Position numbers and translations under genes: made by a program
DNA from: an uncultured Algibacter sp.
Lineage (GTDB): Bacteria; Bacteroidota; Bacteroidia; Flavobacteriales; Flavobacteriaceae
Length of the DNA: 64,000 nt
Direction: 5' to 3'
NCBI GenBank assembly: GCA_947502405.1
Contig: CANMZT010000002.1
Span: 62,001-126,000 of the forward strand
Part shown: piece by piece, positions 1 to 64,000 of the stretch
How positions within the stretch are numbered: the stretch's first letter is position 1
Layout of the letters: every line of letters starts with the position of its first letter
The notes under the pieces: model-generated
What the model was told of the DNA's origin: nothing
Databases searched by the model: none
The model's input: the letters and a program-made list of their open reading frames with translations, nothing else

Positions 1-1336
1 TACCTATGTGATTTTTAAGCTCAGTTGAAATAATATCAGGCCTTATTTTTTTAGCTTTCAAATCATAAACTATTAGGCCCTTACTAACTGTACCAATTAA
101 AAGCAAATTAGAATTCAAATAACATAACGAGTTTATTACATAATCTGTATTCTCTTCTGAAGTGTTTAATTTTAATAGTTCTGAAATTTTACCACTCTTA
201 TCTAATATACTTACTACACCATTATCATTAGCAAAATAGATGTTTGATTCATTATCAGATACAATACTATTAGTTATATTATTTTTTAAATTATTGTTCT
301 TAAAATGTATGAAATTTTGGTAAGATTTCTCCCAATTAATTATACCTCTATTTTGAGTTCCTAACCAAATAAATCCATTTTTATCCTTATAAATTGTTCT
401 AATTAAACTTTGAATTGAAGCATTACCTGTTACATTACTCTCTTCTAAGGGGATAATTTTATTTGAGGGTGTTATAATAATTAATCCTTTTGTAGTTGCT
501 AGCCATAAATTATTGTCATTGTCTTTTTCAATATCTCTAACATCAATGTTATTTGGTATTTGTATTCCTTTAGGGCGACTAAATATTTCTGTATTGGTAT
601 TAAAAATAAAATACCCCTTATATTTAGTAGCTACACCGATAATACCAGGAGATATTTCTAAGATACTATTAACTTGAAAGTTTGCACTGTTATCATCAAT
701 ATTATACGTTTTATAACGAAACTTGCTTTTTTTGGCTCTCTCAACTTTTATAATACCTCTATTAGTAGCTAACCAGATATTATTTTTTTTATCAAGAATA
801 ATATCATTGATAGCCCTTAACCCAACTTTAGCATTTCCCTGTAAGAACCTTATAAACCTATCTTTCTTTTTCTGATAGATTGATACGCCGTTTGCTGTAC
901 CAAACCAAATATTTCCGTTGTTTACCTCTAAACTACTAATTATTAGATTATGACTTAACGAATACTTATTAGAAGGGCGTTTGTAGTATTTTGTAAATGC
1001 ATTTTTTTCTGGATTGTATTTATTTAAACCATCAAATGTTCCCGCCCAAACATTACCTTCAGTATCCACTAACACATCTAATATTTCGCTACTACTAATA
1101 CTAGACTTACTTCCTGGAATATTTCTATAAACGGTAAACTCTCTTCCGTTAAATTTATTCAAGCCATTACTTGTAGCGAACCACATTTGTCCAAGTTTAT
1201 CTTTTGCTATGGATGACACAGTATTATTTGATAAACCATGTGACATATTAATTTCTCTAAAATTATAATCACTTAACTGAGCAAACAACAAGTTTATATT
1301 AACAAAAAAGAATAGAAAAAATGACTTAGAATTCAT
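1..1336 (-). CDS. Hybrid two-component sensor (HTCS-type), N-terminal propeller, truncated by window edge
   Basis: Reading from an ATG at 1336 towards base 1 gives an uninterrupted frame of about 445 residues that runs off the window. It opens with a signal peptide (MNSKSFFLFFF...NLLFAQ), so the propeller is periplasmic. The rest is a series of two-component-regulator propeller repeats, seen as G-x-x-W-x-(G/A)-T-x-x-G-(L/I) blocks such as GQMWFATSNGLNKF, GNVWAGTFDGLNKY, NNIWLATNRGIIKV and NNLWLATTKGLIII. Proteins of this class in Bacteroidetes usually continue into a YYY domain, membrane helix, histidine kinase, receiver and AraC-type HTH. They sense oligosaccharides and activate a PUL. The C-terminal half is not visible, so the HTCS assignment is inferred. 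An AraC output domain would fit the direct-repeat operators found across the window. No such operator lies in front of this gene. Confidence 0.85.
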   Translation of the reverse strand, partial: MNSKSFFLFFFVNINLLFAQLSDYNFREINMSHGLSNNTVSSIAKDKLGQMWFATSNGLNKFNGREFTVYRNIPGSKSSISSSEILDVLVDTEGNVWAGTFDGLNKYNPEKNAFTKYYKRPSNKYSLSHNLIISSLEVNNGNIWFGTANGVSIYQKKKDRFIRFLQGNAKVGLRAINDIILDKKNNIWLATNRGIIKVERAKKSKFRYKTYNIDDNSANFQVNSILEISPGIIGVATKYKGYFIFNTNTEIFSRPKGIQIPNNIDVRDIEKDNDNNLWLATTKGLIIITPSNKIIPLEESNVTGNASIQSLIRTIYKDKNGFIWLGTQNRGIINWEKSYQNFIHFKNNNLKNNITNSIVSDNESNIYFANDNGVVSILDKSGKISELLKLNTSEENTDYVINSLCYLNSNLLLIGTVSKGLIVYDLKAKKIRPDIISTELKNHIG

Positions 1337-1485
1337 TAAACTTCAATTATAGAATTTGAAATAAGTTAAAGAAGATGAAACATTTAGATGATATATTAAG
1401 GCTCAATTTTTAAAATTATTGCATTTATGATAAATCTATTTATAATGTTAATATAAGTATTTTAGTTTTATTTAAAACAAACAAA

Positions 1486-1507
1486 GGAAGCCTATAAATA
1501 GACTTCC
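1486..1507 (-). terminator. Rho-independent terminator of the GntR gene
   Basis: Seven-base arms (ggaagcc at 1486-1492, gacttcc at 1501-1507, one G-T wobble) enclose an 8-nt loop. On the minus strand they are followed by a T-rich run at 1485-1475. The site lies just downstream of the regulator gene and upstream of the sensor gene. Confidence 0.6.
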
Positions 1508-1532
1508 CCTTTCTTAATATATTTTTAAATGG

Positions 1533-2573
1533 TTAAGCAGATTCTCTATCAATAAAATAGAAAGGTGCTTTCGCCTTTTCTTTTTTATTTTCAGTGATCA
1601 TTTTTGCTGCTTGTATCCCCATATCGTCAAAGTCAGTAGAAATAACTGTGATTCCCAATATTTGTTTTAAAGGCGTGTCATTATAAGAAATCACCCCCAC
1701 ATCTTTACCCAATTTAAAATTACTTTCTTTTATTTGATGCATGATACGCACCAAATCATCATCCTCTATAGTAATGTATAAGTTCTTCTTTTCTAATACA
1801 AAATCATTAGAAACTTCCTCTAAAACTTCAAAATTAAAATTATAATTAGCACAATATTTCCTAAAACCATTTAAAATTTCTCGAGGGTAAGGATAGAATG
1901 ATGCTTTAGGATATACAAGTGTTAGTTTATCATACTTATCTATTTTCTCTTTACCTTTTTTAAGTGCTGTAAATATATCATTTTCAAAATCTTGAAACAC
2001 TTCTATAAAATCTCCCTCTATTTGATAACTATTACTATCCAATAAGACTAGACTATCTTTTGGTATCTCATTTATTACCTCACGTACTTTACTTGTAAAA
2101 CTTGTGTAGGACAAATTTTCTGTTCTAAAATGTGGTACAATTACATAATAATCATAATCATTCTTATATTTTTTCATTAGTTCCAAAAACAATGTTTCAT
2201 CACAATGATAACTATGTAAATCAACATGACATGTATCACCCATTTCTTTCAAAAACGAGTTATATACCATCATTTTGTATGGACTTAGTTTATTTACAAA
2301 AAACAAAACATTTAATTTTGACTCCAATTTGGTTTTAGCAATGTAGGTGCCTTTACCATGAACAGAAACTATAACCTTGCGTTTCTTTAAAATTTTATAT
2401 GCTCTTTCAACTGTATCTCGAGATAAATAAAACTCTTGGCTTAATTTATTTATCGATGGAATTTGGTCTCCCTTTTTTGCATTTCCGTTTGAAATATTAA
2501 AGATTATTGAATCTATGATCTGCATATACTTGGGCACCATAGAATTTGCATCTAATTTTATCAAATCTAACAT
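1533..2573 (-). CDS. GntR-family transcriptional regulator with LacI-type effector domain
   Basis: 346 aa cytoplasmic protein. Residues 1-75 form a GntR winged helix: the segment KYMQIIDSIIFNIS, then GDQIPSINKLSQEF and SRDTVERAYKILKKRKVI, ending in the wing GKGTYI. From about residue 85 to the end it has the alpha/beta pattern of a LacI/periplasmic-binding-protein sensor domain (LNVLFFVNK, DYYVIVPHF, DVGVISYND, ITVISTDFDDMGIQAA). Regulators of this build in Bacteroidetes usually respond to a monosaccharide. Beside an ulvan PUL, rhamnose or another ulvan sugar is a reasonable guess but is not shown. It stands alone between the sensor gene and the sulfatase operon, with a terminator downstream, and lacks the PUL direct-repeat operator. 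Confidence 0.85.
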   Translation of the reverse strand: MLDLIKLDANSMVPKYMQIIDSIIFNISNGNAKKGDQIPSINKLSQEFYLSRDTVERAYKILKKRKVIVSVHGKGTYIAKTKLESKLNVLFFVNKLSPYKMMVYNSFLKEMGDTCHVDLHSYHCDETLFLELMKKYKNDYDYYVIVPHFRTENLSYTSFTSKVREVINEIPKDSLVLLDSNSYQIEGDFIEVFQDFENDIFTALKKGKEKIDKYDKLTLVYPKASFYPYPREILNGFRKYCANYNFNFEVLEEVSNDFVLEKKNLYITIEDDDLVRIMHQIKESNFKLGKDVGVISYNDTPLKQILGITVISTDFDDMGIQAAKMITENKKEKAKAPFYFIDRESA

Positions 2574-2712
2574 AGCTTAAATTGGTTTTAACTTATGTAA
2601 AAGTATAAACGCTCCTTAAACTAAAAGTCTGAATTAGGGTAATGAAAAGTTTTTTAACATTACTACTGCCTTTATATCTTATATATACTAACCAGAATTA
2701 TATATAGCGCTA

Positions 2713-4158
2713 TTATTTCCTAGGCATATCATTCTGCAAGAAAGCCTTATCTCTAGGAAATTGCTGTTCTAAAAGTGCTTTTAATTTTGCTTCTGTTTTT
2801 GCATATTTTTTATCTCCTGAAAGATTTGTAAATGATAAGAGACTATTTTTATGCTCATATAATTCAGCTTGTAAAATTTCATTAGTAGTGCTATTTCTCC
2901 ATTCTGTATAACGCCATTTACCATCAGTTACAGTTACACCCATTATTTTTTTACCTCTTGAAAATAGACTGGTAGCATATGCGTCTCCCTTTTTATTAGG
3001 TTTATTAATAATTGGTAAAATACTTTTCCCATCAAACGACGGTCCTTCTAAACCACATAAATCAACTAAAGTTGGAAATAAATCAACGTTTTCTACTAAT
3101 GCATTTGATGTTTTGTCAACTTTTCGTTTTTTAAAATTAGTTTCTCTACTAATAATTAACGGTACTCTTGTATCTATTTCCATATTAGAATGCTTACACC
3201 AAGCACCGTATTCTCCAATTTTATAGCCGTGGTCGCTCATGAAAATAACCATGGTGTTTTTTCGTAAATCTAAATCGTCTAAGGTTTGCATCACTTTGCC
3301 AACCTGCGCATCCACATAGCTAACCGAAGCGTGATACCCATGAATTAAAGTACGCGTTAATTCATCATCTAAATCGCCTTCTTTAGGAATGCCATGATAC
3401 CCTTTTAACTCTCCCCATTTGGTTAATGCTAACCTGTAAACCCCTTCTGGTTTATCTCTAGATGGTATTTTAAAACTGTTTCTGTCATGTAAATCCCAAT
3501 ACTTTTTTGGAGCATTAAATGGTAAATGAGGCTTACTGAAGCCTACAAACATCAAGAATTTATCGTCTTTTAACTTTTGTAATGCCTCTATGGCATATTT
3601 AGCTGCTCTACCATCTTTGTAAGCTTCGTCTTCAACATCAGCCATATCATAAGCAGGCCCTTTTAGAGGTTTCTTTCCTTCTTTAGTTAAGCGTTCTAAA
3701 ATTGCTTTATGCTTTGGGTCGTTATAAGTATTAGCTTCTTTAGCATGGTAAATAGACCATTCTTTTTTATCATCTACACTATGATGATACACCTTACCTA
3801 TACTTACCGTTTTATAGCCATTTTTATTGAATAATTGTGGCATGGATACTACGTCTTTATGTACTTTTCTAAGCGGTGTAAAAATGCTATAAATACCTAA
3901 AGTTTCTGGACGTAATCCTGTAAGTGTACTCATTCTAGATGGTGCACAAATGGCTTGTTGTACGTAAGCCTTATTAAACATAACACCTTCTGATGCTAAT
4001 TTATCTATGTTTGGTGTAATGGCTGTTTCGCTCCCATAGCACCCCAATTCTGCTCTTAAATCGTCTACATAAAAAATTAAAACGTTTGGTTTTTCGTTTT
4101 GTGCAGATAGTTTTAAAACACAACACGCGATACACATTAGTAAAAATAGTTTCTTCAT
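2713..4158 (-). CDS. Family S1 sulfatase (iduronate-2-sulfatase-like)
   Basis: 481 aa with a signal peptide ([20 protein letters not shown]), so exported. The formylglycine motif is C71-A-P-S-R, preceded by the metal-binding VDD at 31-33 ([18 protein letters not shown]). Further S1 signatures are [17 protein letters not shown], and [19 protein letters not shown], which carries the DH metal ligands. The CAPSR context and the overall pattern resemble iduronate-2-sulfatases (probably subfamily S1_7, from memory). Ulvan contains iduronate, but the sulfate mostly sits on rhamnose, so the exact substrate is open. It is the last gene of the operon starting at 12374, separated from the previous sulfatase gene by 162 nt that hold a repeat element. 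Confidence 0.9.
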
Positions 4159-4220
4159 TTTATTGTTTTAGTTTTTAAATATACCCAAATTTTGGGTTTA
4201 AAAAATTGTTTTGGCGGACA

Positions 4221-4309
4221 AGCCCGCGTTAGGGATTGAACGGCATGTTGGAGCTCCCGACCTTAGGAGGAGCGACTAGTGAAAGCCCGACCCCTTGTGG
4301 GTAACGCCC
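4221..4309. repeat. Bipartite intergenic repeat, copy 1
   Basis: An 18-nt left arm (agcccgcgttagggattg, 4221-4238) and a 28-nt right arm (4282-4309, beginning aaagcccgacccc and ending gggtaacgccc) flank a 43-nt spacer. Both arms recur exactly at 56101-56258 with a different, longer spacer. GCGTTA in the left arm is complementary to TAACGC in the right arm, and the right arm has a small internal hairpin (accc/gggt). The GC content is well above that of the surrounding DNA. It resembles a REP/MITE-like intergenic element. It sits between two sulfatase genes within an operon. Confidence 0.75.
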
Positions 4310-4320
4310 AAATATTTATT

Positions 4321-5823
4321 TTAATTTATTATTGGTTTTGGTGACTGTACAACACCTGCTCCCTTATCGAAACTCCACCAATCTATAGCTCTTCTATCCA
4401 TGCTGAATTTATAACCCCATTTATCCATATAGTAATCTCTTGGTCTTACTTCATCGCCTATTTTAGCCAATTGTTGTTTTAATTTAGTGTCTAAATCTTT
4501 TTGAACATCGGCTAATTCTGGTTTTCCTAACAGATTATTTTGTTGGTATGGATCTTTAACATTATCATAAAACATACTTGGGCCTTTTGGTGTAATGGCA
4601 TAAGTGTATTGTTTGGTTCTGATACCACGATAGGGCTGATCTTTATAATTTGCGCCAAAAGGTGCCACATTCATCACCAAAGCGGCTCTATCTGCGTCTG
4701 GATCTGGATTTTTTATTAATTCTGACACATTTTCTCCCTCTATATCTTTAGGTATTTCAATGTTTGTTAAGGCCAATAAAGATGGTAAAATGTCTGGTGT
4801 GGTTATAGGTGCATTAACAACTTTGCCCTTATTATCGTTAATATTTGGGTACCTTATTAAAAATGGTACACGAATAGCTTCGTCCCAAGCCAGTTGTTTT
4901 ACAAACGGTTTAACACCGTGAGCGCCCATCATTTCGCCATGATCTGCAGAAAAAACTATTATGGTGTTTTCTAACAAACCTAGTGCTTTTATTTTGTCTA
5001 TTACGTTTCCAATAGCTTGGTCTGTTGCAGTGGCGTGTGCATAATACCCTTGTAATTCTTTACGAGCTCTTTCTTTGAATTTATCAGAAATATTAGGATT
5101 TAAGGTTAACGACTCTGGTGGGTACATTGCCTTATATTTTTTTGGTGCAGTGCCATGAGGATAATGTGGCGTTGCTATTGAGATTACAGCCAGAAATGGG
5201 TTATCATCCTTGGCATGCTGTTCTAAATAAGCAATGGCATCTTCGGTAATTGCAAATGGCGAGTATTTTTTCCAGTGCTTTAATGTTGTGTTTTCATTAT
5301 CATAATAAGGCATTTTAGTGTAGTTATGAGAACACTCTAAAGCTCTCCAAAAATCGAAGCCTTGACGTCTTTCTTTTGGAATGTATGTTGAACGACCGTG
5401 ACCATCTAAATGCCATTTTCCCCAATATGCTGTGCTATACCCTGCTTCTTTAAATAATTCTGCCATAGTAACCTCTTCTGCTGGCATGTGCAAGTCGTTT
5501 AAAAACATTCCAGTAGTTGTTGGAAACTTACCTGTAAATAGCGCTGCACGATGCGGTGTACAAACTGGTGTTACTGAAACTGTATTGGTGAAATTCACTG
5601 ATTCTTTAGCAAAAGCATCAAGATTTGGCGTTTTTACATCAGGGTTGCCTGCATAACCCAAAGAAGAACCTCGCCATTGGTCTGTAAGAATGTAAACAAT
5701 GTTTGGTTTCTTTTGGTTGGCTTCTACTAGAGCGCTTTCTTCATTTTGCTTTACTTCTTTTTTACAGCTTAATAAAGCGAACACTAGTCCTAAAATAGCT
5801 ATTGAAAATATTTTAATTCTCAT
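4321..5823 (-). CDS. Family S1 sulfatase, lipoprotein
   Basis: 500 aa with a lipobox (LVFALLSC, Cys20), so a membrane-anchored lipoprotein. The formylglycine motif is C88-T-P-H-R, preceded by PNIVYILTDQWRGSSLGYAGN with the D48 metal ligand. YWGKWHLDGHG, SIATPHYPHG and VFSADHGEMMGAHG are further S1 landmarks. His occupies the place that is usually Ser or Ala in CxPxR. This still satisfies the minimal CxPxR consensus and occurs in some S1 subfamilies. The role is desulfation of ulvan oligosaccharides in the periplasm or at the surface. The gene lies 27 nt after GH43 in the GH78-GH78-GH43-sulfatase-sulfatase operon. Confidence 0.9.
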   Translation of the reverse strand: MRIKIFSIAILGLVFALLSCKKEVKQNEESALVEANQKKPNIVYILTDQWRGSSLGYAGNPDVKTPNLDAFAKESVNFTNTVSVTPVCTPHRAALFTGKFPTTTGMFLNDLHMPAEEVTMAELFKEAGYSTAYWGKWHLDGHGRSTYIPKERRQGFDFWRALECSHNYTKMPYYDNENTTLKHWKKYSPFAITEDAIAYLEQHAKDDNPFLAVISIATPHYPHGTAPKKYKAMYPPESLTLNPNISDKFKERARKELQGYYAHATATDQAIGNVIDKIKALGLLENTIIVFSADHGEMMGAHGVKPFVKQLAWDEAIRVPFLIRYPNINDNKGKVVNAPITTPDILPSLLALTNIEIPKDIEGENVSELIKNPDPDADRAALVMNVAPFGANYKDQPYRGIRTKQYTYAITPKGPSMFYDNVKDPYQQNNLLGKPELADVQKDLDTKLKQQLAKIGDEVRPRDYYMDKWGYKFSMDRRAIDWWSFDKGAGVVQSPKPIIN

Positions 5824-5850
5824 TTTTTTGATTGAAATGTCTGTTGTTTA

Positions 5851-6828
5851 TTATTTTATTTTTTGCACACCTGCTTCAGTGGCATAAATTTCTTGTATGG
5901 TACCATCTTCATTATAGTACAAATATTCTATAGCTGTATTTCTTCTAAATTTAGACCCCTCATTCCAACCTTGCCAATGGTAAAAGAAATAATCTTGCCC
6001 TTTGTAATTGACGATAGAGTGATGATCTTGTCTTTGCTTAGGGTTTAAGCCTCCTTTGTATTCAAAAGGTCCATAGGGATTGTCTCCCATCGCATAAAAA
6101 CCACCTAAACCAGCATTGTATGAGAAATAGTAAACTCCATTTCGTTTGTGCATATAACTGGCTTCAAAAAAGTTTTTATAGCCATAATCTATGACTCTTG
6201 GTTTCTCTGCCAATTCTAAAAGGTTATCTTTTAATAAAGCTACTTTAGGCGCTCTAACGCCCCAATACAAATAGGTTTTTCCATCATCATCCGTAAAAAC
6301 GCACGGATCTAGCCATTGTCCTTCTACGCCTTTAATCCAACCTGCATATTTAAAAGGCCCCTCAGGAACATCACTCACTGCAACTCCGCAACGCATATCG
6401 TCTTTATTCCCTTTTACAGAATGAGGGTACAATAAGTAATACTTGTTATTTTTATAAATAGCTGTTGGTGCCCACATCCAACCAGGAACTCCCCATGGAA
6501 TGTCTTTAGAGTGTAATACTTCTCCATGATCGGTCCAATTAACCATATCTGTTGATGAAAATGCGCGGTACCCATCCATGGTATTGTAATTTACTGCATC
6601 TTCCGCATCTCGAGACGTATATATCCATACTTTACCATCGTTCCAAATATGTGCGGATGGATCTGCAGTACGAATATGGCGAATTACAGGATTATTATTA
6701 GTAATTTCTATTTGTTCTTCTTGTTTGCCTTTGTCTGTTTTTGTTGTGGGCTTATTTTGGTTTTTACACCCTCCTAACATGAGCGTAACTGTAACAAAAA
6801 AGACGGTTTTAAAAAATATGCCTTTCAT
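5851..6828 (-). CDS. GH43-family glycosidase, lipoprotein
   Basis: 325 aa with a lipobox at LMLGGC (Cys21). It is a single five-bladed propeller of GH43 size. The three acidic catalytic residues are recognisable: D56 (RTADPSAHI), D174 (QWLDPCVFT, the pKa modulator) and E222 (NFFEASYMHKR, the acid). Propeller strands such as KVWIYTSRD, KTYLYWG and GVYYFSYN support the fold. GH43 members act on beta-xylosides or alpha-L-arabinofuranosides. Xylose is a known ulvan component, so a beta-xylosidase role is plausible. The ATG overlaps the stop of the upstream GH78 by one base (TAATG), which implies translational coupling. Confidence 0.85.
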   Translation of the reverse strand: MKGIFFKTVFFVTVTLMLGGCKNQNKPTTKTDKGKQEEQIEITNNNPVIRHIRTADPSAHIWNDGKVWIYTSRDAEDAVNYNTMDGYRAFSSTDMVNWTDHGEVLHSKDIPWGVPGWMWAPTAIYKNNKYYLLYPHSVKGNKDDMRCGVAVSDVPEGPFKYAGWIKGVEGQWLDPCVFTDDDGKTYLYWGVRAPKVALLKDNLLELAEKPRVIDYGYKNFFEASYMHKRNGVYYFSYNAGLGGFYAMGDNPYGPFEYKGGLNPKQRQDHHSIVNYKGQDYFFYHWQGWNEGSKFRRNTAIEYLYYNEDGTIQEIYATEAGVQKIK

Positions 6829-9575
6829 TATAGTTTACTTTTAAATGTATAGGTACCAGGTTTTACGATTAATTCTGAATTAACCTTGTTGTTACTTATC
6901 ATCTTTACGTTTTCAGATGCTTCAAAATTATCTAACGCTCCTGGTACAGTAACTTTTGCACTTGTATTTGGGGGAACAATAATATCTAATTGCAACTCAT
7001 CTCCTTTTATTTCCCATGATGATGAAGTTTTTCCATAAGGTGTATTTAAAGTAGCTGAAGCAGATGTTAAAGGCGCTTTTGGTACAGGCGCAATTGCAAT
7101 AGTTTTGTATCCAGGCTCTATCGGTGATATACCAGCAATTCGCTCGTACATCCACTCTCCAATAGCACCATAAGCGTAATGGTTTAAGCTATTCATGTTT
7201 TGCGGATTGAAACCATCTTTTTTGCTATAACTATTCCAACGTTCCCAAATAGTGGTTGCACCTTGATTTATAGAATAGAACCAAGAAGGATAGGTTTCAT
7301 TAAATAGAATTTTATACATCAAATCTATTTCTCCTGTACTGTCTAAAACTTCTGATAATAATGGTGTTCCTAAAAACCCAGTTCGTAAATGGTTATCAGC
7401 TTCAGCTATTTTTTCTAATAGATGCTGTTTAGCGTTTGCTTTATGTTCTTCAGATAATAAACCAAAAGCTAAAGCCAATAAATAAGAGGTTTGCGTTTCT
7501 GCTACACCTTTTACTTTTCCATTATCAAAAAATTTGTTTTCAAAAGCATTTGCAACTGTTTTGTATATCGCATTGTATTTTTCAAATTCTCCAGTTTTCC
7601 CTAGAGCTTTAGCTGTTTTGGCTGTTAAATTTGCAGAATGTGCAAAGAACGCAGTTCCTATCAAGCTTTTAGAGGTATCACCTCTATTATCTCCATTTTC
7701 AGGAAGTGGTTGCAACCAGTCTGCAAAAAAGCCCATTTTAGAAATATAATTTTTAGTAACGCTTTCATGATATTTCACCCAATCTTTCATCGTATCAAAA
7801 TTCTCTTCTAAGATTTTTTTATCACCAGTTCTTAGGTAAATCTTCCAAGGAATAATAGTACATGCATCTCCCCAACCTGCACTTACTTTATTATTAAATA
7901 ACACATCTGGCACCACCCATGGTACAGCTCCATTATCATATTGTGACTCGCCAACACTTTGCATCCAACTTGCCCAAAATTTATACACATCTGCATTAAA
8001 CATAGATGCTGGGGCAAATACTTGGGCATCGGCTGTCCATCCCATTCGTTCATCTCGCTGAGGACAATCTGTAGGAATATCAAAAAAGTTTCCTCTTAAT
8101 CCCCAAACAATATTACTTTGTAACTGATTTAATTTTTCATGCGAAGAAGTAAACGTTCCATTTTCTTCAAAATCTGAATATTGCACCAATCCTGTTACCC
8201 AATCTTTAGATGGTGTTTTTGAAGCATCAAATCCGCTTAACTCAACATATTGAAATCCGTGAAATGTAAATTTTGGCATCCATTCTATCACACCATCTTC
8301 TGAAGCAGTATAATAGTCAGTTGATTGTGCACTTCTGTAATTATCAGTATAAAAAGTTCCATCAGGAGATAACTTTTCTGCAAATCTAATTTTTAATGTT
8401 TGTCCCTTTTTCATAGGGACTTTAAGCAACGGCACACCTACCATATTTTGGTGTAAATCAAAAATAGCTGTTCCGTCTTTTTCTACAACTTCCTCTGTAG
8501 CTAATTCAATTTTAGTTTTAACAGTAGTATGTCTTTTAGGCTCTAAACGAATAGCATCCGTTATTGGAAAACTATTTACTGCTAGCCAATCTTTATCGTT
8601 AAAACTATTTGTATTCCAATTTGGCATTTCTAAATTGGCATCATAAATTTCTCCATCATAAATCTCTGATATTCTTATTGGTCCGTTTGTTGTTCCTTTC
8701 CAAGTATCATCAGAAAGAATCATTTGTTTAGAACCATCTTTCATTGTTAATTCTAACTGGCATATTATTTTAGGAGTTTCTGTATCTAACCAATACTTTT
8801 TCATCCAACCCAATCTTCCAGAATGCCATCCTGCAGCAAGCTCAACACCTATAGTATTTTGTCCAGATTTTATTAAATCGGTAACATCATAAGTAATGGT
8901 CTCTATACGTTCTTGATAAGGAGTGTATCCAGGAGGCATAACATCATCACTAACATCTTCACCATTTATGGCTACATCAAACACACCTTTTGCCGTAATG
9001 TATAGTCTTGCAGATTCAACATCGTTTGATAATTCAAATCCTTTTCTTAAGTATTGAGGTCTGTGAATAATATTGTCCTGACTTCCAATTACCTTTTCTG
9101 CTTTAGTATCTAAACCAATCCATTTTGCTTTCCAGTCTGAATTAGCTAACAATCCTAATTCAAAATGATTGATAGCACTCCATTTAGAAGCTGCTCCATC
9201 TTGATTCCAATATTTTACCTGCCAATATACTTTTTGACGCGATTGTAATGGCTTACCACCATACTTTACCCAAACGGATTGGTCGGTTTCTTGTTTTTTA
9301 GAGTCCCATAAGTCTGCATTATCTGGTAGCAAATCTGGGCTACTCGCAGCTACAATGTGGTAGGCAGATTGACTTGATACATCGTTTGAAACAGGTAATT
9401 GCCATGAAAAGCTAGGTGCCTTATCATAAAAACCTAAAGGATTTACAAAACCTTCTGAAATAGTTAAATTTTTCGCTTCCTTTATAACAACTTGTTCTTT
9501 GCATGATGTGATACTAAGTGCTACACATGCCATTAATGCATATAAAAAGCGGTTTAAGTTTAATGTGTTAAACAT
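6828..9575 (-). CDS. GH78 alpha-L-rhamnosidase, lipoprotein (paralogue 1)
   Basis: 915 aa with a lipobox (ALSITSC, Cys25). Domain order follows GH78: an N-terminal FN3-like domain (FSWQLPVSND... through FELGLL), beta-sandwich domains around residues 150-420 (LYITAKGVFDVAINGEDV, GWHSGRLGW), an (alpha/alpha)6 catalytic barrel, and a C-terminal beta domain (TPYGKTSSSWEI). The catalytic region has FDIPTDCPQRDERMGW near residue 505, with the general acid Glu in DER, and GATTIWERWNS near 778, with the general base Glu. It removes terminal alpha-L-rhamnose from ulvan or rhamnogalacturonan-type oligosaccharides. It is closely similar to the gene just upstream, from which it is separated by 3 nt, so this is a tandem duplication. 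Confidence 0.93.
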   Translation of the reverse strand: MFNTLNLNRFLYALMACVALSITSCKEQVVIKEAKNLTISEGFVNPLGFYDKAPSFSWQLPVSNDVSSQSAYHIVAASSPDLLPDNADLWDSKKQETDQSVWVKYGGKPLQSRQKVYWQVKYWNQDGAASKWSAINHFELGLLANSDWKAKWIGLDTKAEKVIGSQDNIIHRPQYLRKGFELSNDVESARLYITAKGVFDVAINGEDVSDDVMPPGYTPYQERIETITYDVTDLIKSGQNTIGVELAAGWHSGRLGWMKKYWLDTETPKIICQLELTMKDGSKQMILSDDTWKGTTNGPIRISEIYDGEIYDANLEMPNWNTNSFNDKDWLAVNSFPITDAIRLEPKRHTTVKTKIELATEEVVEKDGTAIFDLHQNMVGVPLLKVPMKKGQTLKIRFAEKLSPDGTFYTDNYRSAQSTDYYTASEDGVIEWMPKFTFHGFQYVELSGFDASKTPSKDWVTGLVQYSDFEENGTFTSSHEKLNQLQSNIVWGLRGNFFDIPTDCPQRDERMGWTADAQVFAPASMFNADVYKFWASWMQSVGESQYDNGAVPWVVPDVLFNNKVSAGWGDACTIIPWKIYLRTGDKKILEENFDTMKDWVKYHESVTKNYISKMGFFADWLQPLPENGDNRGDTSKSLIGTAFFAHSANLTAKTAKALGKTGEFEKYNAIYKTVANAFENKFFDNGKVKGVAETQTSYLLALAFGLLSEEHKANAKQHLLEKIAEADNHLRTGFLGTPLLSEVLDSTGEIDLMYKILFNETYPSWFYSINQGATTIWERWNSYSKKDGFNPQNMNSLNHYAYGAIGEWMYERIAGISPIEPGYKTIAIAPVPKAPLTSASATLNTPYGKTSSSWEIKGDELQLDIIVPPNTSAKVTVPGALDNFEASENVKMISNNKVNSELIVKPGTYTFKSKL

Positions 9576-9578
9576 AAT

Positions 9579-12374
9579 TTAAAGTTTAGTTTGAAAGTTA
9601 TATGTTCCTGATGTTGCTAAAAGTTTTATAAAGCCTTCATCAGAATTGATTAATTTTAAATTTGAATTTTCTTTGAAAGCACTTCCATTAATTGATAAAT
9701 TATCGATTGTACCATACGGAATTTGAATTTCAGATGATGTATTCGGAGGAATTACAACTTCTAAATAAAACGTATTATTTTCTATTTTCCAAGAAGACGA
9801 CGCTTTCCCATACGGCGTATTAACAGTTGCTGAAGCCATATTTAGGTAGTCTGTATTTGGTATTGGTGCTATTCTAGTTTTCTTATATCCAGGTTCTAGT
9901 GGTGCAATACCTGCAATACTCTCGTAAATCCACTGCCCAATAGCACCATAAGCGTAATGATTTAAACTATTCATGCTTAACTCATTATAACCTTCTTGTT
10001 TGCTGTAACTATTCCAACGCTCCCACATGGTAGTTGCGCCTTGATTGATTGAATAAAACCAGGATGGATACGTTTCTTTGAATAAGATTTCATACATCAA
10101 ATCTATTTCTCCCATGTCATCCAAAACCTTTGGTAAAATTGGAGTACCCAAAAAACCTGTACCTAAATGATTATTGGCTTTTTTAAGCGTTTCTAATAAA
10201 TGGGTTTGTGCTTTTAATTTTATTTCTGATGACAATAAGTCAAAATATACAGCTAACAAATAACTCGTTTGTGTTTCTTTACCATTCTTAACTTTTCCGT
10301 TTTCGTCAAAAAAAGTATTTTCAAAAACTTTAGAGATAGATTGATATAAATTATAATACTCTTTTTCTTCTTTTTCGTACCCTAAAACACCTGCCATTTT
10401 AGAAACTAAATGCGACGAATGTGCAAAATAAGCAGCAATAATTAGTTCTTTAGACGTATCCCCACTATTTCCACTTTTTCCTTTTCTAGACGGGTAAGGT
10501 TGCAGCCAATCTCCAAAAGCAGGCATTTTCGGAATAAACGCTGTATCTTCAATTTTTGATTGATAAAAACCAATCCACTTTTTTGCAGCTTCAAAATTTT
10601 CTACCAACACACTTTTATCTCCAGTAATATTATAAATATCCCAAGGGATAATTACAACAGCATCTCCCCAACCAGGACTGGCTCTATTAATTTGAAGTAC
10701 ATCTGGTACAACCCAAGGTACCAATCCATTTTTGTGCTCGGACTGACTTTCCCGTAAACTTTGCAACCAAGCTGTCCAAAACGAATGCACCTCATAATTG
10801 AACAATGATGTGGGTGCAATTACTTGAGCATCTCCTGTCCAACCTAAACGCTCATCTCGTTGTGGACAATCGGTAGGAATATCAAAAAAATTACCTCGTA
10901 ACCCCCAAGTGATATTACTTTGTAATTGATTCAATTTCTCGTTAGACGACCTAAATGTTCCTGTCTTTGAAAAGTTTGAATGTTGCACCAAACCTTGTAC
11001 CCAACTTTCATCTGGTTTTTCTGAAGGATCAAAACCTGATAATTCTACATATTGAAATCCGTGGAATGTAAATTTTGGAGCATAATCTATGACTCCATCT
11101 TTTGAAGCAATATAATAGTCTGTAGATTTTGCTGAACGGTAATTGGTTGTATAAAAAGTACCATCTTTTAACAACATTTCAGAAAAACGAATTGTTAAAA
11201 TATCTCCTTTTTTCATTGGTACTTTTACTCTAGGAACGCCAACGATGTTTTGTTGTAAATTAAAAATAGCTGAGTTATTTTCGGTTGAAACCAATTTTAA
11301 ATTATCAATTGTAGTTTTAGTTTTAACCGTGTGGTGTCTTTTGGGTTCTAACTTTATTGAATCTGTTATTGACTCTGTTTCCGTTTGACTCCATTTTGAA
11401 TCATCAAAATTATTAGTTGTCCAATTTGGCATTTCTAAATTAGCATCATACACTTCCCCATCATAAATACTGGCTAATCGAATGGGGCCATTTGTTGTAC
11501 CTCTCCAACTATTGTCAGACAAAACCATTTGTTTGGTACCATCTTTTAAAGTAATCTCTAACTGACATAATATTTTAGGCGATGAAAACTTTTTATATAA
11601 TGCCTTTCCTCTACTAATTCTTCCAGAATGCCAACCAGAAGCCAATTCTATCGCTAGTGCATTTTTTCCTTTTTTCAAAAATTGAGTTACATCGTACGTC
11701 AATGTTTCAATGCGATGATTGTAAGGTGTCCAACCAGGAGACATCACGTCATCACTGATGTCTTCTCCATTTACATGTGCATCAAAAACCCCTTTTGCTG
11801 TAATGTATAATCTTGCTGAAACAACATTTGAAGCCAACTCAAATCCTTTTCTTAAATATTGTGGCCTGTGCATTAAAAAATTTCGAACACCTCTTATGTT
11901 ATCTTTAGCTGTATTTAAACCTATCCAATTTGCTTTCCAATCTGAGTTTTTCAACAATCCTAATTCAAAGTGATTGATTTCGCTCCATTCTGATTGGTTT
12001 TTATCTTGATCCCAATATCGTACTTGCCAATATACTTTTTGACGAGACTGTAATTCCTTCCCCTTATAATTTACAAATGTAGATTGAGAACTTTCTTGTT
12101 TTCCAGAATCCCATAAGTCTGGATTATTGGGTAGTAAATCTTTAGAAGAAGCTGCTACAATTTGATATGCAGACTGAGCGATTGACTTTTCAGAAGCTGG
12201 AAGTTTCCATGAAAATGTGGGTTTTGCATTGTAAAAACCTATTGGATTTTTAAAACCTTCTGAAACTGATAATTCATAGGGTTTTTGAGTATAATGACCT
12301 CCACAACAAAATAGAATAACCAAAAGCGGTAAGAAACAAAACCTTATTAAAGATGGATTTAAATTTATATTCAA
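9579..12374 (-). CDS. GH78 alpha-L-rhamnosidase, lipoprotein (paralogue 2)
   Basis: 931 aa. The N-terminus is hydrophobic and ends in LVILFCCGG, a plausible lipobox. Domain order matches its downstream neighbour: an FN3-like domain, beta-sandwich domains (RLYITAKGVFDAHVNGEDI, GWHSGRI), the (alpha/alpha)6 barrel with FDIPTDCPQRDERLGWTGD near residue 503 and GATTMWERWNS near 784, and a C-terminal beta domain. It is the first gene of a five-gene operon and has a direct-repeat operator 64 nt upstream of its ATG. Keeping two copies suggests different leaving-group preferences, for example sulfated versus unsulfated rhamnose. That part is inference. Confidence 0.93.
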   Translation of the reverse strand: MNINLNPSLIRFCFLPLLVILFCCGGHYTQKPYELSVSEGFKNPIGFYNAKPTFSWKLPASEKSIAQSAYQIVAASSKDLLPNNPDLWDSGKQESSQSTFVNYKGKELQSRQKVYWQVRYWDQDKNQSEWSEINHFELGLLKNSDWKANWIGLNTAKDNIRGVRNFLMHRPQYLRKGFELASNVVSARLYITAKGVFDAHVNGEDISDDVMSPGWTPYNHRIETLTYDVTQFLKKGKNALAIELASGWHSGRISRGKALYKKFSSPKILCQLEITLKDGTKQMVLSDNSWRGTTNGPIRLASIYDGEVYDANLEMPNWTTNNFDDSKWSQTETESITDSIKLEPKRHHTVKTKTTIDNLKLVSTENNSAIFNLQQNIVGVPRVKVPMKKGDILTIRFSEMLLKDGTFYTTNYRSAKSTDYYIASKDGVIDYAPKFTFHGFQYVELSGFDPSEKPDESWVQGLVQHSNFSKTGTFRSSNEKLNQLQSNITWGLRGNFFDIPTDCPQRDERLGWTGDAQVIAPTSLFNYEVHSFWTAWLQSLRESQSEHKNGLVPWVVPDVLQINRASPGWGDAVVIIPWDIYNITGDKSVLVENFEAAKKWIGFYQSKIEDTAFIPKMPAFGDWLQPYPSRKGKSGNSGDTSKELIIAAYFAHSSHLVSKMAGVLGYEKEEKEYYNLYQSISKVFENTFFDENGKVKNGKETQTSYLLAVYFDLLSSEIKLKAQTHLLETLKKANNHLGTGFLGTPILPKVLDDMGEIDLMYEILFKETYPSWFYSINQGATTMWERWNSYSKQEGYNELSMNSLNHYAYGAIGQWIYESIAGIAPLEPGYKKTRIAPIPNTDYLNMASATVNTPYGKASSSWKIENNTFYLEVVIPPNTSSEIQIPYGTIDNLSINGSAFKENSNLKLINSDEGFIKLLATSGTYNFQTKL

Positions 12375-12437
12375 TGTAATGGTTTTTTTGAGTTGCTTTA
12401 GTATGAAGCAATATCTGACTATTTTATAATATTACTG

Positions 12438-12452
12438 TCCTGTTCTATACTG
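12438..12452 (-). promoter_or_regulatory. PUL direct-repeat operator A (GH78-sulfatase operon)
   Basis: In the direction of transcription the site reads CAGTATAGAACAGGA, with two CAG triplets 10 bp apart, 64 bp upstream of the GH78 start at 12374. The usual TAnnTTTG-like box 22 bp further on is not clear here. Confidence 0.7.
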
Positions 12453-12593
12453 AAAAAAAGCCATAAATTTCTTTTCTAACATTTACGAATATTGGTAATT
12501 ACTTAATTATACGTTTTATTACCAATTTCAACCTCTACAACTTATAAACTAGATTTTTTATTTTATAGGCAAGTTTTTATACTATATAATGCT

Positions 12594-14291
12594 TTAGTCC
12601 TTTCCTATATATAGTAATGCCCCAGGATATCCTTTTGGTACGTTTGATAATTCTTTATGAGGTGATTTTCGTATTTCTTTTTTAGGAACAAACGTATAAT
12701 TTATATCATACATTTTAAGCCGCTCTTCTATTGATTTTTTAAACCATGTTTTTGCAAATTCAATTTTTCTATTTTCCTTTTTTAGAATCACTAATTCTTG
12801 TTTAAATCTAACTGTGTTTTTCACTTCCCAAGTAAGATGAATTGCTATTACAATTAAAGCGTTTATAATTGTAAGAAACACCAAACTGTAGTTTGCTTTT
12901 TTATTTTTATTTGAAGCCATTCCTAAAATCAACGGGATTATAGGAATAAACCAAATTTGTGGCGCAAATCGAGCCCACCAAAAATGTTTACTTATACATA
13001 AAGAACTAATAATTGCACCGTAAACACAAAGCACCAATATGCTTTTGCTTTTATTCGCTTTTAGAAAAAACAATAGATACAACAGAGATAAAATAAATAA
13101 CCCACTAAAAAAAGGACCAAAACCCGCAACTCTAGTTTCATGAAATCGATATGCATCCCAACTTGAAACTTTAGACACAAAAGGGATAGCTAATTCAGCA
13201 TTATCCTTTTCATCGTATGGTGCATTACTTGGAGCTCCAAAATGGGCATAAAAAAACCTTACAACAAATGGTTTTTTCTGCATGTTTTTTGGGGTTTCAT
13301 GTTTTTCATTACCATCAAAACCTTGTGCCAATTGACTTGGAAACTCATCAGTTCCTAATATAGGATACAAAGGATTGCCTCGTTCTTGTAAATTACTTAT
13401 GTATGGGTTAAACCCAAAAATTAGCAAACTAATTACTGCAGTTACAATATGAACTATAACATATTCTTTAATTAAAGTTCTTCTCTTAAAAAGAATATAA
13501 ACAAACCCAAAGAATGAAAAAACAAAAACAAAAACAACTCCAGTAAATTTTACATTAATTAAACCTATAACAGCCATTACACCTATTAACAAATGGTATA
13601 AATTGTATTTTTTTAATAAAGAAAAAATGGCTACAACATAAATTGTTAAATACAAACACAACAACTGATCTACCATATATGTTGCTATTTCACTCCAAAT
13701 AACAGGGTTAAACACTAATAAAACTGATATTAAAATGCTATTTAGTTTATTTAAGTTGAATTTCCGTGAAACATCATAACTAAATAAAGCTAGCACAAAT
13801 AACACAATAAAATTTAGTGCTTTACCTGCCTCAAAAACACCAAAAGCACTATACGTAGAAGCAGCAAAATACCAAGATCCTTTAGGAAAATGAAGTATTG
13901 ATAAATCGTTATTCTTATTAAATTTTCTAATGGGTTCTTTTATTGGGTTCCAACCTTCAGTCATGTTATAAATTGCTGATTGATGGTACCATTGTCCATC
14001 CCAAGAAAAATCCCAAAAAAATGAAGCTACTAATAATGAAGCTATAATTAAAAGCAAACCAAATATTATAGATACTATGATTTGTTTTAAAGGGATTTCT
14101 TTAAAACGATCTAAAAAAAATAGCGTTAATGTTGATAGAAGTATTGATAAATAAAAAGCAGATGGTAACAGAGAACTTGTTGTTAAAAAACTTAGCATTA
14201 CTAACAAATGATTGTAGCATACAAATAGTAATAAAAAACAACATATAGATTTTAGAGAGTTATTAACTGAATTATTTTTTAAATTAAACAT
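12594..14291 (-). CDS. Polytopic membrane protein, GT-C glycosyltransferase-like
   Basis: 565 aa with about ten or more hydrophobic segments (for example ICCFLLLFVCYNHLLVMLSF, IIVSIIFGLLLIIASLLVAS, ALNFIVLFVLALFSY, FVFVFSFFGFVYILF, FSGLFILSLLYLLFF). After an early helix comes the loop DFSWDGQWYHQSAIY. It has the acidic residue in the first periplasmic loop that is typical of GT-C enzymes, which transfer sugars from polyprenyl-phosphate donors. A short soluble tail follows residue 490. The family is not identified with certainty and no substrate can be named. Its position inside the PUL, behind operator B, suggests co-regulation with ulvan degradation, which is unusual for a GT-C protein. It could also be a membrane protein of unrelated function. 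Confidence 0.6.
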   Translation of the reverse strand: MFNLKNNSVNNSLKSICCFLLLFVCYNHLLVMLSFLTTSSLLPSAFYLSILLSTLTLFFLDRFKEIPLKQIIVSIIFGLLLIIASLLVASFFWDFSWDGQWYHQSAIYNMTEGWNPIKEPIRKFNKNNDLSILHFPKGSWYFAASTYSAFGVFEAGKALNFIVLFVLALFSYDVSRKFNLNKLNSILISVLLVFNPVIWSEIATYMVDQLLCLYLTIYVVAIFSLLKKYNLYHLLIGVMAVIGLINVKFTGVVFVFVFSFFGFVYILFKRRTLIKEYVIVHIVTAVISLLIFGFNPYISNLQERGNPLYPILGTDEFPSQLAQGFDGNEKHETPKNMQKKPFVVRFFYAHFGAPSNAPYDEKDNAELAIPFVSKVSSWDAYRFHETRVAGFGPFFSGLFILSLLYLLFFLKANKSKSILVLCVYGAIISSLCISKHFWWARFAPQIWFIPIIPLILGMASNKNKKANYSLVFLTIINALIVIAIHLTWEVKNTVRFKQELVILKKENRKIEFAKTWFKKSIEERLKMYDINYTFVPKKEIRKSPHKELSNVPKGYPGALLYIGKD

Positions 14292-14649
14292 ACCTAAATC
14301 TTTATTGTTTTTTTAGTGAAAATTCAAATCTATTAAGCGCTATTTAATCTATCTTGATTTAAATAACACACTTACAAACAACTATAATTCCTTCATCATA
14401 AGTCATCATAATTCGTAAAACTTCCTTCCTAGGTACAGGATTAAAACTATGTTTTTTTACATTGTTTTATTAATTTCCTGAACTACGTTTCTTCATATCA
14501 TATTACTAAAATTATTTTTTCTTGTACTGAAAGCGCTTTGGTGTTTTGATTTTCATAACTTAAATCTAAATTAGTCTATTGAAAAATGCATCCTGCGCTG
14601 TACTGCAAATCGTTTTATTTTAATCCATAATAATTTACAGCATAAAAAA
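14292..14649. other. Intergenic leader region upstream of the GT-C-like gene
   Basis: This 358-nt stretch has no supported gene. It contains operator B and its -10-like box, so transcription towards 14291 would start near 14554 and leave a leader of about 260 nt. A 14-codon frame (14556-14512, starting MKIKTPKRFQ) begins at about the inferred start point and has no room for a ribosome binding site, so I do not call it. No recognisable riboswitch was found. Confidence 0.4.
14591..14605 (-). promoter_or_regulatory. PUL direct-repeat operator B (GT-C-like gene)
   Basis: Reads CAGTACAGCGCAGGA on the minus strand. Exactly 22 bp downstream lies TAGATTTA (14561-14568), a good match to the flavobacterial TAnnTTTG box. 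The site is between the lyase terminator and the membrane-protein gene, about 300 bp from the latter's ATG. Confidence 0.7.
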
Positions 14650-14677
14650 AGCCCAGCAAATTTTAATTCGCTGAGCT
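14650..14677 (-). terminator. Rho-independent terminator of the 820-aa lyase gene
   Basis: Eight-base arms (agcccagc 14650-14657 and gctgagct 14670-14677, one wobble) around a 12-nt loop are followed on the minus strand by a T run. The hairpin starts 24 nt past the stop codon. Confidence 0.7.
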
Positions 14678-14700
14678 TCTAAAAAAATATATTTTAAAAC

Positions 14701-17163
14701 TTATCGTACAACAAGTTTAGTATAATAAACTTTTTGATAATCGTCAGTAACCTTAATTAGATAAAGACCTGATTTAAAACGATTATTGTTCTCTACCTCT
14801 AATCTATTAGAATTTATAATATTTCTATAAACTTCTTTTCCAAGCATATCATTAATTACAACATCTGCATTACTAAACCCATTGAGCACAATATTGAAAT
14901 TTCCATTAGCAGGGTTTGGATATACCTTAACAGAAGCTATTGTTAACTGATTTTCATTAACACTAAGCGGCGCATTACTGGCTAATTCTAATTTCCATTG
15001 GCTTCTAGCATCTGTAATATCAGCTGTTTTGTTTAGGTATTCATTTACAGCTTCATGATATAAGAAATTGTTTCCATCTTTAACTGAAAACCTATAAGCA
15101 TCTTCACCTTGAATATAATAAGCGGTCCAAACTTTATCAACATCGGTATTTGGAGATGGTCTACCTGTGCTTATTATTGCATTATCGGCGCCAGAACCAG
15201 CACCTCTTAAAACGCCATTAACCTCGCTATCTATGTTATAGTATTCGCTACCACTGATAGTTGTTTTAACAAAAGTCCAATTTAAAGCATCATCACCGTT
15301 AACATAGTCACTTTCAATGACATTAGAACCTGATGACTTTAAATATTTTCCTGTAGCAATATTTTTTAATCGATATGCTTGCCCTATTAAGTCATTGGGG
15401 TCAAAAACTTCAGCATTAATAGTAATTTCAGTTGAAGATACGGTTTCATTACTTGCATTATAAGCCACGGCTTGAATAGTATATACTCCTTCGGAACCAG
15501 GTGTCCAATCTACAGAATATGGCGCAGTATTATCCTCTGCAAAATATGCTCCATTAATCAAAAATTCTACTTTGGAAATACTTCCGTTTTCGTCAACAGC
15601 ATCAGCTGAAATTTGAACTGTATCATCTATATTATACGTTTCACCTTCAACGGGAGAACTTAAGGAAACTCTAAACGGTTCTTGTTCAACATCTAAATCA
15701 ATAATTTGCAGATATAATGGCTGCGCATTACCCGATTTATCTTCCATTAAGTAATAATATGCTTTACCATTTTCTATGTGAACAACGCCATGATCATAAC
15801 GCCTTCCTCCAGTAGCCTCATAAACCTTCTCAAAATTATCAGTTCCACCTTCTGCTTTATATACAACAACACGACCGTTTTTTAAACCTACTGTATAAAC
15901 ATTGGGTCCTGATGTGTAAAAAGATCCTGCTATAGATTTTACTGTAGTTATAAACTCTGTAGTACCTGCCGGTTTGTAGGTGTGTAAGTTTTTAGTAATG
16001 TTATTATCCAAATCTCGTACCTGACTCTTAATATGTACATCTCCATTGGCGGTTACTGTCCAATCAAAACCTCCTACGATGCGTACTCTATTTGGATTTG
16101 TGGTTGCAACATAATCTCCAGGTTCCATAACTTTTATAAAATCGGCATCCCATAATGGCAGACTAAAAGATTCTCCTTTATGATTTTTCCAACCTGTGGC
16201 GGCCGTTTGATTATCTGAATAGGCATAATAAACCCCGTTTTGATAAAGATATTTGTCATTATTGTTAGCCAACCTACGTTGAAAACCTATACGAAACTTA
16301 CCGTTTACGTATTTCATATCACCGTAAAGCCCCCAGTTATAATCAATTCCGGGTTGGCTTTTTGCATTTAACCTGTTAAAATCTATGAAGTTACCCCAAT
16401 CACCAGTATTGGCATCGTATTTTATAAACTTATACATACCATTATTATTTCCACCTTCACGCATAAGCATAAAAAGGTCTCCATCGTCATTTTGGAAAAA
16501 TTTTGGGTAGGTTAATGACACAAATTCTGATTGAGCAGCAGTTCCTGGCATTCTTAAATGTTTATATCCCTCTGTACCATTTTGAACAAATTTATCCAAA
16601 GTAAAATCAGCATCTGGTAACGCAGCTGCATCTTTAACTGAATATGAATATCTAAAATAGTCATTAGCTAGACTTCCGTTAGAGGGTCTAGAGGCACTAT
16701 AGGCATGCATATCGTACAACAAATGAATTGTACCGTCTAAAGGACTTATACCTACAGCTATGGTATTATGAGATTCTCCTATCCAAGGTTTGTTTTGAAA
16801 ACCTGTATGCCTATGAGGAAACTCAATTGTTGCTGAAGTCCCTGTATTTGTGTTATACCTGGTTAACATTACATGACGATCTGATTCACCACCTCTATAC
16901 CAAGTCATAAAAACATAGTCTCCATAAGTTTTTATACAATCTCCATGAGCAGAAATGTTTCGTCCAAAATAAAAATCGTAAGAACTTCTATTTCCATCAT
17001 CTGAATTAAATTTTGTGCCACTTGTTACTTTGCTACCATTAAAATGCAAACCTAAATCGGTGATTTTAACTTCTTTTTCTAAAACAACTTGACTGCTTAA
17101 AACACAAGGAAACATCAACAATACCCATAACAGAGTATAAGTGTAAGAATAACTTTTTTTCAT
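14701..17163 (-). CDS. Ulvan lyase-like BNR_4 propeller (PL24/PL25 type) with ricin-like and T9SS domains
   Basis: 820 aa. After a signal peptide (to about residue 24), residues 25-490 form a seven-bladed propeller of the BNR_4 type used by ulvan lyases PL24 and PL25. H153 (YDMHAY), Y219 (SLTYPKFF), R235 (LMREGG) and Y275 (DYNWGLY) match, in kind and spacing, the His/Tyr/Arg/Tyr active site I recall for the PL25 enzyme PLSV_3936. It should cut ulvan by beta-elimination next to a uronic acid. Next come an Ig-like domain (about 500-590), a ricin-type beta-trefoil-like domain (about 596-730, GQAYRLKNIATGKYLKSSGS...WKLEL), and a T9SS type A sorting domain (VKVYPNPANGNF... to the end). The protein is therefore secreted or surface-attached. 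The propeller is nearly identical to that of the gene at 17974-20163. The start codon is the last of three tandem ATGs. Confidence 0.85.
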   Translation of the reverse strand: MKKSYSYTYTLLWVLLMFPCVLSSQVVLEKEVKITDLGLHFNGSKVTSGTKFNSDDGNRSSYDFYFGRNISAHGDCIKTYGDYVFMTWYRGGESDRHVMLTRYNTNTGTSATIEFPHRHTGFQNKPWIGESHNTIAVGISPLDGTIHLLYDMHAYSASRPSNGSLANDYFRYSYSVKDAAALPDADFTLDKFVQNGTEGYKHLRMPGTAAQSEFVSLTYPKFFQNDDGDLFMLMREGGNNNGMYKFIKYDANTGDWGNFIDFNRLNAKSQPGIDYNWGLYGDMKYVNGKFRIGFQRRLANNNDKYLYQNGVYYAYSDNQTAATGWKNHKGESFSLPLWDADFIKVMEPGDYVATTNPNRVRIVGGFDWTVTANGDVHIKSQVRDLDNNITKNLHTYKPAGTTEFITTVKSIAGSFYTSGPNVYTVGLKNGRVVVYKAEGGTDNFEKVYEATGGRRYDHGVVHIENGKAYYYLMEDKSGNAQPLYLQIIDLDVEQEPFRVSLSSPVEGETYNIDDTVQISADAVDENGSISKVEFLINGAYFAEDNTAPYSVDWTPGSEGVYTIQAVAYNASNETVSSTEITINAEVFDPNDLIGQAYRLKNIATGKYLKSSGSNVIESDYVNGDDALNWTFVKTTISGSEYYNIDSEVNGVLRGAGSGADNAIISTGRPSPNTDVDKVWTAYYIQGEDAYRFSVKDGNNFLYHEAVNEYLNKTADITDARSQWKLELASNAPLSVNENQLTIASVKVYPNPANGNFNIVLNGFSNADVVINDMLGKEVYRNIINSNRLEVENNNRFKSGLYLIKVTDDYQKVYYTKLVVR

Positions 17164-17199
17164 AACTTTTTTTCATAACTTTTTTTCATAACTTTTTTT
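17161..17199 (-). repeat. Three tandem 13-bp copies spanning the lyase start codon
   Basis: The unit cataacttttttt (plus strand) occurs three times, beginning at 17161, 17174 and 17187. Each copy contains an ATG on the minus strand, and the period is not a multiple of three. The first ATG (17189) opens a 9-codon frame MKKSYEKKL whose TGA overlaps the true start codon as ATGA. The second ATG is in another frame. Confidence 0.8.
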
Positions 17200-17230
17200 G
17201 TAAAGATACCTTTATTTTATCGGGAAACTA

Positions 17231-17245
17231 TACTGCACAATACTG
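17231..17245 (-). promoter_or_regulatory. PUL direct-repeat operator C (820-aa lyase)
   Basis: Reads CAGTATTGTGCAGTA in the direction of transcription. TATCTTTA (17201-17208) follows after exactly 22 bp, and the start codon at 17163 is 68 bp from the site. Confidence 0.75.
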
Positions 17246-17267
17246 CATAAAACCTAAATAAAACGCC

Positions 17268-17972
17268 CTATTCTGTAGTAAAACTCCAAACTTGCCCAAT
17301 ACTGGCAGCACCTTTATCGTCTTTTACAACTACTTTAAAATAATAAGTTGATGAAGCTGCTAACCCTGTGGCATTATAAGTTGTTGCTGATTGGTTTTCA
17401 GCAACCTTAGTTATTGGTTCTGTATTAGTATCTAAATAAACATCATATGTTAGAGGGTCTCCATCAACATCAGACGCCAACCAACTTAAAACAGTACTTG
17501 TACCAACTATTTCAGAGTTTAAAATAGGCGATATTAAGCTTGGTGCAAATGGTATATGATTACTAACTCCATCTCCCTCTGTTAAAAATTGCATCACAGG
17601 AGAGTATGCACTAGCTGCTGATTTGCTATCAGTTGCCTTAATACGCCAATAATAAGCCTTACCCTTAACTAAACTAATTAATTTTGATTCTGAAGCACTG
17701 GTTTCTGTATTCGATATTGGTGAAAAACTGTTATTCTCTGCAATTTCAATGGTATAAGTTATTCTATCTCCATCCGAATCAGTAGATGCATTCCACTCAA
17801 ATACAATATTATTATCAATACAAACGGTATTATTTAATGGATATACCTGAATGGGCACAGTAGGTGCTATATTTTCTTCTGGTTCTGGCTCTTTATTATC
17901 TCCACCACCACTACTACATGACAAAAACATGTTTACACTAATAACTATAATATATATATATAACTTTTTCAT
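17268..17972 (-). CDS. Surface lipoprotein with two FN3 domains
   Basis: 234 aa with the lipobox NMFLSC (Cys19), followed by GGG and an acidic linker (KEPEPEE). The Ser/Gly/acidic stretch after the Cys suggests export to the cell surface in Bacteroidetes. Two FN3-type beta-sandwich domains follow, about 38-131 (PTVPIQVYPLNN...YYWRIKATD) and about 141-233 (PFAPSLISPIL...YYFKVVVKDDKGA). No catalytic motif is visible. It starts 1 nt after the stop of the second lyase, so it is co-transcribed and probably co-expressed at high level. A glycan-binding or spacer role beside the lyase is inferred. It is not a recognisable SusE/SusF. Confidence 0.75.
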   Translation of the reverse strand: MKKLYIYIIVISVNMFLSCSSGGGDNKEPEPEENIAPTVPIQVYPLNNTVCIDNNIVFEWNASTDSDGDRITYTIEIAENNSFSPISNTETSASESKLISLVKGKAYYWRIKATDSKSAASAYSPVMQFLTEGDGVSNHIPFAPSLISPILNSEIVGTSTVLSWLASDVDGDPLTYDVYLDTNTEPITKVAENQSATTYNATGLAASSTYYFKVVVKDDKGAASIGQVWSFTTE

Positions 17973-17973
17973 A

Positions 17974-20163
17974 CTACTTTTTTATTACTTTAATAAATAC
18001 TGGTTTCTTTGAATTCACTTTTACGAAATAGATACCATTAGGTTTATCAGCTAAACTCAATTGTACCTTTCCAGCGTTTACTGAAAACGTTTTAGAAACT
18101 ATTAATTGAGATTGTATATTGTACACTTCTAAATCTATGGTGTCTATACTATTTGGAATATACATTTCAAACAAACCGTTAGTAGGGTTAGGATATGCTT
18201 TTATATTTTCTAACAGACTAATTGTTTTTGACATTTCGCCTTGACAAGCTTCTTTACTCTTTATTTGAATAATGTCGCCATCGCTAATATCTAAAGTAAA
18301 ATTAGTTTGGTAGGTTTCAAATAATTCCATTCCATTTTTTAACACAGTGTATGGTGCTTCACCTGATGATACAGAAACCTTTGCTGATTTTTTATTTATA
18401 CTTATTTTACCACTTAATTTTGGAGCAGCTTCAACTGTTACTTGATAACAATGGCTAAAATCTTTTCCTACAACTTCTATACATAAATCGTAAACACCGG
18501 GGGTAATACCTTCAATAGTTTTATCTTTAGTAAAACTATACTCTACACCATCTATAGTAGCTACATACTCATCTACTGCGTTACCACTAATTATTAGCTT
18601 ACCATTATTCATCCCAGAACATGTCTCACCTTTTGCCTGAATTGTAAAATTATTAGGTCCTAATGGATCTGTAGGTACAATATCTAAATCTATAATTTGT
18701 AGATATAAAGGTTGTGCACTACCAGAACTATCTTCCATTAAGTAATAGTATGCCTTACCATTTTCTATATGTACAACGCCGTGATCAAACTGTCTTCCGC
18801 TAGTAGCCTCATAAACCTTCTCAAAATTATCAGTTCCACCTTCAGCTTTGTATACAACAACCCTTCCGTTATTTAAACCTACTGTGTAAACATTAGGTCC
18901 TGAGGTGTAAAAAGATCCTGATATAGATTTTTCTGTAGTTGTAAACTCTGTAGCACCTGCTGGTTTATAGGTGTGTAAGTTTTTAGTAATATTATTCTCC
19001 GTATCTCGTACCTGACTCTTAATATGTACATCTCCATTGGCGGTTACTGTCCAATCAAAACCACCAACAATATAGACCTGATCTTTCTGTGTAGTCTGCA
19101 CATAGTCTCCAGGCTCCATAACTTTTATAAAATCTGCATCCCATAGTGGTAGACTGAAAGATTCCCCTTTATGATTTTTCCAACCTGTAGCGGCCGTTTG
19201 ATCATCTGAATAGGCATAATATATCCCGTTTTGATAACGATATTTATCATTATTATTAGCCAACCTACGTTGAAAACCTATACGAAACTTACCGTTTACG
19301 TATTTCATATCACCATAAAGTCCCCAATTATAATCAATGTCTGGTTGACTTCTTGCATTCAATCTATTAAAATCTATGAAGTTACCCCAATCACCAGTAT
19401 TGGCATCATATTTAATAAATTTGTACATACCATTGTTGTTTCCACCTTCACGCATGAGCATAAAAAGCTCTCCACTATCATTTTGGAAGAATCTCGGGTA
19501 GGTTAATGATACAAATTCTGATTGAGCAGCAGTTCCCGGCATTCTTAAATGTTTATATCCTCCTGTACCATTTTGAACGAATTTATCCAGAGTAAAATCA
19601 GCATCTGGTAAAGAAGCTGCATTTTTAACAGAATAGGAGTATCTAAAATAATCATTAGCTAGACTTCCGTTAGAAGGTCTTGAAGCACTATAAGCGTGCA
19701 TATCGTACAACAAATGAATTGTTCCGTCTAAAGGACTTACACCAACAGCTATGGTATTATGAGATTCTCCAATCCAGTATTGATTTTGATATCCCGTATG
19801 CCTATGAGGAAACTCTATAGTTGCCATGGAGCCTGTTTTTGTATTATATCGTGTTAGCATTACATGGCGATCTGCTTTACCGCCACGATACCACGTCATA
19901 AAAACATAATCACCATAGGTTTTTATAGCATCTCCATGAGCAGAAATATTACGTCCAAAGAAAAAATCATAAGGAGCGTTATCTCCTGTATTTGAAGTAC
20001 CACTAGAAACTTTACTACCATCAAAATGAAGGCCTAAATCTGTGATTTTAACTTCTGTTTCTAAAACTACTTGAGCATTTAAAATGCCTGTTGGTATTAA
20101 TAAAGACAAAAGGACAAATAAAAAGCCTTTTTTTACCAAATTAATAGAGTAATTTTTTTTCAT
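17974..20163 (-). CDS. Ulvan lyase-like BNR_4 propeller (PL24/PL25 type), T9SS-secreted
   Basis: 729 aa with a signal peptide ending near NAQ31. The propeller (about 32-495) is almost the same as that of the 820-aa lyase and keeps the same presumed catalytic set: H156 (YDMHAY), Y222 (SLTYPRFF), R238 and Y278. The C-terminal part differs. It has one beta-rich domain (about 505-645, with NFTIQAKGETCSGMNNGKL and VTVEAAPKLSGKISIN) in place of the Ig-plus-ricin pair, then a T9SS sorting domain (IKAYPNPTNGLFEMYI...VKVIKK). It is predicted to depolymerise ulvan outside the cell. It has its own operator D and is followed by the FN3 lipoprotein. Confidence 0.85.
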   Translation of the reverse strand: MKKNYSINLVKKGFLFVLLSLLIPTGILNAQVVLETEVKITDLGLHFDGSKVSSGTSNTGDNAPYDFFFGRNISAHGDAIKTYGDYVFMTWYRGGKADRHVMLTRYNTKTGSMATIEFPHRHTGYQNQYWIGESHNTIAVGVSPLDGTIHLLYDMHAYSASRPSNGSLANDYFRYSYSVKNAASLPDADFTLDKFVQNGTGGYKHLRMPGTAAQSEFVSLTYPRFFQNDSGELFMLMREGGNNNGMYKFIKYDANTGDWGNFIDFNRLNARSQPDIDYNWGLYGDMKYVNGKFRIGFQRRLANNNDKYRYQNGIYYAYSDDQTAATGWKNHKGESFSLPLWDADFIKVMEPGDYVQTTQKDQVYIVGGFDWTVTANGDVHIKSQVRDTENNITKNLHTYKPAGATEFTTTEKSISGSFYTSGPNVYTVGLNNGRVVVYKAEGGTDNFEKVYEATSGRQFDHGVVHIENGKAYYYLMEDSSGSAQPLYLQIIDLDIVPTDPLGPNNFTIQAKGETCSGMNNGKLIISGNAVDEYVATIDGVEYSFTKDKTIEGITPGVYDLCIEVVGKDFSHCYQVTVEAAPKLSGKISINKKSAKVSVSSGEAPYTVLKNGMELFETYQTNFTLDISDGDIIQIKSKEACQGEMSKTISLLENIKAYPNPTNGLFEMYIPNSIDTIDLEVYNIQSQLIVSKTFSVNAGKVQLSLADKPNGIYFVKVNSKKPVFIKVIKK

Positions 20164-20231
20164 AGTTTATCTTTTCACATTGACAAGAAAGATTTTTAAA
20201 TACAAATTTAGACAATTTGATCAAAAAAGTG

Positions 20232-20246
20232 TCCTGTAGTATGCTG
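20232..20246 (-). promoter_or_regulatory. PUL direct-repeat operator D (729-aa lyase)
   Basis: Reads CAGCATACTACAGGA in the direction of transcription. TAAATTTG (20203-20210), a perfect TAnnTTTG box, follows after 21 bp. The ATG at 20163 would then have a leader of about 33 nt. Confidence 0.78.
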
Positions 20247-20281
20247 ATGATTTTCAAATAATTACCTCACTTTATAATTAA

Positions 20282-20596
20282 TCAGTCTAGATAAAACACC
20301 TCTTCTAACGGAACTGAAACAGGTGAGTTATCAGGGTTAACCTCCATAACATCTGCCATAAAATCCCACCACTTCTTAACAACATCATTGTTTGCTAAAT
20401 CTTGTGACCCTCCTTCACCTGAAACCTTTTGAAAGGCGAATAAAATACTGGTTTCTTCATCAAAAAAAATAGAATACTCACTTACACCATTATCTTTTAA
20501 TAACTGTTTTAGCTCTGGCCACAATTCATCATGGCGCTTTTTATAGGCTTCTTTTTGACCTTTGTTGAGTTTCATTTTAAATGCTAGTCTCTGCAT
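20282..20596 (-). CDS. rhaM: L-rhamnose mutarotase
   Basis: 104 aa, the normal length for RhaM, a cytoplasmic dimeric ferredoxin-like protein that interconverts the alpha and beta anomers of L-rhamnose (EC 5.1.3.32). The family signature is visible as KMKLNKGQKEAYKKRHDELWPEL with the catalytic His22, then EYSIFFDEETSILFAF and KKWWDFMADVM. It lies between the small T9SS protein and the second lyase and lacks its own operator, so it may be read from the upstream promoter or an unrecognised one. Its presence ties the cluster to rhamnose-rich glycans and so to ulvan. Confidence 0.95.
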   Translation of the reverse strand: MQRLAFKMKLNKGQKEAYKKRHDELWPELKQLLKDNGVSEYSIFFDEETSILFAFQKVSGEGGSQDLANNDVVKKWWDFMADVMEVNPDNSPVSVPLEEVFYLD

Positions 20597-20673
20597 GGTA
20601 TAAAACGTTTTTATTTATAGCTTAAGATCTTTTAAAGCTAGGTTAAAGTTTTTTGTAAAAAAAAAAAAAAAAA

Positions 20674-20700
20674 CATCCTATCTTTTATCAAGATAGAATG
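20674..20700 (-). terminator. Strong terminator of the 286-aa T9SS protein gene
   Basis: Eleven-base arms (catcctatctt 20674-20684 and aagatagaatg 20690-20700, one wobble) have a 5-nt loop. A run of 17 consecutive A (20657-20673) reads as a long T tract on the minus strand. It lies between this gene and rhaM. Confidence 0.85.
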
Positions 20701-20732
20701 TTTTTAAAAAAATATATTGTGTAAAACTTAAA

Positions 20733-21593
20733 TTATTGCTTTACAATCTTTTTTGTGTATGAACCATTATCTCCTTGCATTTTTACAAGATACATACCAG
20801 TTGATAAAGCACTTACATCAATATTAAGCTCAGATCTCTCATTTACTTCTCTAGAGATTACTTCTTTACCTAATAAAGAATATACTGATACTTGTTTAAC
20901 ATTAGCAGTAAGCCCTTTAATGCTTAACTCATTATTATTAACTGGGTTAGAAATAAAAATTGAACTTGTATCAAAATCTGCAGTACTTAATAAAGCTACT
21001 AGGTGGTAATCAATAACATCTATTCCTCCACTATCGAATTGTACAGGGTCACCTGCTGCTGATGGAATTACACCATATCTTGAATTAGTTACACCGTCTG
21101 CTAATTGAATAAACAATGCATTGTTTTTCGGTCCTGATGGATTTGCTCCATTAGAGTCAGGATCTCCATTAGCGTCTACTTTAGCTTTTCTTCTTTGGAA
21201 CTGATCCAAACCAGACCAATCACCTGCGCCATTCGATTCTGGAAGTCTTTGCTCAACAGTAAGTGTAACATCTGGATAATTTGCAGACTCAGCTACACTC
21301 ATACACATCGTCCAATCAATTCCACCTGCATTTGAAGTAATTTCCATTAAGCCAGCAGAAGCTGGTGATCTATGGCCTACTATAGACCAAACTTGTGTAG
21401 GATCATCTCCTGGTAATTCTGTAGCCCATTCTAATTCACCGGTACTACCATTAATTGTCATAAATAAATTAGTCCCTCTTGCGCCTATTTTATACGTACC
21501 ATCTCCACACCATAATATAGGTTGAGCTTGGGCTTGAATCGCAAACAGGGCAAATAATAAAAATGCACTAAATTTTAATGTAATTTTTTTCAT
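20733..21593 (-). CDS. Small T9SS-secreted protein, ricin-like N-terminal domain, function unknown
   Basis: 286 aa with a signal peptide ending AIQAQAQ. Residues 25-205 form one beta-rich domain (GTYKIGARGTNLFMTI, ELEWATELPGDDPTQVWSIVGH, WTMCMSV, NNALFIQLADG). The opening resembles ricin-type or fascin-type beta-trefoils, so carbohydrate binding is possible, but I do not recognise the family. A T9SS type A sorting domain follows (SIFISNPVNNNELSIKGLTANVKQVSVYSLLGKEVISREV...KKIVKQ). No catalytic residues can be proposed. The gene stands alone behind a triple operator and ends in a strong terminator, which is typical of an abundant single product. It could be a secreted ulvan-binding protein. 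Confidence 0.65.
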   Translation of the reverse strand: MKKITLKFSAFLLFALFAIQAQAQPILWCGDGTYKIGARGTNLFMTINGSTGELEWATELPGDDPTQVWSIVGHRSPASAGLMEITSNAGGIDWTMCMSVAESANYPDVTLTVEQRLPESNGAGDWSGLDQFQRRKAKVDANGDPDSNGANPSGPKNNALFIQLADGVTNSRYGVIPSAAGDPVQFDSGGIDVIDYHLVALLSTADFDTSSIFISNPVNNNELSIKGLTANVKQVSVYSLLGKEVISREVNERSELNIDVSALSTGMYLVKMQGDNGSYTKKIVKQ

Positions 21594-21644
21594 AAGTATT
21601 TTAGTTTTAATTATAATTAATGCTAAATATACAAAAAAAAGAAA

Positions 21645-21669
21645 CTCTGTAGTATCATGTACTATCCTG
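21645..21669 (-). promoter_or_regulatory. PUL operator E, triple direct repeat (286-aa protein)
   Basis: Three repeats 10 bp apart read CAGGA, CATGA and CAGAG along the minus strand (21669 to 21645). A -10-like box TATATTTA is at 21624-21631. It lies 23 bp after the middle repeat, close to the 22-bp spacing seen elsewhere, and 13 bp after the last one. Confidence 0.65.
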
Positions 21670-21783
21670 TAAACTAGAGTTTTTTTTAAATTTTAACAAA
21701 AAAAGCATTATACCTTCATTGACATAGAATATTTTTTTACGTAAAACAGTGAATTTATTACTTAAAAGAGTAGGTATGAAAAT

Positions 21784-23958
21784 CTATTGTACCGTTAAAG
21801 TTACCTTTTTTAAATCTTTTTCTAGTGATGAAGCACCGACAGAAATTGTAAATGTCCCAGGTTCTACGACTTTTTTCATCTCTTGGTTCAATACATTTAA
21901 CTCATCAAAACCTAAATTAAAAGTTACTGTTTTGGTTTCACCTGGTTTCAAAGTAATACGCTCAAAACCCTTTAATAGTTTTAAATATCGACCTACCGAA
22001 GCATAATCATCTCGAACGTACATTTGAACAACCTCATCACCTTCACGATCGCCCGTATTAGTAACTTCAACTGAAACCGAGGTTGATTCATCAGCATTAA
22101 TAGTAGTATTTTCTAATTTTGGTGTACCATATTTAAAAGTAGTATAGCTTAAGCCATATCCAAACGGAAATAATGGTGATTTATCTGCATCTTTAAATAA
22201 ACCTTTACCAGAACCTATAAAATCTGGACGCTCTAAATAGGTTACAGGAACCTGCCCTACAGATCTTGGAAAAGATACTGTAAGCTTACCTCCAGGATTT
22301 ACATCACCAAATATAGCATCTGCAATAGCATCTCCAGAACGCATACCTAAATACCATGTTTCTAAAATTGATGGAATATTTTCTGAAACATAATTGATAG
22401 ATAAGGGTCTTCCATTAATTAAAACAGCAACAATAGGTTTACCTGTTTCATGGATTGCTTTTACCAATTCTTGCTGCACACCATATAAATTTAAATCGGC
22501 TCTATCTACACCTTCACCACCAGTTTTTCTTGAACCACCTATAACTAGAACAACTGCATCAGACTTTTTTGCTGCTGCAATTGCTGCGGGAAAACCTGCT
22601 TTAGAATTACTTAATAAATCACAACCTTTTGCATAGTTAATTTTTACTTTATCTCCAACTTTAGCTTTTATTCCATCTAAAGCTGAAACATAAAATGGTG
22701 GTAAACCGGAGTAGCCTCCTAATAAAGAATACGTTCCTTTTGCAGGTCTTTCTTCATGAGCATTTGGACCAATTACAGCTAAAGATTTTATGTTAGACAT
22801 ATCCAAAGGCAATACGTTATTATCATTTTTTAATAAAATAATTGCTTTTTTAGCCATTTCATAAGAAAACTCTTGGTGTTCTTTTTTACCAGCATTTACA
22901 GTTTTGGTGTCTATCGCTTTTGGTTCTGCATCAAATAAACCCAAATTATATTTTGCAGTTAAAATACGAGAAGTTGCTTTGTCAATATACTTCAACAATT
23001 CAGGATTCTGCGTAATTGTATCTTTTAATACTTTGGAATTGTATGCAGCTAGCTTTTCGTTCTTTCCAATAACTAAGTCCATATCAACACCCGCTTTTAA
23101 TCCTAAAAGAGCTGATTTAGTTCTAGTATCTGCAATAAAATGCATAGTACCTAATCTTGCAACGTCATTATTATCAGAAACAATAAAGCCATCAAAACCT
23201 AGTTCATCTCTTAAAATATCTTTTAACAACCAAGTATTCATGTGGTTTGGAACTCCATTATAATCTTGATGCCCTGGCATAACCGCACCTACTCTTGCTT
23301 CTTTAATAGCAGCCTCAAAAGGTGGTAAGTAAACCTCTCTTAATCTACGTTCTGACATATCACTAAAACCACCATTAATACCTCGTCTGTTTTCTGGATA
23401 TCCTATAAAATGTTTTGCAGTTGCTATTACGTGATTCTCATCAAATCTTTCATCACCCATACCTTGTAAACCTTGAATAAATGCAACACCCATTCTAGAC
23501 ACCAAGTAAGGATCTTCTCCATAAGATTCTTCTACACGTCCATATCTTGGGTCTCCAGAAATTACATCTAAATTAGGCGAATACGTATGAGTAACTCCTA
23601 AAGCTCTCGCTTCTATAGCTGTTTGTGAAGCCATTTTTTTAACCAATTCAGGTTGCCAAGTAGAGGCAGCTGCAATAGCTTGAGGATACACAGTTGTATT
23701 ACCATAATAATCTAGTACAAGCCAAACTCCATGTAGTGCTTCTGCATATTTCATGTACGGTATTCCTAATCGTTCGTTTGCTGGAGCATCTTGCGTCATT
23801 TCTGCAATTTTCTCATCCAAAGTCATTTGGCTTATAAGGTTCTCAACTTTTGATGCAATTTCAGAATCTTTCTTACTTGTAGTTGTATCAGTTTTATGTT
23901 CTGATTTACAGCTAAATAATGAGGCTACAACACATGCAACAACTAATAATTTCTTCAT
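21784..23958 (-). CDS. GH3 beta-glycosidase (beta-xylosidase/beta-glucosidase), lipoprotein
   Basis: 724 aa with the lipobox VASLFSC (Cys17). The GH3 N-terminal barrel spans about 40-360. It includes ALGVTHTYSPNLDVISGDPRYGRVEESYGEDPYL and KHFIGYPENRRGINGG, and D262 in GFDGFIVSDNND is the nucleophile. The alpha/beta sandwich domain follows (IILLKNDNNVLPLD, LAVIGPNA, VVLVIGGS), then a C-terminal FN3-like domain (about 630-720, TGDREGDEVVQMYVRD). In an ulvan locus a beta-xylosidase role is the best guess. It starts 31 nt downstream of the GH5 gene and shares its promoter. Confidence 0.9.
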   Translation of the reverse strand: MKKLLVVACVVASLFSCKSEHKTDTTTSKKDSEIASKVENLISQMTLDEKIAEMTQDAPANERLGIPYMKYAEALHGVWLVLDYYGNTTVYPQAIAAASTWQPELVKKMASQTAIEARALGVTHTYSPNLDVISGDPRYGRVEESYGEDPYLVSRMGVAFIQGLQGMGDERFDENHVIATAKHFIGYPENRRGINGGFSDMSERRLREVYLPPFEAAIKEARVGAVMPGHQDYNGVPNHMNTWLLKDILRDELGFDGFIVSDNNDVARLGTMHFIADTRTKSALLGLKAGVDMDLVIGKNEKLAAYNSKVLKDTITQNPELLKYIDKATSRILTAKYNLGLFDAEPKAIDTKTVNAGKKEHQEFSYEMAKKAIILLKNDNNVLPLDMSNIKSLAVIGPNAHEERPAKGTYSLLGGYSGLPPFYVSALDGIKAKVGDKVKINYAKGCDLLSNSKAGFPAAIAAAKKSDAVVLVIGGSRKTGGEGVDRADLNLYGVQQELVKAIHETGKPIVAVLINGRPLSINYVSENIPSILETWYLGMRSGDAIADAIFGDVNPGGKLTVSFPRSVGQVPVTYLERPDFIGSGKGLFKDADKSPLFPFGYGLSYTTFKYGTPKLENTTINADESTSVSVEVTNTGDREGDEVVQMYVRDDYASVGRYLKLLKGFERITLKPGETKTVTFNLGFDELNVLNQEMKKVVEPGTFTISVGASSLEKDLKKVTLTVQ

Positions 23959-23989
23959 AAACTTTTATTTAATAATTACTTTATTTTAA

Positions 23990-25381
23990 TTAAAAATTTC
24001 GCAGCCCTGGAACTACTTTTATATTTAAAACCTCTTTGGTTTTAGGCCATTTTAAAACGATTAATTTTTGAGTATTGGCATCCCAAATATAATCTGTTGG
24101 ATTGATTTCTTTGTCTAATTTATAAACTTCTAGCCCAACATTTTTTATAGGGTTGTAATATAGTACTGTTTTGTCGCCTATTAATACTGAAAACCCATCA
24201 GGATAATGCCTATTAGCACCAATAAATATTTTTGAAGCGCCTTTGGTATTATCTGGTTTAATATTTAAATTTAAAGTTCTAGTAGCATGATTAAATAGAA
24301 AAGATTGAATATCTCCAGCTATAGATTGCGGAAATGGTCTTGATATTACATCGGTAATATATTTACGTTCTACAGTACCAGCATCTGTTTTATCACTAAA
24401 AATTGACCATGTTGAAGGGCCTCCTGGTAAAAAGTTTTGCATGGTTCTATTACCTAAAAACCAAGCCTTTATAGAACCTACACCCATTTGGTCAAAAACC
24501 TCAGCGGTTCTTATGTAAAGTTCTCTATATTTTAATTGTCCTAATTTGCCTTCTACCAAAGTATCTGTTGTAGCAAATGTTGGAAAACCCCATTCACCTA
24601 TTAAAATAGGCGCTTTTAACATATCTGATTCTTTATCAAACCTATCCATATTTCGTTTGATATAATCAATATCATTTTGGTAAATGTGTGGTGCAAAAAC
24701 TATATTTTTTCTGTTAATTGGTGCTGTTATTTCTGAATATTGATTATTGTCTATCTTTTCACCTTTATTCATAAAGATAGATTGAAACAGAATTAATTTA
24801 TCAGCATTTATTTTTTGACTTTCATCTATAATTTTTTGATAAAGCGGAATTAGGTATTTATTGGTTAAGTCTTCATAAGAAATATCCATTGTTAACTTTC
24901 TAGGTTCGTTAACCACATCATAGCCCAAAACTGAAGTTTCATTAGAATAACGGTTCCAAATGACTTTCCAAGCATCTATATACGTTTGATATTCATTTTT
25001 TTTATTTTGCCAGAACTCTTCCCAAACAAATTTATCTACACCGTAAACCGTCATTTTAAAAACTGTTTTAATGCCTTTGTTTTTTCCTAAAGCAACAAGA
25101 GTATCTAATTTTTTAAGATAATTAGGTTCAAGTTCTCCTCCAGGAAAGTTACTTAATTTTCCAAGCTCCAAACGTATAACTTGAGAATTGGCACCCATCC
25201 TCACCATTCGTGCATAATCATCGCTATTAAAGAAAACCTCTCCTGCATGATCATTGGTGTTTACTACAAAACCTCTTGGAATAATATGACGACCAATTTC
25301 ATCTCGGAGTCCATGTTTTATTTGAGAAAAAACATTTAAAGAAATCAAAGAAAAAACAAAAAGAATTATTTTAATTTTCAT
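23990..25381 (-). CDS. GH5-family glycoside hydrolase with C-terminal beta domain
   Basis: 463 aa from the ATG at 25381. A GTG at 25399 would extend it by six residues, but it overlaps the inferred -10 box, so I reject it. The signal peptide is MKIKIILFVFSLISLNVFSQ. The clan GH-A barrel has the acid/base E159 in GYDVVNEPR, H232 in FAPHIYQND and the nucleophile E263 in LIGEWGFP. This layout, plus the extra domain after about residue 350 (FPQSIAGDIQSFLFNHATRTLNLNI...), resembles endoglycoceramidase-like GH5 enzymes. The substrate is uncertain, since GH5 is not a core ulvan family. It is the first gene of the GH5-GH3 unit behind operator F. Confidence 0.8.
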   Translation of the reverse strand: MKIKIILFVFSLISLNVFSQIKHGLRDEIGRHIIPRGFVVNTNDHAGEVFFNSDDYARMVRMGANSQVIRLELGKLSNFPGGELEPNYLKKLDTLVALGKNKGIKTVFKMTVYGVDKFVWEEFWQNKKNEYQTYIDAWKVIWNRYSNETSVLGYDVVNEPRKLTMDISYEDLTNKYLIPLYQKIIDESQKINADKLILFQSIFMNKGEKIDNNQYSEITAPINRKNIVFAPHIYQNDIDYIKRNMDRFDKESDMLKAPILIGEWGFPTFATTDTLVEGKLGQLKYRELYIRTAEVFDQMGVGSIKAWFLGNRTMQNFLPGGPSTWSIFSDKTDAGTVERKYITDVISRPFPQSIAGDIQSFLFNHATRTLNLNIKPDNTKGASKIFIGANRHYPDGFSVLIGDKTVLYYNPIKNVGLEVYKLDKEINPTDYIWDANTQKLIVLKWPKTKEVLNIKVVPGLRNF

Positions 25382-25428
25382 GGTATATTTATGAACCACT
25401 AATTTAGAAATCCTGCTTGTATATTGTA

Positions 25429-25443
25429 TCCTGCACTGTACTG
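25429..25443 (-). promoter_or_regulatory. PUL direct-repeat operator F (GH5-GH3 unit)
   Basis: Reads CAGTACAGTGCAGGA on the minus strand. TAAATTAG (25399-25406) follows after exactly 22 bp. An extra half-site CAGGA lies at 25415-25411. The site sits right behind the SusD terminator. Confidence 0.75.
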
Positions 25444-25471
25444 TTGTTACTTACACTTATTTCTTTAAAAA

Positions 25472-25501
25472 AAAGCCGAAGGATACACATCCTTCGGCTT
25501 T
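25472..25501 (-). terminator. Terminator of the SusC/SusD operon
   Basis: A perfect 13-bp hairpin (aaagccgaaggat / atccttcggcttt, loop acac) is followed by T residues on the minus strand. It lies 24 nt past the SusD stop codon. Confidence 0.9.
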
Positions 25502-25525
25502 ATAAACTAAATAACTAAAAAACAA

Positions 25526-27133
25526 TTATCTATATCCATTATTAGTTGGATCTGATTCTAACAAAGCAGGGTTTAACTGTAAGTCATTTAACGGAATTGG
25601 TAATAAAACATGATAATCTTGTATGTTTTCATTAGGTGTATATGTTTTGAATTCTGCATTACGAACAACATCCAAATAAATACCCCATCTTATTAAATCA
25701 TACCTTCTTGTTGCTTCTGCAGCTAATTCCCATTTACGTTCATCATAAATAGCTTCTCTAAAATCTTGTTGACTTAGTCCTAAAATTGCCTCAGCTTCTC
25801 CTTGAGTTGCAAAAGCACGCTCTCTTATTTCTCTAATGTACTCGAAAGCTGTGTCAGGGTTACCTCCTGGTCTCTCGTTTTCACACTCAGCAGCCATTAA
25901 GTGTACATCTGCCATTCTGAATACCAATCTATTATCACCATGGTTAAAACGTGGAGACGTCTCAAAATTAAGATTCATGAATTTAGGCATATAGGTATGA
26001 TTCAATTGAATCCCAGCATAAGAATCCATAATATTTAATGGTCGTCGCAAATCGTTCATAGGAAACTTTTCAGCAAAGTCTTTTGATGCTATCTGAAGTC
26101 CAGTACCATTAAATTCTTGCCCATTGGCTTTTAAAGCAGCCTTTAAAGCATCACTTCGAGCTGCAAATTCCTCAGGTTCTTCACCTTCAATTTCAGCTGG
26201 TTCATCTCTTATACGTGGGTTAAAGAGACTTGGTCTCCAATAATTATTTCCTGCAAATGCACGACCTGGAAACGCTGGCTCAAATTGACCCGTAACATCC
26301 TTAGCAAAATCTAAAGCCCATATAATTTCCGCATTATACTCATTTGCCGGATCAAATACATCTGCATAAGTTGACAATAAACTGTGAGGAGAATCGTTAA
26401 TAATCTCTAAACATTTATCCAAACCAGCTTGCCAGTTTTTAGCTTGCATATGTATTTTAGCCTCGATAATAGCAGCAGCCCATTTAGAGGCACTACCCCT
26501 TTCTTCATCTGGAACAACAGATTGCAGATTATTTTGTGCAAACTCCAAATCATCTAATACACTAGCAAGTATAATATCTTTATCAGTTCTTCGTAGTGTA
26601 GCTATCTCTTCTAGAGTAAGAACTTCAGTGTAAAAAGGTGCGTCACCCCAAAGGTTTGAGATATGCCAATAAGCCAATGCGCGCATAAATCTTGCCTGCG
26701 CAATAACATTGGCCTGAACATCCTCAGAAATAGATCCATTTCCAGTAACCCTTTCAACAATAACATTGGCATTTAAAATAACTTTGTATAAATTTTGCCA
26801 TGTATCTGATACACTCATTTTTTGGTTTGAAGCGTCAGCAGTAGCTTCACTTAAAGTGTAATTACCCATCACCTCGAAAATTGGATGTGTTCGATTTGGT
26901 TCTATAATATCTACACCGTTATCATACCAATTATCCAAACCTGCTTGCCCGTAAATGGAGTTATTTTTAATTACTGCATATAAGCCCGTAATGGCTTGTC
27001 TTGCATCCGCATCGTTAGCAAAGAAGTTTTCTGGAGAAATAATGTCTCGTGGTTCTTCCTCAAGAAATGAATCACAACTAAAACATGTGATCAAAACTAA
27101 GGATATATAAAAAATTAATTTATTTGTTTTCAT
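25526..27133 (-). CDS. SusD/RagB-family glycan-binding lipoprotein (PUL pair)
   Basis: 535 aa with the lipobox ITCFSC, followed by DSFLEEEPRDIISPENFF, the standard SusD start. TPR-like helices carry ALAYWHISNLWGDAPFYTEVLT, and the C-terminal landmark AIYDERKWELAAEATRRYDLIRWGIY is typical of the family. It forms the lid of the outer-membrane SusC transporter and binds oligosaccharides. It starts 10 nt after the SusC stop, so the two are co-expressed. Since it belongs to the operator-controlled cluster, its ligand should be ulvan oligosaccharides. Confidence 0.95.
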   Translation of the reverse strand: MKTNKLIFYISLVLITCFSCDSFLEEEPRDIISPENFFANDADARQAITGLYAVIKNNSIYGQAGLDNWYDNGVDIIEPNRTHPIFEVMGNYTLSEATADASNQKMSVSDTWQNLYKVILNANVIVERVTGNGSISEDVQANVIAQARFMRALAYWHISNLWGDAPFYTEVLTLEEIATLRRTDKDIILASVLDDLEFAQNNLQSVVPDEERGSASKWAAAIIEAKIHMQAKNWQAGLDKCLEIINDSPHSLLSTYADVFDPANEYNAEIIWALDFAKDVTGQFEPAFPGRAFAGNNYWRPSLFNPRIRDEPAEIEGEEPEEFAARSDALKAALKANGQEFNGTGLQIASKDFAEKFPMNDLRRPLNIMDSYAGIQLNHTYMPKFMNLNFETSPRFNHGDNRLVFRMADVHLMAAECENERPGGNPDTAFEYIREIRERAFATQGEAEAILGLSQQDFREAIYDERKWELAAEATRRYDLIRWGIYLDVVRNAEFKTYTPNENIQDYHVLLPIPLNDLQLNPALLESDPTNNGYR

Positions 27134-27143
27134 AGTTATATTT

Positions 27144-30100
27144 TTAAAAAGTTACGTTAAAACCTAAACTTAAAACTCTAGCGTTAGGATACTCACCTCT
27201 TGAGAATCCTTGGGCTAAGTTTCCTAATCCTTGATTGCCAAAGGCACTCGTCTCAGGATCTATTAATCTAAAATCCGAAAACAGTAGCAAATTAGTTCCA
27301 GAGGCGTAAATTGACATGCTTTTAACACCTTCCCATCCTATTTTATCCACTGGTAAATTATAAGTAAATCTAACATTTTTTAAACGCAAATGCGAACCGT
27401 CCTCAATTTCAAAGGAATTGGGTTGATAAGCACCTTCATCAAATCCAGGTGCAGGAATGTTAGAAGTTGGGTTCTCAGGAGACCAGTAGTTAGCAACTTC
27501 TGCATACTTTGGAACCGACCCGCGAATAAAAAAATTATTACGCGTTCTTAAATTATAAACGTCATTACCAACCGTTCCTTGTATATAAATACTTAAATCG
27601 AAGTTTTTGTAAGAGAAATTGTTTTCAAAACCGTAAATTAAATCTGGGAATGGATCTCCTAACACTACAAAATCCTCGTTGGAAATAATTCCGTCTCCTT
27701 CGTCTGGGATACCGTCACCATCTGTATCTACAGTTAATTGGTCTTTATATCTTGGACCTCCAACAGCATTTAAAGCTGGATCTTGTCCAGAAGCAATAAT
27801 TTCATCTGGACTTTTCCATGTGCCTAAATACTCTGCTCCCGTAAATACTGGTGCAGTTTCACCAACTATTAACCTTAAGTTACCCGCACCTATAATCTCG
27901 TCTACAACTACGTCAATAAACTCTTCACCGCCAAGATCCAACACCTTATTTTTATTGGAGGAAAGTGTTAATGTAGAATTCCAATTAAAATTAGAATTGG
28001 AAATATTAGTTGAAGTCACTAAAAATTCCCACCCTTTATTTTCTAAAGATCCTATATTTTGTAATTGATTTGAATAACCAGTTTGTCTAGGTATGGTTAC
28101 ATCTAACAATAAATCTTCCGTTTTTTTAGAGTAATAGTTAAATTCTGTAAATACCTTTCCTCCAAAAAGTGAAGCTTCTAAAGCAAGATCAAATGCTGTT
28201 GTGGTTTCCCAAATTAAATCAGGATTTGCTGGTCTTCCGAAAACAGCTCCAGGAGCTTCAACACCGTTAAAAGATGTATTCCCCTCTTCATAAACACCTA
28301 GGGTGTTGTAAGGACCAATAGCTTGATTTCCTGACTTACCATAACTGGCCCTTAATTTTAAATCTTGAAAGATACTTTGATTTTGCATAAAAGACTCTTC
28401 AGTAATTTTCCATGCACCTGCTATAGATGGGTAAAATTCATATTTATTACCAGGAGCAAATACAGAACTTCCGTCGCTTCTACCAACTAATGTTAATAAG
28501 TACTTATCTTTATAAGTATAATTAAGCCTTCCGAAAAAGGAAACAAGTGTTCTTTGTGAAAATCCAGAGCCCACCAAGTTTCTTAAAGGGTCAGTTCCTG
28601 TTCCTAAGGAGTTAAATGTAGTGGCATCAGTAGTGAAACCAAACGATTGAGCTAGGGTAGTTTCTGTTATATCCTTCTGGAAGGATGCACCCCCTAAAAC
28701 CGTATAGTTATGATCTTCTCCTATTACCCCAGAGTATTGAACCGTGTTTTCATTATTCCAATTGATGGTGGATACCGTTCTAATCCTGGCATTACTGTCT
28801 CCCGTTTGTAAATCTGGTCTTTGGCTAGACGTAAATTCATTTCTTTTGGAATTAGTAATATCTGGATTAAAGGTTGAGCGAATAATTAAATTTTCAACAG
28901 GACTATACTCTAAATACATCGTTCCCAATAAATTGCTTGAAATAGTCTCATCAATATCCAATCTAGACGTGGCAACAGGATTATTAAATGGATTACCAGT
29001 TACTTCATTAGCTCCGTTAAAAGAACCATCAGCATTAAAAATGGGTTGGGTTGGCAAAATACCTAGAAGACCACTATAGCTAACTACACCATTATCCTGT
29101 TTAATTCTTGAATAATTAATGCGAACGCCTGCTTTTAATTTATCACTTAATTTAAAGTCCAAATTCGACCTAAAAATATATTTTTCTATACCTGAATTCT
29201 TAATAAGACCATCTTGGTCGAAAAAATTTAGCGAGTTGTAATAACTTACATTTCCGTTTTCTGAAGAACCAGCGATGGAAACATCCACATTATAAATAGG
29301 AGATGGATCTAACAAAAGGTCAAAAAAATCATTATTTGGATAATCTGACGGATTTCCAGGAAATGGTATAGCTACACCTCCTGCTATTGCATCCTCGTTA
29401 GTGTATTCTATTTGTTGTGCTTGACTTAGAAAATCTGGTTTTTCTGGCACAAGTTGTGTACTAGTATAAACGCCTACACTAACCTCAGGTTTACCACCAC
29501 CAATACTAGCTCCACTTTTGGTAGTTACCAAAATAACCCCATTAGCTCCTCTTGACCCATAAATAGCAATTGATGATGCATCTTTTAATATCTCAATGGA
29601 TTTAACATCATTGGCATTAAGATTATTTAAATTAAAATTTGTTCCTACAATAATACCATCAATAACCCAAAGTGGTTCATTACTACCTGTAATAGAATTA
29701 CCACCACGCACTCTAATAGCTGTACCAGCTCCTGGAGCACCACTAGTTTGCGTTACTTGAACACCCGCAGCTCTACCTTGTAAAGCTTGATCTACTCTAG
29801 AAACAGGTATAGCAGCTACATCTTCAGCACTCACCGAAGACACAGAGCCCGTTAAATCTGACTTTCTTTGAGTACCATAACCAATTACAACAACTTCGTC
29901 TAGCTCATTATCAGCTTCTAAAGTCACATTAATTGTAGTTTGGTTTCCTACTAATACTTCCTTAGCTGAATAACCAACATAAGAAAACATAAGTGTGCTT
30001 CCTGAATCTGCTTTAATGGTATAATTACCATCAAAATCTGTAGTAGTTCCTGTGGCAGTTCCTTTTACCACAACAGTTGCTCCTGGAAGCGGTTGTCCAT

Positions 30101-30224
30101 CTGCTGTAACCGTTCCTTTCACATTTTGGGCAAAGGACACTGCCACAAATGAGAACAAGAACATAGCAAACAGTCTAATTTTTTTAAAATTAGCTGCTTC
30201 ATTTAGTTTTGTTTTTAGTTTCAT
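27144..30224 (-). CDS. SusC/RagA-family TonB-dependent transporter (PUL pair)
   Basis: 1026 aa. After the signal peptide (ending AVSFAQ) come a carboxypeptidase-D-like domain (NVKGTVTADGQPLPGATVVVKGT...) and the TonB box/plug region (DEVVVIGYGTQRKSDLTGSVSSV, then LWVIDGIIVG, IEILKDASSIAIYGSRGANGVILVTTKSG). A 22-strand barrel follows, ending SLGFNVTF with a terminal Phe. Length and motifs are normal. It imports oligosaccharides in a TonB-dependent way together with SusD. It is the first gene of its two-gene operon, behind operator G. Confidence 0.95.
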   Translation of the reverse strand: MKLKTKLNEAANFKKIRLFAMFLFSFVAVSFAQNVKGTVTADGQPLPGATVVVKGTATGTTTDFDGNYTIKADSGSTLMFSYVGYSAKEVLVGNQTTINVTLEADNELDEVVVIGYGTQRKSDLTGSVSSVSAEDVAAIPVSRVDQALQGRAAGVQVTQTSGAPGAGTAIRVRGGNSITGSNEPLWVIDGIIVGTNFNLNNLNANDVKSIEILKDASSIAIYGSRGANGVILVTTKSGASIGGGKPEVSVGVYTSTQLVPEKPDFLSQAQQIEYTNEDAIAGGVAIPFPGNPSDYPNNDFFDLLLDPSPIYNVDVSIAGSSENGNVSYYNSLNFFDQDGLIKNSGIEKYIFRSNLDFKLSDKLKAGVRINYSRIKQDNGVVSYSGLLGILPTQPIFNADGSFNGANEVTGNPFNNPVATSRLDIDETISSNLLGTMYLEYSPVENLIIRSTFNPDITNSKRNEFTSSQRPDLQTGDSNARIRTVSTINWNNENTVQYSGVIGEDHNYTVLGGASFQKDITETTLAQSFGFTTDATTFNSLGTGTDPLRNLVGSGFSQRTLVSFFGRLNYTYKDKYLLTLVGRSDGSSVFAPGNKYEFYPSIAGAWKITEESFMQNQSIFQDLKLRASYGKSGNQAIGPYNTLGVYEEGNTSFNGVEAPGAVFGRPANPDLIWETTTAFDLALEASLFGGKVFTEFNYYSKKTEDLLLDVTIPRQTGYSNQLQNIGSLENKGWEFLVTSTNISNSNFNWNSTLTLSSNKNKVLDLGGEEFIDVVVDEIIGAGNLRLIVGETAPVFTGAEYLGTWKSPDEIIASGQDPALNAVGGPRYKDQLTVDTDGDGIPDEGDGIISNEDFVVLGDPFPDLIYGFENNFSYKNFDLSIYIQGTVGNDVYNLRTRNNFFIRGSVPKYAEVANYWSPENPTSNIPAPGFDEGAYQPNSFEIEDGSHLRLKNVRFTYNLPVDKIGWEGVKSMSIYASGTNLLLFSDFRLIDPETSAFGNQGLGNLAQGFSRGEYPNARVLSLGFNVTF

Positions 30225-30287
30225 AAAATTTAAGTTGATTTGTTATTAATTAGATTCCCAAAATATCTTTAATAAAAATATCATGTA

Positions 30288-30302
30288 TCCTGTACTTACC
30301 GT
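30288..30302 (-). promoter_or_regulatory. PUL operator G (SusC/SusD operon)
   Basis: Reads ACGGTAAGTACAGGA on the minus strand, so only the promoter-proximal repeat fits well. TATTTTGG (30258-30265) follows after exactly 22 bp, and the ATG at 30224 is 64 bp away. A further CAGGA lies at 30316-30312. Confidence 0.65.
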
Positions 30303-30357
30303 TACGGACTGTCCTGTATAATTAAAAATGATTAAACTTTGCTTTTTAAAAAATACA

Positions 30358-30372
30358 CAGGATAGAACAGGT
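30358..30372 (+). promoter_or_regulatory. PUL direct-repeat operator H (plus-strand pair)
   Basis: Reads CAGGATAGAACAGGT on the plus strand, with CAG triplets 10 bp apart. TAATTTTA (30395-30402) follows after exactly 22 bp. Operators G and H lie back to back in the divergent SusC promoter region. Confidence 0.75.
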
Positions 30373-30442
30373 TACTTATTAAATACATTAATTTTAATTT
30401 TAAATAATACATTGAAAGCTCAATGATTAAACTAAAAATTAT

Positions 30443-31696
30443 ATGTCAAAAACATTATTAGCGCTAATAATTATCAATCTTATGGCTGTTAACCACATAT
30501 TGATAAATGCTCAATCCCATGACTTAGATAAACCAATTAAAAACAATACCTATATTATTGAAGAAAAAGATGGAATTGTTGCAGTTGAAGCTGAGCATTT
30601 TTATAAACAGGATTTAACTGATGTTAGAAAATGGTATAGAACATCAAAAAGTGAAATGGCAGAAGTTGGTAGAGATGATGATAACCAACATAGTTATGAT
30701 GCAAGTAGCAATTGTTATCTTGAAATTTTACCAGACACCCGTGTAACTCACTCTGACAAACTTGTAGTTGGTGAAAATTTCTCTAATAAACCAGGTATAG
30801 TAGGTGTTTTACATTACAAAATCAAATTTAACACTATTGGTAGATATTATGTTTGGGTTCGGGCATTTAGTACTGGAAGTGAAGATAATGGTCTTCATGT
30901 TGGCTTGAATGGGTCGTGGCCAGAACATGGAAAAAGAATGCAATGGTGTAAGGGTAAAAACAAATGGACTTGGGCTAGTAAAAAACGCACAAAAGAAGAA
31001 CACTGTGGCATACCTCATGCCATATATTTAGATATTGAAAAACCTGGAATCCATACCATACAATTTAGCATGCGTGAGGATGGGTTTGAATTTGACAAAT
31101 TTATTCTAACTCAGGATAAAAACTATACCCCCACAGGAATAGGACCTGAAGTAAGAGTTGCTATGAAAAAATCAGACACTCAACTTACTACAAAAAAGAG
31201 AATAACAAAAAACACATCATATTTTAATACCATAAAATTAGCCAATACAAATAACAAATATTTAGCTGCGCAAGACTTCCCCATAGAGAGTAATAATTTC
31301 TATAAGAATGGAAAAAATTGGTTAGCAATTCATCCTGAAAAACATAAACAAGCAACAACAAGTACTATTTTCAATTTTAAAAGTGGGCGATATGATATCG
31401 TTTTTGTAGGTGTTGGAGAAAATGATGGTAATTCTAATTTCAAAATGTTTATTAACAAGAAAAAAATTGGAGAATATAATCCACCTCTAACTGATAGTTT
31501 ATTTGAAGAAGGCAAAAGATTTAATGCAATATGGAGACGTGTAAAAATAAAAAAAGGTGACAAAATAACTGTATCTGCAAAAGTTGCTACTGACGGTAAC
31601 GAATGGACTCGTGCACGTTGGGCAGGTATAATATTTGCTCCCGTTGGCAAAGGAAAAGATATTCAAGACGCTCCCTCTTCTTATTCTCAAAACTAA
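30443..31696 (+). CDS. Secreted protein with two beta-sandwich domains (GH115 C-terminal-like), function unknown
   Basis: 417 aa with a signal peptide ending ILINAQ. Residues 33-230 look like the carbohydrate-binding-module-like domain found at the C-terminus of GH115 proteins: IVAVEAEHFYKQ, GVLHYKIKFNTIGRYYVWVRAFSTGSEDNG, HTIQFSMREDGFEFDKFIL. Residues 250-410 form a second beta-rich domain with its own pattern (YDIVFVGVGENDGNSNFKMFINKKKIGEY, WRRVKIKKGDKITVSAKV, WTRARWAGIIFAP). No enzyme motif is evident. A glycan-binding role is likely but unproven. It is the first gene of a two-gene plus-strand unit, divergent from SusC. Confidence 0.6.
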   Translation: MSKTLLALIIINLMAVNHILINAQSHDLDKPIKNNTYIIEEKDGIVAVEAEHFYKQDLTDVRKWYRTSKSEMAEVGRDDDNQHSYDASSNCYLEILPDTRVTHSDKLVVGENFSNKPGIVGVLHYKIKFNTIGRYYVWVRAFSTGSEDNGLHVGLNGSWPEHGKRMQWCKGKNKWTWASKKRTKEEHCGIPHAIYLDIEKPGIHTIQFSMREDGFEFDKFILTQDKNYTPTGIGPEVRVAMKKSDTQLTTKKRITKNTSYFNTIKLANTNNKYLAAQDFPIESNNFYKNGKNWLAIHPEKHKQATTSTIFNFKSGRYDIVFVGVGENDGNSNFKMFINKKKIGEYNPPLTDSLFEEGKRFNAIWRRVKIKKGDKITVSAKVATDGNEWTRARWAGIIFAPVGKGKDIQDAPSSYSQN

Positions 31697-31745
31697 ACGA
31701 TGAATAATAAAATCTGTAAAAAGACCCATTAACACTTACATTAAA

Positions 31746-32621
31746 ATGAATAACAAAACCTTATTTATAGTATTAACTTTTTCATTAATATCAATATCAA
31801 CTTTTGCTCAAAAGATAAGTCCTCCTTCAGGGCGTATTGCCATTGTTGCAGATGGCAACTCTCCAGATCCAGATGATTTAGGTGGCACAGCAATAAGTAT
31901 TGCGTTATTACGTGCTGCTGGATTAGAAGATAGACTTGTACACTATTCGCACAGTTGCGATTTGGTTAGAGATGACCGTATTTCTGAACAAGCTGAAAAA
32001 GAACGCCACCATCTAATGCAAATAGCTTGTGATATGACAGCTAGACGCTGGGGAGGTTTACAACATATTACTTTCTTCGATGCCATATGGCAAAAAGAAG
32101 AAACCATCAATGATTTGGCTTGGGCTATAAATGCTTCAACTGCTGAGAGTCCTTTATGGATTATTGAAGCTGGAGAGCCTGATATTATTGGTATGGCATT
32201 GAGAAAAACACCCAAAGAAAAACATCAATACGTTAAAGTAGTAACCCATCATCCTGCCAATGATAATGCTGGCGATTTTTATACTTGGCAACAAATTTTG
32301 GATTTTGGTATTGAAGAAGTAAGAATTCCAGACCAAAACATTAACCTAAAATTAGATCACGAAAAATGGGATTGGGCAAAAAATCATACAGACCCACGTA
32401 TACGATTAATTTGGACCATTGGAAACATTGCTGAGATAGATAATATTGTGAAGTTTCAAAAAGGTAAATGGGACTGTTCTGATGCGGGCATGGTATTATA
32501 CTGGATTACTGGCGCTAATATAAATAATGGTTTGAAGGCTGGAAGTATGGAAGTCGTAAAATCTCTTTTAGAAGATTATGTGAAAGACACCCCTGAACCA
32601 CCTTTTAAAAAGAAAAAGTAA
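31746..32621 (+). CDS. Secreted nucleoside-hydrolase-like protein, function unknown
   Basis: 291 aa with a signal peptide ending ISTFAQ. Near the N-terminus is GRIAIVADGNSPDPDDLGGTAIS, which resembles the Asp-rich metal site of the inosine-uridine nucleoside hydrolase fold (D-x-N-x-x-x-D-x-D-D). SPLWIIEAGEPDIIGMAL and VVTHHPANDNAG later on also fit that alpha/beta fold. Family members with this fold cleave N- or O-glycosidic bonds of ribosides, but a secreted version in an ulvan locus would need another substrate. It starts 49 nt after the previous gene and ends 4 nt before the convergent M1 peptidase gene. Confidence 0.55.
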   Translation: MNNKTLFIVLTFSLISISTFAQKISPPSGRIAIVADGNSPDPDDLGGTAISIALLRAAGLEDRLVHYSHSCDLVRDDRISEQAEKERHHLMQIACDMTARRWGGLQHITFFDAIWQKEETINDLAWAINASTAESPLWIIEAGEPDIIGMALRKTPKEKHQYVKVVTHHPANDNAGDFYTWQQILDFGIEEVRIPDQNINLKLDHEKWDWAKNHTDPRIRLIWTIGNIAEIDNIVKFQKGKWDCSDAGMVLYWITGANINNGLKAGSMEVVKSLLEDYVKDTPEPPFKKKK

Positions 32622-32625
32622 GCGC

Positions 32626-34554
32626 TTAGTCCAGCTTTAATTTATTATCTTGATGGTTTACATCTGGAAAAGTATCAGAAAGCAACTCTACAGAAATAAG
32701 TTTTTCTATATCTAAATTAACTAAGATTGAATCGGGGTTGTCACTCCATACCTCCGGAGTTTTTTCAATAATTGATGATGTGCCATCAATATAAATCAAT
32801 TTTAATGTAATAGGCATAGGCAAGCCTCCAATATTATTAATGATTACACCTGATTCATTTATTTTTTTAAGGGCTAAATCTGCATAGCCATATTCAAATA
32901 CCCATTTTTTCCAGAACCAATTTAGGTCTTTCCCACTCACATCATTGAAAGTGAACATAAAATCATAAGGGGTAGGATGCTTACCGCCCCACCTGTTAAT
33001 ATATGTTTTTAAGCATGATTTAAAAACTGTTTCACCCAACATATTTTCCAATGCTAAAAGCATTAAAGCTGGTTTTCTGTAAGATAATTGAAAATGTCCT
33101 TTACGTATCGTTAAATGATTAGTAGGCGCTATTAGAGGTGACTCCCATTGTTTACCTGCATTTGCTAAGTAACCACGCATGGTGCTTTTTAGCTGTCTAT
33201 TTTCATCGTCGGTCCCTTTATACAAGTCTTGTATAAATTTAATCGTGAAAAACGTAGCCCACCCTTCTTCCATCCAAGAGTATTTAATTTCATTGACACC
33301 TACGTAATGTGGTAAATAGGTATGAGACAACTCATGAAACGTCATATAGTCGTTACTCTTAGGGTTCTTACTTAAACCATTATTAGCCATCATAGGGAAC
33401 TCCATACCATCAAATTCTGGAACACCCATGTAAGTAGTAAAAGTGTCATAAGGAAAGGGTATTCCAGGATAATCTTCAGACAAAAATTCCATACTTTTCT
33501 TTTGTATGTTCAATACACCATCTGCATATTTTTCGTCTTCAACATCATAAATGAGATTTGATGATATTGTTTTGGATTTTAACGGCACAGCTTGAGCAAT
33601 CCATTTAAAATTATCACTTAAACCGAAAGCAAAGTCACGTACGTTTTCTGCTTTAAATTTCCATACTTTACGAGTTGAGGCATTACTAGTATTCATTTCT
33701 TTATTAGAAATAATTATAGGCTCTATCGAGTTTTTAGCTAAAGAAAAACTCTTATACTCTTTTGATGATAAAACCTTTTTTGGATTTAAAAGTTTACCTG
33801 TAGCTGCAATTTTGTAATTACCGGGAACTGTAATATCAACCTCGTAAGTTGAATAGTCTAAGTAATATTCATGAGCTCCTGTATACTCAGAATCATCCCA
33901 ACCATCAATATCATCATACACCGCGATTTGAGGATACCAATACCCTACAAATGCACTTTTAGTATCGTAGGCTCCAATTCTATTTACATAAATACTGGGC
34001 ATTTTGGTCGTCCAACTCATAGCAATTGTAGTTATAGAATTTGGTAGTAATGGCGTTTTTAAATTCAATCTTAAGTATGAAGAGCGTTCTGTGATGGTAA
34101 TGTTATCTGAATTTTTTGATTCATCAATGTTTTCAGGTGCTAGATTTGTAGATTTTAGTGCATCGTTTAGAATAACACCGTTACCGTTTACAGTCAAATT
34201 TTCAATCTGTATCCCATCTGTTAAATTCTCTAAAGGTATTTCGTTAGCTCTTAAACCTCCTTTTTTGTAGTGGTTAGGATGCATTTTTATAAATATATGC
34301 TGTAGAGTATCTGGACTATTGTTTTTATATGTAATAGTTTGTCTTCCAAGAATATCCCAATTGCCAGGAACAACCTCTACATCAATTTTATAAGAACATT
34401 GGTTTTGCCAGTATTCACTTCCAGGTTTACCATCAAAAGACCTTGTTTTTTTTTGATATGCTTGCTGAAACTCCCTAGGCATGTATAGAGCCTCTTGCGC
34501 TTGTGTAAACAAATAAAAAAAACAAGATATGCAGACACTTAATGGTAGTTTCAT
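32626..34554 (-). CDS. M1-family (gluzincin) metallopeptidase, exported
   Basis: 642 aa with a signal peptide (MKLPLSVCISCFFYLFTQAQ). The zinc motif is H407-E-L-S-H411, with the third ligand E430 in SWMEEGWATFF, 19 residues on as in M1. FDGMEFPMMANNG near 382-393 is the counterpart of the GAMEN exopeptidase motif. An N-terminal beta-sandwich (residues 50-330) precedes the catalytic domain, and a C-terminal domain follows. M1 enzymes are aminopeptidases. A role in trimming peptides taken up by the neighbouring SusC/D pair is inferred. A 407-nt gap separates it from the preceding minus-strand gene, so it may have its own promoter. No PUL operator precedes it. Confidence 0.9.
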   Translation of the reverse strand: MKLPLSVCISCFFYLFTQAQEALYMPREFQQAYQKKTRSFDGKPGSEYWQNQCSYKIDVEVVPGNWDILGRQTITYKNNSPDTLQHIFIKMHPNHYKKGGLRANEIPLENLTDGIQIENLTVNGNGVILNDALKSTNLAPENIDESKNSDNITITERSSYLRLNLKTPLLPNSITTIAMSWTTKMPSIYVNRIGAYDTKSAFVGYWYPQIAVYDDIDGWDDSEYTGAHEYYLDYSTYEVDITVPGNYKIAATGKLLNPKKVLSSKEYKSFSLAKNSIEPIIISNKEMNTSNASTRKVWKFKAENVRDFAFGLSDNFKWIAQAVPLKSKTISSNLIYDVEDEKYADGVLNIQKKSMEFLSEDYPGIPFPYDTFTTYMGVPEFDGMEFPMMANNGLSKNPKSNDYMTFHELSHTYLPHYVGVNEIKYSWMEEGWATFFTIKFIQDLYKGTDDENRQLKSTMRGYLANAGKQWESPLIAPTNHLTIRKGHFQLSYRKPALMLLALENMLGETVFKSCLKTYINRWGGKHPTPYDFMFTFNDVSGKDLNWFWKKWVFEYGYADLALKKINESGVIINNIGGLPMPITLKLIYIDGTSSIIEKTPEVWSDNPDSILVNLDIEKLISVELLSDTFPDVNHQDNKLKLD

Positions 34555-34961
34555 GGTATAAAGATAAATTTAAAAAGGGGATAATTATTCCCGTGTTATT
34601 AATTATGAGTGTTAGTTTTTAAGTACAGAAATCATTTTATCTAATTGCCTTTCAATAAAACGCCTTTTACATAAATTAACATTATGAAGTTTCTCTACCA
34701 TTGTGTCATAAAGTTTAATGTGACATGATTATAAATCATACCATTCTGATTTTTTTCTTTACCCATATAATTACAAGTGGGCTCATCTATTATATTATAG
34801 TCAAGATATGTCGTATGACCGAATCATAGATACAATCTCAATGAAATGGAAGTAAAAGCAGGAATGTACTTAGCAATGTAAATAAAATCGCTTTTATTAT
34901 TTTCCCTTTTAATAATAGAATTTTACTTTAAATTTTATTAAAATATCTTTCAATAAATTTA
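34555..34961. other. Intergenic region, no gene seen
   Basis: AT-rich stretch between the M1 peptidase gene and the HExxH lipoprotein gene. I see no convincing reading frame, no RNA gene, no PUL operator and no clear terminator. It presumably holds the peptidase promoter. Confidence 0.4.
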
Positions 34962-35786
34962 TTAATCATTTTCATCAAAAATTGCCTTTAAAAAAGCATA
35001 GCGATTTGGAACATTCGTATTAACCCATGTTTCAATTTCTGAAGATAAACGCCCTGGATAATTCTCCATGGTGTATACAAAAATTGCTGTTTCTGGTATA
35101 TCTTCTTGTAATGGTATATCCTCTGCGAATTCTGTAATAAAAACACCATCTGCTTCTTGAGCGTTCCTCCATGCTGTAGTTGTTGCAAAACGAGGTTCAA
35201 AAAACACATGTGTGGCCTCATGAAAAACAGTTTCTTCAAGTTGATTAGTGGATAATCTATCATCAATTCTTTCATCGGATATTAAGAAAAATTTACCATC
35301 TGGCTCAGCACTTGCTCTACTCTCACCAGAGAATACGGCAACATGACTTAATTCGTCTCTCATAAAAATGGGCAATTTACCAAGTTTGTCTGTCAGCTTA
35401 TTAGCGTACTCTGTAGCACGTTCTAGGCTTCCAAAATTACTACGACACCAAATTCCTATTTTTTTATTATCGGTAAATGTAGCTTCAAAAACATAGGCGT
35501 TTGCATCCAACAACGGTTCTACTCCTGGCACCTCTCTTTCAAACTGTCCCAAATATTCGATACTTAAAAACGTATCTGGATCTGTAGATGTTATATAATC
35601 TATATCAGTTCCATCTATAGAAAACTCAAATAAGGGTTTACCAGCTTTATTTGTATTTCCGTCATCATCACCGTTTTCTTGATCTATAAGATCTTGTCTC
35701 ACAACAATACCATCATCTGATTTGCAATTCGTTACACATAACAGTACGAATAGACTTAAAATATTGAATAAACTCTTTAATTTCAT
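34962..35786 (-). CDS. HExxH-containing lipoprotein, putative zinc peptidase (paralogue 1)
   Basis: 274 aa with the lipobox LLCVTNC (Cys21) and an acidic linker. A conserved region follows (PLFEFSIDGTDIDYITSTDP..., AYVFEATFTDNKKIGIWCRS). A zinc-peptidase motif HEATH is at 189-193 (LEETVFHEATHVFF), and ED-x-x-E at 228-232 (LQEDIPETAIFVY) offers a candidate third ligand about 40 residues on. I do not recognise the family. It lies 19 nt after its paralogue and closes the transcript that begins at the second SusC. The two share the pattern TVFHE-x-x-H and the C-terminal block YTMExYPGRLSSEIExW. Surface peptidase activity is inferred only from HExxH. Confidence 0.6.
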   Translation of the reverse strand: MKLKSLFNILSLFVLLCVTNCKSDDGIVVRQDLIDQENGDDDGNTNKAGKPLFEFSIDGTDIDYITSTDPDTFLSIEYLGQFEREVPGVEPLLDANAYVFEATFTDNKKIGIWCRSNFGSLERATEYANKLTDKLGKLPIFMRDELSHVAVFSGESRASAEPDGKFFLISDERIDDRLSTNQLEETVFHEATHVFFEPRFATTTAWRNAQEADGVFITEFAEDIPLQEDIPETAIFVYTMENYPGRLSSEIETWVNTNVPNRYAFLKAIFDEND

Positions 35787-35805
35787 AACTTTTTTTATTG
35801 GTATT

Positions 35806-36600
35806 CTAGAAGAGCTTTTTTAAAAACTCATATCTATTAGGTATATTAATCTTTATCCATTGCTCTATCTCAGAAGATAATCTACCTGGGTATTTTTCCA
35901 TAGTGTAAACAAAAATCGCTGTTTCTGCTAAATCTTCCTTTTTTGGCTTGCTCTCTGCATAACGTGTAATAAATACACCATCTTTGGCCTGGGCTTCTTG
36001 CCACTCCTTACTTTTAGCGTATTTTAAATCTAAAGCTACATGGATGGATTCATGAAATACAGTTTCTTCCAAGTCGTTATTGCTAATTCTGGTATCCATA
36101 TTATCAGAATATAGCACGAAAAACTTACCTGCATCTTCAGCAAAAGCCGTTGCATCACCTTTGTGTATTACTACGTGGTTTAGAGCATTACGCATAAAGT
36201 CTGGCAGCTTTCCCAGTTTATCGCTTAATTTATCTGCATAATCCCTTGCCGCTGCTTTACGGCCAAAATCACTGTGAGCCCATATTTCAATTTTTTTATC
36301 ATTTTTAAATGCTGCTTTAAAAACATAAGTATTTTCATCAAATAATTCGTCATCCTTCCCTCCTGGCATTTCTTTTGCTTCTTGACCTATGTAACTAAGA
36401 TTTAAAAACGCATCTGGATCTGTAGATTTTATAAAATCTATATCGGTTGACACGATTGAGTTTTCAAATAAAGGCACTTTCTTTTCAGTCACCTCAGCCA
36501 AATCAATTTCTAACTTAGCTGATTTTGTACTCTTCTCTGCAGTTTGTTTACAGCCTAAAATTAAAAACACTACAATACAAACCCAACTTATCTTTATCAT
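35806..36600 (-). CDS. HExxH-containing lipoprotein, putative zinc peptidase (paralogue 2)
   Basis: 264 aa with the lipobox VFLILGC (Cys17). It is related over its whole length to the downstream gene, sharing DIDFIKSTDPDAFL, DFGRKAAARDYADKLSDKLGKLP, DLEETVFHESIHVALD with HESIH at 183-187, KKEDLAETAIFVYTMEKYPGRLSSEIEQW and NRYEFLKKLF. That pattern of conservation (the HExxH, the EDLAE helix, the tail) is what one expects of a metallopeptidase active site. It lies 32 nt after the large TSP3-type lipoprotein. The substrate is unknown; in this context a protein or polyamide substrate is likely. Confidence 0.6.
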   Translation of the reverse strand: MIKISWVCIVVFLILGCKQTAEKSTKSAKLEIDLAEVTEKKVPLFENSIVSTDIDFIKSTDPDAFLNLSYIGQEAKEMPGGKDDELFDENTYVFKAAFKNDKKIEIWAHSDFGRKAAARDYADKLSDKLGKLPDFMRNALNHVVIHKGDATAFAEDAGKFFVLYSDNMDTRISNNDLEETVFHESIHVALDLKYAKSKEWQEAQAKDGVFITRYAESKPKKEDLAETAIFVYTMEKYPGRLSSEIEQWIKINIPNRYEFLKKLF

Positions 36601-36632
36601 TTTATTTTTTTGTTTTTCGTTGAAAACATCGT

Positions 36633-38327
36633 TTATAGAGGTTCAAAAAATATAGTGCCAAAGGTTTCTGAACCTGAGCCATCTATCAAAATAAATTCAG
36701 TAATTTCTATGAATCCTTCAGCGTTAGAATAGCCGCCTATAGCACTGAATGTGTATTCTTCCGTACCTCCGTCAGTTTCACATGTTAAGGTAGTTTCGCT
36801 AATAATAACTTCAGATCCATTTTCTTCCTCACCGAAGAAGACACCAAGTTCCACAAGATCGTTATTACAACCTAGTCCTAAAAAGTCTCCAGATAATATA
36901 TATTCATTACAATTTTCAGGATTTTGACTAAATATCCCTATGCCAAAACTTTCCTCTCCATCAATGTTAACAATACTATTGTATTCACCTTCAAAACTAC
37001 ATCTATCTCTTTCGTCTCCACCTCCTGAATCTCCAGATTGCTCTATAAACAAATCACCTGTTATGGTTTCTCCGCCACCGATAAGTTCGTAACCAAAAAA
37101 TTCCATAAACCCATCGTTACCACTAAAGAAGCCACTGGCATTAAACGTATAATCTATTGTTTCGCCTCCTTCGTTGGTACAGCTAAAAGTAGCATTCTCG
37201 ATAATAACGTCGCCTTCGTTTCCTCCTTCTACAAATGGTTCTAAAAAGAGTATAAATTCAATATCGTCGTTTGTGCAACCTAAATTTAAAAAGTCGCCAC
37301 TAATTGATATTTCGTTGCAACTATCCAATAAAGAAGCGATGATAATATTTTCTCCGTTATTAGAATCTCTTGCCAAAAGTTCACCTTCAAAATTAGAAAA
37401 TTCGAAATCTAAATTACAATCTCCACCATTACCATCACCTGGATCGTCTAAACCTCTAATATTTAAGGTTCCTGTTTCGGTACCATCAGGAGTTATCATG
37501 GTATAATTTAATTCTATTCGCGTAAGTTCTCCTTGGTATATTCCTGTACCTTCTACAGTAAACTCAGTGGTTTCTGTACCATCTTCTGATAAGCAAGAAT
37601 ACGTTGTTGACGGTACTGAGATAGTCCCTTCTGAAGATTCTGGACTATTGGGTGTGAAAACAAATAAAATCTCTACATCCTCATTAAAACATCCTTGATT
37701 AAAAATGCCGCCACCTGTGAAGATATATTCTCCACATTCTATACCTAATTTACCTATTGTTATACCTTCACCATTATTAGAATCTACGGTTCTTAGCTCT
37801 TTTACGTAGTTGGATAAATCAAAATTTAAGTTACATGCCCTATATGGGTCTGTACCATTGATAAACTCATCAAGATTGGTAATTAAATCGCCATCACAAT
37901 CGGCACTTCCCCATATAGCATTATCAGAATTAAAACCAATATAGCCCTCTTCTTGAGCTGGCATACATGGATCGTTAGGAGCTTCGTCTATAAAATCGGC
38001 AACACCATCTCCATCTGTATCTATAGTATTTTCATCTAAATAAGGGTTTCGAGATTGATCTTCAAATTCATCAGCGTTTGACACACCATCCCCATCACAA
38101 TCAGCGTTTTGCCACATTACGTTAAACACATTAAAACCAGTGTAAGCCATTTGTTGCGCTGGAAAACAGGGATCGTCTGGAAACTCATCTAAACTATTAA
38201 GTATACCATCTCCATCAGTATCGGCTGCTTCACTAACAAATTCTTCATTTTCAACACAGGAATAACTAAAAATTAAAGCAAAAGCCGCTAAAACCAAGGA
38301 CCATTTTATGTGTGTTTTATATTTCAT
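36633..38327 (-). CDS. Calcium-binding TSP3-type lipoprotein with three repeated beta domains
   Basis: 564 aa with a lipobox near IFSYSC. Residues 35-165 hold thrombospondin-type-3 calcium loops (DTDGDGILNSLDEFPDDPC, ADCDGDGVSNADEF, DTDGDGVADFIDEAPNDPC). They are interleaved with a module PCxPxQxxxYxGFNxxNxxWxxADCDGD that occurs twice. Three copies of a domain of about 120 residues follow, each starting near C-N/S-x-x-F-x-x-S/Y and carrying conserved cysteines (GCFNEDVEILFVF, GCTNDDIEFILFL, GCNNDLVELGVFF, each followed by a TxSC or TLTC element). No enzyme motif is present. As it follows SusD and a paralogue, it is probably a surface binding protein. The substrate is unknown. Confidence 0.65.
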   Translation of the reverse strand: MKYKTHIKWSLVLAAFALIFSYSCVENEEFVSEAADTDGDGILNSLDEFPDDPCFPAQQMAYTGFNVFNVMWQNADCDGDGVSNADEFEDQSRNPYLDENTIDTDGDGVADFIDEAPNDPCMPAQEEGYIGFNSDNAIWGSADCDGDLITNLDEFINGTDPYRACNLNFDLSNYVKELRTVDSNNGEGITIGKLGIECGEYIFTGGGIFNQGCFNEDVEILFVFTPNSPESSEGTISVPSTTYSCLSEDGTETTEFTVEGTGIYQGELTRIELNYTMITPDGTETGTLNIRGLDDPGDGNGGDCNLDFEFSNFEGELLARDSNNGENIIIASLLDSCNEISISGDFLNLGCTNDDIEFILFLEPFVEGGNEGDVIIENATFSCTNEGGETIDYTFNASGFFSGNDGFMEFFGYELIGGGETITGDLFIEQSGDSGGGDERDRCSFEGEYNSIVNIDGEESFGIGIFSQNPENCNEYILSGDFLGLGCNNDLVELGVFFGEEENGSEVIISETTLTCETDGGTEEYTFSAIGGYSNAEGFIEITEFILIDGSGSETFGTIFFEPL

Positions 38328-38362
38328 AATTTTTATTTTTATTTATGACAACAGTTGATTTG

Positions 38363-39556
38363 TTACGATAAAGGTCTTATAATTAACGTTCCGGTAGTTA
38401 CACGCTCATCATCTGGGATATCATCCCCCAACTCTGTTATAGTATAGGTAAACTCTACTGTACTTGAAGCTCCTGAGTAAGACCCGAATCCCTCTACGGT
38501 AAAAATTCTACTAGATGTTCTATCTTCAGATAAACATGAGTATTCTGTAAGTTCTACAACTATGGTTCCGTTTGATGATGTTGGATCGTTTGGTGTAAAT
38601 AAGAATGGAATGCTAACATCTTCATTAAAACAACCTTGGTTAAAAATGCTTCCCCCTGTAAAGAAAAACGTACCACAGTCTTCGCCTATAACGCCTATTG
38701 TTACACCTTCTCCATTATTTGAATCTACTGTTCTTAACTCTCGCTCGTAATTTTCTAATTCAAAATTTAAAATTTCATTACAAGGTAAATCTGGAAGAGG
38801 ATATGGCGAATCTCCATTTGCTAATTCATCTGCATTACTAATGCCATCAGCATCACAATCTCCCATAGCCCAAACTTCATTATCAGGGTTAAAATCTTGG
38901 TATCCCGCAAACTGCTCTGGCAAACATGGATTGTTAGGTTCTGGATCTTCGTCGTCTCTAACACCATCGCCATCGGCGTCTCCAATTGTAGACTCGTCTA
39001 CATAAGGGTTTCTACCTTCATTTACTTCATCTGCGTTACTCATACCATCAGCATCACAATCTGCATTACCCCAAACACTATTAAATGGATTAAAACCAGT
39101 ATATGTAAAGTCTTGTAATGGTAAACACGGATCATTAGGACTAGAATCTTTACTACTTTCAATACCATCGCCATCTGGATCATTTAAATTCCGTAGTATA
39201 GTTATGTTTGATATTTTAGTAACATCTTTCTTTTTTACTTCCACCTGTAAAGTCACTTCGTCTACACTACCAGAATTAAAAACCTCTGGAGTAGTTGCTA
39301 TAATTTCCCCAAAGCGCACCCCTAAAACCACACTATTTTCTGGGTTTTGAGATAGTAATGTAAAGGTAACTTCTCCACTATTAGATGCTCCTCTTGAAAA
39401 TCCTAGAGTATCTAACTCTTGTACAACTACAGGCGCCGTAATTGTAAAATCTTCAGTAGTTACGGTAACACCTGAAACATTGTCGTCAGATTCGTTACAT
39501 GACACATAAACTATTATGAGGAGTAAGCTTGCTAGATATTTGTATAATGTTTTCAT
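38363..39556 (-). CDS. Calcium-binding TSP3-type lipoprotein, one repeat domain
   Basis: 397 aa with the lipobox LIIVYVSC, then NESDDN. Residues 30-120 form an N-terminal beta domain (TVTTEDFTITAPVVVQELDTLGFSRG...) absent from the larger paralogue. TSP3-like loops follow (DPDGDGIESSKDSSPNDPC, DADGDGVRDDEDPEPNNPC, GDCDADGISNADEL) with the same PCxPxQxxxYxxFNxxNxxW module twice. It ends with one copy of the beta domain (CNEILNFELENYERELRTVDSNNGEGVTIG..., GCFNEDVSIPFLF). The gene sits 10 nt after SusD, the position where SusE/F-type surface binding proteins usually occur. A ligand-binding role for the second SusC/D system is inferred. Confidence 0.65.
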   Translation of the reverse strand: MKTLYKYLASLLLIIVYVSCNESDDNVSGVTVTTEDFTITAPVVVQELDTLGFSRGASNSGEVTFTLLSQNPENSVVLGVRFGEIIATTPEVFNSGSVDEVTLQVEVKKKDVTKISNITILRNLNDPDGDGIESSKDSSPNDPCLPLQDFTYTGFNPFNSVWGNADCDADGMSNADEVNEGRNPYVDESTIGDADGDGVRDDEDPEPNNPCLPEQFAGYQDFNPDNEVWAMGDCDADGISNADELANGDSPYPLPDLPCNEILNFELENYERELRTVDSNNGEGVTIGVIGEDCGTFFFTGGSIFNQGCFNEDVSIPFLFTPNDPTSSNGTIVVELTEYSCLSEDRTSSRIFTVEGFGSYSGASSTVEFTYTITELGDDIPDDERVTTGTLIIRPLS

Positions 39557-39566
39557 AATTGATGTT

Positions 39567-40976
39567 TTACTGTCTTGGGTTTTGCTCTATTTCTGGGTTA
39601 GCAACTATGTAATTGTTTGCAATAGGGAATGCCCAGTTTAAACTATTGGGTTCTATAGATACGGTTTCTCCTGCAAACGAATGTGTTACTGTTATTTTTT
39701 CGTCATCAAAACGGTTGTAACGCTTAATATCAAACGTTCTTAAAACACTGGGTGCTTTTTCTCTTCGTATTTCATCTTTTACAAATGCTAAAAGATCTGC
39801 CTCATCGGCTATATCAACTGGTGTATAAGTTCCTGTTTCAAATCTGTTACTTCTCAAAAGGTTTAAATCGTCATTTGCTAGTTCGACATTGCCCAACCTA
39901 GCATTACACTCCATGCGTATTAAATATAAATCTGCGGTGGTTATAGATACGTTAGGATTGCTATTTGCCCTATGCGCAACAAAAACGGGATTATCAATAG
40001 GCGCAAAGAAATACGTATTGGCATCTGCAAACCATCGTTTTCTTAAATCGTTATCTGCGTACAAACCATAAAACTCTGGTGTAGACACAATGGTAAAACC
40101 ACCCGAATCTTTAAACCATAATAATTGAGGATCCTGAAGTGCCAATGGAAAAGATTTTACATTGGCATCTCTAGGGTCGGTTGGATCGCTATTAACATCT
40201 CTAAGTGTATTTTTTAAATTCAAACCTTTATTTGCAGCATCTAGTGCCAATTGATATTCGCCTTGATACAGCAAAACACGAGCTAAAAAAGTATAAGCTC
40301 CTGCTTTTGACGGCCTAAATGTTAAGTTTGCTGGTTGTAAATCTGGCAACGCATTTATATTATCATTGATATCAGAAAGTATTAAATCGTAGATGTCTTG
40401 AACTGAAGCTCTTGTAAAATCTGCGCCTTCTAAATCTATACCTTCTCGTATTGGTACCCCTAAATCCGTACTTGCTGTTTCTGGATTATAATGTACACTG
40501 TAAATATTTACTAAGTTAAAGTAAGCAAATGCACGTTGTAATGAAGCGTCAGCTTTTAACTCAGCTATTTCTTCTGGAGTGCCGTTTTCAACAGTTTTTA
40601 AACCTTCTAAAACCACGTTTGCTACGTATATTTGATTGTAATACAATATCCAAGTATTATCATCTCCATTATCTGTTGAAATCTGATCTCTGAAAAGATA
40701 CATATTGATTTGCTCTGGGCTTATCCCAAAATTTGCTCTTACTTGCTCGGTAAGTAAATAGTTATCGCTGGCTAAAATGGTAAAGTCATGATGCGATCCA
40801 AACCCTTGAGTAAAGTTTACATTTGGATCAGGCTCTACTTGATCTAGCAGTGCTCTAAACTCTTCTACTTTTGTGGGTATAACTTGTCCTTTAGGTTCAA
40901 AATCTAAGAAGTTATCTCTAGTGCACCCAGTTACTATGCATGCAACTACTAAAATTATATATATTGAATATTTCAT
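39567..40976 (-). CDS. SusD/RagB-family lipoprotein (second pair)
   Basis: 469 aa with the lipobox VVACIVTGC, followed by TRDNFLDFEPKGQVIPTKVEEFRALL. SusD features include helices with LQRAFAYFNLVNIYSVHYNP, DLGVPIREGIDLEGADFTRASVQDIYDLI, KAGAYTFLARVLLYQGEYQLAL and a terminal FPIANNYIVANPEIEQNPRQ. It lies 15 nt after SusC. It should cap the transporter and bind its substrate. The neighbours (peptidases, aminotransferase, RidA) point to a peptide-like rather than a carbohydrate ligand, as in RagB-type members of this family. Confidence 0.93.
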   Translation of the reverse strand: MKYSIYIILVVACIVTGCTRDNFLDFEPKGQVIPTKVEEFRALLDQVEPDPNVNFTQGFGSHHDFTILASDNYLLTEQVRANFGISPEQINMYLFRDQISTDNGDDNTWILYYNQIYVANVVLEGLKTVENGTPEEIAELKADASLQRAFAYFNLVNIYSVHYNPETASTDLGVPIREGIDLEGADFTRASVQDIYDLILSDINDNINALPDLQPANLTFRPSKAGAYTFLARVLLYQGEYQLALDAANKGLNLKNTLRDVNSDPTDPRDANVKSFPLALQDPQLLWFKDSGGFTIVSTPEFYGLYADNDLRKRWFADANTYFFAPIDNPVFVAHRANSNPNVSITTADLYLIRMECNARLGNVELANDDLNLLRSNRFETGTYTPVDIADEADLLAFVKDEIRREKAPSVLRTFDIKRYNRFDDEKITVTHSFAGETVSIEPNSLNWAFPIANNYIVANPEIEQNPRQ

Positions 40977-40991
40977 AAATCTCTATATGAA

Positions 40992-43900
40992 TTAAAAGTT
41001 TGCTGTTACGTTTAAAGTGAATGTTGGAGGAATAGGAATTGTTCTGCTTATAGGATCTACATCCCATTTATTAAAATTCCATACCTTAAGGTTGTCGCCT
41101 TGGATACTTACAGACAAGTTGCGCATTGCTAACTTGTTTGCCAATTGCTCAGGGAATTGATATGTTAGATTTACCTGTTGTAAACGTATTGTTGTGGCAT
41201 CATCTGTATTTCTATCAGATTCATCAAGATAAAGATACAAAGGTGTTCCTGTTTCGTTTGGCGATGTTGTTCTAGGCACATCGGTTAACAATTCATCTCC
41301 TGATTGTTGCCATCTGCTGGTCCAATCACTAAACACATTTGTTCTAAAAAATCTTGGATCGTAATTTCTTTCAAACCTAAATCTGTTACCTCCCGAATAA
41401 TTGGTTAATACGCGTAAGGATAAGTTTTTATAGCTAAGAGTATTAACTATAGAACCTGTTCTGTTTGGTGATCTAGACCCTTCACTTTTTAATGCTTCAA
41501 TAGCTCCTATATCTCCGCCTACTTCAACAACTTCGTTATTTTCATTAAAGAATGATGGATTTCCGTTTATATCTAAACCTGCATATCTAAAGCTAAAGAA
41601 GGCATCTACTGGTTCTCCAACTACAAAAGCATTGGCATCGTACTGTGTAAATAAGAAAATTTCCCCTGGATTACTTTCATCTATACTCGTTACTTTGTTT
41701 TCATTAGCACTAAATAAGATACGCATGTCATAATTAAAATCTTTTGATTGAATAACACGCAAACCTAAGTCAATATCAAAACCTCTGTTATATAATTCTG
41801 CTACGTTTAAGAATGAAGAAGACAACCCATAAGTAGGGCTTAAGTTTCTTCTTGCTAATAAATCTTCACTTCGTCTATCATAAAACTCTACGCTTCCATA
41901 AATCCTATTATTAGCCATAGAGAAGTCTAGACCTAAATTTAAGATTTTAGTTTTCTCTAAACGTAATGTTGGGTTTGGAGGATTGGAAATGGTTAAGTAA
42001 TTATTTAAAAAACTACCTGCATCCCTACCTTGTCTGGCTACTAGAAATGGAGATGTATTTCTGTCTACGTTTCCACCAACACCATAAGTTCCTCTTAAAT
42101 TAAGATTATCAAAAAAATTGGATTTAAAATACGGCTCGTTAGTAATATTCCATTTAAACCCTGCAGAAAACAATGGGGTGTTTCTAAACTCTTCTGATGC
42201 TCCAAAAAGATTAGTATCATCTAAACGAATACTAGCAGAAAGGGTATAACGGTTATCATAATTATAGGCTGCATTAGCATAATAGGATAGAAATCTGTTT
42301 TCGTTAAACACAATGTTTTCACCATCATTTATAAGGCGTTGCCCTCCAAAAATAGCATCTTCATACAAGGTATTTAAGTTAGGTTGTGTAAAGATTAAAG
42401 ACTGATCATCATAACCATATTTTCTATCCCTGTTAAATTCTGTTATTTGTTTACGTACTTCGTACCCAGCAATAGCGTCGATATTATGTAAACGATCTTT
42501 AAAATCAACAGAGTAATTAACCTGAGCTCTAAACGTATTATCTGTAGAGCTTCTTGATGATGTGTTTAATATAGAACCTACTGGTACTGGTAAATCAGCT
42601 ACTTGCCCGTTTTCGTCTAATTGTGCAAATCTATTTACTGTATTTCTTGTTAAAAATCTGTTTTCATTAAATAAATCTCTACCAAAAAATGCATTGTAAA
42701 GATATTGGTAGCTCAAATCTACTGTAAGTCCTTTAGCAAGCTCATAATTTATTCCTGTTTGCAAACGCAAATCGGTTGCAGTTGAAGTGTCATCAATATT
42801 ATCAGACTCTTGTTTAAGATTAAAAGTCCAAGGATAGGGATATCCGTTTCGCTGCGCTAATTGAGAACTTTCAATATTTACACCATTAGTCATTGGTAGG
42901 TAATTGCCATTATCATCTAAAATCCTCTCAAATAAAGGAAAGTTATTTAAATAATCTACAGCCCCCGTACCAAGACCATCTTGATTTTTTGTTTGGGTAA
43001 TGTTACTAATAAAACGCAACTTCAATTTATCAGTTAAATTATAATTTGCATTTAGGTTTAATATAAACTGATCAGAACGGTCATTTACAATAGCGCCCTT
43101 ATTTTGATTGTATACTAATGAAGAGTTAAAGTTATACTTTTCGCCTCCACTGGAAATACTAAGGTTATATTGATTCCATAATTGTTGTCTCATAAATAAT
43201 CTTGAAAACTCTTCCCTTCCATCATTATTTCTAAGCGCATTAAGTCTTGAGTCTGCAGTTGCAATATCTATATCGCCCCTGTTAAGACGTAATAATGTCT
43301 CTCTAACAGAATTATTTTGAAATAAAGAAAATTCATTTAAAGAGCCGTTAAACAAATCTCTTTGTTGCGAGAATTGTTCAAATTTGAACAACTCTACTTG
43401 ATAATCTACTTGAGTGCTAGGATCTGCAAAAGGCGAATCAAAAATATCCTGTTTTAAAGTAACAGCAGTATTTACTGAAACATTAATATTTAATTTTTCA
43501 CTTCTTGAACCACTTTTAGTTGTTATCACTATAACCCCATTTGCTGCCCTTATACCCCAAATAGATGAAGCTGCTGCATCTTTTAAAATAGATATGGTTT
43601 CAACATCATTAGGATTTATAGTACTAAAACCACCTGGTATAGCAAAACCATCCACAACCACTAAAGGCTCTGTGGTGGCATTTATAGAACTTCTACCCCT
43701 AATAACTAAACCTATGTTATTCTTTTCTTGAATAAATAGATCAAATTGAACACCAGGCGCTTCTCCTGCTATTTTAGAAATAATATTTTGCTCTATTTTT
43801 CTGTCTAGAATTTTATTATCAATAACTGCAAACGATCCTGTTGCGCGTTCTTTACTAATTTTTTGATACCCAGTAGACACTATTTCTACACCCTCTAGTT

Positions 43901-44270
43901 GTTCTACCGAAGTCTCCATCGTTATGGTATAATTGGTATCTGAAGTTAACAAAAGTTCTTGGTCTGCAAACCCCAAATAGGAAAACACTAATGTTTCATC
44001 TGGCTTGGCGTTTATTATAAATTTGCCATCAAAATCTGTTGTCGTTCCTCTTCTTGTACCTTTTACAACAACAGTAACACCAATTAATGGCGCTCCTTTA
44101 TCATCATAAACAACACCCTCTATCTGCTGTTGTGGTAATTTAATTTCGTAATTATCATTAAAATGTAATGTACCTTCTACATTATCATGACTATACATGT
44201 GAGAAGATATAAGATAAAAACCTAAGACAATAACAAGTTTTAATGATACTTGATTAAACCTATTTTTCAT
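40992..44270 (-). CDS. SusC/RagA-family TonB-dependent transporter (second pair)
   Basis: 1092 aa. After the signal sequence a carboxypeptidase-D-like domain (QQQIEGVVYDDKGAPLIGVTVVVKGTRRGTTTDFDGKF) is followed by a TonB-box region (VEIVSTGYQKISKERATGSFAVI), the plug (LVVVDGFAIPGG, ETISILKDAAASSIWGIRAANGVIVITTKSG) and the barrel, ending FTLNVTANF. The plug differs clearly from the PUL transporter at 27144 (STGYQKISKERATGS instead of IGYGTQRKSDLTGS), so it represents another SusC subgroup. It is probably the first gene of a transcript running to 34962. The 305-nt upstream gap lacks the PUL operator. Confidence 0.95.
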   Translation of the reverse strand: MKNRFNQVSLKLVIVLGFYLISSHMYSHDNVEGTLHFNDNYEIKLPQQQIEGVVYDDKGAPLIGVTVVVKGTRRGTTTDFDGKFIINAKPDETLVFSYLGFADQELLLTSDTNYTITMETSVEQLEGVEIVSTGYQKISKERATGSFAVIDNKILDRKIEQNIISKIAGEAPGVQFDLFIQEKNNIGLVIRGRSSINATTEPLVVVDGFAIPGGFSTINPNDVETISILKDAAASSIWGIRAANGVIVITTKSGSRSEKLNINVSVNTAVTLKQDIFDSPFADPSTQVDYQVELFKFEQFSQQRDLFNGSLNEFSLFQNNSVRETLLRLNRGDIDIATADSRLNALRNNDGREEFSRLFMRQQLWNQYNLSISSGGEKYNFNSSLVYNQNKGAIVNDRSDQFILNLNANYNLTDKLKLRFISNITQTKNQDGLGTGAVDYLNNFPLFERILDDNGNYLPMTNGVNIESSQLAQRNGYPYPWTFNLKQESDNIDDTSTATDLRLQTGINYELAKGLTVDLSYQYLYNAFFGRDLFNENRFLTRNTVNRFAQLDENGQVADLPVPVGSILNTSSRSSTDNTFRAQVNYSVDFKDRLHNIDAIAGYEVRKQITEFNRDRKYGYDDQSLIFTQPNLNTLYEDAIFGGQRLINDGENIVFNENRFLSYYANAAYNYDNRYTLSASIRLDDTNLFGASEEFRNTPLFSAGFKWNITNEPYFKSNFFDNLNLRGTYGVGGNVDRNTSPFLVARQGRDAGSFLNNYLTISNPPNPTLRLEKTKILNLGLDFSMANNRIYGSVEFYDRRSEDLLARRNLSPTYGLSSSFLNVAELYNRGFDIDLGLRVIQSKDFNYDMRILFSANENKVTSIDESNPGEIFLFTQYDANAFVVGEPVDAFFSFRYAGLDINGNPSFFNENNEVVEVGGDIGAIEALKSEGSRSPNRTGSIVNTLSYKNLSLRVLTNYSGGNRFRFERNYDPRFFRTNVFSDWTSRWQQSGDELLTDVPRTTSPNETGTPLYLYLDESDRNTDDATTIRLQQVNLTYQFPEQLANKLAMRNLSVSIQGDNLKVWNFNKWDVDPISRTIPIPPTFTLNVTANF

Positions 44271-44575
44271 AAATGTTAGTTTTTGATAAAAAAGTAGACA
44301 ACGATTGCTGAAATATTAAAAATAATTTAAACAATGTATGTTTTTTGAATATTTTATTCATGAATATTAATATAAAAGCAATAATTATTTACTATAAAAG
44401 TAGTTTTATTAAGAATATTTTAAAAGTTGATTTTTAGGTAAAACCCTGTTTTTTTAGTGGAAACCATTTTTATAGTGTTTTTTAAAGAAGATTCGATGGT
44501 TTAGTTAAAATGATGTTATAGGGTTTAAAAATAGTATTACAAGCCCATTGGTTTATGTTTATGAAAGCTTTAAAT
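44271..44575. other. Intergenic region upstream of the second SusC
   Basis: AT-rich 305-nt gap presumably holding the SusC promoter. The only symmetry I see is a short palindrome attcatgaat. No PUL direct repeat and no reading frame are supported. Confidence 0.4.
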
Positions 44576-45004
44576 TTAATTTACTTTACATACCAAAGTA
44601 ATCTCTACTGGTGCATTTGATGGCAAAGAGGCAACCCCAATAGCAGCTCGTGAACCAATACTTTTTATCCCTAAATAATTAATAAGAATTTCTGATGCAA
44701 AATCTGCAATTTTTGCATGTAATGAGAAATGTTCTTCAGTATTTAAAAACACACTCATTTGTAATATAAGAGAAATTTTTTCTCCAGCTTCTAAACAATT
44801 TTGTGCTGCGCCTAAAGCGTTTAAAGTAGCCAATTCTACAGCGTCTCTATAAGATTCTATGTCTTCGCTTACTTTTATTTTTCCCGAAAACAATAATTTG
44901 CCCGCCTTTCGAGGTGTCATACCCGAAGTATAAATAACATCTGAATGTCTTACAGCTGCTAAATACTTTCCTTGTGGTACGGGGGTCTTATCAATATTTA
45001 TCAT
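44576..45004 (-). CDS. ridA: RidA/YjgF-family enamine/imine deaminase
   Basis: 142 aa cytoplasmic protein. RidA motifs are present: GKYLAAVRHSDVIYTSGMTPRKAGKLLFSGKI near the start, NALGAAQNCLEAGEKISLILQMSVFLN in the middle, and IGSRAAIGVASLPSNAPVEITLVCKV at the end, with the Arg typical of active RidA (SRAAIGV). RidA hydrolyses reactive enamine/imine intermediates released by PLP enzymes. Its ATG overlaps the TGA of the aminotransferase gene by four bases (ATGA), so the two are translationally coupled and RidA probably clears intermediates of that enzyme. Confidence 0.92.
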   Translation of the reverse strand: MINIDKTPVPQGKYLAAVRHSDVIYTSGMTPRKAGKLLFSGKIKVSEDIESYRDAVELATLNALGAAQNCLEAGEKISLILQMSVFLNTEEHFSLHAKIADFASEILINYLGIKSIGSRAAIGVASLPSNAPVEITLVCKVN

Positions 45005-46215
45005 AGCTTATATATTTCTACCATTTTAACAATACGTTGTGCTGCTGCAATTGCTTTATCATGGTCTTGAGAGAAATTTAACCTGATACTATCATTCAAA
45101 TGAGGCGCGAACTCTGATGCTGGAGTTACGATAACGCTAGCTTGAAATCGTAAAAGTTTTACAAAATTGTCTAAGCTAATACTAAGCTGAGGTAGTTTAG
45201 GAAATAAATAACTTCCTGCTTGCGGTGTTGCTACTTTAAAGTTTGCGTTTCTAAAAATAGCAAGCAGTTTATCTCTAATAATTTCGTGCTCGCTAATGCG
45301 ATTATCCATCCAACCTTCGGGTTCGTTAAACCAAGTTTTTAAAACGGCTTGATTATAACCTGCTGCTCTTAAGGAAACGATAGCCTGCAAGCGTTCCATC
45401 CTTTCAATTATTGTAGATGTTCCAAACGCTGTACCTAATCTGTAGCCGCTTAATGATTCTGTCTTAGATGGCCCCATTATAGTGATAAGGTTTTCTGGTC
45501 GCACTTCGCAAGCTCGGATATGCGTATATGACTCATTACTATATAGCATTCTAGAATATAATTGATCTACAATAATAGTAACGTTGTATGTATCTGCTAA
45601 AACTGCAATTTTATTTATAATTTCTTTGGAATACACATGACCTGTTGGGTTATTTGGTGTAGAAAACACAAATACCTCAGTACCATTTTTAAAAGCTGTT
45701 TCTAGTTGATTTAAATCTATTCCGTTTTCAGCTTGAGTATTAAGGTAATTTAATGTTATCGGCACTACTTCACCTCCAAAAAACTTAACAAGTTTTCTGT
45801 TTGCAAAATAATCTGGTTCTACAACCGCTACTTTAGTACCGTTTGTTACAGTGGCACCTAGGGCTAAAAAAAGAGCGCCTTGTGTTCCAGGAGTTAAAAT
45901 AAGTTCGGTATCCGCTTCTATGGGATATCCGCTAAACTTACCAAGTCGTTTTGCTAAAATTTGTCGTATCTCTAGAGCGCCACGATATTCGGTATAGGCT
46001 TGCGCTCCACCTTTATCAAAACCCGCCTTCCAAACAATTTCAGAATTGGGTGTTGGGGGAAACGCATCTACGTCGCCATGAGAAAAATCAACAAGCTCAC
46101 CTTCTAATTTTTCACCTTTCATTATGGCTTCAATATTCCCTGCGCCCTGCCTTACTTCTTGTCCTGGTGCATTATCAGCTTCAAGCGCTTTAAATTTGTC
46201 ATTTAATGTTAACAT
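45001..46215 (-). CDS. PLP-dependent class I/II aminotransferase
   Basis: 404 aa, normal for a fold-type I aminotransferase. Signatures: LTPGTQGALFLAL (phosphate-binding region), FVFSTPNNPTGHVYS, IIVDQLYSRMLY (Asp to the pyridine N), MGPSKTESLSGYRLGTAFG with the Schiff-base Lys, and SIRLNFSQ with the substrate carboxylate-binding Arg. It has no signal peptide, so it acts in the cytoplasm. The amino acid substrate cannot be read from the sequence; an aspartate-type substrate would fit the S51 peptidase next door. It starts 10 nt after that gene and overlaps ridA. Confidence 0.9.
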   Translation of the reverse strand: MLTLNDKFKALEADNAPGQEVRQGAGNIEAIMKGEKLEGELVDFSHGDVDAFPPTPNSEIVWKAGFDKGGAQAYTEYRGALEIRQILAKRLGKFSGYPIEADTELILTPGTQGALFLALGATVTNGTKVAVVEPDYFANRKLVKFFGGEVVPITLNYLNTQAENGIDLNQLETAFKNGTEVFVFSTPNNPTGHVYSKEIINKIAVLADTYNVTIIVDQLYSRMLYSNESYTHIRACEVRPENLITIMGPSKTESLSGYRLGTAFGTSTIIERMERLQAIVSLRAAGYNQAVLKTWFNEPEGWMDNRISEHEIIRDKLLAIFRNANFKVATPQAGSYLFPKLPQLSISLDNFVKLLRFQASVIVTPASEFAPHLNDSIRLNFSQDHDKAIAAAQRIVKMVEIYKL

Positions 46216-46225
46216 ACTAAAAGTG

Positions 46226-47836
46226 TTAATTTATTTTTTGTCTTAATTCTAAATCATAAACGTCTCCGTCTTTTAATAGAACTGGATTACCAATTTTTTC
46301 TAGTGCCATATCTTCACTATCGCTATAATCTTTTAGATCATAGAAAGTAACAGCGTTTTTGCCTAATACTTCAGCTTTAGTGCCTTGAACAAATATTGCT
46401 GTAGCCTCATCAATACCTATACCTAGCATTTGAGGGTGTTTTACTAATAAGTACGGTAATTTCTTCTCTCTATCACGTTGCCTAAAATGTGCATCTATTA
46501 TTACGCCTTTTAAAAACCCTAAACCTTCATCATTGCCTTCCATCCATATGTTTCTATTAGTTCTTGGGTCTCCTCTAACAAGAAAATCGCCTTGAATTTG
46601 CGCACCAGCTGAAGTACCTAAAATTAAGCCTCCTCTTTTTAGAAGTTTATCCATTTCCTCATGAACGGTTGTATTTAAATAGGCATCCATAAACTTGTAA
46701 GTTCTTCCTCCTCCAAAATACACCGCATCGGCATTTTTAATAGCTTCAATTAATGCTAGGTCTTCACCTTGATTTATGCCTGAAACTCCAGTTTTAGTAT
46801 GGTAAACAGAAACATTTTTGCACCCTAATTTTTTTAGTTGCTTTGCTCCGTAAGACTCTTTACTTTGCGATACGCATACGTATTTAGCGTTTGTGCCTCC
46901 TGAAAATTTTATAACTCTTTCCCACATCCCTTCTGGATATCCGCTTCCACCAATAATTAATAACGCACCACTTTCTACATTAGGAATTGGGGCTTTTACG
47001 GGAGGAAAAACATCTTGAGTTCTTTGTATAGCCGACCTATTCCAAGAAATTAAATCTGTATCGTAACGGAGTTCAACAGGTCGTTCAAGCAACATCTCCC
47101 GAGCTTGCCAATTGCCATTTGCAGCTACTTTTAAAGTTACTTTTTCTCGACCAACTATAGATACTTCCCTGCCGCTATGTATAGCTACTGATGCCTTTTT
47201 TGGAATATCCCACCCCACTATACCAGGAAGCTCGTCTATTATTTCATTAAACTTAGCAGCGTTACTTTGGGTGAAAATCATTGAGTTCGGTAAAACATCA
47301 AACCCTTTTACAACCTTATCGTCTCTTTCTAAAAAAGTAGCTAAACTTTCTGCAGCTTTACCTTTTGCCCCAATTACACCACCTCTTTTTAAAACCTTTT
47401 CGATGTTAGACTTCACCTCTGTTTTAGCTGAAGACAATAAATAATCTCCGGCTAACCAAATCGCAGTTGCAGTATCAAAATGTAACTGTTCTTTTTCTAA
47501 AGACTTTTTGTCTTTATCTAATACTATTTTGATAACCTTTCCAAAATTTTCTCGCCATGTTTTTAAATCTTCAGAGGTGTTACCATCAGTTAAAACAACT
47601 AATTCCCCATCTTTTCCGCTACCTAAATAACTAAAAGTTTTGTTTTGAATATGATTCATTCCATCAGTTCCTACTAAAAATATTGCGCCATGGATTGGAG
47701 ACACCACCTCAACCTTATCAGGTGATTTTCTATCGTTATTAGTTATTTGAGAATTACTTACTGTAGTAGCAAATAAAAAAAAGACGATACACAATCTAAT
47801 TTTTAAGAAAAACTGGAATTGTAATGTTCCGCACAT
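46226..47836 (-). CDS. Exported S51-family peptidase (cyanophycinase-like) with a degenerate N-terminal S51 domain
   Basis: 536 aa with an N-terminal hydrophobic signal (CIVFFLFATTVSNSQ). The C-terminal half (about 288-510) is a cyanophycinase-type S51 domain: LLIIGGSGYPEGMW, DAVYFGGGRTYKFMDAY, nucleophile S409 in GLILGTSAGAQIQGDF, and IIDAHFRQRDREKKL with H450. The N-terminal half (about 48-190) repeats the same plan (AIFLVGTDGM, TAIWLAGDYLLSS, KRGGVIGAKGKAAES), but the nucleophile elbow has lost Ser, so it should be inactive. Cyanophycinases cut cyanophycin into beta-Asp-Arg dipeptides; other S51 members cut Asp-X dipeptides. An exported form beside a SusC/D pair suggests extracellular or periplasmic polyamide or peptide breakdown. 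The divergent Lrp gene probably regulates it. Confidence 0.8.
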   Translation of the reverse strand: MCGTLQFQFFLKIRLCIVFFLFATTVSNSQITNNDRKSPDKVEVVSPIHGAIFLVGTDGMNHIQNKTFSYLGSGKDGELVVLTDGNTSEDLKTWRENFGKVIKIVLDKDKKSLEKEQLHFDTATAIWLAGDYLLSSAKTEVKSNIEKVLKRGGVIGAKGKAAESLATFLERDDKVVKGFDVLPNSMIFTQSNAAKFNEIIDELPGIVGWDIPKKASVAIHSGREVSIVGREKVTLKVAANGNWQAREMLLERPVELRYDTDLISWNRSAIQRTQDVFPPVKAPIPNVESGALLIIGGSGYPEGMWERVIKFSGGTNAKYVCVSQSKESYGAKQLKKLGCKNVSVYHTKTGVSGINQGEDLALIEAIKNADAVYFGGGRTYKFMDAYLNTTVHEEMDKLLKRGGLILGTSAGAQIQGDFLVRGDPRTNRNIWMEGNDEGLGFLKGVIIDAHFRQRDREKKLPYLLVKHPQMLGIGIDEATAIFVQGTKAEVLGKNAVTFYDLKDYSDSEDMALEKIGNPVLLKDGDVYDLELRQKIN

Positions 47837-47868
47837 ATTTTATATCTAATTGAAGTTATTAGTACACT

Positions 47869-47876
47869 CAAAGTTA
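47869..47876 (-). promoter_or_regulatory. -10-like box of the S51-aminotransferase-ridA operon
   Basis: On the minus strand TAACTTTG matches the Bacteroidetes TAnnTTTG consensus 33 nt in front of the start codon at 47836. I found no convincing TTG element at the usual upstream distance. Confidence 0.45.
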
Positions 47877-47939
47877 AGCTTAAATGATATTTTAAGTAAA
47901 TCGATTAATTGTTTTTTAAAGCATTTTTACTTTAATTTG

Positions 47940-47953
47940 TGTTGTAAACAACA
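47940..47953. promoter_or_regulatory. Short palindrome in the divergent Lrp/S51 promoter region
   Basis: TGTTG-TAAA-CAACA is a perfect 5-bp inverted repeat, 17 bp before the Lrp start codon and upstream of the divergent S51 operon. It is a candidate Lrp/AsnC site. This rests only on position and symmetry. Confidence 0.4.
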
Positions 47954-47970
47954 AAAAATTCGTTGATTCA

Positions 47971-48387
47971 ATGGTGGATAATGTAGATTTAAAATTGATT
48001 GAGCTTCTTAAAAAAAATTCACGTTTATCTTTTGCAGATTTAGGAAGAAAAATAAACCTATCGCCATCGTCGGTTAGAGAACGTGTTCAAAAGATGGAAG
48101 ACGAAGGTATAATCAAAAGATATATTACTGAAATTGATAATAAAAAAATAGGACTAGACTTGGAGGCTTTTATTTTAATTAAAGCTTTCCCTGGTAAATT
48201 GCAGTATGCCATAAAAACCGTATCTAAATTCCCAGAAGTTGTGCAAGCGCATCGCATTACAGGTAACCAAAATATTCATTTAAAAGTAGTTGTTGCTAAC
48301 CAAGTAGGTTTACAAAAGCTACTAGATAAACTAATGCAGTTTGGTGACACTAATACGTTTTTAATTTTATCAGGAATTAAAAATTAA
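47971..48387 (+). CDS. Lrp/AsnC-family transcriptional regulator
   Basis: 138 aa. The N-terminal HTH (VDLKLIELLKKNSRLSFADLGRKINLSPSSVRERVQKMEDEGIIKRYITEID) and the C-terminal RAM domain (AFILIKAFPGKLQYAIKTVSKFPEVVQAHRITGNQNIHLKVVV) are both complete. Lrp-type proteins bind amino acids and usually act on an adjacent, divergent operon. Here that is the S51 peptidase-aminotransferase-ridA operon, starting 134 bp away on the other strand. This supports an amino acid or peptide as the inducer of the block. Confidence 0.93.
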   Translation: MVDNVDLKLIELLKKNSRLSFADLGRKINLSPSSVRERVQKMEDEGIIKRYITEIDNKKIGLDLEAFILIKAFPGKLQYAIKTVSKFPEVVQAHRITGNQNIHLKVVVANQVGLQKLLDKLMQFGDTNTFLILSGIKN

Positions 48388-48414
48388 ACAAAAAGCTTTT
48401 ACTTCTTCTAAACT

Positions 48415-51375
48415 TTAATTGTATAATAATCTTTTTACAACACCTTCGTTTGTTTTCAAAAGATATACACCTTTTGAATATCTTGAAATATCTAGTACAG
48501 TTCCTTTTCCTTCAGAAATTTTTCTCCCTAATAAAGAGTAGACTTCCCACGTTTTAGATTTGCTTAAATAAAATATTCCATCTCTACTTGGTACTGGATA
48601 TACCTTAAAATCATTTTGAAGCGCAAATTCATCAACACTTAAGCTTCCAATTCTATTTAATGTAATATAGTCATAACTAGGGCCAGCACCCCCGTTAGGT
48701 ATTCTTAATTCCAAAACCCAAAGTCCACTTTGCAAATCAAATTCATCTGAGGCATAATCCTGAAAATCACCACCTCCGTTAATTTTTCTTATCCCATCAG
48801 TAGTTGAGTTATTTGGAGCAGAAAACAATAATTCAGTTGTTGACAAATCTTTTGGCAATAGGTAGGCCTGAAAAGGTTTTGAATTACTGGAAAAGGTGGC
48901 ATAATTTACCAACATTTCGTAGCGTCCGCTTTCTGTGATGTTTATGGTATATCTTGTATATTCGTTACCACTGATCCCTGTTGTTACAAATCCCGTACCT
49001 CCTAATGCAATATCAACATCATCACCTACTTCTGTACGATAGACTCCCCCAGAATTCCCCACAGAAGAATCAAAAAACGCCAATCCTGAACCTCCTAAAT
49101 CGTAATCTTCAGTTTGTATAACACCGGGAACCATATGGGCTGTTCCTAAAAACGGCCTTGTTGGATAATCTGTACTTGTTACTATAATTGTGCTTTCCTT
49201 GGTTCTGCCTCTATCATCTGTCAAAACTAATTTTAAATTATAGGTACCTTCAACAATATTTTCTAGAATCGAATCATTTTGTCCAGAATATCCCCATGTG
49301 AACGGCGCAGAAGAAACACTACGTACCAAAACGTCATTTATAAAAAGTTCCATATTGGCAATGTTCTCGGGTACGCTGGTTGTAGAAGCCTCAACCTCAA
49401 TAGAATTCCCTGGTTCAATATTATCCAAATTATTGGGCGTCACAAACATTGGTGCTTCTATAATTGGAACCGTCTGCACATTTATTTTATCTAAATTAAA
49501 TCCACCGTTCTGCACATTAAGTTTCAACGCATGCAAGCCTTTTGTTAACGGGATGGTTAATCTAGTAGCAGTTTGAAAATCGGTAGCACTGGCCGTTTGT
49601 GGCAATGAAAAGTTATTGAAAACAACAACGTCGTCGATCTCTATACTCACCAAAGCTCCTGCAGTTGCAGATGCGTAAACAAATTCAAAATCGTAATCAT
49701 CGGCATTTAAAACATTGACATCATATTTTAACCATTCGCCATTTTGGGTATCCCCAACGTAAGTGATACCGGTGTCCGTCCCCACATCTACTCCATTGGT
49801 ATCAATGCCTGGACTCAATGTATTGTCGGAAGTTGTATCTGAAAAGCCAACGCCTTCTCCACCATCTTTATAATCTTCGGCCTCAATAGTACCCGCAATA
49901 AGATGGATGGATTCATCAAAATAAATACCTGATAATTTACTTACTGATAGAGGTGGTAATGTAATTGTGCCTGTACCTTCTTTCACTAATTCTAATGGAT
50001 CAGAAAAATAGTCTACAGGAGCTACTACTCCTAAATTATCAAATATTAAGGCTTCATGCTTGAATGATCTTGAATAAACGGTGCCATCGAACTTCAACTC
50101 AAATGTTACGGGCTTATTAGTTAAGTTAACCGCTACTACTTTAGTTTCTCCAAATGCATCAGTAGTAGCTCTTGCATTTACGGCATTTACTGAACCACGA
50201 GATACTGCTAATTGTGCTGAAGAGGTTACTGTTCCGCCCATCAATGTTGCATCTCTAAATACATCCTGAATAATTTCATAAGTAGATAAATACCCTCGTT
50301 TTTGTAGAGGATATACTGGCTCTCTATCACTACCAACAACCACCATAGCATTTAAAACACGATTAAATATAAACCAGTTAGCACGTTCATAAACATCTTG
50401 GTTTTCTGCCATAAACATAAATACATCGGCCATACCTAAACAGGCGCCTCCATGTACTTCAGAACCTGCTGAAACACCCCACTCTGTTAACCATACAGGT
50501 TTTCCCGGTGCAAAAGCTCTCACCCAATCAACATCTTCTGCCAATTCTAATTTTGAGGTTAATAACGCACTGTAAGCACTATTACTTTCTCCAGGTACAT
50601 CAGGATCTGCTCCTAAGTATTTGTGAATGGTAATGGCATCAAAAAAAGTACCGTCGCCTTTAATGGTATTATTATAATCCTCGTGGGTTCTTCTCCAACT
50701 TAAAGGCAAAGACAATTTAATATTTGGAAATTCTGCTTTAAGCGCACTTGAAACTTCGGATGCAGCAGCTAAATACATTTCTGGTGTTTCAGTCCTTAAA
50801 GCGCGTTGGCCTTTCCAAAAATGCTCATTTCCTAGTTCTATGGCCTTAACTTCTAGACCTAAACCTATATCTTTTTGTGCTCTGGCTACACTGCTTGCTC
50901 CATCATCAAAGTTTATAGAATATGTCCACATCATATCATAGCCCTCTCCTCCTGTTCTATTCTTCTTTTGTGTGTTTAACGCTGCTATACCATCAATGTC
51001 TCCAGTAATGCTTTGGACAAAAATATCTAAGGCATCTTGATGATTTCTATTATCGTAACTATCTTGTTGATAACCATCTGTTTCCCACTCGTAAAAATTG
51101 GCCCATACACCATGGGGAAATCTAATGGTAACTGGGTCTACAAGGTTTATAAAATCTTTTTGAAGTTGAGTATCAAAACCTTGTATATTATAACCTATTA
51201 ATTTATTATTGAAAGGTTCGGTGCTATCGGTATCAACATCTAAGGATGCTGTAATGGTATTTGGTAAAGAGAATGGATATTCCTGACCGAATGATTTTAG
51301 GGACATTATAAAAGTAATACCTATCAAAAGTATTGTCTTAGAAAATTGGATTTTATAAACACCTTGTTGCATCAT
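48415..51375 (-). CDS. Modular clan GH-A glycosidase with two CBM6-like domains and T9SS sorting domain
   Basis: 986 aa with a signal peptide ending LKSFGQ. A (beta/alpha)8 catalytic domain spans about 40-470, with acid/base E184 (AIELGNEHFWKG) and nucleophile E298 (KPVWLTEWGVSAG). These motifs suggest clan GH-A, near GH39, GH51 or agarase-type families, but the family is not certain. Then come a CBM6-like domain (about 485-625, HLIAGTIEAEDYKDGGEGVGFSD), an Ig-like domain (about 635-730), a second CBM6-like domain (about 745-905, GVIQTEDYDLGGSGLAFFD) and a T9SS sorting domain (VYPVPSRDGIFYLSKS...KRLLYN). It is secreted and its substrate is probably a marine polysaccharide. It is a single-gene unit behind operator I and converges on the Lrp gene. 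Confidence 0.75.
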   Translation of the reverse strand: MMQQGVYKIQFSKTILLIGITFIMSLKSFGQEYPFSLPNTITASLDVDTDSTEPFNNKLIGYNIQGFDTQLQKDFINLVDPVTIRFPHGVWANFYEWETDGYQQDSYDNRNHQDALDIFVQSITGDIDGIAALNTQKKNRTGGEGYDMMWTYSINFDDGASSVARAQKDIGLGLEVKAIELGNEHFWKGQRALRTETPEMYLAAASEVSSALKAEFPNIKLSLPLSWRRTHEDYNNTIKGDGTFFDAITIHKYLGADPDVPGESNSAYSALLTSKLELAEDVDWVRAFAPGKPVWLTEWGVSAGSEVHGGACLGMADVFMFMAENQDVYERANWFIFNRVLNAMVVVGSDREPVYPLQKRGYLSTYEIIQDVFRDATLMGGTVTSSAQLAVSRGSVNAVNARATTDAFGETKVVAVNLTNKPVTFELKFDGTVYSRSFKHEALIFDNLGVVAPVDYFSDPLELVKEGTGTITLPPLSVSKLSGIYFDESIHLIAGTIEAEDYKDGGEGVGFSDTTSDNTLSPGIDTNGVDVGTDTGITYVGDTQNGEWLKYDVNVLNADDYDFEFVYASATAGALVSIEIDDVVVFNNFSLPQTASATDFQTATRLTIPLTKGLHALKLNVQNGGFNLDKINVQTVPIIEAPMFVTPNNLDNIEPGNSIEVEASTTSVPENIANMELFINDVLVRSVSSAPFTWGYSGQNDSILENIVEGTYNLKLVLTDDRGRTKESTIIVTSTDYPTRPFLGTAHMVPGVIQTEDYDLGGSGLAFFDSSVGNSGGVYRTEVGDDVDIALGGTGFVTTGISGNEYTRYTINITESGRYEMLVNYATFSSNSKPFQAYLLPKDLSTTELLFSAPNNSTTDGIRKINGGGDFQDYASDEFDLQSGLWVLELRIPNGGAGPSYDYITLNRIGSLSVDEFALQNDFKVYPVPSRDGIFYLSKSKTWEVYSLLGRKISEGKGTVLDISRYSKGVYLLKTNEGVVKRLLYN

Positions 51376-51421
51376 AATCTCTTTTTTTTTTGGAAGTTAC
51401 GTTGAATAAAAGTAAAAAGTG

Positions 51422-51436
51422 TACTGCACACTACTG
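51422..51436 (-). promoter_or_regulatory. PUL direct-repeat operator I (clan GH-A gene)
   Basis: Reads CAGTAGTGTGCAGTA on the minus strand. TAACTTCC (51392-51399) follows after exactly 22 bp, and the start at 51375 is 47 bp from the site. Confidence 0.75.
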
Positions 51437-51805
51437 ATATGTCTTTAAATCTATGTATTGGTAATTAAGTTCTATAACTTACACGTAAATTTCTTACTTG
51501 AAGATTAGAATTAATTCTTTCAATTTGGAAAATTATATTTATTCTCTTATTAGATATTTGCTATTTTAATTTGTGTTTATATACTCTGTACCTCTTAAAT
51601 ATGAGTTTAATATAACGCTTGGGCAGCTATTTAGTAAAGTAACTTCTTCCTAAAGTAATTGCATGGTACATATTACTGTGTTCTATAAATATCACCAAAA
51701 CATTTTTCTCGTATATTTTCTTTGATGAATTCCTATAACCTTGTTGTAATTGTATTTATTGATGTACTTCTTCCAGAACAAAACCTAATTAATTATTATC
51801 CAAAA
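51437..51805. other. Intergenic region, nothing recognised
   Basis: About 370 AT-rich bases between operator I and the terminator behind the GH39 gene. I see no gene, RNA, repeat or second operator. Confidence 0.4.
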
Positions 51806-51843
51806 AAACGCTAACTCCTAAAAAGAATAAGAGCATAGCGTTT
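51806..51843 (-). terminator. Terminator of the GH39 gene
   Basis: Eight-base arms (aaacgcta 51806-51813 and tagcgttt 51836-51843) with a large loop that can pair further (ctc/gag) are followed on the minus strand by a T run. It begins 25 nt past the stop. Confidence 0.7.
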
Positions 51844-51867
51844 AAAATTTGATTCTAATAGTTCTAT

Positions 51868-53565
51868 TTATTCTGGTATTAACTCTAATAGTTTAACAGC
51901 ATGAGGCTCTAAATCTACTTTAAGTATAAGGCTTCCTTCACCTTTAATCACCAATGAATCGGATACTGTTTTTGGTAGTTTTGCTAAACCTTGGTATTTA
52001 GACAAATTAGCACTTAATACATTTTTCCATCCATCACCAAATCTATCTGATATCCTGTTTCCATAAATACGTCCATTAGTATCTTCAGACACACCAGCAG
52101 CTCTTAGATCTTTATAAAGTTCGTGCATCATAATACCGTTATTTTTATCTACTGTCCATTCGCTCATTTTCCATGTATTTCCACTTGAAATGAGACCTCC
52201 TTCTAGTTTAGGATAAATGATACGACTTGAAGTACTAGTTCTAGATGGGTTGTGATTGTATACTAATAAATATATAACATCACCCTTAACAACTGGAATA
52301 ACACCAGCGTAACCACTAAAATTATCTGTTGCTTCTAGTTTATTACCGCCTTCCATTTTTTGGAACATGCGCATTACGTTTTTTCTACCTTGAGGCATAT
52401 CACTACCTTCTATTTCTTGTCCCCAATCATAAATCTCATTAATTCTATATTCATGAACCATATCACCTACTGTAGCGTACCAACTTGCGCCCAATTCAGT
52501 GGCATCAGACAAGCTCAAACCACGTGTTCTATTTTCATCTCTAAGTATTCCAAATTCTTGAATATCTAAAGGAATGTTACTAAACTGCGGATAGCTATTT
52601 AATTTATCTCTGTAGCGCTTAATTTTTCCTGGTAAAGCAACAGTGTTTTGGTCTATCTTTTCGTAGTAAGAAATACTAAAGAAATCCATTTGGGTTCCCT
52701 TTTCACCAGTTACATAATTAGTACCATTAGCACAATGATCGATTAACTCTGTTGTAAATGTAGCAGCACTAGATTCGGTTAGCATATTTCCTGGACCAAC
52801 GATAGCGTCTGGAATCACTTTTAAAACCTCATCAACAGTAATATCATAATGTTTAAAATATTCTTGCATTGTTCCATTCCAATGGTTAGGTGTATAATTG
52901 GGCTCTGTACTTACTCTAAATCGCCAATTTTTAACCTGTTGCATACCAAATTCGTTTACTAGTGTAGTTAAAAATGCATTTACGTACTGCCTCCAATGAT
53001 CATAATTATCCGGAGGACTGGTATTTCCGTAGGTATTTACAACCTTATTAGCAACCATTTCCCATGGTACTTTACTCAAAACAATTCTTGGTTTAAAACC
53101 GGTACTTAAAAAATTTCGCATGGTAGAAACCAGGTCTGTAAAATCAGTGATTATATTTCCTGAAGCATCAACACCTTTGTAATACATATTAAGGTTATCT
53201 GTTCTCCCTCCCATTGACCTAACCAAGTTATAACTTTTAACATAATCTTTGATAGGTTGTAAAGAGTTTCTAAAATTTGAACCATTAAATCGGGATTGAT
53301 TTATCATAGGTCGAGTAGACCAAAAATTATAAAATTCTCCTATTACTGCACCAGTGTTTATAGTAGCTATTTTGCTGGCATCAATATCGGCTTCGTTTAT
53401 GGCTACCGGTTCTGCGGGTTCTTCAGGTTCTTCTGGCTCTTCTGGTTCAGGGTTTTCTATAATTTCCTTCACCATTTCTTCATCTTTAGAACATGTATAT
53501 AATAATGTAAATGATATTATAGACATAACGAATACGAGCAATCTTAGTGTTTTTATTTTTTTCAT
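51868..53565 (-). CDS. GH39-family glycosidase, lipoprotein
   Basis: 565 aa with the lipobox SFTLLYTC (Cys25), then an acidic proline-rich spacer (ENPEPEEPEEPEEPAEP) suited to a surface-exposed position. The GH39 barrel follows, with acid/base E221 in WRFRVSTEPNYTPNHW and nucleophile E337 in IPLDIQEFGILRDE. A C-terminal beta-sandwich starts near residue 430 (GDVIYLLVYNHNPSRTS...). GH39 members are beta-xylosidases, iduronidases or related enzymes, and a GH39 is present in described flavobacterial ulvan loci. Here it may act on the uronic acid or xylose side of ulvan. It has its own operator J. Confidence 0.85.
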   Translation of the reverse strand: MKKIKTLRLLVFVMSIISFTLLYTCSKDEEMVKEIIENPEPEEPEEPEEPAEPVAINEADIDASKIATINTGAVIGEFYNFWSTRPMINQSRFNGSNFRNSLQPIKDYVKSYNLVRSMGGRTDNLNMYYKGVDASGNIITDFTDLVSTMRNFLSTGFKPRIVLSKVPWEMVANKVVNTYGNTSPPDNYDHWRQYVNAFLTTLVNEFGMQQVKNWRFRVSTEPNYTPNHWNGTMQEYFKHYDITVDEVLKVIPDAIVGPGNMLTESSAATFTTELIDHCANGTNYVTGEKGTQMDFFSISYYEKIDQNTVALPGKIKRYRDKLNSYPQFSNIPLDIQEFGILRDENRTRGLSLSDATELGASWYATVGDMVHEYRINEIYDWGQEIEGSDMPQGRKNVMRMFQKMEGGNKLEATDNFSGYAGVIPVVKGDVIYLLVYNHNPSRTSTSSRIIYPKLEGGLISSGNTWKMSEWTVDKNNGIMMHELYKDLRAAGVSEDTNGRIYGNRISDRFGDGWKNVLSANLSKYQGLAKLPKTVSDSLVIKGEGSLILKVDLEPHAVKLLELIPE

Positions 53566-53621
53566 AATCCTTCTTTATTTAGCAATTGAAACAAAAATAA
53601 TACCTTATTTACAGAAAACAA

Positions 53622-53636
53622 CCCTGTAGTGTCATG
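53622..53636 (-). promoter_or_regulatory. PUL direct-repeat operator J (GH39)
   Basis: Reads CATGACACTACAGGG on the minus strand. A perfect TAnnTTTG box, TATTTTTG (53592-53599), follows after exactly 22 bp. Confidence 0.75.
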
Positions 53637-53654
53637 ATAAAACATATCAAACAC

Positions 53655-54434
53655 TTAGAAATGCTTAAGCACTATATCTTTGTATTCAATTTTCATCGGT
53701 GGCCCAACATGAACTTGAACACCAATAAAACCGTTTAAGTTTCTATTTATTGTATCTAAATCGGTTACCTCACTTATCAGAATATCGTTTATGTAGTGTT
53801 GCATGTTGTTACCACTAACTTTTATGTGAACTTTATTCCATGCGTTTGGTTTAATATTTGTCTTAAGCTCTTGTTTGGTCGCCAAAGTATCCAATACATT
53901 TCGAGTTTGCCAGCAATTCTTTTTTACATTCTTACGCAAATTATTTTCAGGAATACTATCGGGCATGGTAGTAATACTTACTTTTTCTCCCATATAGGCT
54001 AAAGTAGTACGCTTTTTTTCTTCGTAATTTTGACCAGTGTACCTGTTTCTTCCGTCTATATCACATTGATAGCCTCGAAGTGCATAAGGTGTATCTTCAA
54101 TAATTTCACTTCGGTAATTGATACCGCTGTTTCCAAATTCTGATATTCTATACTCTAGTTTTAATTCGAAGTTATCGGGCTGTTCTTTTTTATAAATGAT
54201 GAAGGAATTGCGTTTTAAAATGGTTTCGGGTGTTACCTCGCCTATTAAAATGCCGTTTTCAACCCGCCAATATGTGAGGTCTCCTTCCCAACCTTCAAGG
54301 TTTTCGCCATTGAATATTGAAATAAAATCGTTTTCATTTTTATCATAAACCTCTTTTTGATTGTGTTTACATGAAGTTGTTATTACAACCAGTAAAAGCA
54401 ATAATTTGTAAAATTTCTTTGAAATGTTATTCAT
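53655..54434 (-). CDS. DUF1080 / 3-keto-disaccharide hydrolase-like lipoprotein
   Basis: 259 aa with the lipobox LVVITTSC. The concanavalin-like jelly roll of PF06439 is recognisable from FISIFNGENLEGWEGDLTYWRVENGILIGEV, FELKLEYRISEFGNSGINYRSE, YQCDIDGRNRYTGQNYEE, AWNKVHIKVSGNNMQHYINDILISEV and NGFIGVQVHVGPPMKIEYKDI. The family includes enzymes acting on 3-keto-glycosides, and many members are uncharacterised PUL lipoproteins. It starts 9 nt after the sulfatase and ends the operon that begins at 60960. Whether it is an enzyme or a binding protein here is unknown. Confidence 0.8.
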   Translation of the reverse strand: MNNISKKFYKLLLLLVVITTSCKHNQKEVYDKNENDFISIFNGENLEGWEGDLTYWRVENGILIGEVTPETILKRNSFIIYKKEQPDNFELKLEYRISEFGNSGINYRSEIIEDTPYALRGYQCDIDGRNRYTGQNYEEKKRTTLAYMGEKVSITTMPDSIPENNLRKNVKKNCWQTRNVLDTLATKQELKTNIKPNAWNKVHIKVSGNNMQHYINDILISEVTDLDTINRNLNGFIGVQVHVGPPMKIEYKDIVLKHF

Positions 54435-54443
54435 AATAAAAAA

Positions 54444-56036
54444 TTAATCTATGGTAGTTTTACTTCCCCACCAAGTAGTGTTAGGTTGAAAGCTTGTTGA
54501 TAAAATTTCTTGTCTTTGTTTTTCTAGCTTTGATAGCTTTTTACTCTTATAATTATCTAATATTTTTTTTCTTTCGGATGCATTAAACTCTTCATCTTTG
54601 GTGGGATATTTTGCTCTGACATTTTGTAACCAGGTCATTAAAGTGTTACTTAAATTCTGAGCAATTTTAGGGTGTTTTGACAGTACATTTTGATGCTCTT
54701 TTTCTTCTGAAGGCAATTTAAAAAGTTCTTCTCTACCATCTTCCCAATAATGAATTAATTTCCAACCCTCTTTTTGAATGATGGATGCAGGTTCGCCACC
54801 TTGGTTACCATAGTGCGGATAATGCCAATAAAGAGGTCTGTTGTTGTTAAGAGGTTTTCCTTCTAATAACGGTTTAAGACTTATACCATCTATATGCTGT
54901 TCTGGTTGTAACGGTACATTTGCAGCATCTAAAAGTGTTGGATAAAAATCTGTATTTATCGCTGGAAATTCTGATGTAGTACCATCATTTTTTAACCATG
55001 GTACTTTTATAACATTGGGTTCGCGAATACCACCTTCCCACTGATACCCTTTTCCTCCACGTAATGGTAAATTACTGGTAGAATAATTATCTCCTGAGGC
55101 TACACCACCATTATCTGAAGTAAAAACCACGATAGTATTTTCTTCTAATCCGTTATCTTTTAATGCTTTTAAAACGACACCAACAGCATCGTCCATAGTT
55201 TCTACTAAACCTCCATAAATGGGATTGTCTTGTACTGTGCGTATGGGCAATACTCGCTCCATTAGGTATCCTGTTTTTGCAATACCTAAACTATCGGCTT
55301 TGTTTCTGTACTTTTTCCATTTGGTTTCTGTAGTTTGAATAGGTGCATGCACCGCATAAAAGGATAAGAAGGCAAAAAACGTGGTGTCTTTATGCTTTGC
55401 TATAAAGTCTGCCGTTTCATTGGCTAAACGCAGTGTTAAGTTTTCTCCTTTTTGCTTATTAGGTAATTTTGGATTGTTCCAAGGTGAAAAAAAACCACCT
55501 CTTGGCGAACCTGCATCAATACCTGCAATATTAATATCGAAGCCATGATCTTCAGGGTGCGAGCCTCTGCCTCCTAAATGCCATTTTCCTGCAAAAAAGG
55601 TTTTATAACCATTGTTTTTAAAGGCTTCTGCTATGGTTACATCTTCATGAGACAACTCCATTACATAATCTGCTGGTAGCAATTTATCGTGCCTGTTTCT
55701 TGTACGCCAGTCTTTTCCTGTTTTTGCACCTATCCAATCGGTGATACCATGTCGTGCCGTAAACTTACCTGTCATAATACTAGCGCGAGATGGACTACAT
55801 ACCCTACTAGAGGCATAACCATTGGTAAACATCATGCCTTCGTTTGCTAGTTTATCTACATTTGGAGTTTCGTAAAAAGTACTGCCTGTAACGCCTAAAT
55901 CATGATAGCCTAAATCGTCTACTAGAATGAATAGAATGTTAGGTTTGACTATTTGTTTTTGGGTTTCTTTATTTTTTTGACACCCCAAAAAAGATAATAT
56001 AATTAAACAAATAAAGATTATTTTTGAATGATGCAT
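54444..56036 (-). CDS. Family S1 sulfatase, lipoprotein
   Basis: 530 aa with the lipobox ILSFLGC (Cys19). The formylglycine motif is C80-S-P-S-R (SSRVCSPSRASIMTG), and the metal site starts in NILFILVDDLGYHDLG. FAGKWHLGGRG, SFYAVHAPIQ and VVFTSDNGGVASGD are further S1 landmarks. Its C-terminal region (EGWKLIHYWEDGREELFKL) is the standard small subdomain. It should desulfate an ulvan oligosaccharide; the S1 subfamily is not certain. The gene is preceded by 242 nt containing the second copy of the bipartite repeat, as is the sulfatase gene at 2713. Confidence 0.92.
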   Translation of the reverse strand: MHHSKIIFICLIILSFLGCQKNKETQKQIVKPNILFILVDDLGYHDLGVTGSTFYETPNVDKLANEGMMFTNGYASSRVCSPSRASIMTGKFTARHGITDWIGAKTGKDWRTRNRHDKLLPADYVMELSHEDVTIAEAFKNNGYKTFFAGKWHLGGRGSHPEDHGFDINIAGIDAGSPRGGFFSPWNNPKLPNKQKGENLTLRLANETADFIAKHKDTTFFAFLSFYAVHAPIQTTETKWKKYRNKADSLGIAKTGYLMERVLPIRTVQDNPIYGGLVETMDDAVGVVLKALKDNGLEENTIVVFTSDNGGVASGDNYSTSNLPLRGGKGYQWEGGIREPNVIKVPWLKNDGTTSEFPAINTDFYPTLLDAANVPLQPEQHIDGISLKPLLEGKPLNNNRPLYWHYPHYGNQGGEPASIIQKEGWKLIHYWEDGREELFKLPSEEKEHQNVLSKHPKIAQNLSNTLMTWLQNVRAKYPTKDEEFNASERKKILDNYKSKKLSKLEKQRQEILSTSFQPNTTWWGSKTTID

Positions 56037-56100
56037 TTTTTAAATTGGTTAAAATCTAATCGTTTACATATTTAAGTATTTATGCCTAAAACTTCCTTTT

Positions 56101-56258
56101 AGCCCGCGTTAGGGATTGCAGCGGCATCCTTTTTAATACTTTACTTAACTAAAAGACCTTTTTAAACTATAGAGTAGCAGTTTGCCACATTGCTCACTCT
56201 TAGCAATGACATATTAAAAAGATATAGCGGAAAGCCCGACCCCTTGTGGGTAACGCCC
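56101..56258. repeat. Bipartite intergenic repeat, copy 2
   Basis: The left arm (56101-56118) and right arm (56231-56258) are identical to those at 4221-4238 and 4282-4309. The spacer is 112 nt and unrelated in sequence to the 43-nt spacer of copy 1. Orientation relative to the flanking minus-strand genes is the same, and again a sulfatase gene lies directly downstream in the operon. Confidence 0.75.
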
Positions 56259-56278
56259 AAATACTTAATTATATATAC

Positions 56279-58069
56279 TTACAGACTTTTTGCCGCTTTT
56301 GGCCCATCATAATCATAGGTAAACCAATCTACATCTATGTATCCTGCATCCTCTTTTTCGTTCCATGAAAAGAAGCCTAAACGGTCGCCTGTCCATTTTC
56401 CAAATGCAATAGTAAACGTTGGTCCAAAATCTGAGAAATACTCACCATCTACACTAAATTCATATTTAGCTTGGTTACTGTAGTTAACGGTGCGTAGATA
56501 AAAATCAGGACCTACCACCTTAGGCCCTTTTGTTTTTTTACCAAATGTATCCATGTAAAAAATGTTCTTTTCACCGTTTTCATCTACCTCAACACCCAGT
56601 AAATTGAACACACCGCCATAACGCACAAAACCAGCTAACTGATGCGGTTGCATGCCCGAAATATCGAATTTTGCCACGGCAGTTCCTGTGGTAATACCCA
56701 TGATACGCTGACTTATGGTGTTGGAAGCTCTCCAAAAATCTGAGTTTGAACCATCGTTATTGGTCCACTCGTTTATGTTTGGGCCGTAGCCTTTTTCGTT
56801 TGGTAATATTTTACTTGCTTTAAGGCGTAGCCACCCCGGACGCTCAGTTAAAGACCAATGTGTGTTTCTTGGATTGTGGTTCCACTCCCATTGGAATCCT
56901 AGTTTAGATGATGAAAAATCGTCATCAGAACTTGGTGCTGAAATTGGATACCCATCTATTGGTTTTTTGTGTTGTTTTACGGGTTCGCCAATGCCATCGT
57001 TATCTTCGTCTATGCCTATAATTGGCCATCCGTCAACCCAATTTACTGGTTCTAAACATTGTGGACGCCCTTGAAATGGAATCGTGTCATTCTGAATCAA
57101 CTGATGCATATACCACCACGATTTATCGGGTGCTTGCATTAATGCACCTTGGCTTGCACTACGATTATTAAACGCTTTACCTTTTTCTAACACGGTTTTT
57201 ACTTCATAAGGGCCGTAAATACTTTCTTTGGAACGTAAAACAATTTGTTTTCTATCATTTTTGGGATTTTTAACTCCTGGTTTGGTAGACTTGTCGCCCA
57301 TAGTCCACTGCGCTAAAAAGATATACCAAGCACCATCAATTTTGTAAATTTTTGCAGCTTCTGCGCCCATACCAGTGTACACTAATTTACCTTCATCAAG
57401 TATTTTTGTGCCATCCCAACTCATTTCGTAAATTCTGTTTTCGTTGCCTTCTATTTTATTGTCTGGACTTTTTTGTTTTCCTGCAGTATTTACGATAACA
57501 TAAGCTTTGTGCGTTTCTTTATCCCAAAATACTGCGGGATCATCCAACACTTTGGCTTTTGGCAACATAAAAATAGGCTTACTCCATGGGCCTTTAATAT
57601 CTTTTGCTTTTGAAACCATTAAGCCATGTTGGTAATCTATTTGGTAACAATACCACATACCTTCGTGATAGGCTAAATCGCCAGCCCAAGTACCAAAAGA
57701 ATAGCCATTCATTCTGTCCCAATTGTATTCTGGTGCCCAAGACAAGCTGTCAAAAACATGCCCAACGTTTGTCCAATTTACCATGTCTTTAGATTCTAAA
57801 ATGGGCATACCGGGAGACATGTGTTGTTTGGAGGTTATCATGTAATATGTATCTCCTACTTGCTCTATATCTGAATCTGGATAATCGGCATTTAAAATTG
57901 GATTGATGTATGTGCCATCACCTTGATCGCCAAAGCTTCCTGTTTGGGCTTGCGCTAGATCCTTTGATGCTACAGTTTGTTTAGCTTTTGATTTTGAATT
58001 GCAACTAACGCTCGATATTAGCAATGCTACAATTAGTAATTTAAAAATGGTAGTGCAAGGTAATTTCAT
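56279..58069 (-). CDS. GH43-family glycosidase with C-terminal beta-sandwich, lipoprotein
   Basis: 596 aa with the lipobox LISSVSC (Cys23). The five-bladed propeller (about 50-370) has the catalytic base in NPILNADYPDSD (residues 61-67), D177 (VLDDPAVFWD) and E237 (GMGAEAAKIY). Residues 385-590 form a concanavalin-like domain of the type common at the C-terminus of GH43 beta-xylosidases (DDFSSSKLGFQWEWNHNP...RLGFFSWNEKEDAGYIDVDWFTY). The role is probably beta-xylosidase or alpha-L-arabinofuranosidase-type removal of side sugars. It lies 35 nt after the GH78 gene and is the second gene of the operon. Confidence 0.88.
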   Translation of the reverse strand: MKLPCTTIFKLLIVALLISSVSCNSKSKAKQTVASKDLAQAQTGSFGDQGDGTYINPILNADYPDSDIEQVGDTYYMITSKQHMSPGMPILESKDMVNWTNVGHVFDSLSWAPEYNWDRMNGYSFGTWAGDLAYHEGMWYCYQIDYQHGLMVSKAKDIKGPWSKPIFMLPKAKVLDDPAVFWDKETHKAYVIVNTAGKQKSPDNKIEGNENRIYEMSWDGTKILDEGKLVYTGMGAEAAKIYKIDGAWYIFLAQWTMGDKSTKPGVKNPKNDRKQIVLRSKESIYGPYEVKTVLEKGKAFNNRSASQGALMQAPDKSWWYMHQLIQNDTIPFQGRPQCLEPVNWVDGWPIIGIDEDNDGIGEPVKQHKKPIDGYPISAPSSDDDFSSSKLGFQWEWNHNPRNTHWSLTERPGWLRLKASKILPNEKGYGPNINEWTNNDGSNSDFWRASNTISQRIMGITTGTAVAKFDISGMQPHQLAGFVRYGGVFNLLGVEVDENGEKNIFYMDTFGKKTKGPKVVGPDFYLRTVNYSNQAKYEFSVDGEYFSDFGPTFTIAFGKWTGDRLGFFSWNEKEDAGYIDVDWFTYDYDGPKAAKSL

Positions 58070-58104
58070 TATTAAATAATAAGATATGATAGTTTTTGTA
58101 AAAT

Positions 58105-60960
58105 TTAGCGTTTTAAATATTTGATTTGATACTCTCCAGAGCCCAAAATTACGACTCCATCTGTAATTTCAATGGTGTTGTTTTCTTTAAATTCTGAAAT
58201 AGGATCGCCATTGATTTCAAGACTTTCTAATTCTGAAGATGTCAAGATAATTCTAGCTTTTGTGTTAAATGGTACTTCAAGATTCATATTCAACATATTA
58301 TCCTCGGTATTCCATTTGTTAGTGATATTGCCGTAGGGTGTTGGCACCAATACTTCAGTTTTTGTAATAGCATTTGGAAATTCAGGGTTCACAATAAACT
58401 CCTTAAACCCTGGCTTATCTATTGATGATTGAATACCTCCTAAAGACTCGTAAAAATAAGTTGCAAAACCTGTGTGCATTGGATGATTTAATGAGTTTGT
58501 TGGTCCTTCCATATCTTCCCATATAAACTGACGCTCTGGCCATGTGGTGAATCCAGAATTCATCACGTAAGTTTGACTTGGAAAATCTGGCGTGGTAAGT
58601 ATTTGATGCGCTAAATCTGCTTTACCATATTTTGTCAACACCGTATAGATGTATCTATTACCATGTATCCCAGTTGAATGATGACCACCTTTTACGGCAA
58701 CAATATCATGAGCTAAACCATTTACCACATTTTCAATTTCATTTTCTGGAACCATAGCAAATTGTAGGGCTTGTACCGTTGCAGTTTGACTTTGGTACCA
58801 CTTGTGTTTTGTGTTTGGTATATCCACCAAAAATTCTTTATTGAAAGCCTTTTTTAGAGCTTCCTTTTCTGCTTTCATAGTAGCTTCATAAGCTTTATCA
58901 TTATTCATTTTAGCAAAACGTTCCATAATGCCTAAAATATCATAAAAATAGGCGTTTGCCGAAATAATTGGGTCACATTCCATAGCTGATGGATTTTTAC
59001 GTCTGTCCCATAATGGCGGACACCAATCGCCCATACCATCTTGCATAATCCCGTTTTCACCTTTAAAATTTAAATAAAAATCTGTTAACCCCTTCATAGG
59101 CTGATAATAATCTTTTACAATCTCATCATCGCCATAGAACTTATAATTATACCAAGGTAGATACATGGTTGCCACACCCCAATCTATCTTAGCATAACTT
59201 GATGTACGTTTTCCAGGAGCAATCATTGTTGGTACTTGAAATTTAATTTCTGGATTATTATGCCCTTTAGTTGGGCGCATTTGCGTTTTTATATCTTCCA
59301 TATATTTCTTGTAGAAATCATACATATCGTAATTATATAGTGCATACTCGCAAAATGCATGAGCATCTCCTAACCAGCCACATTTTTCGCGATGCGGACA
59401 ATCTTCTGGGATACCGTGAATATTATCCACAATAGTCCATTTACTTATGTTATGCATTTTATTTAGGAAGTCATCAGAAGATATAAAACTACCTGTTTCT
59501 TGAATATCGGTTGCAACCAATACTGCTTCTATCATATTAGCATCTGGTTTTGTAGTAACACCTTTTATCTTCGCATACCTAAAACCATGGTAACTAAATT
59601 TTGGCTCCCAAGATTCAACACCATCTCCCTTACAGATGTACTCATATATCTGTGGCATACCATTGGCTCCTCCTCCTGTTGAACCTTGGTAAATATCTTT
59701 TCCATTGGTTAATAAAGCCTCGGTGGTTATAATTTCAATGAATTGCCCTTCTTTTTCCTTTACATTTAACTGAATCCAGCCCGCAATATTTTGTCCAAAA
59801 TCTACAATCCATTCGCCATCGGCTCCTTTAAATACCTTTTGAGGTTCTAAAACCTTCAACTTTTTGATAGCAGGCATTTGTTGGGCACTAATTTTTTTAA
59901 TTTTAGGTGAAGTTTCTTTGGCTGTTCCCCAATTTTTGTCATCATATCCAACGGTTGCCCAATCTCCTAATTCAAATCTGGCATCATAGGTATCACCTCC
60001 ATAAATATTATTGAATACGATAGGACCAGTAGATTCTTTCCATGTACTATCTGTATAAAAGTCTTCTTCAGAACCATCGCTATATTTAAGCTTTACCAAA
60101 AGCTTAACGGTTGGCGGGCCATAAGCCAAATCTCTATCCGACTCAGGGTCACGTTTCCATGAAATATTTTGCCCGTAAAAGCCATTACCCAAAATAATTC
60201 CAAAGGCATTTTTTCCAGATTTTAGGTTTTCTTTAATATCATACTTTACATAATAGGCCTGTTTGTCGTAGTTAGATGGCGCTGGATCTAACACATGGTC
60301 GCCCACTTTTTCGCCATTTAAATACAGCTCATAATAACCCAAACCACAAATATATGCCTCAGCTTTTGCAACAGTTTTTTCAACCTCAACTTCATTTCTA
60401 AAATAGCTTGCGGGAAAGCCATCAACAGGTTCGGGTTTATCCATACGTCCAGTTTTATAATCTCTAAATCGGTACGGTGAAGTCCTAGTATCATTATTTA
60501 GTGTAATCCATTTAGAGTCTCCCCAATTTTCGTTGGTCATTAAACCCATTTGGAATGTTTGCGTATCAGACCAACGAGAGACTGTACCTTCTTCATCCCA
60601 AATCTTAACTTTCCAAAAGTAAGTTTTCAAAGCTTCCAAAACTTCGCCTTGAAACTTCACAAAAGTAGATTTATCACTTTTTACTTCGCCAGAATTCCAA
60701 ATATCAGCATCATTTTCGTTTAACTGGTATTCAGATGATGCCACTAAAATATGATATGCAGATTGAGATTTATTGAAGCCTTCTGCATTAGTAATCCAAG
60801 AAAATAAGGGTTTTTCACTTTCTATTGTTACAGGGTTTTCTTTTGAATTGACAGTTAGTTTTTCAAAAGAAACTGCATTACTAGGTGTTGGCACTTGATT
60901 ACAGGATAAACCGAAAACAGCTAAAAATAGTAATGGAAATAGTGTTTGTTTTTTTATCAT
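58105..60960 (-). CDS. GH78 alpha-L-rhamnosidase, lipoprotein (divergent third copy)
   Basis: 951 aa with the lipobox VFGLSC (Cys20). The domain order is that of GH78: FN3-like domain, two beta-sandwich domains (AEAYICGLGYYELYLNGEKVGDHVLDP, GNGFYGQNISW), the (alpha/alpha)6 barrel and the C-terminal beta domain (TPYGNITNKWNT). The catalytic region reads GIPEDCPHREKCGWLGDAH near residue 521, and the base-containing region reads TTWPERQFIWEDMEGPTNSLNH near 813. Both differ from the DCPQRDER and WERWNS forms of the copies at 6828 and 9579, so this is a separate GH78 subgroup. First gene of the GH78-GH43-sulfatase-DUF1080 operon, behind operator K. Confidence 0.92.
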   Translation of the reverse strand: MIKKQTLFPLLFLAVFGLSCNQVPTPSNAVSFEKLTVNSKENPVTIESEKPLFSWITNAEGFNKSQSAYHILVASSEYQLNENDADIWNSGEVKSDKSTFVKFQGEVLEALKTYFWKVKIWDEEGTVSRWSDTQTFQMGLMTNENWGDSKWITLNNDTRTSPYRFRDYKTGRMDKPEPVDGFPASYFRNEVEVEKTVAKAEAYICGLGYYELYLNGEKVGDHVLDPAPSNYDKQAYYVKYDIKENLKSGKNAFGIILGNGFYGQNISWKRDPESDRDLAYGPPTVKLLVKLKYSDGSEEDFYTDSTWKESTGPIVFNNIYGGDTYDARFELGDWATVGYDDKNWGTAKETSPKIKKISAQQMPAIKKLKVLEPQKVFKGADGEWIVDFGQNIAGWIQLNVKEKEGQFIEIITTEALLTNGKDIYQGSTGGGANGMPQIYEYICKGDGVESWEPKFSYHGFRYAKIKGVTTKPDANMIEAVLVATDIQETGSFISSDDFLNKMHNISKWTIVDNIHGIPEDCPHREKCGWLGDAHAFCEYALYNYDMYDFYKKYMEDIKTQMRPTKGHNNPEIKFQVPTMIAPGKRTSSYAKIDWGVATMYLPWYNYKFYGDDEIVKDYYQPMKGLTDFYLNFKGENGIMQDGMGDWCPPLWDRRKNPSAMECDPIISANAYFYDILGIMERFAKMNNDKAYEATMKAEKEALKKAFNKEFLVDIPNTKHKWYQSQTATVQALQFAMVPENEIENVVNGLAHDIVAVKGGHHSTGIHGNRYIYTVLTKYGKADLAHQILTTPDFPSQTYVMNSGFTTWPERQFIWEDMEGPTNSLNHPMHTGFATYFYESLGGIQSSIDKPGFKEFIVNPEFPNAITKTEVLVPTPYGNITNKWNTEDNMLNMNLEVPFNTKARIILTSSELESLEINGDPISEFKENNTIEITDGVVILGSGEYQIKYLKR

Positions 60961-61051
60961 CGTATTTACTAATTTATGGGTAGAGGTTAAAGGATATAAT
61001 TGTAAAAGGTATTATTGACCTGAAAGATAATACTGTGTCAAATGATTCTTA

Positions 61052-61066
61052 TCCTGTACTCTCATG
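61052..61066 (-). promoter_or_regulatory. PUL direct-repeat operator K (GH78-GH43-sulfatase operon)
   Basis: Reads CATGAGAGTACAGGA on the minus strand. TATCTTTC (61022-61029) follows after exactly 22 bp, and the ATG at 60960 is 92 bp from the site. Confidence 0.75.
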
Positions 61067-61239
61067 TTTTTTATACCGCGTAAATATTTTGAATGTTACG
61101 AAAGCTCTTTATTCAAAAAATATTTCAGGCCATTAATTTCTTGTTATTAGTTATTACTGAGGTAAAACCACAAGCATAATATGGATTAACAGTAATGTAA
61201 TCAAACACTTATCGAAAAAGGCAAAAAAAATATCAAATA

Positions 61240-61254
61240 CAGGTAAGTACAGGA
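61240..61254 (+). promoter_or_regulatory. PUL direct-repeat operator L (PL28-like lyase)
   Basis: Reads CAGGTAAGTACAGGA on the plus strand, with CAG triplets 10 bp apart. No convincing TAnnTTTG box lies 22 bp on. The start codon is 95 bp downstream. Operators K and L serve the divergent pair of units. Confidence 0.68.
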
Positions 61255-61348
61255 TAGAAATATTTGACCATATTATGAAATTATCAAAAAATTAAGATTA
61301 TTTGCGCAAAATCTTAGAAAACCAATTTTAAACTTTATTAAAACTAAA

Positions 61349-62377
61349 ATGAAAAGAAAATTAAATTTTTTAAATGTAAACTTAGCAAAAGGTATTTTTG
61401 TAGCCACATTATTAGTAATGTCTTCTTGTACACAAGATGAAGCTCTTGAAAAAACTGATGAAGATATATCAATTTCAAACTTAGAGGATGGTATTAATAA
61501 CGATGAATTATCAGCAAAGAAAAAAAACGCTAAGGATTTGGGGCAATCCTGCGATAATCCGCGTCAGTCAGGTAACACATACTATCGTGTATATGAGTCT
61601 ACTGATGTTGGAGCTGGAACTGATTTAGTTTCTAAAACTACAACTAGTGGCAGTAGCGTAGATGTTATTAAATTTCTTGATGATAGAACATGTTCTCATA
61701 ACTATTCTCAAAGTAATGGTTATGGCGTTTATAAACTAACAGCTGGCACTAACCCATTTGATGCTAGACAACCAAGAATAGAACGACAATATAAAACTAT
61801 ATCAAGAGGTTCAAACAGGTTTATAACCATTGAAGGTTATGTAAATATTGGACGAGTAGGTGATGGCGACGCTGTTAAAAGAACTAGCCTTCAAACCATT
61901 AATAATCAAAAAAGAGTTGGTGAACCAAGTGGTACTTATATTATTCAAGCTAAAGGAGATCATGATAATAAAGCTGAGGGTGCACCAGCAGATCCTGCAA
62001 TTTTATTACTTTTGGCTAAACCAGCAAACTCTGTACGCGTAAATGGTAGAGTTCAAAGAAGGTTTAACTTATATGCAGAACAAGTTACTAAACCTGGGGG
62101 CACAAAAGACAGAAAAGTTGTGTTTCTTAGAACGGTTAATGCCAACAGTGACGTATTTATAAAAATGACAAATCGATTTGACAGTAGTGGTAATAATCAA
62201 TATGTAGATATTCAAATTGGAAAAAATCCTACACTTAAAAACTATAGTTTCAAAGTACCTAACGATGGTGGAAATAAAAAAGGAAAAAATGCAAAAATTA
62301 GATTTGGAGCTTACAGATGTAAAAGCGGCTCTGCAACTATTAAATGGCGAAATGTTAGACACAATTTCCGATTATAA
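61349..62377 (+). CDS. PL28-like ulvan lyase, lipoprotein
   Basis: 342 aa with the lipobox LLVMSSC (Cys27). A linker (residues 28-65) precedes one jelly-roll domain. Its strands carry RQPRIERQYKTISRGSNRFITIEGYVNI, TYIIQAKGDHD, QYVDIQIG and AKIRFGAYRCKSGSATIKWRNVRHNF. This is the plan of jelly-roll polysaccharide lyases, with K202 where PL7 enzymes have the His of QIH, and Y322 in the last strand. PL28 ulvan lyases use a Lys/Tyr pair; I recall K162 and Y281 in the Nonlabens enzyme, a spacing of 119 against 120 here. It should cut ulvan by beta-elimination at the cell surface. A single-gene unit behind operator L, ending in a terminator. Confidence 0.75.
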   Translation: MKRKLNFLNVNLAKGIFVATLLVMSSCTQDEALEKTDEDISISNLEDGINNDELSAKKKNAKDLGQSCDNPRQSGNTYYRVYESTDVGAGTDLVSKTTTSGSSVDVIKFLDDRTCSHNYSQSNGYGVYKLTAGTNPFDARQPRIERQYKTISRGSNRFITIEGYVNIGRVGDGDAVKRTSLQTINNQKRVGEPSGTYIIQAKGDHDNKAEGAPADPAILLLLAKPANSVRVNGRVQRRFNLYAEQVTKPGGTKDRKVVFLRTVNANSDVFIKMTNRFDSSGNNQYVDIQIGKNPTLKNYSFKVPNDGGNKKGKNAKIRFGAYRCKSGSATIKWRNVRHNFRL

Positions 62378-62470
62378 GGAATACACCTGAGTTATTTAGA
62401 ATATTATAATTGGATAATTTACTGTAACCAATTACGCATATTCGTAAATCTCAATTGATACTCTAAAAAA

Positions 62471-62492
62471 GCTATCTCATCTTACAGATAGC
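62471..62492 (+). terminator. Terminator between the converging PL28 and GH106 genes
   Basis: Seven-base arms (gctatct 62471-62477 and agatagc 62486-62492) with an 8-nt loop are flanked by A and T runs on both sides, so it can act in both directions. Confidence 0.85.
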
Positions 62493-62542
62493 TTTTTTTA
62501 TTTGCCTAGTTTAATCAAATGAGATAAATGAAAAAACCTTTA

Positions 62543-64000
62543 TTACTCTAAAAACTTTACTGGTCCTTCTAATCCTATTCTAACCAAACCCTTATAACCT
62601 CTTGTCCATACATTAGTTAATGGATTATCAATAGATTTACAATAATTAGCTAAGACGGTTGTATAATGAATTTCAATTTGATTTTCTCCTGTTTTTAAAA
62701 GCCCTTTTACTGGGAATATTGGTTTACCATACCAATTCACTCCTACTTTTGCTCCATTAATGTAAAGTGTGGTAACACCACCGTTTGTTTCTCCTAAATC
62801 AATATGAGAATATTGTTCATTATTCTGAAAACTTGTTTTATAGATAAGTTCTCCTCCAAAAGACGTTTGTGTAGTATCTGATGATTGACTAAAATCAACA
62901 AGTTCGGTCATATGCCATGTAAAAGTTTTATTATCAATCCTCTTTCCAACAACCTCCCAATTGGCATCAATAATTTTATAATCCGTTATAGTATTCGATT
63001 TTGCTTTTGGTACTTCTTTGGGTTTTTCGTCTTCAAAAACTATCAATATGGATTCCAATGGATTTAATGAAATATTCAATTCATTTGAATTTGAACTATA
63101 TTGAAATGGTGTTCGCTCTCCGGTTTCTGGGTTCCACACATAAGGATACTTCGCTTCAACCGGGAATTTCACTTCAAAACTTGTAGTTTCAAACCTATGA
63201 ACATTTGTGAAAAAATAAAGATCTTTAGTTGCCGTGTATTGATGGATTTGATACACATTTTTTGTAGGATTACTAATTGAGACATCTGGCTTGATACCAG
63301 TTTCATTTAACATGTTTTGTGTCCATAAGAATAATGCTTTTAAAGATTCTGGTTTATCAATTTCAATTATGGCTTCAGGATAATTAGTGAATAAATCTTC
63401 CATAACTTTATTCACCAAAATATCATGTTCCTGATAATTAGAATAATGCAACGATTTAGTAGGCAATTTATCAACCACTACCACTTTTCCCCCAGATGCT
63501 ACAAAAGCTTTAATTTTTGAAGCCGATTCTGGACTAATGGATGTTAAACTGGCCAACACCAATAGTTTGTAGTTCATATTGCCATAGGAAATAACCCCAT
63601 CTTTTATTTTAGCACCTTCCAGGACATTTTGATTAACATATTCGCAAGAATACCCTAATTGGCTAATGGGTTCCCAAAGCTTATACAAATATCGCGGTTC
63701 TGTATGAAAAGGTTCTCTAGCTAAACCTTTATCTCCCCAAATATCAGATGTTGGTCCAATAATAGCAATGGATTTATCTGCTTGAGAATTTTGAAATACA
63801 GACGATAATCTCGCATTATAATCCACCCAAAGATTCAAGTGTTTCCACCAAGTATTCTGTTCGCTAAAATAAGCGCCATAACGAATCCAACCAGGAAACG
63901 GTTCTGATGCTGGCGAATAATTATAGCCATGTAATATAGAATGATTGATACCTGTAATAAAGTTCATATCATCATGTTGCTTTATTTCTTCTAAAGTGGT
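62543..64000 (-). CDS. GH106-type alpha-L-rhamnosidase, C-terminal part, truncated by window edge
   Basis: The frame is open up to the last base of the window, with eleven more codons upstream of the first internal ATG at 63967, so the gene continues beyond it. The visible 485 residues begin in the middle of the catalytic region (GINHSILHGYNYSPASEPFPGWIRYGAYFSEQNTWWKHLN), which fits GH106/BT_0986-type rhamnosidases. A Rossmann-like segment (LLVLASLTSISPESASKIKAFVASGGKVVVVDKLP), a beta domain and a final galactose-binding-like domain (FGGELIYKTSFQ...TLYINGAKVGVNWYGKPIFPV) follow. The enzyme removes alpha-L-rhamnose. The start and upstream neighbours lie outside the window. Confidence 0.8.
   Translation of the reverse strand, partial: TTLEEIKQHDDMNFITGINHSILHGYNYSPASEPFPGWIRYGAYFSEQNTWWKHLNLWVDYNARLSSVFQNSQADKSIAIIGPTSDIWGDKGLAREPFHTEPRYLYKLWEPISQLGYSCEYVNQNVLEGAKIKDGVISYGNMNYKLLVLASLTSISPESASKIKAFVASGGKVVVVDKLPTKSLHYSNYQEHDILVNKVMEDLFTNYPEAIIEIDKPESLKALFLWTQNMLNETGIKPDVSISNPTKNVYQIHQYTATKDLYFFTNVHRFETTSFEVKFPVEAKYPYVWNPETGERTPFQYSSNSNELNISLNPLESILIVFEDEKPKEVPKAKSNTITDYKIIDANWEVVGKRIDNKTFTWHMTELVDFSQSSDTTQTSFGGELIYKTSFQNNEQYSHIDLGETNGGVTTLYINGAKVGVNWYGKPIFPVKGLLKTGENQIEIHYTTVLANYCKSIDNPLTNVWTRGYKGLVRIGLEGPVKFLE

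Follow-up and report, generated by a model that had tools for sequence, protein, structure and literature searches.

The operator-like sites upstream of genes across the window (the whole 64,000-nt stretch of DNA analysed) probably serve a flavobacterial GntR-type L-rhamnose regulator with a LacI/periplasmic-binding-protein (PBP)-like sugar domain, acting as an activator. The sites share one motif with fixed promoter geometry. The motif is specific genome-wide, is conserved in relatives, and is linked to both GntR genes and rhaDA. Two regulator genes lie at the left end of the window:

1..1336, minus strand: N-terminal part of an HTCS (Reg_prop, Y_Y_Y, HisKA, HATPase, REC and AraC domains); the rest of the gene is left of the window
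1533..2573, minus strand: GntR A, the candidate regulator, with a GntR winged-helix and a LacI/PBP-like effector domain

Operator sequence and promoter geometry

The twelve sites reported in the first-pass annotation are all present when the window sequence is read directly (minus-strand sites are numbered there by the lowest position of the 15-mer). The motif itself was described correctly, but the proposed length of 15 bp was too short, as 18 bp are conserved, CAGKAYAGTACAGGAYAS. The sites and the genes that follow them are:

12435..12452, minus strand: operator CAGTATAGAACAGGACAG, before GH78 (9579-12374); weak box GATATTGC at 22 bp, 12415-12408
14588..14605, minus strand: operator CAGTACAGCGCAGGATGC, before ORF 12594-14291; box 14568-14561 at 22 bp
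17228..17245, minus strand: operator CAGTATTGTGCAGTATAG, before an ulvan-lyase-like gene, 14701-17163 (BNR_4, PLH30 trefoil); box 17208-17201 at 22 bp
20229..20246, minus strand: operator CAGCATACTACAGGACAC, before a BNR_4 gene, 17974-20163; box 20210-20203 at 21 bp
21652..21669, minus strand: operator CAGGATAGTACATGATAC, repeats 1 and 2 of three, before a T9SS-tailed protein, 20733-21593; best box 21631-21624 at 23 bp
25426..25443, minus strand: operator CAGTACAGTGCAGGATAC, before GH5/GH3 genes (23990-25399, 21784-23958); box 25406-25399 at 22 bp
30285..30302, minus strand: operator ACGGTAAGTACAGGATAC, before SusC/SusD (27144-30224, 25526-27133); box 30265-30258 at 22 bp; first half weak; leave-one-out score 12.3
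30358..30375, plus strand: operator CAGGATAGAACAGGTTAC, before a GH115_C gene, 30443-31696; box 30395-30402 at 22 bp
51419..51436, minus strand: operator CAGTAGTGTGCAGTACAC, before a CBM-bearing gene, 48415-51375; box 51399-51392 at 22 bp
53619..53636, minus strand: operator CATGACACTACAGGGTTG, before a GH39-like gene, 51868-53565; box 53599-53592 at 22 bp; weakest site, leave-one-out score 10.6
61049..61066, minus strand: operator CATGAGAGTACAGGATAA, before GH78, 58105-60960; box 61029-61022 at 22 bp
61240..61257, plus strand: operator CAGGTAAGTACAGGATAG, before a PL28 ulvan lyase, 61349-62377; weak box GAAATTAT at 22 bp

Each site consists of two 8-bp units placed head to tail with a 10-bp pitch, CAGKAYAG-TA-CAGGAYAS. 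The forward half-sites at 0 and 10 are the in-phase direct repeats described previously. The pattern CAGKAYAGTRCAGGAY, composed once the motif was already known, has 11 matches in the window with at most 3 mismatches, every one a reported site; shuffled sequences gave a mean of 2.51 matches and a maximum of 7. Leave-one-out weight-matrix scores of the twelve sites range from 10.6 to 26.2. The best other match in 124 kb, excluding the reported sites and three new flank sites, scores 12.7, and thus the sites at 30302 (12.3) and 53636 (10.6) are not distinguishable by score alone. Only the second half of site 30288-30302 fits well, as first described.

The reported 22-bp spacing to a TAnnTTTG box is borne out, with at least 5/6 box letters at 7/12 sites and at least four at 8/12. 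At spacings from 14 to 33 other than 22, at most 1/12 window sites have 5/6 letters or more. Three untrained flank sites each have an exact TAnnTTTG at 22 bp. The claimed exceptions were also recovered: the spacing is 21 bp at 20246(-), and there is no clear box at 12452(-) or 61240(+), where only A..TT occurs in the expected place. The third repeat noted at 21645 is present, but the functional pair is probably the upstream one (21669-21655), for which the best box is at 23 bp and one base off.

The geometry was examined further using 30 sites on the 370-kb contig C2 and 104 outside sites. The C2 set comprises 27 sites scoring at least 16 and three weaker sites kept by hand (C2:176850, 40320 and 227509); C2:149017 and C2:2245 were dropped despite scores of at least 11. 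The best box is off 22 bp at 8/30 C2 sites, one of them a tie (scan of ±8). The outside sites were deduplicated and picked for a box at 22 bp (at least four letters), so box conservation among them is partly the result of selection. The end of the 18-bp site lies 19 bp from the TAnnTTTG -7 box, and no signal for a -33 element was detected between site and box in either set. Placing the box at -12 to -5 puts the centre of the site near -41, with the transcription start inferred from where the box is reported to lie in F. psychrophilum (PMC9723704). The placement upstream of the promoter that was claimed earlier stands and is activator-like, with fixed geometry relative to a sigma-A-type box. 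The spacing and the lack of a -33 signal fit a class II activator, which occupies a fixed position at about -41 in place of the -33 element. At four divergent pairs on C2, there is one oriented copy per promoter.

The palindrome typical of GntR operators was not seen, as the half-site gives low scores on the reverse strand at the offsets examined. Direct repeats are known for some GntR proteins (PMC4494728), and thus GntR membership is compatible with a non-palindromic site. We found no 21-bp HTCS-type repeat around the 30 C2 sites (-60 to +79 examined), and no half-site signal at -21, -11, 21 or 31. Given repeats at 10-11 bp, DeoR/OmpR-type factors were also considered.

Distribution in the genome and among relatives

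A model of the twelve window sites and three flanking sites was scanned against the whole 3.79-Mb genome, a check that the first-pass annotation had proposed; 150 of 3654 first-look candidates were scored. There are 26 matches at E<=0.1, 25 of them on C2. This contig also holds 11 of the 12 such matches outside the training set. At E<=10, the 150 scored candidates include 47 matches (29 on C2 and 18 elsewhere). The idea of a single regulon survives, but not its restriction to the PUL. Targets beyond the PUL are the L-rhamnose operon, genes for FBPase and two GntR proteins, lactate-utilisation-like genes and xylose-isomerase-like genes. Two sites occupy the region that separates the rhamnose operon from the divergent genes for FBPase, GntR B and GntR C.

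Across 148 genomes of the same family, site and GntR occur together in 27, the site only in 4, the regulator only in 3 and neither in 114 (p=4e-22, kinship ignored). For the HTCS DNA-binding domain (presence defined as at least 50% identity), the corresponding counts are 9, 22, 1 and 116 (p=2.4e-6, kinship ignored). The domain is thus absent from 22/31 site-bearing genomes; G064 encodes the site, GntR and rhaDA without a match to the domain at E<=1e-15, and G010 has the domain without a site at the cut-off used. Counts for rhaDA are 27/4/5/112 (kinship ignored), about as good as for GntR, and presence or absence by itself therefore does not tell a regulator from one of its targets. The list was already in view when the GntR cut-off (E up to 2.9e-80) was chosen, and including G037 (3.5e-75) would add one more regulator-only genome. 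A distant rhaDA (33%) in G135 was left out of the count. Weak sites are lost from the family and order scans, which used stricter filters; a site in G001 with a score of 22.2 is missing from one of them. A close GntR is lacking in four site-bearing genomes: G019, which has a GntR D gene with a site at its own promoter, G141, where the match resembles a hairpin, G026 and G041.

Site and box (at least 5/6 letters) occur at 22 bp in rhaDA promoters of 28/31 genomes examined, with scores of at least 18.4 for 25 sites and 8.2-10.1 for three. In a 29th genome, G127, a rhaT gene intervenes and the site is before it. The remaining two, G024 and G037, have no such site and are the same two rhaDA genomes that lack a close GntR; G024 has a match scoring 17.3 that is more than 1 kb from rhaDA and has no box at 22 bp.

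Named GntR loci (the best 80 of 254, some from the same genome or genus) contain 111 sites in 67 loci, compared with 5 in one Markov control. Among these best 80, a box of at least five letters is found at spacing 22 for 95/111 sites, with no tie-break towards 22, and at other spacings from 10 to 35 for at most 4/111. A site is present in 55/56 of their rhaDA-bearing loci. A same-strand ORF starts 20-350 bp downstream of 105/111 sites, and a divergent ORF starts upstream of 52/111. Occurrence within a long ORF is limited to 1/111 sites.

The candidate regulator and its alternatives

The genome encodes three close GntR copies. GntR A is in the window, while B and C adjoin the rhamnose operon; A aligns with 53-54% identity to both B and C. 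The Pfam GntR domain (cut-off 27 bits) was identified in A (47.2 bits), B (44.9) and a fourth protein, D (31.9); C is 68% identical to B and is assigned to the family on this identity. Peripla_BP_3 is above the Pfam cut-off in A (28.4 bits) and D, with no match reported for B. The AlphaFold model of GntR A (pLDDT 91.4) matches the folds of LacI-family regulators and ribose-binding proteins. This LacI/PBP-like C-terminal domain is the feature that defines the AraR-like GntR subfamily. GntR A-D share an invariant LSRDTV where the third helix begins. No site was found within 1 kb of GntR A.

From these patterns we infer GntR binding, activation, the ligand and the sites at which each copy acts. 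Half-sites 10 bp apart would lie on the same helix face, with a GntR dimer bound near -41. The regulator may sense, in the cytoplasm, rhamnose or a derivative released from ulvan, and the bound dimer would contact RNA polymerase. Extracellular lyases, rhamnosidases and SusC/D could then be turned on, and with them the pathways for rhamnose, lactate and xylose. The chances seem about even for a fuller version: a GntR-LacI hybrid would be a class II activator on 10-bp head-to-tail half-sites, and an ulvan end product sensed in the cytoplasm would directly drive the whole surface polysaccharide machinery over 215 kb, either in parallel with the HTCS or in its place. Where the operator is at the transcription start, the same family would autorepress.

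Most GntR regulators are repressors. It is possible, but unlikely, that GntR binds these sites as a repressor relieved by rhamnose, with the fixed spacing explained by a site that overlaps the -33 region. One GntR repressor cited in the literature is AusR of Zobellia (PMC8073546). Promoters of GntR D orthologues also look repressive: a CAGAACAGAACAG-type variant is upstream in 17/22 loci and lies exactly 5 nt after their own -7 box in 13/22, a pattern formulated after the sequences were viewed and without a variant after the box in the five loci nearest to the D of this genome (its own locus among them). However, a repressor would need neither the 22-bp spacing of the 95 sites nor one oriented copy per promoter at the divergent pairs, and there is no visible -33 element to block.

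The co-occurrence with rhaDA would also be expected of another, unlinked regulator that accompanies the rhamnose operon. We consider this quite improbable, as a GntR gene adjoins the site in many genomes, and the variant in GntR D promoters also occurs in genomes without a rhaDA match (e.g., G017, G099).

AraC-type activators bind near -40. The HTCS adjoining the PUL does carry an AraC domain, as the first-pass annotation expected, and the site is found in 9/10 genomes with the domain. Seven other loci (among the best 80 of 254) also have the HTCS next to GntR A; 5/7 loci with GntR beside an HTCS are without a site within 5 kb. We nevertheless rejected the HTCS as the regulator, and its recognition of the sites to activate the PUL is the least probable reading, because the site is much more tightly associated with GntR and the rhamnose operon, the second copy at 21 bp is absent, and near-identical half-sites appear ill-suited to the pair of dissimilar HTH motifs in a single AraC monomer.

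In marine flavobacteria, the regulator of a PUL is often guessed by proximity to an HTCS. On the reading favoured here, the operators point to a monosaccharide regulator in the cytoplasm, through which ulvan breakdown outside the cell is tied to the metabolism of rhamnose, lactate and probably xylose. With a motif this strong, ulvan and rhamnose regulons can be annotated across many Flavobacteriaceae.

Comparison with known systems

AraR of Bacillus subtilis combines a GntR winged helix with a LacI-like domain, the two-domain layout of GntR A, and represses arabinose genes. Here, the 10-bp direct repeats are upstream of the promoter, in activator-like geometry. PDB sequence matches include the AraR DNA-binding domain ("arabinose metabolism transcriptional repressor", 4egy, E 3.2e-7). 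GntR DNA-binding domains are described on direct repeats, like those here, for MocR/GabR/PdxR, NanR, NagQ, FarR and TauR. Among these, MocR proteins are activators of their targets, often with autorepression (PMC5320631, PMC4494728), but have an aminotransferase-like domain, and the motifs and targets of these GntR relatives differ from the ones described here.

HTCS motifs of Bacteroides thetaiotaomicron are also direct repeats in PUL promoters, but for a different regulator and with an average distance of 21 bp between sites (PMC3878776), measured from centre to centre, not 10 bp. Known L-rhamnose regulators act on the same pathway and are AraC-, DeoR- or LacI-type (RhaR/RhaS). Motifs of DeoR-type RhaR are 10-11 bp direct repeats (PMC3870299), while the Bacteroides RhaR is AraC-type with 21-bp repeats; a term search of the main text of PMC3870299 returned no GntR. 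A flavobacterial GntR regulator of rhamnose or ulvan was not found in the open-licence literature searched. AusR of Zobellia galactanivorans, described as a repressor of the alginate system, provides a flavobacterial case in which a GntR protein controls a system for an algal polysaccharide, as proposed here, a likeness based on the cited description and not on the operator (cited in PMC8073546).

Operator sites in the window and in the genome

All twelve operator sites reported for the window by the first-pass annotation were found in the sequence. Their alignment shows a sharp motif and a distinct TAnnTT signal located 37 bp from the site start. The consensus, with up to three mismatches allowed, matches the window at 11 places, each of them a reported site. 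Sites 30302 and 53636 rest on position and promoter box, as their leave-one-out matrix scores (12.3 and 10.6) are no better than that of the best other match (12.7). For eight sites the box was claimed to follow after 22 bp, and 7 of the 12 sites indeed have at least 5/6 box letters at this spacing; no other spacing between 14 and 33 has more than one such site.

Domain annotation identifies the window as an ulvan PUL encoding a PL28 lyase, GH78, GH43, GH3, GH5, sulfatases and SusC/D, as well as a lyase-like protein whose trefoil domain is of the ulvan-lyase type. Inside it lies an island (34962-48387) of genes for SusC/SusD, peptidase S51, an aminotransferase, L-PSP and an AsnC/Lrp regulator. 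The matrix scan detected no operator site in this island (34.9-48.4 kb), which is probably a separate nutrient locus, or at the GH106/GH78/RhaT genes just right of the window. The ORF downstream of the reverse-strand site at 14605 (12594-14291) starts about 260 bp beyond the expected transcription start. The gap has stops in all three frames, which makes either a long leader or a short ORF upstream likely.

The surrounding genome comprises 3.79 Mb in 81 contigs, and the window spans positions 62001-126000 of contig C2. Scanning 60 kb of flanking sequence with the twelve-site matrix revealed three new sites (scores 21.6-27.1), each with an exact TAnnTTTG at 22 bp. A whole-genome scan, as the first-pass annotation had suggested, was made with a 51-bp model trained on these 15 sites. 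It returned 26 matches at E<=0.1. The contig that contains the window, C2, makes up about a tenth of the genome and has 25 of these matches, as well as 11 of the 12 untrained ones. At a relaxed E<=10 there are 47 matches, 29 on C2. In the matrix scan of C2:2001-245000, 26 of 27 matches scoring >=16 are intergenic, and the exception (158272) falls within the TTG-initiated extension of an ORF, in which 47 codons precede the first ATG. Four divergent gene pairs on C2 have two sites, one facing each gene.

Genes preceded by the site

The proposal of a PUL regulon holds in that ulvan genes carry sites, but the sites also precede rhamnose, lactate-like and xylose-like genes. The targets outside the PUL fit the sugars of ulvan.

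Genes preceded by the operator site
L-rhamnose operon: bifunctional rhamnulose-1-phosphate aldolase/dehydrogenase, isomerase-like protein, FGGY kinase, class II aldolase
FBPase and two GntR genes, B and C
Lactate-utilisation-like genes: CCG and LUD proteins
Xylose-isomerase-like gene (Pfam match below its cut-off)
GntR D, a further GntR gene
PL28 lyases
Sulfatase-GH78 fusion

A sulfatase-GH78 fusion of 1175 aa (C2:180948-184475) combines the domains reported for P36 of Formosa agariphila (PMC8511951). A second hybrid two-component sensor (HTCS; C2:211555-215595), 45% identical to the one that starts in the window, is near glucuronate isomerase and xylose-like genes.

Candidate regulators

The site model matches 31 of 148 other Flavobacteriaceae genomes and five from another family in the order (order-wide, 22 of 296, own genome counted). 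Of the 148, 30 encode a protein closely related to GntR C (E up to 2.9e-80, the cut-off having been placed by eye where the match list shows a gap), and 27 of these have the site. The rhamnose genes rhaDA occur in 32, also with 27 site-bearing. Ten genomes have an HTCS DNA-binding domain with at least 50% identity, nine of them together with the site (p=2.4e-6); these co-occurrence statistics ignore kinship. Since rhaDA accompanies the site about as well as GntR does, the choice of regulator rests on other points.

The HTCS that starts in the window is intact and has an AraC domain, which the first-pass annotation proposed as reader of the sites. This proposal is not supported: of the 31 genomes with the site, 22 have no close copy of its DNA-binding domain. 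One genome (G010) has a close copy and no site at the cut-off used; another (G064) has site, GntR and rhaDA, yet no match to the domain at E<=1e-15.

The distribution of sites at rhaDA and GntR loci points to a GntR regulator instead. The rhaDA promoter is readable in 31 of 32 genomes (G002 has the gene at the end of a contig), and 28 of the 31 show the site and, at the 22-bp spacing, the box; three of these sites are weak (scores 8.2-10.1). In G127 the site stands before an rhaT that intervenes ahead of rhaDA. G024 and G037, which lack the site at rhaDA, are the two rhaDA genomes without a close GntR. Among the best 80 of 254 named GntR loci, 67 have a site, including 55 of the 56 bearing rhaDA; there are 111 sites in 844 kb, versus 5 in one Markov control. 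A good box is at 22 bp in 95 of these 111 sites, and no other spacing in the range 10-35 has more than four. Of the 29 best-per-genome loci, five (read by eye) have divergent rhaDA and GntR genes with the site between them.

Autoregulation of GntR A (window 1533-2573, reverse strand) is not supported, as the 13 siteless loci among these 80 include five with GntR beside HTCS. The adjoining arrangement of GntR A and HTCS is kept in seven loci of Polaribacter, Hyunsoonleella and Flavicella (L162-L168), most of which also have sulfatases; in five of them no operator lies within 5 kb.

The sequence LSRDTV, with which the third helix starts, is invariant in GntR A-D. GntR D is 33% identical to GntR A. 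Variants of the CAGAACAGAACAG type are upstream of GntR D orthologues in 17 of 22 loci (L140-L161), in 13 exactly 5 nt past the -7 box of the gene's own promoter, an autorepressor-like position as judged from sequence. The five loci without the variant are those of this genome's GntR D and of the four orthologues closest to it (G070, G044, G132, G145), which instead have ordinary-site-like sequence upstream (read by eye).

Proposed promoter mechanism and known systems

A set of 104 sites from other genomes, all selected because their box stands at 22 bp, gives the consensus CAGKAYAGTACAGGAYAS and, after it, TAnnTTTG. No position between site and box exceeds 0.27 bits, so no -33 element is seen. 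Class II activators bind near -41. The site centre would fall there if the box is placed as in F. psychrophilum, where TAnnTTTG spans -12 to -5 (PMC9723704). Two winged-helix domains could sit side by side, on one helix face, on near-identical half-sites at 10-bp pitch. For GntR A, AlphaFold predicts a winged helix and a LacI-like domain of the sugar-binding kind (pLDDT 91.4, pTM 0.74). Most of the PDB structures that match this model best are LacI-family regulators and ribose-binding proteins. We infer that a GntR regulator may activate from the site with rhamnose or a derivative as ligand, and that labour could be divided among GntR A, B and C.

As far as a term search of it reveals, a survey of rhamnose regulons (PMC3870299) names regulators of the AraC, DeoR and LacI types but none of the GntR type; among the literature retrieved we found no GntR regulator of flavobacterial rhamnose or ulvan genes. 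In Bacteroides, HTCS motifs consist of a pair of sites with an average distance of 21 bp (PMC3878776), whereas no half-site signal was detected at ±21 around 30 sites of C2. The HTCS may still act on the ulvan PUL via another site. For other GntR groups, both direct-repeat operators and activation are known (PMC5320631, PMC4494728).
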